A stretch of 64,000 nt of DNA from Asterochloris sp. CNOR1 (lineage: Eukaryota; Chlorophyta; Trebouxiophyceae; Trebouxiales; Trebouxiaceae), in the NCBI GenBank assembly GCA_963969365.1, contig OZ017749.1:1426001-1490000 (forward strand), in the 5' to 3' direction. Made by a program: the position numbers and the translations under genes. Position 1 is the first letter of the stretch; every line of letters starts with the position of its first letter. Positions 1-64,000 of the stretch are shown one piece after another. Under the pieces are notes generated by a model, which saw nothing but the letters and a program-made list of their open reading frames with translations, was not told where the DNA came from and searched no databases.

Positions 1-3000
1 TGGCTCTACCAAGGAGCAGGCGGTGAAGCAGTGAGACAGCAAGGCGCACCTCCTCGCCAAGAAACTTGACCTTGAGCGGCTGCTTGAGCATGTGAGGTGC
101 AGCGGCGTTCTGCACCTGTAGCAGAGTGTCGTGCACAAGGTAGGGTGGCCGGCGCACCTGCGAGCAGCCGACTGGCCAGAGTAGGTGCCATGTGTGACAG
201 AGCTTTACATTGGGCGCTCAGTGGCAGACGCTTGTGGTAGGGGCTCGATGGCAGCCGCCAGCTGATCACAGCGTCACATGCAGCCCCTGGCCTTGCTCAC
301 CCGCGACAACAGGACGAGGCCCTGTAGGTTTGTCCCCAGTGCTGCAATCAAATCAGCAGGGAGCAGCACCACGCAGTGCAGCATTGTGCAATGTCTGGCT
401 CTCTGGATCAAGGTATGAGCCTTCCTGCTGCTGCAGGCAGCTTGGCATTGCAGCTATTGTTGTGAAGATCAACAGTGCAGCAGCAGGTAGGAGCGACCCC
501 ATGGAGAGGCAGCATCTCTGCCACCAACAGCAGCAGCCGACCTGGGGCCTCACTTGCAGCAGCAGGCAGGGCCGCACAACTGACAGGCAGAATGCGCTAC
601 CATGGAAAGCATCACTGTGCTGCAGGGCCTCACCCGCAGCAGCAGAAAGGGGCACCCTCCTGAAAGGATGCTGTCCATGAGTGCTGCATGGAAGGCGTCA
701 CGCTGCTCCGAGGCAGATTCGTAGTGCAGGACGTCCACCTTGTGCGCCGCGTCATAGGCAAAGGGGAAGGAACAGAAGCTGAAGGCATGCAGAGACGAGC
801 GGTGACGGCTGAAGCGCCACTTCTCATAGTCTACAGGGGCAGAGCAATGTGCCAGGTTAAAGGAAATGCTTGGAGACAGGTAAGCTGCAGGCTGCAGAGT
901 TCTGTTGCTCACATCCTGCAGCCAGGAGGCATGGTGACAACACGTGGGGCAGGCTTGTGACATGGTAGACATGCAGGGCTTGCTGCTGCTTGCGGTCTAC
1001 AGTCCAGGATCAGGCAAGCAAAGGTCAGCTGCACACTGCTGTCATGGAAGCCATCATGGTGTGCAGGCTGGTGGCCTGGGAGGGCATGGCCGCAGGCAGC
1101 AAATGAAAGATGATCACAGATGCGTGGCTCAGGGGTGGCAGGGCCACTTGCGCTGCCTAAAGCGGTTGAATTGCATCATAGCTAATAACAAAGCTGAACA
1201 ATAGCCTCACACCAACCCCAAAAATGGTGGGTGCGAGCAAAGAGGGCATTGCGCCTATACTGCTGAAGGTCCTCGTCACAGGTGCGCCAGAACTAAAACC
1301 AACTTGGCCTGACAGCCTCCTAAGATGTGCAGCAAAATTTGCACACAACCCCACATTGGGCACAGCAGGCTGGTGCAGGACCACTGAGCACCTGTAGCAT
1401 TTCATCTGAATGACACCAGTAGGGCAGCAGCACAATCCAGACAGGAAGACGCTGCTAGCTTGAGCTGCTGTGCTGCAGTACTTGAGTGCTGGGCTCACCG
1501 TCTTGCCACGAAAAGTCCTTGTCCTGGTTTATGACATCCAGGTAGAAGCGACTGTACTCTATGGCATGGCTGTGGCAGTTGGCATTATAGGCCAGCTGCA
1601 GCATCTGCATGCCCGGCCCAATTGCATTGTCATACACCACACGTCAGAAGGCAGGGTTTCAAGATAGTGTGTGTTGAGTGACATCCAGCAGCCTGCTGCA
1701 TCGTGGCAGGGCAGGCTGCAGCGTTGCAGGTCAGGCTTGCACTATAAAGGTGAAGGAGGCAGTCTGGCATGGTGCAAAGCGCCTTTTCCTGCCAAGGACT
1801 ACACATACAAGCTGCTCATGTCCAGTGGCCGGCTGGCATATGCTGTGCAAGGGACCCCAGCTCACCACGCCATACTGCTCTTCTTGCCCTGGGCCAATGT
1901 CGATGATGCGCATTGTCACCTGAATAAGCATGAGATGGCTGAAGTGAAGTCTGCCAGCTTGTGCTGCCTCGTTCCTACAGAACAGTATGCTGTGGCGTTC
2001 CAGCAAGCAATGCCCAGCAGCTGACAGCAGCAGCGCTCCTCAACAGCAGCAGGCCCAAAATGGCGTCCTGGCAGCTAAGAGATCTGAGAGGCGTGATCAT
2101 CAACTCCATGAGCACATTCAACAGCCTGGCTATAAGGGCACAACAACCAGCCATCATTAACTGACCCAGCACGTGAGCCCCACCATGGTCTGCACTGTTT
2201 CCAATAGGGAGGTAATGCGCTCCGCTGGCCAACTGGCAAGCTCTGCCTGTAGCAGCTCCTTCACTGCTGGTGGCCATGCGGCAATAGCCTGCACCACCCC
2301 CAGCAGCAAGCTGCAAGTGGGGCACATCAGTTGTTTATGGCCTGCTCACCCTGGCAGGGAGGTGACAATACCTGGCCTGGGGGTTCCAGCATTGCCTCAC
2401 CACCAGAAAACCCTGTTGCACTACCTGCACAGGACGACACTGGGCTCCTGACTTTCGGCAGCTAGCTAAGTTTGCAGCAGATGTCTGCACTTCCTTGTGC
2501 ATGGGGCCCCCTCTCCTCGCCATGCTCGTCCACAGCAAGCAGCTGCTTGGGTGAGGGCACCTTGTGGCCCAGACGTGCAGCTGACACCATCGCAGCAGAC
2601 TTTGCTGAACTCTGCAAGTTTGTTGCACAGCGTTGCGCTACCCACTCATGCGCCTAGTAAGCAGCTTAAAGATTGGCAAGGTCCCCAAGTGAGAGCCAGC
2701 CCAGCCTGGTCCTGGCGTGCTCACTCTTCTCTCTCCTCAAAGGTTGCCTCTTCCCTCAGCGGCAGCACCAGCAGTGCCAGTGCCGTCCGCAATAGAGAGC
2801 GGTCTGCAGAGGAGCCCAGATTGGATGCCTCTGCCTCCTTCAGCTCTGCAATGAGTGGCTCCAGCAGGGGGCACACCGGCACCTTGCTGCAGGCAAGGAG
2901 CAGCATGATCTCTGTCATGCATGGTGTTCTGCTGCAAGTAGGCTGTCTCTATGGTGTTGAAGGTCTGAGCGGTATTGCTAGCTGGCAGGCAGCTGGAAAG

Positions 3001-4056
3001 TCAAGCTTTGCCAGGAGCAGATTCATCATGGGGCACAGCTGTTTCTGAATACAGGCAGGCTGATGCAAAGTTCTGTTGTGTTTGTTCACCAGGGAGCATA
3101 TCCAGCAGATGGCAAGCTCAGGCATGAGCAATGTAGCAGGGAACACAGCTGTGTCTTGCTGACCGTGGGCAAGTCAATCTGCAAGTTCATTGTAAGCAGC
3201 TTCAGCAGAGGTGCAGGTGCAGCTTTCTGCAAGCAGGCAGCTGGGAAGGTGAACTCTGTGATGAGTGGTTCTAGCAAGGCTGGTCGATGCATTATGCTAT
3301 AGGCATGCAGATGGGGCATGCCCCTTCTCTGTTGATGCACTGGCATGCCTGGCCGAGCATCCTAGCTGTGAGCAGGCAGCTTGCCTCAGACATGCTGTGT
3401 GGGTGCATGGGCGCAATATGAAGGAGCAAAGGTACCTTGAGTGCAGGGCTGCTGTCAGAGCCTCCAGCTTTGCATAGTCCACGAGCGTGGCCGCCTGCAG
3501 GAGGCACTTGAAGAGACTTGGCAGTTGTGTGCAGAAGCAAGAGGCACTGAGGATGCACTGCACGATACCGTGCTGGGGCAGGAGCATGACATCTGCAACC
3601 TCTTATGCCCACTTATCCTCATCCGTCACGTGGGGCAGAGTCAACATGGGCGCAGAGGCAGCACAAGACGCAGTTGCCCATAGACCATGCTAAGCCCTCC
3701 GAGTGAGCAGCTCAGCCAAGCATTCTCAATGTGAGCTGTGACAGACGCAGTGCTACGGTGGTAGAAATGCTCTGATGGCATTTCCTGTTTTCATGTGGGG
3801 CATCCAGCACAGAAGTCCACGGTGCTTCACGACGCGCAAATGCTGTCACGGTTACCTGAACGCTCGCATCTGGCGCAGCCAGCGAGGCGCTCAGGGTGAG
3901 AGCAGAGGAGAACACTTGGCTGAGCTTCTGCTGGACAACCGCGTCCTCTCGGTGTGGGAGAGGGCCCCAATGACAGAATTCACATCCACCGGGAGTTCTG
4001 CTGCAGGCACAGATGTCAGGGTGAGGGCCTGCTTGTGGAGCAGTTGCGGTGTGCAA
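1..4056 (-). CDS. HECT-type E3 ubiquitin ligase, partial (C-terminus beyond left edge)
   Basis: HECT ligases accept ubiquitin from an E2 on a catalytic cysteine and pass it to substrates. Three consecutive exons are clear on the minus strand: 1604-1499, 830-634 and 157-50. Their phases join into one frame. They encode LQLAYNAN and YSRFYLDVIN, then FSFCSFPFAYDAAHK, then GGCPFLLLR joined to VRRPPYLVHDTLLQVQN and LKQPLKVKFLGEE. This is the N-lobe entry of the HECT domain in the UBE3A/HECTD2-like group, where GEEG-DEGG should follow beyond the edge. The catalytic cysteine lies outside the window. Further upstream the minus strand has helical, family-like stretches near 2030-2130 (LLNVLMELMITPL), 2740-2918 (LLRTALALLVLPL), 3450-3520 and 3890-3960, but their borders and the start codon are not resolved. 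The 5' limit given is therefore approximate. Family assignment is firm; the subgroup is inferred. Confidence 0.88.
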
Positions 4057-5154
4057 GATTTGGGATGCGCACCAGTTCCACCAGCAACCTGTGCTGCCAC
4101 TATTGCTGCCTCTGTGGCACCCAGCCCGTGTCCAGAGATCTGCTTCCAGTACGCTGCAATTCCGTCATCCATGTGCGAAGTTGGGGCTGCATGACCGCGT
4201 GATGCGATGAGATGAGCCTGCAATGAACATTTGTGGAGTGTTCTGCAGACCATGAAGGCAGGTCTACTGTCTACAGTTCAGGATGTTCTTCTTGCCTTCT
4301 GTCGATGCTGCACAATCTGGCTCAACTCATCCGTTGGCAACGCCTAAAGTGCTTCAGCATCAGCAGCATGCAGAGCACAGGGCCCTGCATGAGGTCAGGG
4401 ATGTGTCACACTGCAAGGGTTCGGGTCCCTCGATCTTTCAGATCGAATGGCGAGAGGCAGTGTCCAGTTCGGAGCAGTGGTGATCAGTTGGAGTCCCGGG
4501 TAAATCGCTGGTGTTCCAGCTGTAGCCCAAAATCTTGGCACCAGCCACCCATTCCTTGTGCAATCAATTTGATGCTTGTTATTGCGTGCACAGGTTCCAA
4601 CAAACAGACAGTTGTTGCAGGCTGTGCCACAGCAACATTCAGTACTGGATGCTCATCCTTGAATTTGCTGCAGGCTGGTGCAACCAATGGAGCACAGAGT
4701 ATGCTGGCTGAGGCTGACGCTCTGCTGGCAAACCTCAGCAAGCAGAAGCTGTCCCAGGCAGCAACTGGTGCAGGCCCAGACACAGCTTGCAGCGCTGGTA
4801 GCGCCTCTCCTGCCAACCTCATGCTGCGCTGCGATGTATCCGGCTGTGCCATCGTACCAGTGACACGCAGCAGCGATGTCAGCAGTCAAAGTAAGCAAGT
4901 AGCATGGCGCCAACAGTGCCGTCACTTGAGAGAGTGCACACTCATCAACACCACTGCTCTGGAGGGCGTATCCAGTGTGATCCCTGAGCTGGCTTCAGGT
5001 TGCCGATTGCAAAACTCTCCATGATAGGGCAGGCAGCTCCATCTCTCTGCAGGCGACCTGACCCGCCGCAGTCCCATTAGCATGCAGAAGTCTAAAGCCC
5101 CCCACGATTTTCAGGTGAGCCCCATCCACAGGCTGCGATCATGGTGTGGGTGAC
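4057..5154. other. Interval between HECT ligase and DUF1818 gene
   Basis: No exon could be supported. A 263-codon open stretch on the plus strand (4233-5024) resembles no family I know and has the Ser/Ala/Gln-rich look of intron translations in this window. The interval probably holds the 5' part of the HECT gene and the divergent promoters of both neighbours. Confidence 0.4.
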
Positions 5155-7365
5155 ATGCTGGCAGCATGGCAGAGGCAAGCGGGCTCTTGCTGGCTGACTG
5201 GGAGAAGAGCTTGCAGGCAATGGCAAGCTTGCCTCTTGACAGCTTTGTGGCACATGGCAGACATGTGGCAACTGCATGAGGCCCCCCCCTGCAAGGTGCA
5301 AGATGCCTTCACCAATTGCCAGCGGCTGCAGTTGCTCTTTCACATCACAGAACACACCCTGCTAGGCTGGACTGTGCGGAGATGGACGTCACCCCTGCTG
5401 CAGCTGAATGAGGGCCCAGGGTGGAAGCTGGGGTATGGTGCAGCCAGCAGTGATCCTGCCTCCTTTTCAGCAGTCATTGGGGCAGAGGATTGGAGCCTGA
5501 CGCTGAGGCGTGCAGAGTATGACGACTTTGTGCAGGCAAGTAATGGAGCCATCTGCTGCCTCCTGTGGGCCTTAGAGGGGGGTCAGCTTTTAATCATCTT
5601 ACACTCCGGGATGGCATGCCGGCCTGCCCCTGCTGCTCATCCCCTCACCAAGCTCACATGCGCTGGTGCCTGCAGTTGCTCCGCAACCTGAAGCACAGTG
5701 TGGCCACGCTGCAAGTGCACTCCGGGGAGTGGGGCGTGGGGTCACAGGAGAGGGATGAGGCCACCTTGGAGGTGCACACCGACCGTGTATGGCTGCAGGG
5801 GCGTGCCTCCCAGAGGCGTCTGGCCAGGCTGCAGGTGAGTGCTGGCACTCGCTGACTGTCCATGGGTCAAGCCGCGTGGACCTCAGTGGCTAGCGAGCTG
5901 GCTCCAGGACTGACGATCCCCCTCAAACTGCCACGGCCAGGCTGCAAGTTGTGCTGTACCTGCAGTGTGGGCAAATGTCTGCTGTCCTGCCCGGGTGCCT
6001 CACTGCATGTGTACAGCGAGCTGCAGGCTGCCTTACAGATGCGCCTGGCCAAGCTGCTGGTGCTTGTCGCAGCTGCATTCAGGTCAATCTCTATACCCCA
6101 TTTTGTGAGGTACTGGGTGGCACGACGGCAAGCTGCACCTGGGTGCTGCCAGGCTGGCTGGGTTTTGGCGCCTGCCTATGGCTGTGCTGGGGAGCACCTT
6201 CACAAATCGTCTGGGCAAGCTGAGTGTGCATGAAGGCAGACCCTGGAGGCGCAGCTGCCTAGGTGTCCATGCTTGCAACAGGAGCTAACTGCGGGGATGA
6301 ACCCTTTCTTGCAAGTGTTTGTTTGTTTGCAAGTGGACGGGCAGAATGAGGTGTGGCTGTGCACTTTTTGAGCTGCACCAGCGCAGAGTTGCCCAAGCTA
6401 GCTGATCCCAGAAATGTCTGTTCAAAAGGCCTGCCTAAGGCATCTTGCAAGCTACATGCTGCAAGCTGCTCTTTTTGTCGGTCACTGTGTGCGGTGGACC
6501 ACCTCCAAGCTTGGAGAATGGCATGCCAAATGCATGGATCGGATCAGCCCAGAAGCATATGGCCAGGCTACTCATCTAATTTGCGTTAGCACCCTGCCAG
6601 CTTATCTGTCTAATGAATGAGGTGCATTTCTGCTTCTGCTGTGTTGGGGGTTGACCTCCCACGGGTACCTTGAGAGTGCTGCATACTTGAGGCCTGCAGC
6701 TGATTGGTCTCCTGCCCCACTGCTTCCTCAGCTCGTCGTGCTTTGCCGCGCAGCGGTGTCCCCAAGACCTACCATGACGCAGCCCTGTCAACCATGTGCA
6801 GGACATCTGGCAGCGGCGCAGCAGGGATGGCACGGCAGAGCGCGCTTTTGGTCTTCGCTTTGTGATAGGGGCCCCTGGCGAGCGCGAAGTTGAGGGCAGC
6901 TGGTCTCCTGAGGCAGTCATGCAGGCAAGGCCGGCAATCAAGAGCTTGTGGCACAAGCAGTCTAGGACCAAGCACGCTGGCTGCGCGTCCCAGAGGGAAC
7001 CACTGATGCAAGGCAGCAGTACTCACAAGCAGGCAACGCTGTCCATGCAAAGGGGCTCCTGTGCTATGCAGCTGTATTGGTTGCCTGTGAGTGTCCCTGT
7101 GGCTGGCGTGCAGCGGCGACCATATTCTGCTGTGCCCTCAGAGACTGGCAACAGACCCCAGCAGCATCGCATGCCGAGCTCTGGCTGCCGGGGCTGTATG
7201 CAGGCACAATCGAGGGCGGCGGCCTTGCAGCCGCAGTCTTGTTGTGTGCTGCCAAATCTCCATCTGTGGCTGCAGGTCTTAGGGCACTTGGAGGCAGAGC
7301 AGCATGCTGAGGGTGTTGCATCCAGTGTGGCCGGCCGTGCCGCATCTCGCCCCGTGAAGGCCTGA
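5155..7365 (+). CDS. DUF1818-family chloroplast protein
   Basis: DUF1818 proteins are small proteins of unknown function found in cyanobacteria and plastid-bearing eukaryotes, so plastid location is likely. Four exons fit with all junctions in phase 0: about 5155-5535, 5676-5834, 6802-6924 and 7276-7365. The conserved core reads GPGWKLGYG, then VIGAEDWSLTLRRAEYDDF, then TDRVWLQG and FGLRFVIGAPGEREVEGSW, in the family order. Cyanobacterial members are about 120 residues. This model gives about 250, because it has a long N-terminal extension (possible transit peptide), an insertion between the last two core blocks, and a C-terminal tail ending SRPVKA. The start is uncertain; 5155 is the first ATG in frame and 5254 is another candidate. 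Two of the three introns use a GC donor (GCAAGT at 5536 and GCAAGG at 6925). The 967-bp second intron contains decayed copies of its own donor region. The gene is convergent with the sorbitol dehydrogenase gene. Confidence 0.8.
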
Positions 7366-7885
7366 CTATGCAGCGTCCCTCCCTATCAAAGCCCCGAGAC
7401 TGTCAGGCTGGGTTGTTTTTAATATGAGCTTCCATCTCTTCTGGCTTTTCCCTTCCCACAATTTTTGATGCCCCTGCTCTCTATTTTGCGGCACCACCAT
7501 GGGTTTTGCACCGAGAAGAGACACCATAGCCACCCAGTGTTGAGGCGATGAGTTGTGCGTTCAAGATTATGTTGTTGCTTCAATTCAACAAGTATGTGGG
7601 GTACTGCAGTCATGCAGTGACGATCTCACTTGCTGTTCTAATGTAAAAGGGCAGTCGACAACAGTAGCTCTCAATTGCGCCGAAAAAATTGTTGTAATGT
7701 CTGAACTGAATGTGAGGCATCCAGGCAATGACGCAGACCCAGCATTTGCGCCCCTACTGCTGGCTAGTCATCAAATAGATTTGGCGGCATCTGCTCACAC
7801 AGCTGCAAGGGGTGCACTGCCACGTGAATGGGAGCTACCCAATGCTCCTGCTGAGCTGGCCCACAAGCTAAGTTCAACTTTCTCA
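7366..7885. other. Convergent intergenic region, 3' UTRs
   Basis: This lies between the stop codons of the DUF1818 gene (+) and sorbitol dehydrogenase (-). A TGTAA motif, the usual chlorophyte poly(A) signal, occurs on the plus strand near 7693 and could serve the DUF1818 transcript. No further gene is supported. Confidence 0.4.
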
Positions 7886-10800
7886 TCAGTCCGCAAGATT
7901 GATCATGACCTGCAGACGTCATCAATGCACTTCAGCTGTATGAGCATTGTACGTAGCTTACCAGCAGATGAAGAGCATGAGCAGCTTGTACAACACAAGC
8001 AGCAGGCTGCTCGGCAGGCACAAGTCACCTTGATGGCCTTGGTCTCAACAGCCCTGCAGGACAGCAGGGCAGTAGTCACAGCACTGCAGTCCCCGGCGTC
8101 AGGGACCTGCTCTCAAACGCTTTCAGAGAGAGCTGCAGATCCCCAACCCAAGGAACATTGCAAGGGCCATGCTCTCCCTTGCGCCATGTGTCACAAACCT
8201 CTGCTCCATGCCAGCTCAGACTTAATATGCAGCAAGTGCAGTGATGGGCACAGCATTGCAAGCTTGCCTGTAAGCTGTGTCAAAAGCCTGCTCCATGCCA
8301 TCTCCTGTGAAGGGGTAGCGATGCGTGATCAGGGATCCCACATCAATTCGCTTATTCTCCATCATCTTGATGCACATGGGGTCTGCAGCAGCCAGCAGGG
8401 GAGCTGCGTTGACAAGTGGGACTCAGCAACTCAACAAGAACCATGCTGGGCTGCACCTGCAATGCCTGGCAGCACAGCTAATTCAAGCCAGGCAGGCAGG
8501 CCATGGGTCAGCACTGGAAATTATGGCTTCGCAGCCCAACAAACATGGAGATATGCCCGATGATGTGCAGCAGCTTTGCTCTGGCAAGGGCAGACCTCTG
8601 TGGCATGTCTGACAAGGGTACGACATGCTGCTTCAGGTCAAGGGGTGCAGCTTGTTGATTCTGTGCTGCAATGGATGCAGGATTCTGCCAGAATGCGTCG
8701 TCCATCTGAAAGCCCTCCAGGCTGGTCACCAGCAGTGGCTCACATGTGTTGGCATAGCGAAAGGAGCCCATCAGACTAATCTCCTTCACAGCCACGGTTG
8801 CTGAAGGGATTTTGGCGTACTCCTGGCCCATGCCCACCAGGACGACGCGGCCGCCAGGGGCACAGGCACGAATGGAGGTCTGCAAGCAGAGCAATGATGT
8901 TCAAATTGTTGCCAGGCATGCTTGTGTCAGGAGGGCCGCACCTGGCAGCCTGCAGGGACTGCAAGTAGCAGCACGAAGCTGGCGACCTGAGCAGAGGTGG
9001 GGGGTGCCCCTGGGCACTGCTGCAAAGGATGCTCCTGAGCACAAACAGGGGGTGTGAGGTGCTGTGGGCACCGCTGCCAGCATGCCCTCAAGATTGGCCC
9101 CATGAGCACCCTGCTGCTTCAGCACTTGGTGCCTTGAAGTCAGCAGTGTGCTTCCACACGACCCCTGCCAGGCGGCCCCATGCACCAGTCAGGGCATCAG
9201 CAGCGCCTCTGAGATGATCCTCAACACTCACCCCTGAGAGTCTGTCTCGCCTGCACCATCACCACCAATGACGCACACAACAGCTGACTTTTGCACCGTG
9301 AAGTCGAAGCCAGAAGCGTCAAGCATAGTGGTAAGACCTGCTGCAATTGCACTAGATTCAATAGCAATGCCACAACCTGCACTGTAGCCTCCAAGCTGGC
9401 AGCTTCAGTTACCATGTCAGGGTCTGCCAGCCAATAGAGCCTGTACGAGCAAATTCTGCGCGAGCAGCCCCTACCAACAGCAGCAGCAGCAGGGGCCAGA
9501 GTTCTGCCCCCTGCTGACCTACATCGGCCATTCAGCTCCAACAGTGCAGAGCACGCCCGCACACCTGCACTGTGACCTCGAAGCCGGCAGCGTCAATGAT
9601 GATGTCAGGTCCATGTGGGGGAAAGATGGCCTTCAATCTTCGCGCTGACTCCTCAGGCAGGTCGTCCATGCGCGGCCTGAACAGGATGTTTGCACCATAG
9701 AGGGCTGCGCGGTCCAGGTTCTCCTGCTTCACATCTGCAGCAGGGGCACTGTTGTTGTGGCGGGGTGCCTGGACGGCGGCCAGAGACTCTGAGTAGATTT
9801 GCAGCTGTCAGTACTGGGTCGCTAGGAGACGGCTTGCTTTGAGAAGCGGGGCATCGATTGCTCAGTCAAGACAGCGCAGCACCAGCTGGCAATATATGTT
9901 TTTAAAGGTGTACACAGCATTGTGAGCCAGCAGCATGCATCAGGGTGAGGGCTTTCGCGATGTGCACCCCTGCTGGGGCCTGAGGTTGCCAGCGGCATGC
10001 CGGCAGGCTGGAAAGTGCTCGGCAGTCTGCATGATTCACAAATGAGCAAGGCGTGCAAGACAAGTCAGCCGCCCTTCAGCTCTGCAGCCTCACCCCTCCA
10101 GCAGCTGAACCAGCTCACCTGCAATTGCGATGTTGTCTGCGCCGTATGCCTGCACAGCCTTCAGCGCCAGCAGACCTGCACGTGCGTCACTGGTCAGGCA
10201 GCTGCAGAGCGTGCGGTCGCCTCCATCAGCACAGCACAGGAGCTGTGACAGGGTGCGCAGCTGCACCCCCCAGACGTAAGGCACATGTTACCATACTACT
10301 TGGGGCCATGGGCATGCAGCTGGCAGCCCAAGCTGCCAGTAAGCACATCTTTCCACAAGGAAGCACTTATCACTGCTGCAGCTTGTTGGCTGACCCTGGC
10401 TGCTCTCCATTGCCTGAAAGCATGCCGTCTGGTTGCCCCTGCTGCTGCTTTTGCATGTTGAGCGTGTCTGTGCATCCCTGCTGGCTGTCCCTGCTGGTGA
10501 CATCTCAGGTGCCTGTGCCCTTCAGGAGACTGCCAGCAGTTGCTGTGAAGAATAGTTGAGTGCGTCAATTCAAGGAGTGTTGCTGTGACAATCACCCTGT
10601 CTGGGCGGCTGCCAGCTAGCTAGCACAACCCCACTGCAATGACTTGCCAGCGCAGATACCCCCATGATGGCCATCCCCAAGCAGGTTTACCAGCCAGCTG
10701 CCTGCCTGCTAGCCAGTGCAGCATGATAACCTGGTGCACATTCTGGTCAGCTCACCAATGGGCCCTGCCCCCATGATGACCACATTTTTCCCCGGCTGCA

Positions 10801-13013
10801 CTTCCCCGCGCCGGCAGGCATGCACAGCCACTGAAAGAGGCTCAATCATGGCCCCTTCCTCCATTGTTACGTTGCGCGGCATCTTGAAGCAGAAGTCGCT
10901 GGGATGGTCCAGGTACTGCAGGGGCAGGCAGGGGGCCAGTGAGAACTCGTGCATCAGTGCACCTTTCATGCAGTAGTTCCCGGGGTTACATAGGTACTGC
11001 AGGGCAGGGACGCACTGAGGGATCCTGCAGCAGTGCACCTTGGCTGCAGAGTTTGTTGGGTGGTCCAGGCACTGCAGTCTGGCAGATGTGCAGCAAAGAT
11101 CACAGCATTTTGATTCACACATTGCTGTAGCATCCTCAGGAGGTCACAAATCAAGGCCCAGCTTGAGCTGAGCGGCAAAGCAATGCATGTTGAGGCAGAA
11201 GTTGCTGAGATACTTCAACTATTGCGCGGTAAAGCTGGCATGCATCACATGGAGACAGGCAGGTGGTGCCGTCAACAGACATGGACGAGAAGCTTAGCGT
11301 GGACACACCAGGCCACCAACTGGTAGACAGGAGGTATGCTCGACTGCAGCCAGCATAGACACCTCACCTCCATGAGAGAGCCATGGTACGGCGGAGTGGC
11401 CCAGAATTTCAGGTCTTCACTCAAATTGTACCTCCCTTCTCTGCAGGCAGGCAAGCCAGTCTCAGATGGCAGGCATCACAGGCTGCCAGGCCTCACATGG
11501 CAGCGGGGCCTGGCTGTCCAGCTCTGGCCTGCAGCTTGCACAGCCAGACAGCTGCAGTCAAAATCTGCCCCTGCTGTGCGATCATCTGCATCCCAGTGGA
11601 AGCACCAGGTGGCTGGCCGACCAGCAGCCGGGACTTGAGTGCATGAGGCCAGTGTCACGTGGCGCAGCTGAAAGAGGCAGGCGCAACAGCTGGCTGCCTG
11701 CCAGCTAATGAGAAGGCAGCCACTGTCTCTGCAGGAGCATTAGCTGGTCATAACCCAAGGCGAGACTTGCTGCTGGGACAGTGTGTGCAGCTGCTGCATG
11801 CGCTCTGACTGCTGCCCAATTATGGGACGGATGAGGTGGGTTAAGATGAGCTCAAGCATCGGACAGCTCTTGCTCTGCACAAGGGGCTGGCAAAGGCCCC
11901 TGCAAGTCATTCCAGCGGTTGGCAGTACACAAAGAGTTTGTTGCTTTAGCAGGGAATGCCAGACTCCATGGGCTCTCTGTCCCTCACAGCAGCTGGCAGC
12001 ACACCTTGAGGACTTGTTGGTCCAGCATGGAATGCCAGGCTCCATAGCCACTCTGTCCCCCACTGCCAGGTCTGTGACGCCCTCCCCCAGCTCCACAATG
12101 GTGCTGCAGGAGAGGATGCAGCATGTGAGCAGCCAAAAGTTTCCATAGACAGGCCTTGGCCAGTGCTGCAGGCATGGCTTGCTGCAAGGAGCCGACACCT
12201 CTCATGCAGCAGACGCTAAGCCCATGCTTTTCCAGGGTTGCCAGGCCGCCATACTCTCCACTTGCCAGGGACGATCAGCCCTTGCAACATGAGGTCTGCA
12301 AGCAACCATGGTCTCTAGGTGCAATGAATGCAGAGCCCATGCTAGGCGCAGGGCTTGCTGTGCAAGCCGATCGGAATGATGCAGTCAGGTCGAGGATGTC
12401 GGTGTTGGCTAAGTGCTGCAGTGCACTGCAGTGTGCAGCAGCAGCACACAGGAGGTACCAGCGAGATAGCCTCCACATGAGCTGTGTAACTGCTGTTGCA
12501 GTGTAAGTTAGCATCATGCTCACCCTGCGCTCTCATGGCCAAGCACCATGGGGGCATTCACATGGAAGTCTGCAATCTTGCCACGCTTCCAGTCTGCAGG
12601 CAGGGAGCAACCATGGGAGCTCCTTCCTGGTAAGGCGACGTGATGTATAGGCCTTTGGAAGGGTGAGTGCAGGCAGCATCAAAAGCACCCTGTCAAAGAG
12701 CTGTGAGGCTTACAGTGGACATCTGAGCCACAGATGCCGCATGTTGACACCCTTACACGGACTTTGCCTGCAGGCAGCACATGTCAGAGCTGTCAGCAGC
12801 CACACACAGAGCGAGGCACGGCATGAGACTTGAACATTGACACTCATGATGCACCATGGACGCACACACAAGGGCAAGCCTGGCTGACTTAGGCCATGAG
12901 CAGATGTTGAGCAGCTTACCTGGCGCAGGCACCTGGGGCAAGTTGAACTGCTCAAACCGCATGTCATTGATGCCGTGGAGGATTCCAGCATTATTTCTTA
13001 TCGGTGCTGGGCC
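7886..13013 (-). CDS. Sorbitol (L-iditol) 2-dehydrogenase, zinc-dependent MDR family
   Basis: The enzyme oxidises sorbitol or related polyols to ketoses with NAD+. Twelve exons join in one frame: 13013-12920, 12767-12714, 12593-12524, 12103-12005, 11440-11368, 10915-10756, 10175-10119, 9734-9565, 8879-8744, 8382-8268, 8053-8029 (25 nt) and 7909-7886. They give 358 residues, a near-complete enzyme; a short 5' exon with the start codon is still missing upstream of 13013. Landmarks are the catalytic zinc ligands in CGICGSDVHYW, GHESAG and IEPLSVAVHACRR, the Rossmann motif GAGPIG, and SFRYANTYP near the C-terminus, which ends IKVMINLAD. The usual structural-zinc cysteine cluster is reduced to one Cys in EPGIPCWTNKSSREGRYNL, as in animal sorbitol dehydrogenase. 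The intron after 8268 has a GC donor. Several introns hold decayed copies of adjacent exon edges. A long plus-strand reading frame across the 3' exons is antisense noise. Confidence 0.95.
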
Positions 13014-13468
13014 CTGCAGCAGGTGGCATCACATGGCTTCTGGACAGGGCCATTGGCCGGCTATGCTGTAATGGCAGCCCTCCGGCCAGGTGGCACCCTA
13101 CGCTGGGGCGCCTTGAGGGCCCGCTTGCGGGCAGCATGCTGGCTGAGCTCTAGTGATAGCATGGCACCCATGAGGCACAGGCTTACATGGTCTAAATTTA
13201 CGGGGGCTAACTGTAAGCCAACAGGATCAGGGATTGCTGCTGCTGAGAAGGTTTGCTGTGCTCCTAGGAACCCTGAATCATGGTGCTGCAGCACTTGGGC
13301 TACACGGCGCAGGGAGGGCCTCAAGAGGCTCATCGTAAAAGAGCCTCAAGTGATCATGTGCGTGAAGGCCTGGGCCTGCCTCCACAGTGAGCAGTGGCCG
13401 GGCTCCTCAAAAGCGTACAAGCAAAAGTGTTGCCCACTTCTTCTTATATCCAAAGAGTGATCAGTGTC
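13014..13468. promoter_or_regulatory. Divergent upstream region of sorbitol dehydrogenase and IGPS-like gene
   Basis: The sorbitol dehydrogenase frame opens leftwards and the IGPS-like frame opens rightwards. The missing first exon of the dehydrogenase must lie here. A minus-strand open stretch at 13333-13061, rich in Arg, Ser and Ala, could be a targeting peptide, but I cannot join it with confidence. No TATA box is evident. Confidence 0.4.
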
Positions 13469-15537
13469 ATGCGGATCACCACGCTCTGCGATAAGTCTGC
13501 TTTAGTCCTCTGTCATATCCGTCCGCCCGGCAGGCACTTCCACAGAGTTCCACGCTGTGCTTCATCTGCTGGTGATGGCGGTGAAGCTGGGCAGTCAACT
13601 GGACCCCTCAATCAGCTGAGCGCCACCATAAAGTAATGTTGGCTGCAGCATCGCATATCTGCATGGATCAGCAAGCAGCTGATGCAGAAGCATGCCTGCA
13701 GGCGCAAGCAGCGGCAGATGCAGGCCCGCCTTGAGGAGCTGGGTACTGAGTCGCTGAAAGAGCGGCTGCAGATGGCCACTCAGATGCCTTCACCCACTCC
13801 ATACAGGCTGTCTGCCCTCATACAAGTAGGTATGCATGGGTCAGGCTGCTGGCAAGGCACCTGGCTGTTGCGGCAACAGCTGCCACATCCCTCAGACATG
13901 GTGCCTATTGAATCCCCAACCCAGCCCTAAATGTCGTGGGCATCGGCAGCCAGTCTGCAGGGCTGTCCTGCCTGCGGCACTGTGCACCTATGCCGCACCA
14001 GGAAAGCGCTGAAGCCAGTGCAGCCGGCGTCGCTGCCCGCCACTGCACCCAGAGCGCTGACCTGGCGCCGCTGGCAGAATGCAGGAGGCCATTCCCCAGT
14101 ACAAGACGGTCCTGATCTTTGAGGTTGCACGATCCAGCACAGTGCAGACGCCGGAGGCCATGGGGCAGCTGTGTGCCGACCTTGTGGCCGCCGGCGCAGA
14201 TGCAGTTGCCGTTAGAACAGACGCAGAGGACACCCCACAGGGAGCTGCGGATCTGTTTGCCTCCTGCCGGGCCACCACTGCACCGGTGCTGCAGCTGGAC
14301 TGGCACCTCCACCCTTTGCAGGTGGGCGCTGAATGTTGCTGCTGATGCAAGTGCTGTTTAGCTGCTGAGTTTGATCTCTATGCTGCCTCATCTGGTCACA
14401 GCTGGGCACAGCAAGGTTACTAGATTTTGCGTGGCCGCGACTTTGGAGTGAAGCTGTGCACATGACATCTGGCATCTGGAGGACACAGCCCTGATCCTGC
14501 CAACAGTCCCGCACAGCCGACGAGGCCAAGTATCTGCTGCAGCTTCAGGGCTGCACATGCAGGCAGCCTGAAGAGCACCGTGTAGCCCCCAGCACTTTCC
14601 ATCTGCCGCCTTCAGACCAGCCATGCCCTGCTGCGTACTGTATCCACCCCCGCAGCTTGGACAGCCAAGCTGTGTTCTTGACGGCGGTGATGCCACTGTA
14701 GATAGCAGAGGCCAAGGAGGCAGGCGCCGCGGGGGTCATTGGGGTGGTTGCCCAAGTACTGGGCAACGGCGCTCCAGTGATGACCAGCTTTGCTGCAGCC
14801 ATTGGCCTGGATGCCCCTTTGGAGGTGAGCATGTGCTGTCCCAACAATGCTCAGCTCTGCTGCAGCCATCCGCTATATTGCACCCTTCAGGTAACTGGAG
14901 CTCTGCCTCTGAGAGGTGGTTGCCTTGTTGAGCCAAGCCCACTGCCGCTTGTCTCTGAGGGTTGGCAGGCAGGCGACGGGGACCTTTTGTGACAGCAGCT
15001 TCTCTGCTGGTTTGTAGACTTCCAGACCATGAGGTCAAGCATGGGCACCCTTCCCTGAGCTTCTTGGCGTTGCTGCTCTTGCACAGTGCCGCTGGTGTAG
15101 ATTAGCCTATGAGGTCTGCGACATAGGGTGCTGTCTTTAGCTGACCTGCCTCTCCAGCTGCGTTGGCTGTGATTGTGGTATGGTTCATTGAGATGCAACC
15201 CGCAGCTCTCTGCATGCTGCTGCAGGTGGTCAATAAGGCAGAGGTGGAAAAGCTGGAAAAGCTTCAAGTCCCGTTCTATGCGGTCAACTGCTCAGTGGGC
15301 CTGTCACTAGCCATCCCATCCTTTAGGCAGGACCTTGCCAAGGGACTCTTAGGCAACATGCCCTTTGGCATCATTACGATGGTGGGCGTAAAAACCTTTG
15401 AGGAGGCAGTGCAGGCTAGGCTGAATGGAGCAGATGCGCTGTTATGCAAACGGGACCTATTGGAGCAGCTAGAAAGAGATGGAATCAGTCTTAGGCAATT
15501 TGTGGATGAGCTTAGATATGCTGTCAGTGGCGAGTAG
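13469..15537 (+). CDS. Indole-3-glycerol phosphate synthase-like TIM-barrel protein
   Basis: The fold matches indole-3-glycerol phosphate synthase (tryptophan pathway), but the active site looks altered. Exons 13469-13632, 13702-13825, 14085-14321, 14702-14824 and 15226-15537 join cleanly to 319 residues. The N-terminus is basic and Ser/Arg-rich (MRITTLCDKSALVLCHIRP), fitting a chloroplast transit peptide. Barrel strands are visible as VLIFEVARSS, ADAVAVRTDAEDT, APVLQLDWHLHP, AAGVIGVVAQVLG, VEKLEKLQVPFYAVN and GADALLCKRDLLEQL. In the enzyme the lysines of the EVK-SPSKG and LCKDF motifs do catalysis. Here the aligned segments read FEVARSSTV and LQLDWHL, so both lysines are absent. The protein may therefore be a non-catalytic or repurposed paralogue. 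I am confident of the fold, less so of the role. Confidence 0.83.
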
Positions 15538-15821
15538 GACAACCAGATCCGGTGTGAGCAAGCACAGTGATAGTCGAATAGTGTTTGCAGGCAGGCCCAC
15601 CCTCCTTGCAGTCTGAGTTACCCAATGCTTCCTGCCTCCAAACAATTGTGCTGCAGACTATCCACTTCAGTGCACTTGTCTGGTTGCGTACTCACAGAGG
15701 CAAACACCATGCTTCGCCAGTGGTGGCCAGGGTTCACTTTCTACACTTGCACAACATTCTTGCAGCCTCATGTTTCCAAGTTCAAGTATGAATGACATCC
15801 AGCAGGCGCCAGGCTGCAGGA
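15538..15821. other. Convergent intergenic region
   Basis: These 284 bases separate the stop codons of the IGPS-like gene (+) and RPT6 (-) and must hold both 3' UTRs. I see no additional coding signal. Confidence 0.4.
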
Positions 15822-21073
<5,252 letters not shown>

Positions 21074-21956
21074 GATTGCAGGCCCCTGGTCAGGCCCCTG
21101 ATTGCCAAGAGTACTTGCTGGATGTTAAGTAGTAGCCTGTGCAGGTTGTCACCGCCCGGCAGAGTGCTGCCCCTGATCAAGCAGGTGACAGAGCGGTTCC
21201 GCTTGTGTTCTTGCCAGAATTACATGAACAAATATGTACATGCGCTGTGCAGGTCCAGCATTTCCTCATCGAGCACCACAGGATTCATGGGCCGGGAGAT
21301 GTTCTGACAAGCAAGTTTGAGTACATCGGGAGTCTGCACCTGTGAGGCCAGGCTGCACCTGTGAGGCCAGGCACCTGGCAGAAACGGAGACAGCAGTGCG
21401 GAGGCAATGCCTGCAGCCATCAGCAGGGAGTGCTCCCTTGCTGCAGCAGCAAGCAGCTCAGCACAACAGCATCCTGTGAGACCCGCAGCAGAGCCTGCAA
21501 TGCCTCATCCTCGGACCAGGAGGCAGAAACGGGAGGCTGCAGGAGATGCAGGCGACAGTGGTCCCCAACAGCTTGTCCAAGTCAGCTGCAATTGCTGGCA
21601 TGAAACTCTGGCATGTCAGAGCGTCCTGGCTGGCTCTGCCGTAGTACATGTAGGGTATTGCAAGTGCTTGATGGTTGGGCAGCAACAGTCTTCATGCAGG
21701 CAGGTGGTGGTGCACCACGCTGCTTCCAGCTCGTCACACAGGCGGTGCTTGCATGCACAGCCTGTGCCCCAACTGCTGCATGCAGCATGCAGGTGCATAG
21801 CGAGACATGGTACACGCCCTTCTGAAGCTGTATCTCAGCGCCTGCCCATCCGAATCACAGGCAGAGTCACCCACTGAGGATGTACACATCATAGCCATCA
21901 TTGCAGTGCTCACGTTTTGCTAGAGGCCTGCACCAATCACTGATGCATGCATGCAG
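21074..21956. other. Upstream region of RPT6 and of the unidentified plus-strand gene
   Basis: This divergent interval should contain the RPT6 promoter and the 5' exons of the next gene. Plus-strand open stretches at 21139-21345 and 21407-21603 are possible exons but have no recognisable motif and no phase-consistent junction I could confirm. Confidence 0.35.
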
Positions 21957-23351
21957 GGACCAGACAAACGCCGCAGGCGAAGTAAGGCCGTGGATGTGGA
22001 GCTGGCATTGTATGTGCGGTGGCACAGCCCCACCAACAAAACAAAGGTCACACGCCTCTCGCTCAGGGCAGTGGAAACTGTGGACGTCCTGCAGGCAAGC
22101 TGAACAATGCAGTCACTGCCAGGCCCATCTGTCTGCAAGCCACCATCTTGGAGGGGCTGTTGTCGTCCTCCAGGCAAGTCCCACATTGCAGCTACTGTTG
22201 GGCATGTCTGCACACAAGCCATGATCTGGGAGGGGCTGACTGACCTGTACAAATGCATAAAGGCCATAGCACCTGCAGGCTGCTGGCTGAGGCTCTTCTA
22301 GCTTGGCACTAGGGGCTCTGAATCATTGCAGCTTACTGGCTGATGACCTTTATGCATGCCTGAGACAAGTGACATATCAGTGCACTAGGCATGTCATCAT
22401 GCAGGGCTGGTCGAGTACATGCACATTTAAGAATGTGCCTCATGCCTGGCAGCCAGGTGACCTGGTGTTTGCTTGGCCCGTCAGAATCTGTGCTGGGGCT
22501 TAGATGCACCACCTGGCCTGCAGGGCATCTCGAAAAATCTAGTTGCACGCGCCTTTCCTGAGCATGACCGGCCTGACTACCTTACAAGCAAGCACTTCAG
22601 GTGCGCTGGCGCAAGGGTTGCCCACTGATCGTTTGCCTGCCTGCAACGGCGGCTGCATGGAGTACTGCAGAGGAAGGTCCTGGTCGGGGGGTGCACACTG
22701 CGAGTGAAGAATATAGACGCCAGCATGCAGTCCAGCTTTGGTCTTCAATTTGTTGATAGCAAAGGCTACTCTGCTTGACTCTCTGTCAGCTCATCGTCTA
22801 CATTGTCCCTATGCACTCTTCTGCAGCAAGTTCACACCCACAGAAGAGTTCATGACGCTGCCGGGTGATATTGCCAGGACAGAGTTTCGTCTAGTGGCAA
22901 CTTACCAGGTTAGTGACACCCTGGTTATTGTTGCATTGCCCACTGCTTGCCTTGTGCTTGATGCATCAACTTCAAGATGCTTTTTTAGGAAAGCTCAGCT
23001 AAGCCATACTTTTGAAACCTGCTCTCTGTGCCAGTGCTGCGTCATAGGTCCATTCGCACTGCCAAAATGCAGGGTTGGGAGTACACTCTGCTTGAACGGG
23101 AACTGGGAGCGTACAGAGACAGTGAACGCAGAATGCTGGTGACAGTCATTGAGTTTGAGTCCACTGCGCTGATGGTTGGGCACCTGGGCCTGCGCATGTC
23201 CCTCATTGCATACCCTCTTGTCAGCTTGAAGAGCAGCTTCCTAGATACAGTGCAGCAGCTACTGCACAGCGGGCAGGACGTGACGGGGCTGCTGGAAGAC
23301 AGCACGCCATCACACACCCTCATTGACAACACAAGAATGCCTTTCAGCTAG
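21957..23351 (+). CDS. Unidentified multi-exon protein, 3' exons
   Basis: I do not recognise this protein. Four exons join in phase: 21957-22094, 22524-22600, 22827-22908 and 23073-23351, giving about 191 C-terminal residues. The product starts with a basic patch (DKRRRRSKAVDVELALYVRW), continues with NLVARAFPEHDRPDYLTSKHF, TPTEEFMTLPGDIARTEF and GWEYTLLERELGAYRDSER, has a moderately hydrophobic segment ALMVGHLGLRMSLIAYPLVS, and ends TRMPFS. The consistent phases, good splice sites and charged, non-repetitive composition say it is real. The intron after 22094 has a GC donor. Its downstream neighbourhood carries a repeat of the donor (GTCCTGCAGGCAAG at 22088, GTCCTCCAGGCAAG at 22168). The 5' exons and start codon are not resolved. 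Confidence 0.6.
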
Positions 23352-24113
23352 CTTAGTTACATAGCCCCCTTGAAGTACTTTCATTTCCTGATTGGCTGCA
23401 TGCATCATATCATATCTTTCAAAGGTAGGATTATGCTGAGCTCACAACATAAGCGGCAGTGGCCATGGCGAGCTTGGCCAACTTGAGTGGAATCTGTGCT
23501 CCATGCAACATTGCTGTCAGTGGTGCATAGGGTGTTAGCATGGAGGCGTGCAGAATTGTACATGTTGTAGTCTATCCAACCCTGACATTTGGCCCACCAC
23601 CCTGACCCTTAGCTGACCAAACTCCCACACTGATTAACGATGCGGGAGAAGAGGGTGCTCCTGTTGCTGTGCAAAAAGTTGCAGAGCGTTACAAAAGGAA
23701 GGATTACTGCACAGGGCCTGCGCAGACTCAGACTCAACACGTCCCGGAACACCCCCCTTTGCAGCCTCAGGCACTGCCGCCCTGTTGAAATATCGGACAG
23801 GCAATGTCCCTGTCAATGGCACTTGGCAGCTCAGGAGATTTTAGCTGCTCTGACGGTGATGTGGGGACAACAACAACTCCTCATGCCTTGTGGCTAGACT
23901 GTCAAGGCTAGGTCATTGCTTCTGACCGGGCCAACACTCCATCCGCAGCTTTCTGTGCGGCTGCGCTGGTTTCGATGTGCATGGAAGCTGCAGCAAAGAT
24001 TGGGCCGCTGCGGCCACTGGGCTTGGCTTTCGAGAGCAGACTGGTTTCGGAGTTATTTGACCAGGGGGCATCAGTGCAGCCCGCAGGTTCTGCAGAGGTG
24101 TTTCATCCGCGAG
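23352..24113. other. Intergenic region before the glycosyltransferase gene
   Basis: No homology or phase-consistent exon was found. A short plus-strand frame at 23640-23897 starts MREKRVLLLLCKKLQ but has no support beyond being open. Confidence 0.35.
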
Positions 24114-26302
24114 ATGCTGAACGCACCGCAGCATCAAGCTTACCCGAGTGTGCTGATCGTTATTTTACTTGGGGTTTGTAGCCTTTTGGGCCTGCTAGGT
24201 TTGTACGCCAGCGAGCGGACCATAGGCACTCACCAAGGTAGCCTTGAGGAGACAAAGGGGGGCGCGACCTGCAGGAAAGCCCAGCTCTGGAAGGGGGCCG
24301 AGCAGATCCCCCGACTTCTGCACAGATTGGAGCTGAGCGGATCAGGTGTGCCGACGTACACTGAAGCTGGGCTGATCACCTCAGGCATTGTCCACAATGA
24401 TGCAAGTAGCATGCTGCATGAGCTGGCACCACGCTGCATGCATGAGCCACCACGCAATGGCTGCCACACACAGCAACTAGACCCTGACGCAAGAAAGACC
24501 CTCGCATCGTCTTCATCAGTCTTGTGAGACACGCTGCCGGCAGGATATGCCTTTGGGGCCCAGCTCTTCTTACATCTTGCATGATGGTGCAGCAGGGATG
24601 CTGTTGGCAACAGCAGCCCAGCATCATATCGAGGAGCAGCGGCCCCTGCTGGAGCGCTTTGGCCAGGCATGCAGCGCAATGCACCGCAGCTGGGAGGTCC
24701 GGGTCTGGGACGCTGCAGCAGTCGAGGCACTGCTGCAGCTGCAATATCCCCAGTTTCTGGAGTTCTTCTACCAGTATCCAACGATTTTCATGCAGGGTGA
24801 GATCATGTCTGGCGGTCTTGCCCCTACGCAAAAGAGTCAGCGTGCAGCTGCGGCTCGTGGCGCTGTGCATACAGAAGCCTTGTCATTGTCACGGAGGCCA
24901 TGTCAAGACTATGCAGCTGCACATAGGTAGCAGAGACATTCAACTGACATGCCTGGAAGAGGGGTCACACTACAGAGGTGCTGTGCCCATCTCCTCCAAG
25001 CACAGGCCTCAGTCTTGAGCTCAGGCTCGGCAGCCAGCCCCAGCTCAGGCCAGGGATCCTCTGATGGGATGATGCAGATGCCTGATGCGCTTCACCTTGG
25101 GTTTTGTTTGGCGCACTTCACCACAATCTCTTAATGAAGGCAAAGTTAGTGTGCAGCAACTCGCCCACCTGTGTGTGCCAAGGTCCAAGCACACCAGGCC
25201 TCCCTCGAGCTTGAAGCTACAATCACCCACAAAGCTGCTCATTTGCTTGCCATTCTCCTTCTGCATGTAGGTTCTCCTAAAAGAGACCCATCTGCATGCT
25301 TTCCTGCAGGCAGTGCTGCGCAGGCCTTCATTTTGCATGCGTTTGGGGGAGTGTACCTGGACCCAGATGTGGAGTGTCTGCAGCCCTTGGACGCGATGTC
25401 AGAGCAGCACACCCTTGTCCTTCAAAGTGAGGGCATGTGTTGATGTGCCCTGCTCCCTTTGCCCTGCTTTGTGCGGTCAAACCCATGTCCATGGGGAATC
25501 CTTGCATTCCTGGTGCCTACTCACCACGACAGAGCGCTGAGATTCCAGTCAGCGGTGGACCTGCAGATGTGACATGGCTGCAGGTGACTCGTGGGCAAGG
25601 CAAGCGCTGGACCCAGGAGTGGCAGCTAGCACCCCTGCACACGCCATTTGGGGACAGGTGAGCACAGAGGCCTGCCTGATACTTAGTGGCTGAACTGCTC
25701 TACGCTCTTGGCTGAATGTTGAGGTCAGTGTGATGCTGTTCTGTTGTGGTAGTCCTGGTCCCTGCTGTGGACAGAAGGGTCCCATTGTGTGATGAGCAGT
25801 ATAAGACAGCTCAAGTTGCTCTGCAGATAAGATTGGGGCTGCAGCGGCAGCTCAAGCCTGCACAGGATACATGTAGAGTAGAGCCTGGCCATCTAAATTT
25901 GCCCAGGGTTGGCTGCCTGCCATGACACTAGGCAAGCAGCTTGCACAGAGCTTCTGGCTGCTTTGCTACCTGCAGGTCATAGGCTCCCTGCTCCAGGAGG
26001 CTGAGCATGTGAAGGAACATCCACCCCTGACACTTGGCACCTACGCTACAATGCCCGCGGGGCACCAGCTGTGGGCCGCCGCCCTTCGGGAGCTCATGCC
26101 TGCCCTGGCGGACGCGCCCAGCTTCCACGGCAGCCATAGCTTGGCTAACAGCAGCGTGCACATTTATGGACCCAACGAGGGATTTTTGACTTGCAATGTG
26201 GCAGGTGCAGATTGCTGGCGCCAATCAGCACTTCTTGGCTCCACTTATGGGCATGACTCACAGATTCTGGGGCTGCAAAATATAACATTGCAACTGGCGT
26301 GA
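24114..26302 (+). CDS. Glycosyltransferase family 32-like (DXD) Golgi enzyme
   Basis: GT32 enzymes (OCH1 and alpha-1,4-glycosyltransferase relatives) transfer sugars from nucleotide sugars in the Golgi lumen. The first exon starts at ATG 24114 and encodes a type II signal anchor, VLIVILLGVCSLLGLLGLY. The same frame continues to a stop near 24527 and contains IPRLLHRLE, similar to the family IPKIIHQ motif, so its donor is unclear. A second exon ends at 24796 and contains SWEVRVWDAAAVEALL and YPQFLEFF. The next, 25310-25426, has AFILHAFGGVYLDPDVEC with the metal-binding DPD, and joins in phase. A likely exon near 25563-25658 and a terminal exon 25976-26302 follow; the latter contains PPLTLGTYATMP and ends LQNITLQLA. 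The exons around 24400-24640 and 25427-25975 are not fully resolved. The family call rests on the DXD block and its order; the sugar and linkage are unknown. Confidence 0.75.
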
Positions 26303-28158
26303 CCAACCCCTTTTCCCCACCATGCCCCCTTCCCACAAGGTCACCGTGGGGAAAGCCATCACCCTCTAACATCCTCCCTTGCCTGCCTCAAAAATGCATT
26401 GATCAATGGGGGCTGCAAATGTATCCAGCACCACGACACATGGAATCCAACAATGCTAGAAGCCTGACTGTTCTCAGCGCTTTCCCTGCTAAGACTGCAT
26501 GTGATTGACTCTTCACAGTGACTCCACCACGCAAGAGCAACCAGAATCTCACACACTGCACGTATACTTGTGTGCACAGTTTGAAGTTATTGAGCATGCA
26601 AGCTTGTTCACCTTCATGCCACATCCTCAGTTGTGTACTCCTTCACATGTGAGATTGTGGTGCGCATATTCACTTGCCAATGAACTGCTGCTGTTTTCAT
26701 ATTTGCTAAACGACACCAGCCTGAGGGCACAAGGTAGGATTCTGACAATCGAAATGAGAGAAATACAGAGAGAATGATAGGTAGGTTTTGACAACTCCCA
26801 GACCATGTACCTTCTGTTGGTCAGGCGCATTTTCCACTGCAGACCACCTTTTCAGCAGTAGTCACCTCCGCTGCACCTCTGTGGGTACCGTGCCCGTGCC
26901 CCTGGCGCCCGAACGGCATCCTGTTGGCATTTGCATACGCAGCGTTACTCGCCCCCTCTCTTTCCTGCTGCTCTTGCGACCACATTTTGCAGCTACCTGG
27001 TGAGCTAGACACTTTAGATTGGCTGCTCACCTCTCTGTGTGCTCGGATGTCATGTAGGGTGTTCTTCCGTGTCATGGTTGCAGGCGAGATGCAAACGCCT
27101 TGAGCTCACTGCTGCACTGCCAGGCAGAGTGCAGACAGAGCTAAAGCCAGAGCTCAGCAAGGAATAGAGACCCACCCCCTCAGGCAGCAGCACCCAGCCA
27201 CAGCAGGCTCAGCAACAGTCCCCAGCACAACAGGGACAGCACCGTCGCTCCTTCACAGGAGCCACAGGAGCCTCTCCATGCCAAGATTCCAACGCTGTCA
27301 GCACCAGGAGGCCTCTTGCAGAGCAGCCCCAGCAGCCGTCGAGGGCTGCTGCCGAGGCCTGCTGCCGATTCTGGTCTGCCCTGGTGCCCTTGCCCCATCC
27401 CGGCCTTCAGACATTCAAGAGAAGGTGCAAAGCAGCTGATGTTGATACAGGCCAGCAGACATGCAGCAGGCCAGCCGCATGTCTGATGCAGCACAGCAAC
27501 CGGCACCAATCCTCTGCAACAGGCCAGCCAGCAAGCAGACTGCAGACCCGAACAATCTGAGCTGCAGTGGTTGCGAAGGGCTGCGAGGACTCTGCGGCAG
27601 AACAGACATGCAGCAGGCGAGCCTCAAAGGCTGAAGCCGTCGGGCGCAGTATAACTGACGCAGTGGAGAGCAGTCCGCAACCCACAGAAGCTGGCTGCTG
27701 ATAGACCTGCTGACCAAGCTGCTAAAGCCCGGCACGTGCTGCTAGCGCAGAGGACAGCTGCTGACGCTGTCACAGCAGGCAGCTGATATGTGCAATCCAC
27801 AGCAGGACAGCTGAAAGGGCTGCTGCTGCTGCCAGACAAGGCAGCGTGCACAGTGTGCTGCACATCTTGTGGGATGGAGCATTGCAGCAGGCGGAGCTGG
27901 ACAGTGCTGAAGCACCTGTGCTCTGCCGAGCTGCTATTGATGACTGGCAGTGCAATGCAGATGCAGCAGCGCGGGCTGGGCATTGAACGTTATGCTATGC
28001 AGTTGAGACCCAGATCAGGCACTGCACCGTGCAGTCTGCACGTTGATCAAAAAAGTTGACAGGGTTTCCAGGCTCCAGCTAGGTCACATCCAGCGACATC
28101 TCATTCCTCACCCTGATTTGAGAACTTCACTTCCATACAAAAGGTCAGAGATCGTAAC
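26303..28158. other. Long intergenic region upstream of LHCA with degenerate CAGCAG repeats
   Basis: No gene was recognised in these 1.9 kb. The part at 26303-27100 is less GC-rich. From about 27180 to 27960 the sequence is dominated by short CAGCAG and GCAGGCC words. One pair of copies, GACATGCAGCAGGCCAGCC at about 27459 and GACATGCAGCAGGCGAGCC at about 27604, is clear. The last stretch before 28159 should contain the LHCA promoter. I see no obvious TATA box, though CCATACAAAAGG lies about 25 bases before the start codon. Confidence 0.4.
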
Positions 28159-29841
28159 ATGAACGCACTGCTTCAGAAGCAGGCGCTGGGCGTCCAATTT
28201 GTCTGCCGGAAGCAGCAGAAGGGTGCCAGCAGATCCAGCCTCAGGGTCTCAGCCAGCACTGATGTGTGGCTCCCAGGTGCACTATGATGATGCTGGAATA
28301 GCCCGGTAGTCGGCGGGCACTAAGGCTTTCAGATATGCCCTGCATGTTACAGGCGCAGACAGGCCACAGCATCTGAAGGGCTCCAATGAGAAGCTGAGCG
28401 GCAACAGAGGCTTTGACCCCCTGAGTGAGCACTTCCGCTTTGGAGATGATGGCCCTTGGGCTTTATCTGCGCCAGACTGCAACTGAATCATTGCAGCCCA
28501 GTTGTCCAGCTAGGCCCTGTGGCAGCAGTCCCGTAGCTGGCGCCTATGTGTGTCCACCCTGCATCCTGATCTAAAGTGGCCACCTTGTCGATTTGCAGAC
28601 CTGGGCTCAGACCAGGACAGGCTCAAGTGGTACGCCGAGGCAGAGAAGACCAATGGTCGGTGGGCGATGGCAGCAGTTGCGGTGAGTTAGCAGCACGAGT
28701 GGCGACCACTTGCAGGATGCTATCTTGTCTGCAGTTGTTCTCAGCTTTGCTGCTGAACTTGCATCCTTACATTCTGGCTGCGTCAGAGGCAGATGGCGCT
28801 CTGGGCTGACTGCTGTTGCGTGGCCTTGCAGGGCATCCTGGGCCAGGAGTTTCTGGGGGTGCAGCCTGCATGGTACTTGCACGGGCAGAAGGAGTACTGG
28901 TGAGCTGAAGCAACATGCTCGTCTTGAACAGCATGGCCCTGGAAAACTGGCAAACAGGAAGCCGAGCTGACACCACAGGTTCACAAGGGCACTTGCTGTG
29001 TTTTGGTGGAGCTGCCTTGCCTCAGCAAACAAGCAGCTGGTACGCGACCTGAGGCATCACATGGGCCTTGTCTCTCAATGACGTACTCAGTAGGCCAGGC
29101 AGGCCTCTCACCCAAGCCTTCCTGGTGCAGGCTGCCCATCTACGCTCTGACTGGTCTCATGTTCCCCATCATTGGCCTCTTTGAGCTGAAGCGGTACCAG
29201 GGCTTCAAGGAGACTGGGAACGTGAGCTTTGCCGCCAGCTTGCATGCTGAATTAGATTGCCTTTGCTGCTGCACTCTTGCGGCACCTTTCTCGACTGTCA
29301 ATGTCGTGGTGCCTGCAGAGCGGGGTGCTGACCAAGTTCCCCTTTGACCCCCTGGGCCTGGACAGCGAGGCCAACCGCGAGAAGGAGGTCAAGAATGGCC
29401 GCCTTGCCATGGTGAGCTTGTGTACACGAGACACAGGAGCAGGTGTATACTGCAGCTGCCTTGAGCACATCACTTGCCATATATTGGCAGCCACTCCTCC
29501 TATGGTGCTGCATGCCAGGGTGTGATGCGTCGTGCAAGCGTCCAGGGTCAGGCCTGAGCTTGCTATGCTGCAAGGGCGTAGCACCTGGTTTCTTGACTTG
29601 CTGAAACTTGTACAGGTGGCGTTTGTTGGCTTTGTCGTGCAAGCCCTGGTCGTGCGCAGCAACGGCCCCATTGATGACCTGACCACCCACCTAAGCGACC
29701 CCTTTGGTGAGGCAGCGCTTGCAAGCTTTGCTGATGTCTCTCTCCCTCAGCCATGAGCTCCGCTTGGACAGCAGTGATTGTGCTGCAGGCAACAACATCC
29801 TCACCAACATTGGCAACCTTCCCCTGAACGTCAGCAAATGA
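28159..29841 (+). CDS. LHCI-type chlorophyll a/b-binding antenna protein (LHCA)
   Basis: This is a nuclear-encoded thylakoid antenna protein of photosystem I. Eight exons are in phase: 28159-28276, 28353-28424, 28599-28681, 28832-28899, 29131-29221, 29319-29411, 29616-29706 and 29789-29841. They encode 222 residues. A transit peptide (MNALLQKQALGVQFVCRKQQ) is followed by the mature start VSASTDVWLPGA and GFDPLNLG. Helix one is EAEKTNGRWAMAAVAGILGQ and helix three is KEVKNGRLAMVAFVGFVVQA, both with the chlorophyll-binding Glu/Arg pairs. Helix two is PIYALTGLMFPIIGLFELKR. The tail DPFGNNILTNIGNLPLNVSK is LHCI-like. In helix one the Chl 603 (A5) ligand is Asn, as in LHCA proteins that carry red chlorophyll forms, instead of the commoner His. 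I do not assign a paralogue number. Confidence 0.95.
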
Positions 29842-30096
29842 GAAGATCTTTATGTTCTGAGAGTGATATGGCGGCAATGTGGAAGCAGCTCAGGCTCCCC
29901 GCGACGCAAAATTGTTCAGCCCTGCTCGGAGCCCAGCTGAACTCTAGCAGCCACCAACCCCTGTGTACTCTAATGTTGACACCCTTCAGTTTCCATCCTA
30001 GTATGTCGACAGCCATTTTGAGTGCAGATGAAAGGCTGCATGCGGCCTCGTGTGTGACAGTGAATCATTGGGTCAGACTGTCACGCTTTCTACCGG
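29842..30096. other. Convergent intergenic region, LHCA and zinc-finger gene 3' ends
   Basis: These 255 bases lie between the LHCA stop codon (+) and the zinc-finger stop codon (-). Nothing else was recognised. Confidence 0.4.
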
Positions 30097-33000
30097 TCAC
30101 CACATGCCGAAGCCACGGGGCGCTGGGGCCCCTGGCTTTGTATATGCTGCTGCCCCGCTGTGCGCCCTCAGCTGAGAAGGTTTGGCCTTGATGTTCTGGC
30201 ACTGTGGGATGTGCCTGGCAGCTGCAGCCTCATTGAACCGCCGCCCACAATGCGGGCAGGGCACTCTGTCGTCCTCCACAGGTGGCCCTGGTCCCCCTAT
30301 GGCCCCAGTGCCAAATGGCACTGCCCCCGCCTGCATGCCACCTCAGGCCTTGAGGGTGGTGTGAAGGGTGCAATAGCTGTTCTGTCTGGGCATTCACAGA
30401 CACAGGGCACAGTCTGCACAGCAATCTGCGAGCTGCGCAGTGCAGCAGGCTGGTTTGCTTCCAGAAGATGAGAGGTCGCCTTCACTTCAAGCAGCTGCGC
30501 AGGATGAGGGCAGCCTGCGGCACAGGGGTGCAGCTGACATTAACCCAGCAGGGACTGCAGATCCCTGCACCCTTGTTGCACAGTGATGTACTGCGCGCTC
30601 AGACACCCAGCAATCAAGCCGCCTGGTCACCTGGCCTGGTTGGGCGGCTTGCATGGCAGCCCGCAGCTGAGAGCTCTGCTGCTTCCATTTAGCTGCCTTG
30701 CTCCCCTGAATGGGCCTATCAGTGGCAGCAGCTGCTGGCTGCTGCTGTGCCGTGGTACCACGCCTGCACAACATCAGCATGTCGTGGTCAACCCTCCATG
30801 CATGCCCATGCCAGGTTCATGACGTCTTAGGCATGGGTGGTAAGCCCACATCAGGTTGCATCTAGTCAGGCGGCCTGGCGCGCAATGGTGGACCATCTCC
30901 GGCCTGACAGAAGATGCTGCTGACAGCGCCTTCCGGGTAGTTCCTGCTTGACTTTGTGCTGATGCTTTGCCTGACCCAAATAGCTGTGCAACCACCTTAC
31001 TGGTTGGTGAGCCGGCATGTGTGCATCCAGCACATAGGCCAACAAAAGAGCATCGTCGGCCCAGCAATCAGCAATACAAATCCCTGCCATGCTCTTGCAG
31101 GAAGCTCCCACAGCAGGCAGCCTGCTCCATTCTTGCAACCATTCGGCTCGTGCTGCGCCTGTCATCCCTGTGCTCCACACTGGGACGATGGGCACCGCCA
31201 CCAGTTCCTGGCGGCGCCCAGTCGCCTGGCACGCTTGCAGCAGCTTCCACCTGAGGTTGCCTGCCCGGGGGTCGGCAAACTTTTCAGCCTCAGTGCCGCC
31301 CACCCGCGCCTCTGCCGAGTTGAAGGCCTTGCGCTTGCTGGCAAAGACCTTGTTGCAGATGCGTGTGTGGATCTCTAGGGCCCGGGGGTTGAAGGTGCGC
31401 CCACAGGTGGCACACTGCAGCAGGTCTGAGCTGCCAGGTGTACCAGCTAGGGACTCCTGAGTTCCGTCTGCACCAAAGCCTCCGGCCTGGGTCATCTGGC
31501 TGCCAGCTGGGTTCTCCTCGGGTGCATCGGCAGCGAAGCCTCCAGCAAAGGCTCTGTGCCTCTGGCCCCACCCTGCAGAGGCTGCATTGCCCTGCAGCGG
31601 TGACGGGCTGCGGCTGAGGTGGCTGCCCTTGGTGCTGGCAGGCTGCTGCAGAGAAAGTGGCTGGCTGAAGTGCTGCGCCTGCTGCTGTTGAGGCTGCCTG
31701 CTGGGCTCGGCAGTGCTGGGGGTGGCTGCACTCATGGCCGCCGCCTCTGCTGCGGCTGGTGAGTGCAGCGTAGCCCGCTGCTGCTGGCGCAGCTTGTTTC
31801 TCAGGTTCAGCAAGCCTGCCCGGCTGATGCCTGGCATGTCAGGCACCTCCACGTCCACCTCCACCTCCTGGAGTTGAGGCTGCCCACCGTGGCGGGCTGC
31901 CAGGCTCCCAGCCTGTCTGTTGGCTGCTGCATGTCCAGGTGCTAAAGCCTGGCTGTAGCCATCCCCTTGCTGTTGGGCAGGCTGATGCCCGCTGGCCTGT
32001 CCCAAGCGCCCTGCAGGCTGGTAGCCTGCGTACTCAGCACCAGCATCGGCTGCAGGTGCTGCTGACGGGGAAGGCTGCCTCCATCGCGGGCGGCTGAGCA
32101 GCTCTGTCCGGGTGGGGGTGGCCTCAGCAGCGGCGCCCCTGGCAGCCTGGTGGGGGGCGCCCACCATCTGCCACTGCAGAGCTCCGCCGGGAGCAGGCTC
32201 CCGCCTGGGCTCGCTGGCATCACTGCTCAGGCTGCTGTGCTCTGTGAAGCCCGAGTCCCACCCGGGGCGCTGCCCACCATGGGGCTGGGCGCCAGACCCC
32301 AGCTGCAGCGCACATGAGGGCACCAGTGAGGGCTGACGCTGCAGCCAGGGAACAGGACTGCAGCTGCAGTACATCTGGGATGGTGCCAGTATTGGGGGCC
32401 CCAGAGCAGCTGCAGCCAGGCTCATGCAGGCCTCTGGGTGCAGCAAAAGTGCCCCACCGCAGCTGCAGCTTTTTGGGCATGCTGCCAGTAAGGGCTGGCC
32501 CTGGAGCAGACGCTGCAGCCAGGCTGCCTGGCCACAGCACTGTATCTGCACTCAAGCTCCATGCAGTCTCTGTGCACCAGCATGAAACCCTTCACACAGA
32601 GCAACAGGACACCTGGGCAGAGAAGTGCTCATCTGCCGCCTGCTGCGCTATGGAGGCCCTGGGCCTCCCATCTGGCCCCTGTCCAGCCTGCATGGCCTGC
32701 TGAGCTGCAACTGCTGTGGCTGCGCGGCGCTGCTGGTGCATGTTTGCCACTGTTGAGGACCCTGCAGGGGCAGCCAGATCAGCAGGGTTCAGTGCCCCTT
32801 GGCGGCACAAAATGCAGCACCACAGGAAGTGCACTGCACAACAGCCACTGTCTGCCAGAGTTGCAGACAGTAGGCTGCCTGCTGAGCCGTCCCACTCACA
32901 GAGGCTTGGTGAGGTGCTGCAGTCTAGCAAAGAGTCACGCACTGCGCATCCATGCCATGTGCTGCGCCATGCTCACAACTCATGCAACTGCAATTTCAGG

Positions 33001-34443
33001 GCAACTGTGTACGTCTCGTATGAGGCCAGCTAACAAGCCTGGGCTGCCCAGCTTGCTGTGTTCCCTGTGCTACTCAATATAAGTGGCTTTTGCAGTGCCA
33101 TCTCACCTCGGCAGGGATGCGTTGCCAGAGCCGCCCTCTGCAATCAGCATACTTTCACCCTTCCTGTTCCATGCGAGTCTCCATACCCTCTGCATACCTG
33201 TCCTGCGCAAAGCTCACATCAAGACATGTCGCCACCACCCCGGCCAGCTTGTGGCGTGCTGGATCCAGACCCAGTGCTGCCTGCTGCCAGCAGCCCACCA
33301 GTGCAGCACCTCGCTGTGAATGGCCTAGGCCAGCCCACCTGCAATTCTGCCATCCTCGCGATCCTCGTAAGTTTTGCGTCGCCCTGTCCCCTCAGCACGG
33401 CGCCCATACCGAGCCTCATGCTGGGGCGCAGCTGGGGCTGCAGCTTGAGGAGGCCCACCTGTGGCACGAGCTGCCTGCCCTGCACGCCTCCCTGCAGCCA
33501 CCTGCAGCAAGCAGGCACATGTGCGGGCCGCCAGAACTGGCCTGTAGTGCAGAATGTGTAATTGTCGCCGCGGCCTGCTGTGCAGGCACCTGCGGCAAGA
33601 CAAGGAACTGCAGAGCTCTCAAAGCAGCCTGTAGTGCGCCCTGCAGTGTATCAGTACTGGACAGGCGCCTGCCCAGCCCGCCCAAAGCAGGACAGCAGCA
33701 CGTCTGTCTGTAGCCGGTGCAAGGCGCATGTTGGGCAGGGCAACAGACACTGCCAGCAGTGCAGTGTATGCAGGCGCCCTTCTGCTTTGGGCTGTTGGCC
33801 CCTGCCTGTGGCCACCTGTTGCCAGCACAGGCAGATGAGTTTGGTGCAACGGCCCAATCCTGGCTGCATTGGCACAGGTTGTATTGGCAGCCAGTACAGG
33901 TGCAGTAGAGCATGTGCAGCGCAGCCAGTGCAGAGATGGCGTTGCCATGAGCCGCCCCCCTACAATGCCTGCAGCTGTCTGCAGTGATTGCTGTTTGGGC
34001 GTAGACATGGCAGCCTCGCAATTCAAAACAGCAGCAGCATGCTTTCTGATGGAGGTTAAAAGGCTGCACTTGGTAGCCTCCAAACACCAGACAGACAGTC
34101 CAGGACATCGCACCTGGGGCAGCTCCCAGTGCAGCGCCCCATTAGGCGCTCCATATGTCGGTCTGGCACTGGTGCTGGGAGTCCCCTGCATGTGCTGCCG
34201 CTGATACGCATCTGAGCCCACGTCCACCTCCCCATAAGAAGCAGGTGCCTGCTGCCACTGAGCAGGGGCCTGCTGCTGCTGACTTCTAAGTCTGTCTGGC
34301 ACAGGGACCGGCCCTCCCAGCGCTGCCATGCGCCGCACATATGCCTCAGCCTTACGCTGCTCCTGCAAGTCCTTTGCCCTGCAGGTGTGGCAGTCAATGT
34401 GCTGGTGCAGCTCCAAGTGGAGTGCAGGTGCGATGCTGGCCAT
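30097..34443 (-). CDS. C2HC zinc-finger protein of the ZC2HC1 (FAM164) type
   Basis: ZC2HC1 proteins carry two paired C2HC fingers; their molecular role is poorly known. The terminal exon, 30330-30097, encodes VPCPHCGRRFNEAAAARHIP followed by QCQN, and ends GFGMW. The exon 30705-30631 encodes the linker AAKWKQQSSQLRAAMQAAQ. A large exon, about 32500 to 31240, is rich in Gln, Ala and Ser. It contains a short amphipathic helix (PGISRAGLLNLRNKLRQQQ) and then the first finger, LLQCATCGRTFNPRALEIHT and RICNKVFASKRKAFNSAE, with the family KRKAFNS motif. Further 5' the minus strand has likely exons at 33518-33350 (YGRRAEGTGRRKTYEDRED) and 34443-34114 (DLQEQRKAEAYVRRMAALGG). ATG 34443 is the proposed start. 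Several junctions are unresolved, notably between 31240 and 30705, so the exact length is unknown. The two fingers make the family call secure. Confidence 0.83.
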
Positions 34444-34650
34444 GGGCAATGTGCTCACGCTTCGATCTTGGCTTGCCTCTGCGCTGCCAAGTCTGCTGCT
34501 GCTCCGGGTGCACTGTATCTCATGGCCATCATGGAGAGCCTGCAAGGCCTCACACCAAAGAAAAGATGATGGCACTGTGGAACGCGCCAGCTTTCCTTCT
34601 CCCCACAACCAGTTCAGAGTGAAGCAAGCCATAATCCAGGGCAGTGAACC
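34444..34650. promoter_or_regulatory. Short bidirectional promoter region, zinc-finger gene / CWC25
   Basis: Only 207 bases separate the proposed start of the minus-strand zinc-finger gene and the CWC25 start codon at 34651, so the two probably share promoter elements. No TATA box was seen. The interval depends on the zinc-finger start, which is less certain. Confidence 0.45.
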
Positions 34651-37600
34651 ATGGGAGGTGGACTGGGTGAGATGGAGCATCTTTTATTAGCCTCCTCTGC
34701 CTTTTGGCTCTGCAGCACCCCTGCAATTGCTGTCAATTTCCAAAGCCCCGCTGCTCACTTAGCACACTTTCCGCAGGCTTTTTGAACAAGAAGACATGGC
34801 ACCCCGGGCGCATGGACAATCAGGAGAAGGTGTGGAAGAAGGAAGAGGATGCGCGCAAGGAGAGCTCGCGGCTGGAGGATCTGCGCACACAGCTTGAGGA
34901 GGAGCGCCAGCGTGAGGAGCTGCTATCTGTAGCACAGGCCGCAGGACACAAGCTGTGAGCAGCATGCACCTGTCACTGGTTGTCTCGGGCAGTGCAGCAA
35001 GGCAGGAGAAAGTCGTCGCATGCAGATGCCAGGAGACTTGCTGGGAGCTGCTGTCCGTTAAAGCTGAATGTTGCTGTCTGTGGCGCAGTCTGCGTGGCCT
35101 CCGCTGTGAGCAGAGGCATTGCGGCCACCAATGGCAGGGACCCCGCAGGGACAAGCATTCAGCTGCATGCCCATGCCAGGGGGGTGTTGGCCGTGCAGCC
35201 TGCAGCCAGACACAAGGTGTGAGTGGCAAGGCACAGTAGGGGCAGTGCCATGCAGCCTGCCGCATGCAGATCGGGATGGGGGCTTTGCTGTTAGTTCAGC
35301 AGGCCGGGCCACAAGCTGCGAGCAATGCGTGGGGCCTAGCACAGGACGGGCACAGCAGCCACAAGCACACAGCAGCTGTGTGCAGCCGGCAACAACATTG
35401 CAGGTTGCATGCTGGCTGCAGGGCACAAGCTGTGAGCAATGCGGTCTTGGCCGTGCAGCTTGCCACTGGCCCAGGCAAGCATGCAGGCATGGACCAGGGA
35501 GAACACACACAGGGAAGAGATCTAAGCCTGCCGACAGGACAGCCCTGTAATGACTGTGTTCGGCAGGGGTACGGCACATGCCAAGGCTGCATGGTGCTGA
35601 AGCAGGGGATGTGTCAGTGCCTCCTCATGTGCATGCATGAACTGCGTATGTGGAGCATGTGTGACTGAAGGCCTGAACTGCCTGCCAGCAGGCGACTGTG
35701 GCAGGGAGGCAGGCTGGCGTCGTGCGAGTAGCGATCCTATGAGTGAACGCCTGCATTGTTTGTCTACAGGAAGAGCGACCGCCTGGACTGGATGTACCAG
35801 GGAGGCATGCTGGCGCGCGCTGAGGCTGAGAAGCGCAATGAGGAGGCCATGCTGGCAGGCAAGCCAGTCACACTGGGCACTGCAGCGGAAGAAGCAACCA
35901 GGGTGAGTGTCTAGTTGAACACCAGGGCTTTGTACGTGAGCCTCTCTGTTCCAAACATGTTGTATGTTCAGTGGGCAGCTGTGCTGATCACAATTCCTTT
36001 AGTGGGGTGGTTTGGGGCCCGGCTGCTTCACCACAAGCTTGGGGTTGCGGTGGGAAGGCTTACCCAGACAACCTGCTTCGGCATGGCTGTGGCTGTGCTG
36101 CGACTCATGCAGGGGAGCCAGGAAGTTAGTGTGCTGCAGCAGCTGCTTACATAAATCCCTCCTGTTCGCCACTGAACCCTCCCCAGTCCAGATGCTGGTT
36201 TGCTTGCTTGCAGCTTGAGCAGAGCGTGACGCTGCCCTCATTCTATTCTGAGGACACACCAGCCTCTGCCAATGAGTCCTGGGCGCGGCTGCACAGCGAC
36301 CCCCTATTTGCGGTGAGGCTCCCTACTTTCCTGTCTTACACTGCACCCACTGCATGCTGCAAAGCCACCTCATCACATTACCAGAGAAGTCACCCTGTCT
36401 GCACTCCAGCCCCCTCAGGGTACAGGTTCACCGCAGCACAAGTTTGAGCTGCCCAATGCTGCTGCTGAACCAAGTGTGCCTTGCAGATACGGCAACAGGA
36501 GATTGGCGCCCGCAAGCAGATTGCAAAGAACCCTGTTCAAATGGAGTCCATCAAGGCAGAGGTGGGTTTTTACGCTGCTGCTGTGCATGTACATGTGTAT
36601 GCTGCTGCATGCCCTGCTGTAGTGCATGCCAGTGCAGGCCAGATGCTGTTGCACCCTTTCCTCTGTCTGAAGATCACGCTGCTGCCCCATGGCCTAGTTG
36701 TCGGCTGCCACCTGCTCTCTGACATGCCCTGCAGATGTGGCGTGGATGACCCTCCGTGTGCACAGGATAGCTCAGCCACACATCAGAGATGTTTGCGGGG
36801 CGGCAGCCATTACAACAGTTGTGAGAGGTGCACTGCAGGTGGAGCGCCTCAAGGCTGCAGCAACTGGCAAGCAGGACAAGAAGGACTCTAAAAAGGTCAG
36901 GAAGGAGGCCAAGGCTGCCAGAAAGGAGCAGAGGAAGGCTGGAAAGCAAATGGCGGCTGCTCTGGGGCCCCAGGCTCTTCAGGCACCAGGGCAGGCGCTG
37001 ACCAACCACCTCGCCATCAAGCAAGAGGAGAGGTGGGCTCTCAGCTGCACTGGCCGGCCTGTGCCTGTCTGAGGTGCTGGGATGCATCTGGCGCCCCTGA
37101 GCATGTGAACTTTCAGCACTTGCCTGGTGAAACGGTGGGCTCCTTCCTGGCTGTCTGGGACTCATCTGGCTGTGCCGAAGGGTTGGCCTGCCAGCACCCG
37201 CCCAACGAAGAGAGGTGTGCTATCTTCCGGCTGCCCTGGGCGTCAATGTGCCTGCGTTGACACTTGACCATGGAAAGTAAGCCCTGCGGGGTGCCACGGG
37301 GATTTGGCCCGTCGAATTGGCAGATAGGCTGCAGAAAGTGGACTACCTTGAGTAGTGTTGCCAGTAACTGGAGCTGGCTGCCAAGCAGAAGGAGCAGTGT
37401 GCTCTCTGGCTGCTGCTTGAGTGGTCTGGCATCTGCAACTCCAGCTGAAGGATGTGGGGCGGCTAGCTTTTTGGGCTTCAGCCGCTGTTGGGTCCAGCGC
37501 CAGCCGCCCTGTCCCTCTGAGGGTTACATGTCAGCAGCTGCTGAGGCAGCTTCTGGCGGTTGTCATTCTGCCCATGAAGCAGGAGGAGAGGCTGCTACTG

Positions 37601-40600
37601 CTGCCTGGATGGTCCCTCTGGTGGCACTATCCTCCTGAGGTGCTACACCAGCAGCCGCTGCAGGGTGATCAAAGGCCAGGCCAGGTTGAGGCAGACAGGC
37701 CATCGGTGTATCCTGCAGATGCTCAGTGTCAGTGTACAGCCTGACATCTGTCTAGGAGCTGTGTCACCTTGAATAGCTGGTGTGCTGACACGCTTCAGCA
37801 AGACAAGAAGCCCCATTCACACAGGCCGTACAGAGAGATAATCTGCCTCTTTTGTACACACATCCACCTTTGTCGTACACCCTGTTGCTGCGTGGGCATG
37901 GGCAGCCCGCTCCCCGTGCACCTGGCTGGCTGCTGTGCTGGTATGCTTAAGCAAGATAAGGAGCGTCACCCACACAGGCTGTACAGACAGACATCTGCCT
38001 TTGGTGTACACCTTCTTGCTCTGTGAGAATGGGCAGCCTGCTCCCAGTGCAAATCTGGCTGGCCATGTGACCTGAGCCATCACCGGCCCGGAGTCATCCC
38101 CACAGCAGCATGGCAATTGCTGCAAAGGTCTGGGCACCAGGCTGCTTCACAGTTGCTTTGTGGCTGCTTTTGACCCAGCTCAAAAGCAAACATCCGCTGC
38201 TGCAGGGTGAAGCCACTAAGGCAGAACAGCAGGCACCACTGCTCCACCCATAGCGCCAGTCCTCCGTGTCGAATTGTGCGCCGACCCATGACTGGATGCT
38301 CTCCCTGCAGGGAGACGCTATCATGGCAGCATGGCCGGCGCCGCAGTTGCAGCGCCAGTCCCCGCCCAAGTAAGCATCGACGACTTGATGGCGGGCCACC
38401 CCCTGCGCGGCACTCTCGCCGCCATGATCTGCGGTCCCCACTGTCGTCATCCCACAGGCTGCCCTCTGACCAGAATGGACACCATGTTCCCCATGAGCGG
38501 CGCGCGAGCAGGTGTGACCTGCAGCAGGCAGCCACTTGCAGCAGATAGGGCAGCCAGCTCATCATCGAGGTTCTGGGCTGATGTGTCCAGCCTGAGCGGC
38601 GCCACAGCAGGCGGTGGCCTTCAAGCTCAGAAAGCAGCGCTTCTTGACCACTCCTTGACTGCTGGTGGTCCTGACTGAGAGTGCACGAAGCGCTCCGCAC
38701 CGTGCATGTCCAGTATCTCTGAAGCAAGTTGGCCTGACTTCTTAGGGCTGACGAGCACTTCAACACCCCCTGGAGCCTGCACACACTGGGCGCAGTGTGC
38801 AGCGTGTGGCTAAGTGGTCTCTGCTAGAGTCAGGCAGGGTGTTTCTATAGGACCTTCACTCATGATCTAGCTGGTCCTCCTGATCTCACAGGCTGACACG
38901 GGTGCTTTATGCAACCGCAGCTGCTCCACCTTGTCTGAGCACCCACACCAAAGTGACATGGATGGGCATGGTGTCTGCCAGGGTTGGTCGGGTTGTGAAA
39001 AAGAAGCTAATCCTGCGAATGCTTGGCTGGCAGGGCTGCATGCACCATGGCAGCTCAGTACATCTGCTGCTGCTTCCAGGCATGAGGAGGCTGAGCGCCT
39101 ACACCACAGTAACAGAGATGGGCATCAGGCAGACAGGCACTGCAAAAGCAGTCGCCATGTGGAACACAAGGCTATGCAGGGTCAGCAACGGTGCGTGCCT
39201 GCAGTTTCAGCCAGGCTGAGGCAGCTTTATTCGAGTGCTGTTCATCAGGCCTGTTGCTGCGTTATGCTTGATTGGTAGGATTAGCGCTTAGCAAAACGTC
39301 ACCTGCTGCTTCCTCAAAAACACAGAAGGTCCATGCATGCTGGCTGGAGAGCCCGCTGCCACTGTAAGCCAGTTTCCAGTCCAAGACGGTGATGTACCTT
39401 GCCAAAGCTGCTGGTGTCATGCGGCTTTCTCAGCAGCTCAAGGGTGTCAATGCGTGCCAGCTCAAGCACTCTGACTTCGTCGCGCACAGCTCAAGGTGCC
39501 CACTCTGTCTTGTGCAGGCGGGACGCAGACTTCAAGGCTGAGCCCAGGGAGATCTTGGTCAAGCACGAGGCCATGGATCAGCCTGCCACAGGGCCGCGCT
39601 ATGGGCTGACCATGCACGAACAGGCCAGGCTGGGGCAGGACAGGTGAGGCTCACGGACAGCAGCTGGATGAGGGGGAGATTCAGCTGGTGGTGCAGGCAG
39701 CATTGATGACGGCTAATGCTCCTTGTCTGATCAAGGCAGCCTGCTGAAGCCGAAGGCACCAGCCAAGGCATTCTCTCGTGGCCTCCCCCAAGGCCCTCCC
39801 TCAGGGCATGTTCTTTGAGGGAGGTCTCCCTCTTGGCATCTCCACAGCATTCCCTGCTGGCACTCCTCAAAGCTTTTGCTTGAGCGCTCCCTCAAGGGGT
39901 CCTGACTGCGCCATTTCCTCAACACCTGGAGCTCACAAATGCCTGGTTCTGCCTTGAACAGGATGATGCACCGCCTCCTGCATTGCAGAGTGCTGTGTGA
40001 AGGTGTGCACTGGCGTGTACAGCTCGCATTGCCTGAGGGATTCCAGCTGGGGTGCCTGATACCAGTGCATTATGCCTGGACCTCCCTACATTTGTGGCTG
40101 TGCTACTGCAGGGAGTCTGCAACAGATGCCACAAAGCGGCGCATCCAGGAGGCTGTGCATTTGCGAGAGGAGGAAGCAGCAGCAGCCAAGGCTGCCCTGG
40201 CAGGCAAACGTGCAGATCACAGGTGAGGATCTCTGGGCAGCAGTGCTGTGCGGCCACGCACCTTGTTGCTCCAAGTCTGGCAATTTAGGCGGGCAGGCGC
40301 TCAGAGTGCAGGGGTAGACCTGGTGCAAGTAGCAAAACCTGCTGCTGACTCTGGGACTGGAACAGAGCCATAGCTAAGATGTAGTGCACAGGGTGCAGGC
40401 CTGTTCCACAGGACCAAGCGTCGACCACACAGCTGGAACCCACTGCTCACGCACTGCAAGGCAGTGTGCCAACGCACCAATTGCCCAGCCCCAGCTCTAT
40501 CTCACTGTGCAGTACTGCACGACTGTGTGCCGATTTGGTGAGGAGAATTTTGTGCACGCAGCATGAAGCTAGGCCCATTGCCCAACTGCCGCAAAACGGG

Positions 40601-41405
40601 GCGCCTGGCGTATGGGAAGCGTGCCCATCTGGCTGAGATGGCCTGGAGGCAGCCAGCATGCAACCTGTTGCAGCAGGACAGGGTGTTTTGCCTGGTTGAT
40701 GAGAACCCAAGCTTGCACGTGCATCCGTCACACTGATGCAGGACAGCCTGTTGCACTGAGCAGGACAACATGATGGTGGCCATGCACCACTGTACAATCT
40801 CACTGCAGACTGCTGCACTCCACTTCCCCCCCTGCTGCAGGGCAGGAACTGAGGGTGATTACTGCTACAATGTTCGTAATCCCTGCACAGTCAGACCAAG
40901 CAAAGTCTCGCACTTCACTTCCCACCTGCAGGACAGGACGCGAGACTCAAGCAGGAGAAGCCTTACACTGACATCCCCATGTAAGAGCACACTGCAGACT
41001 GCTCAAACCCGGAGTGCTCCTGCTGCAAGGCAGGGCGCCTGACCAAGGAAGAGGCAACATGCAGCTCTGACCACCACACCAAGCATTATGCTGAACTCCA
41101 CTTTCCCCTGCTGCAGGACTGGGCGCCTGACCGAGGAGGAGAAGCGTGCCCGCCTGGCTGAGATGGTGGGCGATGCCAGCTTGCACGACGGGCAGCGCTG
41201 GGACCGCCTGCACAAAGCGCGCGTCAAAGAGGAGGAGGAGCTGCAGGCCACAGGGCCAGGAGGGCCCTCTGATGGAGCCAGATTCCTCAAAGAGGCCCAC
41301 AAGAACCTGTATGGCGCCAATGGGGAGGCTTCCTCCCTAGAGGACAGGGTGGGCAGGAGGAAGTTCTACAATGACCATGGAGAGGGAGCAGCCTTTAGAC
41401 GTTGA
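34651..41405 (+). CDS. CWC25: Pre-mRNA splicing factor CWC25 homologue
   Basis: CWC25 joins the activated spliceosome and promotes the first transesterification. Eleven exons join with consistent phase: 34651-34666, 34777-34954, 35770-35902, 36214-36312, 36487-36561, 36839-37032, 38311-38511, 39080-39190, 39518-39643, 40112-40222 and 41117-41405, giving 510 residues. The 16-nt first exon supplies MGGGL. The N-terminal CIR_N domain follows, with FLNKKTWHPGRMDNQEKVWK and LEEERQREELL. Next come the CWC25 blocks SDRLDWMYQGGM, HSDPLF and IAKNPVQMESIK, a Lys-rich coiled coil, an RS-like exon (RRRSCSASPRPSKHRRL) and the C-terminal block TEEEKRARLAEMVGDA to VGRRKFYND. Family members are often shorter. 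The introns, up to 1.3 kb, carry several decayed copies of exon 2 and 6 donors and of the last acceptor. Confidence 0.95.
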
Positions 41406-43297
41406 GGAGTGCTCAGGCGCCGTGGCTTCAACCCATTGGCCACTGCAGCCAGGCCCCATTGCTATGTACCAGTATGCTGTTGTACATTTTCTATGACAGC
41501 ATGCTGGGCAGGTTTTGGCTGGGGTGCACTCAAAAGCTTTCGCTGCTTGGGCTGCCACGCAAAGTATGCTGTTGTACATTTTCTGAAAGGACAGCATGCT
41601 GGGCAGGTATTGGCTGGAGTGCACTCAAAAGCTTTCGTTGCTGGGGCTGCCATGCTGACAGTGTAAGCTCATGTTGTATGCCACAACGATAAAGAGTGCG
41701 GGTCGTCAACTGCACATTTGGTGCAGCCCATATCGTTTTTAGATTTCATGACACAGTGTCAAAAGAGTCTCAAAGAGCCATCTTGCTGCAATTGCATTGC
41801 ACATGTGACCCACCCACAGCTCCACCACCTGCTCAAAGGTGGGGGGATGAAACCAAGGTGCAACGAATCCTGGCCAATCCAGCTACAGTCCTGAAAACTG
41901 TGCTAAGCTTGCCAAAATGAACAGGTGACGAATTCCACTGTGGCCAAGCGCTTCAAGGTCACATCATCAAATTGCAGCATACACGCACTCTCCCTCTGTG
42001 CATAGACAGATCCCAAATTGCCAAGCATTATGGAGTTTGCGAATGGCAGGCAACTCGCCTGGGGCAAGCGGGTGAGTGAGCAACCAGCTGAAGCCATGGG
42101 CCAAAGTGGTAGACAGCAACCCCATTTGTGCCAAGCTATGGCTAGGGCCTGCAGCTTCCGTACCTCAGCTGCAGATGAAACCCTCTGACTGGGCGTGTAG
42201 TGAGTGGAGCAGACAGATGGGGCAGACCAGAGGCCTAAGCTATGGCGGCACGATACCATGGCACTTTGCAGTGTGATGCTAACCACTGTGAAGTGCTGCC
42301 CAGCACGTCATAGACGCAGGTGTTGCTCGTCCTTCCTGCCATACAATTGTGGGCATGGGTACCCACAGCACAAACACCTTGCCATGATGAGCGTCCAGAC
42401 TGCCAGTCAGCGTTGTCTGCACCAGCACTACGGGACTGTTTTTGACGGTGTAGGCCTGTGCTGGCCCAAAGATGCTTGGGCGCCTCAGCAGCAGCCAGGA
42501 GACAGAGTCATGCATGCCCGCACCATGCACCCTGAAAGAAGCGGCAGCAAACCCAGGGCATCAGCTTGGCTGGCAGTCTCCTGAATCAAGCACCCTCTCA
42601 TTGAGGTGCACCAGCCTTGCTGCAGAAGGGCACCAAGACATCATTATGGAAGACAGCTGACATGCTGCAACCAGGTGAGTCAGATGAAACAGTCAGCCCA
42701 GCACATGCTGACTCAGGTAGCTACGGCGCGAGCGAGCTGAAGGACATCTCCCGTGATCCGCTGAGTGCCTTCAGTAATAGACTACATGCTACAGCTCTGC
42801 TCCAGGTGGTGGCACATCAAGGATCCTGGATGCTGGCGTTGGAGAAAAGGATGAGGCAGGCATCGTCGATAGCCATGCTTTCAGCAGAGGGAGCTGCACT
42901 CCACAAGCCATGACAATGACCTGCTGGACATGGGTCTGTATGCATGAAGCAAAATTGTAGTCAGACATTTAGAGTCATGGGCCAGGTCACAAGTGCCTTC
43001 AAGTTCAAAGCAAACACGGCCTGCAGCATGCTGTCCATCACTTGCAGCAAGCTTTCAGGACAGCAAGGTGGGCCCCTCAAAGCATGCTTTACAATCAGGC
43101 TTCACTGGGCCGTGTGACCTGAGACTGGTCTTGTGATCTGTGGCACCCTGCTCCCTGTGACAGTCTGTATGCTGCAGGGGGGTGTGTGCATCAGCTCTGC
43201 AAGCCAGAAAGGAGCGTAACCTTCTGAGTCCAACTTCTGCTGAGCGCTCGGCTGGCCCCAGATCAGGCGCGGCCTGCAAAGCACTGAAGGGCAGCGC
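41406..43297. other. Intergenic region between CWC25 and aquaglyceroporin
   Basis: The start of this interval is the CWC25 3' region and contains a two-copy repeat. Possible short upstream exons of the aquaporin gene exist: 42012-42069, ending WGKR before GTGAGT, and one near 42720-42777 with ELKDISRDPLSAF. I could not join either in phase. No other gene was recognised. Confidence 0.35.
41472..41658. repeat. Two-copy tandem repeat, about 92-95 bp unit
   Basis: GTATGCTGTTGTACATTTTC starts both copies, at 41472 and 41564. CAGCATGCTGGGCAGG and GTGCACTCAAAAGCTTTCG are shared in the same order. The copies differ by a few substitutions and small indels, so the duplication is fairly recent. It lies just after the CWC25 stop codon. 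Confidence 0.92.
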
Positions 43298-46229
43298 ATG
43301 GCCTCATACAGCCTGGGTGCAAGATGCTGCACGGAGGCAGTGGGGCTGGGACTTGTCATCATTCTTGGTAGGCTCAGGGAGGTGCAGGCTGTTGCAGGCA
43401 GCTATTCATGGCACCTGCGGGCTGTGCAAGTCCCCTCATGGCAGGCTGCAGCAGCTTGAATCATGTTGCTCTTTGGCCCGTCTCATATAATGAGGCTCCA
43501 TCAGCCTTAGACAATGCTCGACATGTGTGCTGGGCTGGGCTTATTATAGCAGTTGGGCTGCTTGCGACAGGAGTTCACAGCTGAGGGCATCACCTGGCAC
43601 CGCACAGGGCAGCATATTATCTGGAGGTCCCTTCTGCAGCACACACCCCTGAGCCCCTTTGCAACATATGCATGCCTGCCTGACTTCCTGCACTGCAGGC
43701 GATGGCAGCCTGGCCAATGAGCTGCTTCCACGTACTAAGGGGCATGGCATGGGGTACGGCTTTGTCTCGCTGTCCTTTGGAATCGCGTTCTTCTTCAGCA
43801 TCCTGTGCTTTGGCTACATCAGTGCCTACATGGTAGGTCAGTTCCTGCCGCAGATGGCGACAGCTTGTGTCCTTGGTCTCGATTGCTCATCTCCTGCTGT
43901 CTGCAAGGCTGCAGCTGACCCTCACACTGAGTCAATGATGGTTTAAGTCCCTGTGCCCTGGTGCACCGCAGAACCCGGCCTTGCTGCTGGCTCTCTGGAT
44001 TCTCGGGAAGCTGGATTTTGTGGACGGCCTGGCGTTAGCAGGTGCAGAGCTGGCAGGCGCTGCTGTCGGGGCGGGCATGGTCTGGGTGAGCCGCTCGTTC
44101 AGGCGCCACCTGCAACCCATCTGCCTGAGACCTGGTGCTGGTCTTCTGGCACTGTCTCCCACCATATGGTGCTGCAGGTCTGCCATCCCTCTTCCCGCAC
44201 TATCTCATCGTGGCCTCCTCTGCCCACCCCCCCCCCCCCCCCCCCCTTTCGCAGCGCCTTGCCTGCTCGCATATTTTGTCTGGTGCAGGATCTTGGCGCT
44301 AGTCTTTGCAATGCAGGGGTGCCTTGCATGCTGCACTCCTTGTCCTTCCTTGCCAGCCCATCTCATGCAGCGTAAGACTGCTGGAACCTGCAGTGCAGGA
44401 TCCAATAATGTTGATCCCATGCCCTGCAGGTCATCTATTTGCCCCACTTCAAGACGCTGCCTGAACCATCGGGCTCAGTTGTGAGTCACTCAATTACATG
44501 GTGTGTCCAGAAGCTCCAGGGATACTAAGTGGGCCTTGGCTTTCTTACATAGCCTGTCTGGCTGCTTGCATGAGTTTACACTGAAGCCTGGGCGCAATTA
44601 CGGTACCCCCCAGACTCTCAAATGCTCTTCCTGCGCAGAGCAGGCAATGGGGACTGAGCAGGCTATTGGGACTGGCTGCTGCCTGCCGCCTGCCTGCAGC
44701 AAGAAAGGCAGCCGCTGTCTTGGGGGTTGTTGCTGCACACAGAAGGCTGGCGCCTGTGTTTGGTCCCACATGCTGCTGTGCCCAGGCCCTGCCCGCCTGC
44801 AGGAAGAGCAACTGCTGCGAGGCCGGGACAGCATCAGCCGTAGCGGCCTGAACATTGCTTCATATGGAGGCAGGGCGCAGACCGCACAGCAGGAAGGGGG
44901 CTACCTGCAGGCAGTGCGCGACATCAAGTGAGAGGCACAGTGTGTGAGCAGTCCACCAGCACACTCTTTCAGCCTGGCCTTGTGCAGTGCAGACAGCTTT
45001 GCCTGCTGCAGGTTCTACTTTGCACAGCCCCATACCTTGGAGAGCCGTCACGACACACCTCTGGCTGAACGTGCTCTGGGACGGGACAGCGTGACTGCCC
45101 CAGCCGGCCCACGCAAACGCAGGAGGTCCCTCCAGGTGTGCCAGATGCAGCCTGCAAAGCTTTCTGGTGGGGCGCAAGGCTCTCTCAAGGGGCAGGAGGT
45201 CTGGTCAGGTGTCCTCCATGTTGATGCTTTAAACGGTGGCCATGCAGGCTGCTTCACAGTGTGTCCAGGGTGTGTTGCAGTTCTGCTGGCCTTGCAGACT
45301 GCTCCCTTGTGGAGCTGCCTGCTTGCCAAACTTGCAGTGCATCTGGTGCAGGTTTGTGATGCTCACAGACGGCTCCAGCAGATTCAGCTGACAGAGCTGC
45401 TCATGGACTCGGCTCCTGTGTGCGAGTTTGACATGGTCCAGCCTCCTGGCGGTGAGGCTGCAGGCTGAGCATTACCGCAGCTGGCAGATGCTTGTGCTGC
45501 CTGGGCAGGACTGTTTGAGGCATACGCGCTCTGGCACGGCTGGAATCACTACCAGGAACAAGGTGGTTGCAACCACCACAAAGAGACCAGGTCGAGCCTG
45601 CGCTTCCCTAGAGGAGCATGGGCCAACACGAACCCAAACTATGTGAAACAGGCGGCCTACTCCAGGCTATAATAGTACTGAGTTGGCAGATATACACTGC
45701 TGCACTTGAAATTGCAGGGGACCTGAAGGACGCTGAAGCCCAACTTGGGGTGTGCCACATCGGCAGCGCACAGCGGCGCCTGCAGGCTCTGCAAGCAGCA
45801 GCTGTCACAGCGGACCAAAATGCTAAGCTGTCTATCTTCTGCACACGCCCAGCTGTGCCCAGCCCATTACTCAACTGGATTGTGGAGCTGGTCACAACGC
45901 TCATCCTGGTGACTGGTGCTTTGCTGGTCGGTGAAGGCGCTGATCACATTCCGGAGGAGCTTAGGCTGCTCTACCCTCCGGTCTCAGCGCTCTTCGTTGG
46001 TCTGCTGGTGGCTGTGCTGGTGCTGAGCTTGGGAGGGCCCACAGGCATTGCCATGAACCCCTTTCGTGACCTGGGACCTCGCTTGGCGCACTGGGTGCTC
46101 CCAATATCTGGCAAGGGCTCCTCAGAGTGGGGCTATGCCTGGATCCCCTGCAGCGCCGGAATGGCAGGAGGCGCACTTTCTGCGTGTGCGTACATGGGGC
46201 TGAGGAGCCTGGACCACAGTCAGCTGTAA
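43298..46229 (+). CDS. Aquaglyceroporin (MIP family, GlpF-like) with large loop insertion
   Basis: MIP channels conduct water, glycerol or other small solutes across membranes. Eight exons are in phase: 43298-43367, 43699-43832, 43972-44085, 44430-44480, 44803-44927, 45012-45135, 45382-45451 and 45718-46229, giving 399 residues. TM1 is TEAVGLGLVIILGDGSLAN. The first pore motif is intact (ISAYMNPALLLALW). The second reads GPTGIAMNPFRDLGPRL, that is NPF instead of NPA, with the GlpF-type Asp after Arg. TM5 and TM6 follow, with SSEWGYAWIPCSAGM. Between YLPHFKTLPEP and KLSIFCTRPAVPS lies a hydrophilic insert of about 150 residues on four exons, where GlpF has a short loop C; it contains PRKRRRSLQ and many charged residues. 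ATG 43298 is the simplest start; extra 5' exons are possible. Confidence 0.92.
44227..44246 (+). repeat. Poly-C homopolymer tract (20 C)
   Basis: A run of twenty C occurs in an intron of the aquaglyceroporin gene, between exons 43972-44085 and 44430-44480. Runs like this are unstable in replication and in sequencing, so the exact length may be unreliable. Confidence 0.95.
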
Positions 46230-47100
46230 GGAAGGAATTCGGCAGCTGTTGGCACCATGCGTGCGCTCTCATCATGAATTCATCTCCATTCAGTTGTCAT
46301 CTTCCTGCATTTCCTCATTTTCTAGGGGTGAGACCCTGTATGTAGAATCCAATCAAAGCAGAGCACCAGTCTCTATTTGCATGCCCATAGAGTCTGGCTT
46401 GGTGCAGCAGCCACGCCACCAGCTCATAGCGGTATAGGGCTGATTGCAGCAGAGCCAGCTGGCTGCAGCAGCACCGTGCTGCATTGCTCATGTGAGACGA
46501 TGTAGCCGCTGAGGCGGTGCCCGTTGCAAAACATGATGAGCAGGGAAGCCTGCGTTGGCACCAATTGGCTTGCAAGCAGGCCACAATCACACAGAGTGTT
46601 GGGGCTCTCAGCAGCATTGAATCGCCACTGAAGGCCACCAAGTGGGCTTGACTGGCTTGAGTCAGCCAGTCAGAGCTCAGGTGTGCGTGGCCTGCAGGCC
46701 CTGAATTAGCTGAAACGATGAGAAAGCCTACAGGATCCTTCGGAGGCAGAGTGCCAAGCAGCTGGCCCAGGCTCGTGACCAGGGACATGACTTGCACCCA
46801 AATTTGCACAGAACAGCACCTGAGACGACTGGTGCAGCCATGCAGGCGAATGTTGCTGCAGCGCTCCAGGTGTGCCCATGCACATGGTGGTGCCTTGACG
46901 CAGCCTGCGTTGTGCTCAGCAGCTGGTGTGCAACAGGACTCTCCAGGATGCACTGCAGCATGCATGCCCACTTGAGCATGTGTCGAGCACTTCAGGCAGG
47001 TGAAGAACATCTGCCTGTTACACATCTACACTGGCTTGCGGTCAGAGCCTGTCTGTGCAAGGTCCTTTCATGCAGTCCAGTATCAAACCTCTGCAGCATC
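46230..47100. other. Intergenic region after aquaglyceroporin
   Basis: A 236-codon minus-strand open stretch (47025-46315) ends with a non-repetitive segment, YELVAWLLHQARLYGHANRD. It could be the 3' exon of a minus-strand gene, but nothing upstream joins it in phase. No other gene was recognised. Confidence 0.3.
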
Positions 47101-48420
47101 TCAGGTGCTGTGGTGGTAGCGCTTGCACAACTCATCAATCCATGCATGCTGCTCCTCGTCCTCCATGAGCTTGGTTAAGTACCCTCCAGCACAAGGTAAG
47201 TCAAGCACTGCATCAGAGGCAGGAGCATGCCTGGACCTGATGCTGATGCAGCGCCAGCAGATGGTACCATCAGGGGTGCAGCAGCTTGTACAATTTTGGC
47301 ACTACCTGGCCCAGGTGGGTGCTGCCCACTTATGGCAGGTCAAGCACTGCATCAGAAGCAGGAGCATGCCTGGACCTGATGCTGATGCAGCGCCAGCAGA
47401 TGATACCATCAGGGGTGCAGCAGCTTGTACAATTTTGGCACTACCTGGCCCAGGTGGGTGCTGCCCAATTATGCACAATTACAACAGACAGGGCAGCTTG
47501 CCGTCCTGAGGCAGCAACACAAATGATGGCAACAGCAGCTCACCTTCCATAGATGCCACACAAATGCCACCCTGCAGCATCGTATTTTCAAGCATACTCT
47601 TGAAGGTTCTGACGCCCTGGGGCCCAGAGATGGGCACATGGTTCCAGTGCAGTCCAGAACACATCCACAGCTTGCCTGCTGACAGGACAGCATAGCCTGC
47701 CTGCAACATGCAGACAGTGAGGTGTCACAGCTAGGTACCAGATAGTTCTGAGACAGCAGGCGCTCCAGGTGCAGCGCATTGCATGAGGCGTAGACCTTTG
47801 TGCAAGGCAGCCAGGTCTGGAGGCTGGGTGTCGAACGGTGAGCAGCCATTAACCAGGACCATGCAGCTTGGCAGCAGCCCCTGCAGTCTGCCTCAGAAGC
47901 GCTGAGACAGGCCAGTGGTAGCCAGCGAGCAGGTCCCAGAGCCTAGACCATGGACATGTGTACAAGCTTGGCGGCCGATATCTAGGCAACTATGCATGAG
48001 AAGGGGTGTATAGATGGCTGCCCTGCTGCATGCTGCCTGCGGCACACCCAGAATGGGCCACGTCAGCCGCAGCTTTGGGGTTCTGACTGTATTTCTTGAA
48101 GGGCAGGTTGTAGCACATCTCACAGGCTGGCGGTGTGTGCTGCAGGCAGCAGACAGGGGCTCACTTGTGGCTTTGTAGCTGCCGACTTGATCAGCCCATG
48201 CCCCAGCACGCCACATGTAGCTGGCAGCCTGCACAGCAGCTACATGAATGCCATGGGCCTGAGAAACTATGAGGTGGTCACTCCTCCCACTGCTGCATGC
48301 TGAGTGACACTGTCGGTTGTGGCAGTCCTGACTTGCACACAGGCTTCTTACAGGGAGCAGTGGTTGCTCAACTTTGGTTGCATGCAATGCTGAGAATGAA
48401 AAGGCAGGCATGTGGGGAGG
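47101..48420 (-). CDS. Unidentified small multi-exon protein
   Basis: I do not recognise the family. Three minus-strand stretches look like real exons. About 48130-48047 encodes CEMCYNLPFKKYSQNPKAAA, ending at a possible GC donor. 47700-47544 has a good acceptor and a GTGAGC donor and encodes GYAVLSAGKLWMCSG, VPISGPQGVRTFKSMLENTM and GGICVASMEG. A terminal stretch near 47180-47101 encodes LTKLMEDEEQHAWIDELCKR before a stop. The charged composition differs from the Ser/Ala/Cys-rich noise of intron translations. The junctions and the start codon are not confirmed, so the span is approximate. Confidence 0.45.
47202..47480. repeat. Two-copy tandem repeat, about 139 bp unit, nearly identical
   Basis: Copies start at about 47202 and 47341 with CAAGCACTGCATCAG. 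They share GAGCATGCCTGGACCTGATG and CAGCTTGTACAATTTTGGCA in the same order. Only a few substitutions and one small indel separate them. The pair lies within an intron of the unidentified minus-strand gene. Confidence 0.95.
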
Positions 48421-48563
48421 CACTTTGACAAGCAGTCAACTCATTATAAGGCCATTGTTTCTGAGAAGACGAAGCAGAGCTGAGGGCAGCAAGCATTTTG
48501 ATCAACAATGCATTACAACATGTGCTGTGAAAGGTCTAGACAATGGCTTGCAGAGCTTGCCAT

Positions 48564-51511
48564 TTATGCAAATTTTGCTGACGCAGCTTGATAATGCGGG
48601 ATGCGCTGCTCCAACAGGCGCCTTGCCTGCTGCATGTCTGTGCGCCTGACCACATCGCCAGTGTACTTGGTGAAGGCAAAGTCGTGGCCAAAGAGGCCCG
48701 TGGTAGAGTACTGACTGTCCTGCCCAATGTAGTGATTGTCGCTGTCACTGTCCTGCAGACGCACCTCAGAGCTTGCATACCGCTCCATGTGAGTTGTACT
48801 GCCCGGGGAGGCAGCCACTCTGCCCGGCCAACAGGTGTACAAACAAGGCTTCTAGGTGGCCTTGAGCAGCCACTGCCAGGCATGTCTTCATGCTGCAAGG
48901 GGCGATGCAGCGGCACAGCCATTGCAACACTGCCAGATGACCTCCTCCAGCTGGCTGACAATGTTGAGTCTCCCCAGACAGGACTGCATACCTCAGGCCT
49001 TGCATCCTGTGGGCCCTTCCTCAGCATTGCGCTGTAAGTCTGCCCTAGGACCCCGTGCACCTGTAGCAGCGTTGCACAAGTCATCAGGCGGTGGTCTCTA
49101 CAACACTCCAGGCTGCAAGATTCTGGGGGCAAGCCGGAATGCCCAGCACGGCAGCAAGAGCATGGCACACCTCGCCATCAGGAGGTTGTAGCATCTGCAC
49201 CCTCTCCAGATTGAGGCATGCAATCCTGTGTGGCGCAAGGCAGAGTCCTGGCCTGAGCAGCAGCATGAGGGCCATCAGCAACCAGGTTGACTTGCCAGAC
49301 TGGGATCTCTGGCGTATATAGCTGGTCCTGTGGTTGCTCAATTTCAAGTCTGTAGGTGTCCGTCTCGATGACAGCCTGCAGATTTCAGGATGGCTATCTC
49401 ATAGTCAGAAGGCTTGCCCAAGACAGCAGGTTACAGGCACTGACAGCAATGTACTCACAACGGAGTGCACAACAGTTGCAGTGGAGAGCAGCACTCACCC
49501 TGTGCCCAGTCCATGGCTGGTCAGCCTGGTGCCAGACAGTGGTACCCTCAAGGGTCACCTTTTCTCCCTTCTCCAGGAGCTTTGAGTCTGCAAACACTGC
49601 ATAAGGGAGTGCATGTGCTCACTTTGAGGCCCTGGCAGCTGGAGGGCAGGCAGGCAACGGGCTGCACACCTTGAATGTCCTTTCCATACCTCCCAGGTGT
49701 CCCACTCTCCTCGAGGACCAGGCGCACCTGCACAGCACAGCCAGGTACGGAGGAAGGAGGGGTGCCGTGATGGAGAACAGTGTATGCACCTTGTCAGGCT
49801 TGAGAGTGCCCCCAGAATGCAGCGAGTGGGTTTTGTGTGTGCCTTGCTTCAAGCTTGCTAAGCGGCCCACCCCTGCAGCAAGACAGGCAAGGGTGCCACA
49901 GAGCTCGCAGTCTGTTAGGCAGATCTTGGCCAAAGCTGCCAGAGGGCATGTAAATACACCTTGACTGTGCTTGATGGCACTGCTGTGCCTTTCAGCATCC
50001 AGAAGGCCCCATCTCACCAACTGTGGCCGGGGTGAGGCGGCCACATGCCTGCTGGTGCAGGCAGGCCCTGGCCAGGGGTGCCAGGCAGGCGGCCCAAGCA
50101 GGGCATGCCAAAGATGCGCACCTCCACTTGGTCCCTGCCATGCTTGAGGCCAATGCTGTGCATCCAGGTGCCCCCCAGCCCAGTGATTGTGCCAATCAAG
50201 GCATTGAGCTGGTGTCCCCTGTCGGACAGTATGGCAAAAGTGGCTCCCGGGTAGCCATGGAAGTCTGCAAGCAACAATGTAATGTTCTGAAGGTAATGGG
50301 GGACAAGGAGCAAGGTTGCGCTCACCGTACACTGACTGGTCAAAGCCCACAAAGTGAGGGTCCTGCAGGCAGAGATGGTCTCGTTGTCATAAGATCGGCG
50401 TCAGAGAGGGATTTTGATGCCAGCATTTGGACATCAAGGTGACTGTGCGCCCTTCAGCCAGGGGCTGGCAGTGGCAAGCTGAGAAGAGGTGGGCTAGGTG
50501 CAGGTGCGGCAAAGGCAGTCTGGGTGCACAGAGGAAGTCTGGGAGGGTGCTGAGTGCGCTTGCCTGCTGGCAGACATGCTTTTGCACTGTACTTTGGATC
50601 TGCTCACTTTGCTCAGCCTGGGCTAATGTCCAGAGTGCATGCTGCAGGTCATGCGCAGCCGCGCTGGGGTGCAAACACATCTGCGCATGGTCAACAGGGT
50701 GCACAGGCAGCAATGCAAGTGCTCACCAATCTGCTGGCCCCCACAACTAGAGGCTGGGAGCCTTGTACAAGAGATGTTGACCCTGGGTCCACTGGGGCTG
50801 TGTACTGCAGCACAGTCAACTGTCAGGAGGCCCCCAGGTTGTGAACATGGAAAACCCTAAGCCGATTTGCCAGGGCGCAAACCATCTTGACAGATTGCTA
50901 GATAGTGGTGCTGGGCTCACCGAGTTTCCTGGAGACAGAAACAGGGCATGTGATGGCTGTGGGACAGCAATGGAGATCCGGGCACATGCGGAATCCATGT
51001 CTGCACTTCAGGCTCACCGATGGTGCACTTCTGATACTCCTCAAAGCACTGCTCATTTGTTCTGACACACACAGAGTCTGTGCACGTTGCTTGGCAGCTT
51101 TGCCAGTCTGTAAGGCAGTCTGTGTGGCAACCTGCAGCGAGAGTGGAGGGTCTCAGGGGCAGCAGGCAACTCGTCTGTAAGAAGCAGACGACTCGTGTGC
51201 AACAAGCAGCAGTGACACACATGAAAGGTCAATGCAGCAGTCATACAAACAGCTGACCTGGAAGAGCAGTCAGAAAAGCTACAAAAGCGAGGAGCCAACA
51301 GGCCACTGCTGAGGTCATCGATCCAAGCTGGGCTTTGCAGCCAGGGTGGACTAGCGTCTTCTGGGGCTGCACTCGTAGGCTGCAGCTGGCCGAAGTGAAA
51401 GCCTCTGATCTCCAGCACACTGCTTGAGCAGGGGGAGAAGCAGAGGCACAGCCCCACGGACCAGCTCAAAACTGGGCCAGGAGAAGCCGGCTGCATGCAC
51501 AGTGAGTCCAT
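48564..51511 (-). CDS. Secreted protein with root-cap-like domain
   Basis: The Pfam Root_cap family is known from plant cell-surface or secreted proteins of unknown biochemical role. On the minus strand, exon 51131-51018 encodes a Cys-rich segment (CHTDCLTDWQSCQATCTDSV). Exon 50362-50326 (DPHFVGFDQSVY) joins in phase with 50264-50122 (FHGYPGATFAILSDRGHQLN, then GTWMHSIGLKHGRDQVEV). These match the family blocks DPRF-GGDG-FYFHG, FSI-SD and TW-QSIG. Later stretches encode LRLVLEESGT-like (49729-49697), LEKGEKVTLEGTTVWHQAD (about 49600-49496), IETDTYRLEIEQ (about 49375), VHGVLGQTYS (about 49050), which matches the family GVLGQTY motif, and a terminal exon about 48776-48564 with YSTTGLFGHDFAFTKYTG. 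An N-terminal hydrophobic stretch from ATG 51511 is a candidate signal peptide. Several middle and 5' junctions are unresolved. Confidence 0.68.
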
Positions 51512-53053
51512 GAGCTTAACAAAGGGACCGCCCAAGCTGCCTCCCTGTGAACCTCTGCACCTTGATTGGCAGGCAATTCCAGAAATTCATTAAGCCCGCA
51601 GCCAACAGGGTACAGTGGCCAAGCTGATGCCTGCGCACTATGATCTGGCTGACCACAGGGGCCAGGCTGACCCAAGCAGACCACATCACACAGCAAGGCC
51701 TTACACAAATAAGGGGAAAGAAGAACACCTTTACACAGGCAGCGGTGCAAAGTGCTCAGCATATGCAGGCTGCATGTGGCAGAGCAGTGTGCAGCATCAT
51801 GGCTGAGAGATCTGTGGCGTGTGCATGGGCAATCTCACCTGAGCTCTTCACCTGCTGGGACCCCACCACAAACACCTCGACTGAGTGTAGCTTCACCTGC
51901 AGACCACATCGTAATGGTTGCAGCAACCAGAGGGCTGACAGGGCATCATGGTGAACTGAATTGAGACCTGTGGGTTCGTGGGCCTGCCCTGCCTATTGCA
52001 GCCTGCACCAAACAGTAGCCACACTGCTGTGCTGCCAGGCAGTTGTGGCAGTATCAGTGCTTGTGCTGGATGCACTTCAGCAGTCAGCAGGTGCAAAAGG
52101 ACATCCCAAGACCTAATTCTCTCTAGTTTTCCTTTTTTGTTGTGGTGGAAGTGACAAACACATGTGTCAGCAAGAAACCCCTCCCCCACTGCTCCCTATG
52201 TCATGTGCAACCAAGGCCCTCAGCCTTCAATGCTGCAGCCAGTTTTGCCCACATCCAGCCTGAGTTGTGCTTCATTCTGCTGCAAGGGGTCTGGGGTAGG
52301 CTTGAGCAAGCTTGCTGTCTGTGCCCATGTGTGCATGCCTCCTTTCAGTGCACGCAGCGCACTTACTCCGTGAGCCACACACAGCCAAACAATTGAGATC
52401 AGCAGAGCAGCAGGCTCCCGTTACAGTTGCCATCTCTGCCAAAAATTTTATATGCCCTCAGGCTAAGAGTCCTGCCGCCTGTTTGCGTAACTACCTTGCC
52501 AAGCACATGAAGCAGGCAGGTCAGGGCTTCAGACCTCTACCTCTGCTGCACAGCTGCTGATGGATTGGCCCGGGACCGAGTCAGATGCTGGCACAGCAAC
52601 AGCTCAACCAGGGATGATCACCTTGAAACATGCTGCGCACACGCAGCTCACCTATGCAGACTGAAAGTTCTCTGCAGGCACCTTGCTGTGCAAGTGTGGC
52701 ATCTGCCCTCTGCTGCTGGCTTGTCCTCCATTTGCCTGTGAGTTTAACTGTTGACAAAGGATGCCCGCTGCTAGCTGCCACTGTCTGAATACCATCAAGC
52801 TGCACAGGCCAAGTGGACGCTGCGAGGCCTGCTGGAAGAGCTGCATGGATCCAGGAGTGCAGTGAGGGGGAATTAGACCATATCCAGCCACGCCTCATTA
52901 GCAAGACAGCTATTGATCGCAGCCCTGCACTGTGGTAATTGAAGCACAGTCAATATCAATTTTAACCATTCTTCCATTCTTGCTGCTCAGCTTCCATTAG
53001 CTGCAGAGCAGCAGCAGAACTGCTAGCTTCAAAGAGACGCACTACACCTGGCA
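51512..53053. other. Intergenic region with no recognised gene
   Basis: Reading frames on both strands are short and lack motifs or convincing splice junctions. The segment probably holds the upstream region of the root-cap-like gene and the promoter of the LITAF-domain gene. Confidence 0.35.
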
Positions 53054-54080
53054 ATGGGTGCCTCATCACCTGCCACGCAGCAAAGTCATCAGCCGGGTGA
53101 GACTGTCCAGGCCTGTAGCTGCAATAGTCCTCAGTATCAATCCGGCAGAAGCAGCAGGCTCTACTCAATAACATCTGACATCCATGCACCTGATCACCTG
53201 ACACCACGCACACCATCTGCAGATGCAGCATATCCAAGCATTCAGGCTGAGCAGCAACATTTTGCTGCTCAACCTGTCCATCAGGCACAGCCAGCAGCAG
53301 TGGCCCAGGGAACAAGTGTTGGGCCCATGGCGGTTGAGCAGCCCCTGTACTGTCCGCCAGATCAGCGGCTTCCTGTCTACCTGGGAGTACGGGAGGGGCA
53401 TGCACCAATACCAATTCACTGTGGGACTTGCGGCTACCAAGGCATGTCTGATGTCAGGTGGGCCCCCCGGCCGCAACTGACTGTCTCCAGTTCAGGACCA
53501 TGGTGCAAATCCTGCAGCATTGGCCGCAGCGATGCACCTCCAAAAGGCGTTGTCTGCACAGCAACCTGGCTGTGCTCCGGTGGGAGCCTGGCACTCAGCA
53601 TGTTGACTGCATGCTGCAAATCTGCGTGTCATCAGCCATAACGCTATGGCCTGAATTGGGGTGGAGGACATTGGCTAAATGGACTGCATTGTGCAGGTGG
53701 CGGTCCTGTCCTCCACTGTGCACCCAAAAGCATGCACCAACGACATGCCTTTTCGCCGTCAGAATTGCTGTGCCGAGTCCAACACTCCTGACTTGTGCCT
53801 ATGAAGTGACCCTTGCAGCTGTGCAGGACCAAGAGAGGCTGGGCCCACAGCATGTGGGCCATGATGACGCTGGGAATTGGGCTGCTGGTGAGCCATCATG
53901 GAAAGGCCCTTGGACTACGTGCTGCTGGTGGAGAAGGGGCCGCCAGCAATGCGTCCTTCCAGCGTTGCATATTCTGCCATCAGAGACTGTGTGGCCTGTC
54001 TGCAGGTGCCTGTGGCGTTGGACTCACATCACTTCTGTCCAAATTGTGGCAAGCATGTTGCAGAAGCTCGGCTCATGTGA
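53054..54080 (+). CDS. LITAF-domain membrane-associated protein
   Basis: LITAF domains bind zinc through two CXXC-like pairs that flank a membrane-embedded hydrophobic segment, and act at endosomal or plasma membranes. Exons 53054-53457, 53827-53887 and 54006-54080 join in phase to 179 residues. The N-terminal 100 residues are Ser/Gln/Pro-rich, as in other LITAF proteins. The domain reads IPIHCGTCGYQGMSDVR, then the hydrophobic segment WAHSMWAMMTLGIGLLV, then ALDSHHFCPNCGKHVAEARL. The C-terminal H-x-C-P-x-C motif is exact. The middle segment is shorter and less hydrophobic than usual. ATG 53054 is the first in frame. A minus-strand frame across the first exon is its shadow. Confidence 0.78.
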
Positions 54081-54311
54081 TGCTCCAGACCTCCAGAGGA
54101 CAGCTCTGCTGCACCTCAACCCTTTCTGGCAGTGCTCCACAAGCAGGTCTCTTCAGCAAGCAATAAATGACGCCTTCCTGGATCCATCAATGATGATGAC
54201 AAAATGTTTCAGGAGCGGCGATGAGCCCGGCAGTGGCAGAACCTGCAGCAGCGCCTGTATCAGCGTAGCGCTGCAGGCAGCTGCAGAGAAGCCGGCCTGG
54301 CTCAGAGCGAC
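54081..54311. other. Between LITAF gene and LINE ORF1
   Basis: This interval holds the LITAF 3' UTR and possibly the LINE 5' UTR. I could not see a target-site duplication that would mark the element border. Confidence 0.3.
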
Positions 54312-55718
54312 ATGTTCACCCGCGGCTCTCGCACCTCGTCCAGAGTTAGCGGGGGAACCTCCGAGGGCGCCCCTGCAGCGATGCCGCCTCGAGCGGGCCG
54401 CAAGTCCGCGTCAGAGGCGTTGACCATGCATCGAGAGCATAGGCCACGAGCGTCGAAAACGGCTGCCCCCACAGCGTCCGAGCAACTCAACCCTCCTGAA
54501 CTAAGTACCATTGATGAAAACGCTGTCAGTCAGGCTGCACCTAGCATGGCAGTAGTGCATGATGTTGCAGAAGGGAGCACTGTAGATGTGGAGACTGTAG
54601 TTGAGGCTGCAGCGGGGAGCATTGTGCCTGTGGAGGCCGCAGTTGAGGAAGCAGGCGCCAGTGTGGTTGAGGAGGGTGAATGGCCTGCTCCCAACTCCAC
54701 CCAGAGCAGCCCTGCTGCACCAGCTGATGATGCTGCTGCAGAACTTTCAACACCAACAACAACACCGAGCGATGACCAAGGGGAGATCAGCAGCCTGCAG
54801 CTGCTGGTCACCCAGCTGCTGCAGCAGAACAACCAGCTGCTGCAGCAGAGCAACCAGCAGCAGCAGCAGATCAACCAGCTTGTCGCCCAGCGGCAGGCTG
54901 ACAAGCAGCAGCAGGGTGCTGAGATCCAGCTGCTGAAGCGGCAGCAGGCTGCTGAGACCCAGCTGCTGAAGCATGAGGTCGCCAGGCTACGCGACGATGT
55001 GGGCAAACGGAGCAGCCACCAGGACCAGGCTGCCAGCTTGGAGAGGGCAAACACACAGCTGGCCGCTATGGGCCGGGACGTGGAACAGCTGCAGAGGCAG
55101 CAGCCAAAGCAGGCTCAGCGGACTGGGGCGGAGACCCACACAGCCATACCTGGGCAGCAGGCCCGCCGAGGCAGCCCAGGCGTGGCTGATGATGCTCATG
55201 GAAGAATTGCGCCTGAGCGTGCCCATGACTTCTTGCTGCACAGATTTCCTGAGGGTGCAGAGAACGAGCAGTGCTGAATGCAGCTTGTGGAGGGTGTTGT
55301 GCATGTCGATTTGGGGGTGAAGGGAGTGGACATATTGAGTGCCAAGAGGGTCAATTGCCAGAATCCAGCCTCCCCGGTGCTTGTGCAGGTTGGTGACGCC
55401 GCCCAGTGCATCAAGATGCTGCGAGCTGCCAGTCAGCTGCGACACAGCACACGCTACAAAGGAGTGGGCCTCACGCCAGACCTCACAAAGCAGCAACGCG
55501 AGCACAAGCAGAAGCAGTGGGGGACATACCTGTCTCTCAAAAAGCAGGGCTACACAGTGTGCTTCCACGGGGACGCCCTGGTGATGTGAAACAACAAGCA
55601 GTGGATGCCTATCCAGCACCCCACTGGCCCGCCGCCACCGCCGGCGGGGCCACCGGCGCAGCCTCCAACCCAGACATCACCTGTGCCACAAGCACAAAGC
55701 TCTGAGAGGGTGGCCTAG
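54312..55718 (+). pseudogene. LINE ORF1 (coiled coil, RRM-like and C-terminal domains)
   Basis: One frame spans 54312-55718, interrupted by TGA at 55275-55277 and again at 55587-55589. The first 130 codons are low-complexity, Ala/Ser/Glu-rich. Then comes a long Gln-rich coiled coil (LLVTQLLQQNNQLLQQSNQQ to about codon 270), an RRM-like part (VVHVDLGVKGVDILSAKR), and the L1 ORF1 C-terminal block LTPDLTKQQREHKQKQWG. The tail is proline-rich and ends at TAG 55716-55718. Both internal stops are TGA. Confidence 0.85.
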
Positions 55719-56050
55719 GAAGAAGGGGGTCACTGCGTTGAGCTCTCATGTGTTCTCTGGAACATGCATGGCGGGCTCAACCATGCTTATAACAAGGCTG
55801 ATGCTTTGAATGACCTGCATACTTTGGACTGCACATTTATTTGTTTGACTGAGACCTGGACTGTGCCTGGGGATGCTGTGTATGACTTGCCAGGCTATGT
55901 CTGTCATGAAGTGCACCGCCCCCAGCACCTGCAGAACCGCAATGGCCCCCGGGGTGGCATTGCTGTGTACATGAAGCAATGCGTTGCTGACCATGCTAAA
56001 TTTTGGAAAGCTGCAGATGACGGGACATACATTTGGCTGCACATTGAGCC
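55719..56050 (+). pseudogene. LINE ORF2, N-terminal part of the endonuclease domain
   Basis: This follows the ORF1 stop directly and in the same frame. It encodes CVLWNMHGGLNHAYNKADAL, then CTFICLTETW with the catalytic Glu, and RGGIAVYMKQ. This is the first third of an exonuclease-endonuclease-phosphatase domain. The remaining catalytic motifs (D-x-N, S-D-H) are absent because of the deletion. Confidence 0.9.
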
Positions 56051-57041
56051 GCATGGCGCGGTTGTACAGAGCATATTGCCTTTGCCACTTGCTACATGCC
56101 TCGCAACGGGACTTCCGCCTTGCTCTGGGGAGTCTTGCAGCTTCTGCACGCAAAGCCATGCATGCCATGCGCCGCAGATGCTTCCAGCTTGGTTATGTGC
56201 ACCCCCAGCACATGTGCAACTTGTGCAATGCATTGGTGCTGCCCATCCTCACCTATGGCTGTGAGGTGTAGTTCTGGCACCATGATGCCAGCAGCACAGT
56301 CACCAAAGTGCTGGAAGGCGTCCACCTCCAGTTCTTACGTGGCCTGCTGGGAGTGAAACGCACCACGCACCACTTGATTGCCCTGGCTGAGTTTGGCAGA
56401 TACCCGCTTGCTGTGCATTGGCAAAAACAAGTTGACAAGTTCAGGTTGCGCATTTGCAATGTCACTCGCACTGCATCTGACAACCCACTGTTCTGGGCGA
56501 TGTTTGACGGCACACCTAATGTGGAGGAGCCTTAGGCTCCTGCGTACCCCTGCTGGATTTGCTGCCTTGCAGGCCCGCGGGAGGCCTGCCAGCGCCCCCA
56601 GCACAGAGCACCATGAACGGCTCTTTGCGGAGAACTCAGACAGCACCGTGGCAACGTACAAGCAGTTCGCTGCGCGGCTTTAGCGCAGCGTACACCATGC
56701 AACCTTACATCCAGCAGATCAGAGGCTACAGACTGCGCAAATCAATGGCCCAGATCCGCTGCAGCAGCCACAGGCTGAGAGTTGAGACAGGCCGCTACAC
56801 ATCAGAAGCCAGACACGAGAGGACTTGCCGCCTCTGCACATCAGCAACCGCCATAGAAGACGAGCAACACATCTTGCTGCACTGTCCCCAGCTCAATGAC
56901 CTGCGCAACGCCCACAGCCACTTATTCCAGACGCCAGGACAGACTCTGACAGACCTCTTTGATGACCATCCCCCAATTTTGCTTGCTAAGTATGTGCGTG
57001 CAGCGCTGCTTATGCATCAATCAGTGCTGGTTTTGCCATGA
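56050..57041 (+). pseudogene. LINE ORF2, C-terminal region with zinc knuckle
   Basis: It encodes KAMHAMRRRCFQLGY and LVLPILTYGCEV, then after a TAG VLEGVHLQFLRGLLGVKRTT and LAEFGRYPLAVHW, typical of the segment downstream of the RT domain. After further frame changes it reaches RVETGRYTSEARHERTCRLC with EDEQHILLHCPQL, the CCHC-type knuckle of L1-like plant elements. The stop is at 57039-57041. Confidence 0.9.
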
Positions 57042-57150
57042 TCACATGAATTGTCAGTCCCATGCCCGTTCATTGTGGCCCCCAGACTTTAAATCCATTC
57101 TCCGTAGTCTTCATTCCGAGTTCGGTCATTGCTTTTCATCTTTATATTAG

Positions 57151-57520
57151 CGCCGTTGTGCGCCAGGAATCATTGTCATGTCATCAGACAACTTGTGAAT
57201 GACAATGAGCACTGTAAATTGACAACACACTCGAACACATGCCTAGTCAAACCTTTCAGCATCTTTCTCGAATCTGCCTATGATGTTCCACGTGCAGACT
57301 GTCTGCACCTATGTGCTTTTAACCAGCCGAAAACACATCCTGCTGACCCCTTGAGATGAGATTGCCAGCTGCTCAGATCGAGGGCAGGAATCTCGTTCTC
57401 GTCGGCCTCCACAGGTCAAAAGCAGGTCTCTTGAAGGTCTGTAATTGTACCGCCGCTGGACAAGGCTGGTTTTCAGGCTTGTTTTCCCTCCTGTCCTGAA
57501 TATACTAAGCCATCTGCTCA
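57151..57520. promoter_or_regulatory. Upstream region of MFS transporter gene
   Basis: This region between the LINE remnant and the MFS start is noticeably more AT-rich than its surroundings. It probably contains the MFS promoter. No specific element was identified. Confidence 0.35.
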
Positions 57521-60500
57521 ATGGCAGCAGAGGCGCGCATCCTGCCTGGCCAGGCGTCATTGGCAACATTCAGGCGCCAGAAGGGGCATCAGTGCCAGCG
57601 TGCAAAGTGCAGGCACTGCGGGAACCATTTTGATACCCCTCCCTCAGCTTCAGGTACAGCCCTTCTCCATAACTCACGAGGGCTGACAGCTGGCAGCAAC
57701 TTGCCAAGCCAGGAGCCGTGGCTCGAGTGTTGTGCTGTCCTGCAGACTGCAAGGGTCCAGCAGGCCTGGGACCTGCTGGCCAGCAATGAGCGCCTGCTGA
57801 TTGTGGCGGCCTCCACCTTCCTGTGCAGCCTCTCACACACGGCCCTCCGACCTGTACTACCGGTGTTTGCCAAGGTGTGCTGGGCAGCTGCATGATAGCA
57901 TCAGGCCCGAGGCGTATGATGTACAGCTTCCATAGTGATGCTTAGCAGTGTGTCCTGTTCATAAGCAGGGAAGCCTTGGTTCTTTTGCCGGAGCTGCTTG
58001 TCAGCTCACTTCGAGCGGCTCTGCATGCACCAAAGAAGCTGGAACTGCTATGGTTCTGGCACCTGTGATCGACGCCTGCTGCCAGCAATGCCATATGATG
58101 CAGCATGAGGCTTTTGTTTGTGGTTTGCAGAAGGCTGTGTTCCAACCCATGCATGCCTTGGGCGAGTGATGCACTACTGCTTCACACGTGCTCATACAAA
58201 GCAGCCGGGCAAATCAAGGCGTGTGCACCTGCTGAGCCCTGTCCAGCCCAAGCAGGCTTCTTTTCCACCATCCGCCGCTGCTGCAGGGCTTTGGAGTAGG
58301 AGCTGCGGCTGTAGGCACCACCATCTCAGCCTATGCCCTGGCACGCCTGATGATGAACCTGCCCGCCGGGATGCTGGCAGACAGTCATGGGCGCAAGCCG
58401 CTGCTGGTCTGGGGCCCTGCCATCACTGCCTTGGGTGAGCTGCTGTCAGTCAGGGATGAGTGCAGCCAGAGGTGCAGGGTGCATTGCAGGTGCTGGTGTG
58501 GAGGTCTACCACATCTGATCTGTGTGAGCTGCTTGCATGCAGAATTTTGACACCATGCATGGAAGGTGGCAGGCACTGTGCGGAGTTGCAATGCAGTGTT
58601 GCATCGCATGTGGACCTGCCACCACAGCATTGGGAGAGCGGCTTTTGCCTGCTCAGAGATCTGCTTTCACTGGCTGGTTCCTTGGAGGCTAGGCTGCCTC
58701 AAGTAGAGCTGGCTCCACTCTCCGAGGAGGGCTGCCTTCAGACAGCCAGACCAAGCCTGGTGGCAGATTGTGTGCAGCCGGTGCAGATCTGGATGCCTGC
58801 AGTTTGGCAGGTCCTTGATGGGTGAGGTTGGCTCCTCACTTGACGTGCTCAAAGGGCTGCAGAGATCTACACTGGTGTGTTGCTTACTGTGTCGTATGCT
58901 GTGCTCAGGGCTGCACTCTGAGGGTCACAGCTGACAGAGCGCCCTTCAATAGCTCAGCCATGTGATCCTCTGTAATGCTGCCAAGGCGCACCTCAGGTAG
59001 CCTTGGTGGTGCCGTGGTGTATGCTGCTCAGCATGGCTCACCCTGCTTCCAGGCAAACACTGCAATGTGCAGCAACATAGGCAATACTTGTCAGGTGTGC
59101 AAAGCAGTGGGTCACACTAAACCTGCATCTTTAGCAAGGCCTGCAGATTGACTTCCAGAGAGCCCGCGTCGGCCCAGATTAATGCTGCAGTCTGCTCCTG
59201 CTGCCACATTGTAATTGCCTGAGACCATTTCTGCACCTGCCTGCAATGCAGGCAGCCAGGGGTGGTGGTCAGTTCATTCCTGCTGTCGTGCATCACTGAA
59301 GTGCATCTCTGGCGAGCCCTGGTGGCACGTCCTTGTTGTTGACTTGCTTTGCCCAGGACAGTTTCCCAAATTTCCTGCTGCACTACAGGCATGAATGGCA
59401 CTGGCTTGGGGGCATGCTCAGCTCTCACTGGCAATGCTGCACTGCAGGCATGATTGGCTGTGGGACAGCAGCCACCTTCCAGCACCTGCTGGCGTGGCGC
59501 TGGGTCACTGGCATTGGCTCAGCAATGCAGATGGCAGGGGCCCAGTTGTTCCTGGCAGACATCAGCCAGTCCAGCAACAGGGCACGCAGCCTTGGCATCA
59601 ACCAGGTGAGCGCTGCTTGCCGGACAGGGAAGCTTTTGCTCTTTCAGGCAGCAGCTGTACATATTATGTGCTGATCGCTGCCTGTGATGAGCCAGATGTC
59701 AGCAATGCCACCCTCTAGCTGTGGGGTTACTACGCCTTGCTGTCTATCTGATAAGGGTCCGCTCAGACTGGGCTCATCAGCGATGGAGATCACTGGAGGC
59801 CAGCATGCTGTGCAGGCCGCATCGTTGCTGGGTAGCCTCCTGGGGCCAACAATTGGCGGCTTCCTGGCAGAGATGATAGGGCTGAGGTGAAACATTTGCA
59901 CGTGCAGTTCCAAGATTTAAATGTGGATTAAAGGTCAGCTCAGAGCTGCCGGACATAGCCACGTTTGGCAACATCACTAGCTGCCTCTACAGTGGCTGCA
60001 GCACAGCTGTCAATTGAACGACTCTTGCGTGCAACGAACATGCAGTCTAGCACTTTACTGCCAGTCACAGGCGCACTTCTTGCTGCTGTGCTTGTGCAGA
60101 TTCCAAAGCAAAGGTTTGCTGCATCTCAAGTCAGCCGCATGCTGCCAATCAACGCCTTGTACTTGCAGGGCACCCTTCACAGTGACAGGACTTGCGGCCC
60201 TGCTGGCGGCCGCCTACGGCCTCTGGCGGCTGCCAGAAACCCGCCGAGCCTCTGGGGCGCCCCAGCCAGTCTTTGATCTGAAAGCACTGGCACATCAGTG
60301 GTCGCCTAAGCAGCTACTGGCATCCAGGTAGCAATCAAGCCAAATAAACCCCTTTTCTGTCATGCTGCTGTCCCCATGCAGCCAGCCCTCGCTCCAGGCA
60401 GATGGGAACAGTCTGAATGCAGTCTTCCTGTAGCATGCTTGTTGTGGCCACCCATTGTCCCATGCACAATAAACCTTTCAGGTCTCACTGGCGCCGCCAG

Positions 60501-61584
60501 ACCAGCTGCAGCCCAGCCTGCCATGATGCACTGGGTGTTCTGCAGGCCGGCTGGCAGGCCCAAGTGGCTGCAACTACTGCTGAGCCGCAATTTTGGGGCC
60601 ATCGCATTGGTCAACGCCTGCATGTTCATGACCCAGAACGGCGCACGTGCTGTTCTCATGCCCCTGCTGGCAATCCAGGGCTGTGGGCTGTCCCCCAAGA
60701 CGCTGGGTGAGCCTGCGTGGTGGTGTTGCCGTACCTTGGCCAGCCCAGGTTACTGGCCGTACTTTTCCATGTGATACAGCTGGTTATGACTATCAAGGCT
60801 GGGAGCTGCACGCTGTTGTCTCCAGGGGACAGGGGAGGTAAGTGACAGCCTTGAGCTGTGTCAACATCAGAGGTGCTTGAAGTGGCAAAAGGTCCAGCAG
60901 AGCTCCTCATGGCTGCATCAACAGAAGCTGTGTGTGTGACATGCAGGGCTGCTGTTCTCAGGCATGGCAGTGGTCAGCCTAGTGCTGGTCATGCCAGCCT
61001 CCTTTGTAGCTGACAAGCTTGGGCGCAAGTGGACAATTGTGCCCGGCTGCGTAGGGCTGGCTGCTGCCCTAGGACTGATGGCAGCAGCAGGTGAAACTGC
61101 AGCTTCACATCATTCCAGCACTGGCTCGATGCTGTGTACTCGTGCTGAGAGGAGCAACTGCAAGCAGCTTTTCATTATTGTGTGCAGGGAATGCAGCCTT
61201 CTTTGTGGCTGCTGCTGGGCTGTATGCAATGTGCAACGCCTGTATTGGAGCCACACCTGTAGCATATGCCAGCGATGTGATGCCATCTGGGCTGGGAGGC
61301 TTTGGACTGGGCATCTACCGGTGTGCAGGAGACCTTGGTGAGATGCGTGTGGGCAGTTTACTGAATTGTCTGAACCTCTGCTGCAACCCTGCCGTGGTAC
61401 CTCAGCATCCTGCACTTGAAGCCAGCCCCTACACTTCCTCCCTGCAGGACTGATGCTGGGCCCTGCCTTCCTTGGCTGGGTGGCTGACATGTCATCAGTG
61501 CAGACGGCACTCTGTGTAAATGCAACCATACTGCTGGCCGTTGTTGCCTTTTTCGGGATGCGCGCAGAAGAGACACATGAATAA
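57521..61584 (+). CDS. Major facilitator superfamily transporter
   Basis: MFS carriers move small solutes by proton coupling or facilitated diffusion. Nine exons fit in phase: 57521-57874, 58287-58434, 59448-59605, 59816-59886, 60169-60327, 60546-60706, 60947-61090, 61188-61337 and 61448-61584, giving 391 residues. After a 90-residue N-terminal extension (possible transit peptide, Arg/Ser-rich), helix one is LLIVAASTFLCSLSHTAL. The signature loop 2-3 motif is present, NLPAGMLADSHGRKPLLVWG, and is repeated in the C-half as SFVADKLGRKWTIVPG. Other helices include LLGSLLGPTIGGFLAEMIGL and TALCVNATILLAVVAFFGM. The sequence resembles drug/proton antiporter-like MFS_1 proteins, but the substrate cannot be told. 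The start ATG is the first in frame; translation could instead begin after a further upstream exon. The intron before exon 3 contains a close decoy of its acceptor. Confidence 0.93.
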
Positions 61585-61926
61585 GTGCTTTCAGCATTGA
61601 GAGAGTGAGAGCGCAGACTGCAAACCCCCTTCTGCAGAGGAGTCCAAACGCTTTGTTAGCAACCAATCACTGCAAATACTACATGCTTGATTGACATGCA
61701 TTCCTTTGACCTGATACCATTCTAGAAGCAGCAGCTTCATTGTCACAAGAATGGATTACTCTGAGACGGGCAGCTATGGTCAAAGGCCATATCCCTGACC
61801 TGGGTGTGAAAAGGCATATCAGTACAATGACATGCTGTGCGACCGGGCAGCTGAGGACGCCTTACAAACAGTAGCCAGGCCATGCTGGGCTGGCTGACTT
61901 AGCATGCCCTGCACCTGCATTGTTGA
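61585..61926. other. Convergent intergenic region, MFS and lipase 3' ends
   Basis: These 342 bases lie between the stop codons of the MFS (+) and lipase (-) genes. No other gene was seen. Confidence 0.4.
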
Positions 61927-64000
61927 CTAGTCAAAGGGCTGACTGCTCCCGTTCTTTACGGGGCTGCTGAGCTGCAATGTGAAGAATTCATCATAGAGTG
62001 CAGGCAAATGGTCCACGATGCCGGGCCCAATTCCCAACGCCAGACGGGTCAGTGCTTGAGTCACCTTGCCCTGCAGGCAGCGGGAGACACATTATCTGCA
62101 CATTGCTAGGCTGGCTACGAAGAGGCAATGGCAAGCAACACCAGGGCTAGCGGCCCAGAAGTGTCTTTAGAGGCCTGCCCTCTGCACTCTGCATCAGCTG
62201 CTGCTCAGTCGCTGCTAGCGTCTGGTGTGAAATTGCAGTTGAGCAAGGGCGCATCCTGATCAGCGGTGCCACGATGGCAATGCAGCATGCCGCAACGGGC
62301 TTTCGCGTGAAAGCTGCCTTTTGTAGTCATGACCCACATCTTGCCCCGCTTGATGTACACAGAGGTGGCACCTGACTGCTCAAACCCAACATGGCGGATA
62401 GAAGGCAAGCGGGCAGCCAGCTGTCAGCACAGGCCCAGGGACTTAGCTTGTCAGCCACAGCAGCACTGCCAGGTGGAGCTGCAGCAGCACTGGCAGAAGA
62501 GCAGCTGCAGCAGCACAGCCACATGCAGGCAGAGCCATGAGCAGATGCAGCAGCACAGCCGGGAGCACGCACAGCCTTGAGCAGCCACGGCAGCACCACA
62601 ATGGCCCAGTGGCACAGCCGCATGGCACAGCAGCACGATAACACCAGCACACCTGCCAAAGAGACCTAACTGCTCTGCCTGGGACAAACAGGAAGGCATA
62701 GCGGTCCTCACAGCTCCTGGCAGCCTCCACTCCCTCCCTGCCAGCATCTTCAACAGTGACCAGCCTTTGCCTGCAGGACCACACTGAGGCTCAGCTGCAG
62801 CAGAGGCCACCTCTCGACGTATTCATGCATGGCGACAGGGGTCTGAGGGCAGTGAACGCCCTGTGCCTGCATTGCATGACAGCCAATGTCAAAAGCAGCC
62901 GAACTTGCAGGGAGGGCCACAAGCAACTCAGCTGCAGCAGACCCATCTACAAGTCCCCCATTCCAGAGGCAGCTTCATTGGCCACTGAAGCAACTAAGCC
63001 ACTTGGCGAGCTGGCAGCATTGCTGCAACAAACAGTTGAGCTGCATCTCATGTCTGCAGAGTGCCCTTCAGTCACAGACACTAGATCAGGCACTCCTATA
63101 ACAGAGAAGCCTTGGGGATGCCAAGCAGGTCAGGCATGTAATAGCAGCCAACGATGCCTCAATGGGGCACTTGCATGCAGATTGAAAGGTCACAACACCC
63201 AGCTGCCCTTGACATCAGCCCAACATCTGTCTGCCTTTGTGCTGGGACACATCTTGGCAGCCATTGCAACTGCAAAGCTGACCACTCTCCTCACACCACC
63301 ACCACGCAGCATGGTCATGTTCCAAAGGACTCACCCGCTTCGTCAGCAGGGGCTGCCAAGCAAGCCAGACACATCACAAGCCTTAGTATGCTCAGCCGGT
63401 AAAGGACCTTGTACGGCGCTCAAGAGAGACACGCTAAGTTTCCAGCTGGCGCACGCGTGCTTCATTCAGCACAGTAGTGGCCTGCCAAAGTGGTTATCCA
63501 AGTGGTCCCTCCGATTCCGATGCATGCTGGGGATGGCCAAGGATGCAAGGCACATCATGCCACCATCAGACCCACCCGCCAGTGGTGTGATCGTGCGCTT
63601 TTCTGGCAGGACACCATCTCAGAGCCACCCAGCAGGCGGAACCCTTTATTGCAGTCAAGGGAACCCACCTGCCAAACGACTTGATTAGGCGCTCCCCCGG
63701 CAGGGGCCCATACTCAGGGCTGGCGGGCAGTCGTGTCACTATGTCGGATGCGTGGACAAAGTTGTACACCCTGTGGGGCAGGCGAGCTGCCAGGGCGGCG
63801 TTGAAGGCTGGGTCCCCCACAATGGGGCACCCGTAGCAGAACAGGCCGCTCAGCTGGGGCGCCACGTCCGGAGCCCTGCGGCACAGTGGAGCGAGGCTTG
63901 GGGTACATCAGCTGGTCGGCGGTGGAGAATTGGGATAGCCCGGTGTTGTGGCAGTCGAGACTGGAAGTAGTGTCAGTGTTGCAGCAATGGAGGGGTTGGG
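61927..64000 (-). CDS. Class 3 lipase-like alpha/beta hydrolase, partial (5' end beyond right edge)
   Basis: Class 3 lipases hydrolyse acylglycerols with a Ser-Asp-His triad. Exon 63875-63669 encodes LSGLFCYGCPIVGDPAFNAA and RVYNFVHASDIVTRLP, matching the family blocks TFG-PRVG and D-V-RLP; the Asp of HASD is the likely triad acid. An exon near 62400-62310 encodes IRHVGFEQSGATSVYIKRGK. The terminal exon 62070-61927 encodes LGIGPGIVDHLPALYDEF, where the His of DHLPALY is the likely triad base. The GxSxG serine should lie upstream, outside the window. The 1.3-kb stretch between 63669 and about 62400 is mostly intron; a 310-codon plus-strand frame there is judged to be noise. The region 62480-62640 is rich in GCAGCAGCACAGCC-like repeats. 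Confidence 0.8.
62478..62645. repeat. Degenerate GCAGCAGCACAGCC minisatellite-like tract in lipase intron
   Basis: The words AGCAGCACAGCC, GGCAGAGCC and GGCACAGCC recur irregularly over about 165 bases. No constant period is visible. Confidence 0.6.

Follow-up and report, generated by a model that had tools for sequence, protein, structure and literature searches.

Tandem Copies of Exon Edges in the Introns of Asterochloris sp. CNOR1 and Their Probable Origin by Duplication Across Splice Junctions

Introns of the alga Asterochloris sp. CNOR1 carry copies of the exon edges that border them well in excess of chance, and this observation is real. In the enlarged set of gene models, a significant same-strand copy was found in its own intron for 94 of 908 exon edges (40/454 donor and 54/454 acceptor edges), where about 9 were expected by chance, and 37 of the 48 genes modeled held at least one such copy, against a chance expectation of 8.1. 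Short tandem duplications across splice junctions, followed by neutral decay of the inner copies, are the probable explanation of the pattern; both the duplication events and the decay are inferred from the fit of the data to a simulation.

Materials and Methods

The window is the whole stretch of 64,000 nucleotides, positions 1426001–1490000 of contig 4, in a genome of 56.4 Mb and 21 contigs. The sequence examined comprised 264 kb of contiguous DNA and ten chaperonin (CCT/Cpn60) loci, which were located in order to sample other contigs, making eight contigs in all including that of the window (about 0.32 of 56 Mb). Gene models were obtained with a home-made gene finder trained on the window and the next 200 kb, which converged on the donor CAG/GTGAG, the acceptor CTGCAG/G, a median exon of 95 nt and a median intron of 200 nt, in 37 genes. 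Ten of the 11 models in the window were submitted to Pfam and nine of them matched a family, the matches in the window being DUF1818, zinc alcohol dehydrogenase, indole-3-glycerol-phosphate synthase, proteasomal ATPase, chlorophyll a/b-binding protein, CWC25, MIP channel, and MFS transporter. These families, the chlorophyll a/b-binding protein among them, point to a photosynthetic eukaryote. The genome is similar in size, GC content, and intron richness to that of the lichen alga Asterochloris glomerata, for which the available text of its description gives 56 Mb, a GC content of 56–62% across 98% of the genome, and 9 introns per gene (PMC6652019). Four predicted proteins were checked against structures.

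In the edge test, 40 exon and 15 intron nucleotides at each junction were compared with the exon's own intron, the null being provided by the introns of other genes (p ≤ 0.01). For the edge tests, the prior on introns was made stricter and exons shorter than 50 nt were left aside. Profiles of ungapped extension proved to be of low power. For the age of the copies, a forward simulation of neutral whole-unit duplication at fixed ages was compared with the data in edge score, identity, length, and flank similarity.

Results

Exon Edges Recur in Their Own Introns

The first edge test found own-intron matches for 38/411 donor and 53/411 acceptor edges (p ≤ 0.01). The six control sets spanned 0.5–2.5%, comprising the reverse complement (6/411 and 2/411), the second intron along (2/280 and 2/280), and exon interiors (6/237 and 2/239), while intron interiors gave 11/326 (3.4%). 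A similarity to unrelated sequence as high as that to the own intron, which the preliminary description of this DNA had set as the counter-case to its reading, was thus not what was found. The window alone contributed copies at 6/81 donor and 7/81 acceptor edges. The similarity is directly observed on several contigs, as 9 of the 10 chaperonin loci carried at least one copy and the chaperonin genes were significant at 11/85 donor and 18/85 acceptor edges; one locus (L027) had no copy among its 20 edges.

The offsets of the 94 matches had a median of 137 bp and a 5–95% range of 63–262 bp. A short-range excess of direct repeats was also seen over the window as a whole, where 98 ungapped segments scoring at least 14 were counted at a spacing of 20–300 bp (overlapping segments unmerged). 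Their density was 3.3–9.7 per million compared positions against 0.6 at 5–30 kb, that is, local direct repeats were roughly five to sixteen times denser. Tandem Repeats Finder returned 15 rows in the window, none of which overlapped the listed copies, and these do not class as minisatellites or VNTRs.

The Copies Are Centered on the Junction and Confined to the Bordering Intron

When a 40-nt window was slid across the junctions, the directly observed profile peaked 10 nt inside the exon, at 9.0% for donors and 11.0% for acceptors, and had fallen near to background 70 nt into the exon (1.4 and 1.7%, respectively). Exon ends were matched in the adjoining intron in 43/373 cases against 3/351 in the intron on the other side (Fisher p 5e-10), and exon starts in 57/378 against 6/361 (Fisher p 8e-12). 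Since exon-end copies are found in the bordering intron and not in that on the other side, the result argues for tandem duplication across the junction, as had been proposed from reading the letters of the window. Random copying to nearby places would have put exon ends into the other-side intron too, where they are rare. The copy adjoins its source, belongs to the same gene, lies in the own intron only and occurs on the direct strand only, as in intragenic tandem duplications. Dispersed copying was considered and rejected, the similarity being local and restricted to the own intron. Multi-copy arrays show regular spacing, and those of RPT6, the CWC25 model, and an array at 213020 of the joined sequence, with four units each about 92 bp long, fit tandem duplication.

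The interiors of introns also hold copies (70/1452 windows, 4.8%, at four windows per intron), and for this reason the duplication is not aimed at junctions. The earlier idea of growth across splice junctions is supported for the junction copies and is qualified as to where duplication strikes. The implied rate per unit divergence, by our own arithmetic and with double divergence allowed for, is about 0.23 for intron interiors against 0.35 for junctions. The prominence of junctions is due mainly to conservation of the exon copy; some excess is left over, which is widest in the chaperonin genes (29/170 edges with copies against 10/304 intron windows).

In RPT6 and a Cpn60 Gene the Protein Comes From the Outer Copy Alone

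In RPT6 (minus strand), the true exon end with its donor (..QQIKEIKE, donor at 18895) lies at 18876..18917, as established by alignment to 8amz_J and 12bm_C, and is the source of three decoys. Decoy 1 (18701..18742, offset 175) copies the exon end and donor with 88% identity over 42 nt and is missing from the aligned protein. Decoy 2 (18468..18501, offset about 408 from the exon) is 82% identical to decoy 1 over 34 nt and 95% identical to the exon over 20 nt, and decoy 3 (18311..18339) is 79% identical to decoy 1 over 29 nt. The exon start at acceptor 19063 likewise has a copy at 19268..19327 (71% over 63 nt; score 25, the 99% null score being 17). In the structure alignment QQIKEIKE joins VIELPIKH directly and the predicted residues 235–268, where the gene finder had called two decoys as exons, are skipped. 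A Cpn60 gene (L031) aligned to 1iok behaves in the same way, query residue 314 passing straight to 356 with the decoy LEELQERLIKLSG skipped. Only the outer copy is protein in RPT6 and this Cpn60 gene, in agreement with the earlier claim that the outer copy keeps the frame. A similar decoy stretch in CCT delta, residues 233–259, is absent from the structure alignment. That decoys resemble exons is supported by the gene finder itself, which called some of them as exons. Some decoys are preceded by an acceptor-like CTGCAG.

Splice dinucleotides were kept in 15/23 donor and 32/40 acceptor copies where the alignment spans them, a set biased towards retention, and in 6/15 donor and 11/27 acceptor copies found by exon sequence alone, the rest having been lost. 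Exon-copy mismatches by codon position numbered 232/1008, 200/1011, and 252/1003 (0.230, 0.198, and 0.251), with a slight excess at the third position; such near-even mismatches are as expected for non-coding decay. Neither the splice dinucleotides nor the codon-position mismatches gave a clear sign of selection keeping or purging decoys.

Copies in Other Genes of the Window

The preliminary description had named six genes with copies, of which DUF1818, sorbitol dehydrogenase, RPT6, CWC25, and, weakly, MFS were recovered, while the sixth, a gene of 22 kb, could not be matched to any model. The DUF1818 exon whose 3' end is the copy source lies at 5676..5834 (plus strand) by reading frame; its start was set by eye and the upstream intron would be GC-AG. 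A decayed copy of its end is found at 6020..6062 (offset about 228; 78% over 46 nt) and a second, weaker one at 6185..6245 (offset 391; 64% over 61 nt, ungapped score 17). The joined domain matches PF08848 at 50.5 bits, and Pfam did not discriminate between the two edge choices (50.5 against 49.9 bits); by frame, the outer edge is likely to be the coding one.

Sorbitol dehydrogenase (minus strand) is a zinc alcohol dehydrogenase by Pfam, and its protein was aligned to 3qe3. Its donor at 9564 has two exon-end copies within 9292..9421, namely 9363–9421 (77% over 60 nt) and 9292–9322 (84% over 31 nt; 99% null score 16). The acceptor at 10915 has three exon-start copies within 10965..11238, at 10965–11008, 11035–11077, and 11185–11238 (70–77% over 44–54 nt). 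On the plus strand, the CWC25 donor at 34955 has exon-end copies within 35072..35438, at 35072–35113 (71% over 42 nt), 35202–35228 (78% over 27 nt), and 35414–35438 (92% over 25 nt). The CWC25 model continues with an exon-start copy of acceptor 39080 at 38935..38969 (83% over 35 nt) and four exon-start copies of acceptor 41117 within 40586..41053, at 40586–40641, 40819–40846, 40916–40961, and 41019–41053 (78, 82, 77, and 86%), the nearest three being about 88–97 bp apart; around 40586..41053, the model rests on the gene finder and not on Pfam. Short copies were also found on the plus strand in MFS, for the exon start at acceptor 59448 (59376..59404; 86% over 29 nt; score 21, 99% null score 20), and in IGPS, for the exon end at donor 14825 (14847..14869; 87% over 23 nt).

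The Copies Look Old

If a whole unit is duplicated, its two intron parts should also be similar, at twice the divergence. The rest of the duplicated unit was collinearly similar in 15/83 cases (p ≤ 0.05), where 4 were expected. In the other 68 of the 83 cases no similarity of the remainder is detectable, so that the case for whole-unit duplication depends on how well old ages fit. The observed matches (88 re-detected, 75 anchored) had a score of 19.5, an identity of 0.81, and a length of 37 nt, with flanks similar at p ≤ 0.05, 0.2, and 0.5 in 23, 45, and 76%. Simulation at about 0.35 substitutions per site gave a score of 18.4, an identity of 0.80, and 37.5 nt, with flanks at 20, 43, and 63%. 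The copies thus fit duplicated units that have decayed neutrally as a whole over an age of about 0.35 substitutions per site; this figure depends on the model and is soft, as a greater age combined with fewer indels matches the data almost as closely. Rejection of the neutral model by free local alignment of the unit remainder (14/76 similar against 40–95% simulated, by identity class) was considered and dropped, since older copies explain the data.

At an age of 0.35, the simulated detectable share of copies is 21–23%. Under a constant rate, the simulation places 48% of matches at a score of at least 30, against 11/94 observed (P about 5e-12, a value that relies on the simulation and on the removal of 9 presumed chance matches). 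Copies that look young are thus fewer than a constant rate yields in the simulation, and the set looks like an old wave and not a steady habit. Of the genome-wide habit of intron lengthening that had been suggested from the window, the presence in many genes and on several contigs is supported, while the age pattern goes against its being steady and continuing.

A clean head-to-tail arrangement is seen in several recent local duplications; the youngest, at 41471, 47200, 206009, 229474, and 247882, fall by our reading in introns or intergenic DNA. The gene models put predicted junctions in two of the youngest (47200 and 229474), and we think these junctions wrong. The segment 229474–230107 was considered as a young junction-spanning duplication on the strength of its gene model; from the protein, glycosidase-like by eye, it would lie within one intron. 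Similar exon pairs numbered 57 of 1133 tested, many of them from one repeat gene at 160–168 kb of the joined sequence, where an exon-plus-intron unit repeated at 98% identity represents a young duplication across junctions. Young copies may have been taken into the gene models as exons, which softens the age argument; by our own count, absorbed and young cases are too few to lift 11/94 near to 48%.

Discussion

The observations can be drawn together as follows. Short tandem duplications of tens to a few hundred bp would often have struck the genes of this alga, and any unit that spanned a splice junction would have carried a copy of the exon edge into the adjoining intron. With the outer copy still in use and conserved, the inner one would decay neutrally together with its splice site and the remainder of the unit, splicing presumably ignoring the inner sites. 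Repeated duplication at one spot may have given arrays of three to five copies. Taking the model-dependent figure of about 0.35 substitutions per site, most copies would date from an earlier, more active period.

Other explanations were weighed against tandem duplication. That the richness in CAG/CTG and the splice consensus make any intron resemble any exon edge gains something from the strength of that consensus, which adds matches at junctions, and from the fast fall of similarity beyond about 8 nt into the intron. The null introns of other genes share the consensus, however, the reverse-complement, second-intron, and wrong-side controls stay near 1%, and exon sequence alone still finds copies (16/411 donor and 38/411 acceptor edges); chance and composition are hardly credible as the cause. 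Relics of whole-exon duplication, i.e., old alternative exons, are just as hard to credit, since the match is with the bordering edge only, and neither the opposite edge nor the interior of the exon has been copied; the true exon-plus-intron repeats at 160–168 kb and the acceptor-like CTGCAG before some decoys are what such relics would have in their favor.

Templated insertion of a 30–70 nt piece around the junction, without the rest of the unit, would account for the shortness of the similar blocks and for the many remainders without detectable similarity. With such insertions, pieces from within the exon or from its far edge would be expected in the intron as well, which is not so, and the flank similarity fits old tandem units; we consider them unlikely. 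A comparably low probability is given to selection on the copies or gene conversion from the exon, either of which would hold or refresh copies so that they look younger than they are. The scarcity of young-looking copies and the excess of junction copies over the prediction from the intron rate are in keeping with it, but in the best simulation the exon-like part and the flanks decay together, splice dinucleotides were lost in 9/15 donor and 16/27 acceptor copies of the set found by exon sequence alone, and the mismatches lack a coding-type pattern.

Tandem duplication, as preferred here, is a known mechanism, both as internal gene duplication and as a source of introns; it is the density of the record that is new. 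Internal duplications are common, and Gao and Lynch reportedly found in 2009 that a minority of genes (8–17%) have recognizable ones. Internal gene duplication takes in exonic and intronic sequence, as would the units proposed here, and its 8–17% of genes is not comparable with the 37/48 models here, for which the test was more sensitive and focused on edges. It is accepted that new introns can arise when segments with splice or proto-splice sites are duplicated in tandem, going by the available text of three sources (PMC3443670, PMC4974935, PMC2891723). As described in the accessible part of PMC4974935, the duplication in potato RdRp carried splice signals in a unit crossing the intron–exon boundary, as here. 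In that account and in what is available of PMC3443670, duplication creates a new intron, whereas here existing introns appear longer and contain decoys. Novel intron positions in Drosophila also arose by tandem duplication, at proto-splice sites in coding sequence; in the available portion of that report, which also cites frequent small duplications in natural populations, the cases are few across 12 genomes and their sources are coding exons, unlike here (PMC2891723). Introners, as far as the accessible text goes, are likewise a genome-wide process that shapes introns and is present in green algae among others, but they are dispersed similar introns across genes (PMC9860276), while here the resemblance is local and confined to the individual intron. 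Within the window, repeats at 5–30 kb showed no excess. No account of introns crowded with decayed copies of exon edges turned up in a literature search that covered few subscription papers. The test covers this one eukaryotic genome, and peculiarity to this alga cannot be stated.

The copies constitute a dense sequence-level record of introns lengthening by tandem duplication that includes splice sites, and not by transposons alone. For annotation they are a risk, as decoys in the genes for RPT6, CCT delta, and Cpn60 were mistaken for exons even by a gene finder that models splice sites. The comparison of own with wrong-side introns needs only a genome and gene models and is applicable to other eukaryotes. 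With selection keeping the exon copy unchanged, each decoy serves as a clock. If the age of about 0.35 is right, about one copy in five is detectable, and nearly half of the splice junctions would once have gained a copied edge (extrapolated from the 94/908). It is a tentative and rather doubtful proposition that a wave of short tandem duplications swept the whole genome in the ancestors of this alga and inflated their introns; if true, the introns would be datable records of a past mutator phase.

Splice sites

The 3' splice consensus of the introns predicted in the whole sample, as derived from the 264 kb formed by the window and the next 200 kb of the contig, is strikingly strong, with a nearly invariant TGCAG at the acceptors, in which T, G, and C each occur at a frequency of 0.93–0.97, preceded mostly by C. 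At the donor side, inspection by eye suggested that the DUF1818 gene uses a GC-AG intron near window position 5536 (CAG|GCAAGT), a class of intron beyond the modelling of the gene finder.

Tandem duplications and retrotransposon-like proteins

At window 41471–41652, just past the point where the CWC25 gene is predicted to end, a 95-bp unit occurs twice in tandem, with the two copies almost identical. Two copies of a 139-bp unit, sharing 97–98% identity, are present at window 47200–47473, towards the 3' end of the MIP gene, where the model is doubtful, and both were called as exons by the gene finder. Retrotransposon-like predicted proteins, in which endonuclease, reverse transcriptase, and zinc-knuckle motifs were read by eye, are encoded at window 52507–57000 and at 213955–222138 of the 264-kb joined sequence. 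One gene at 160–168 kb of the latter (contig 4, ∼1586–1594 kb) contains many exon-plus-intron repeat units of ∼415–590 bp each, with one adjacent pair being 98% identical, a case of whole-exon amplification that is still under way.
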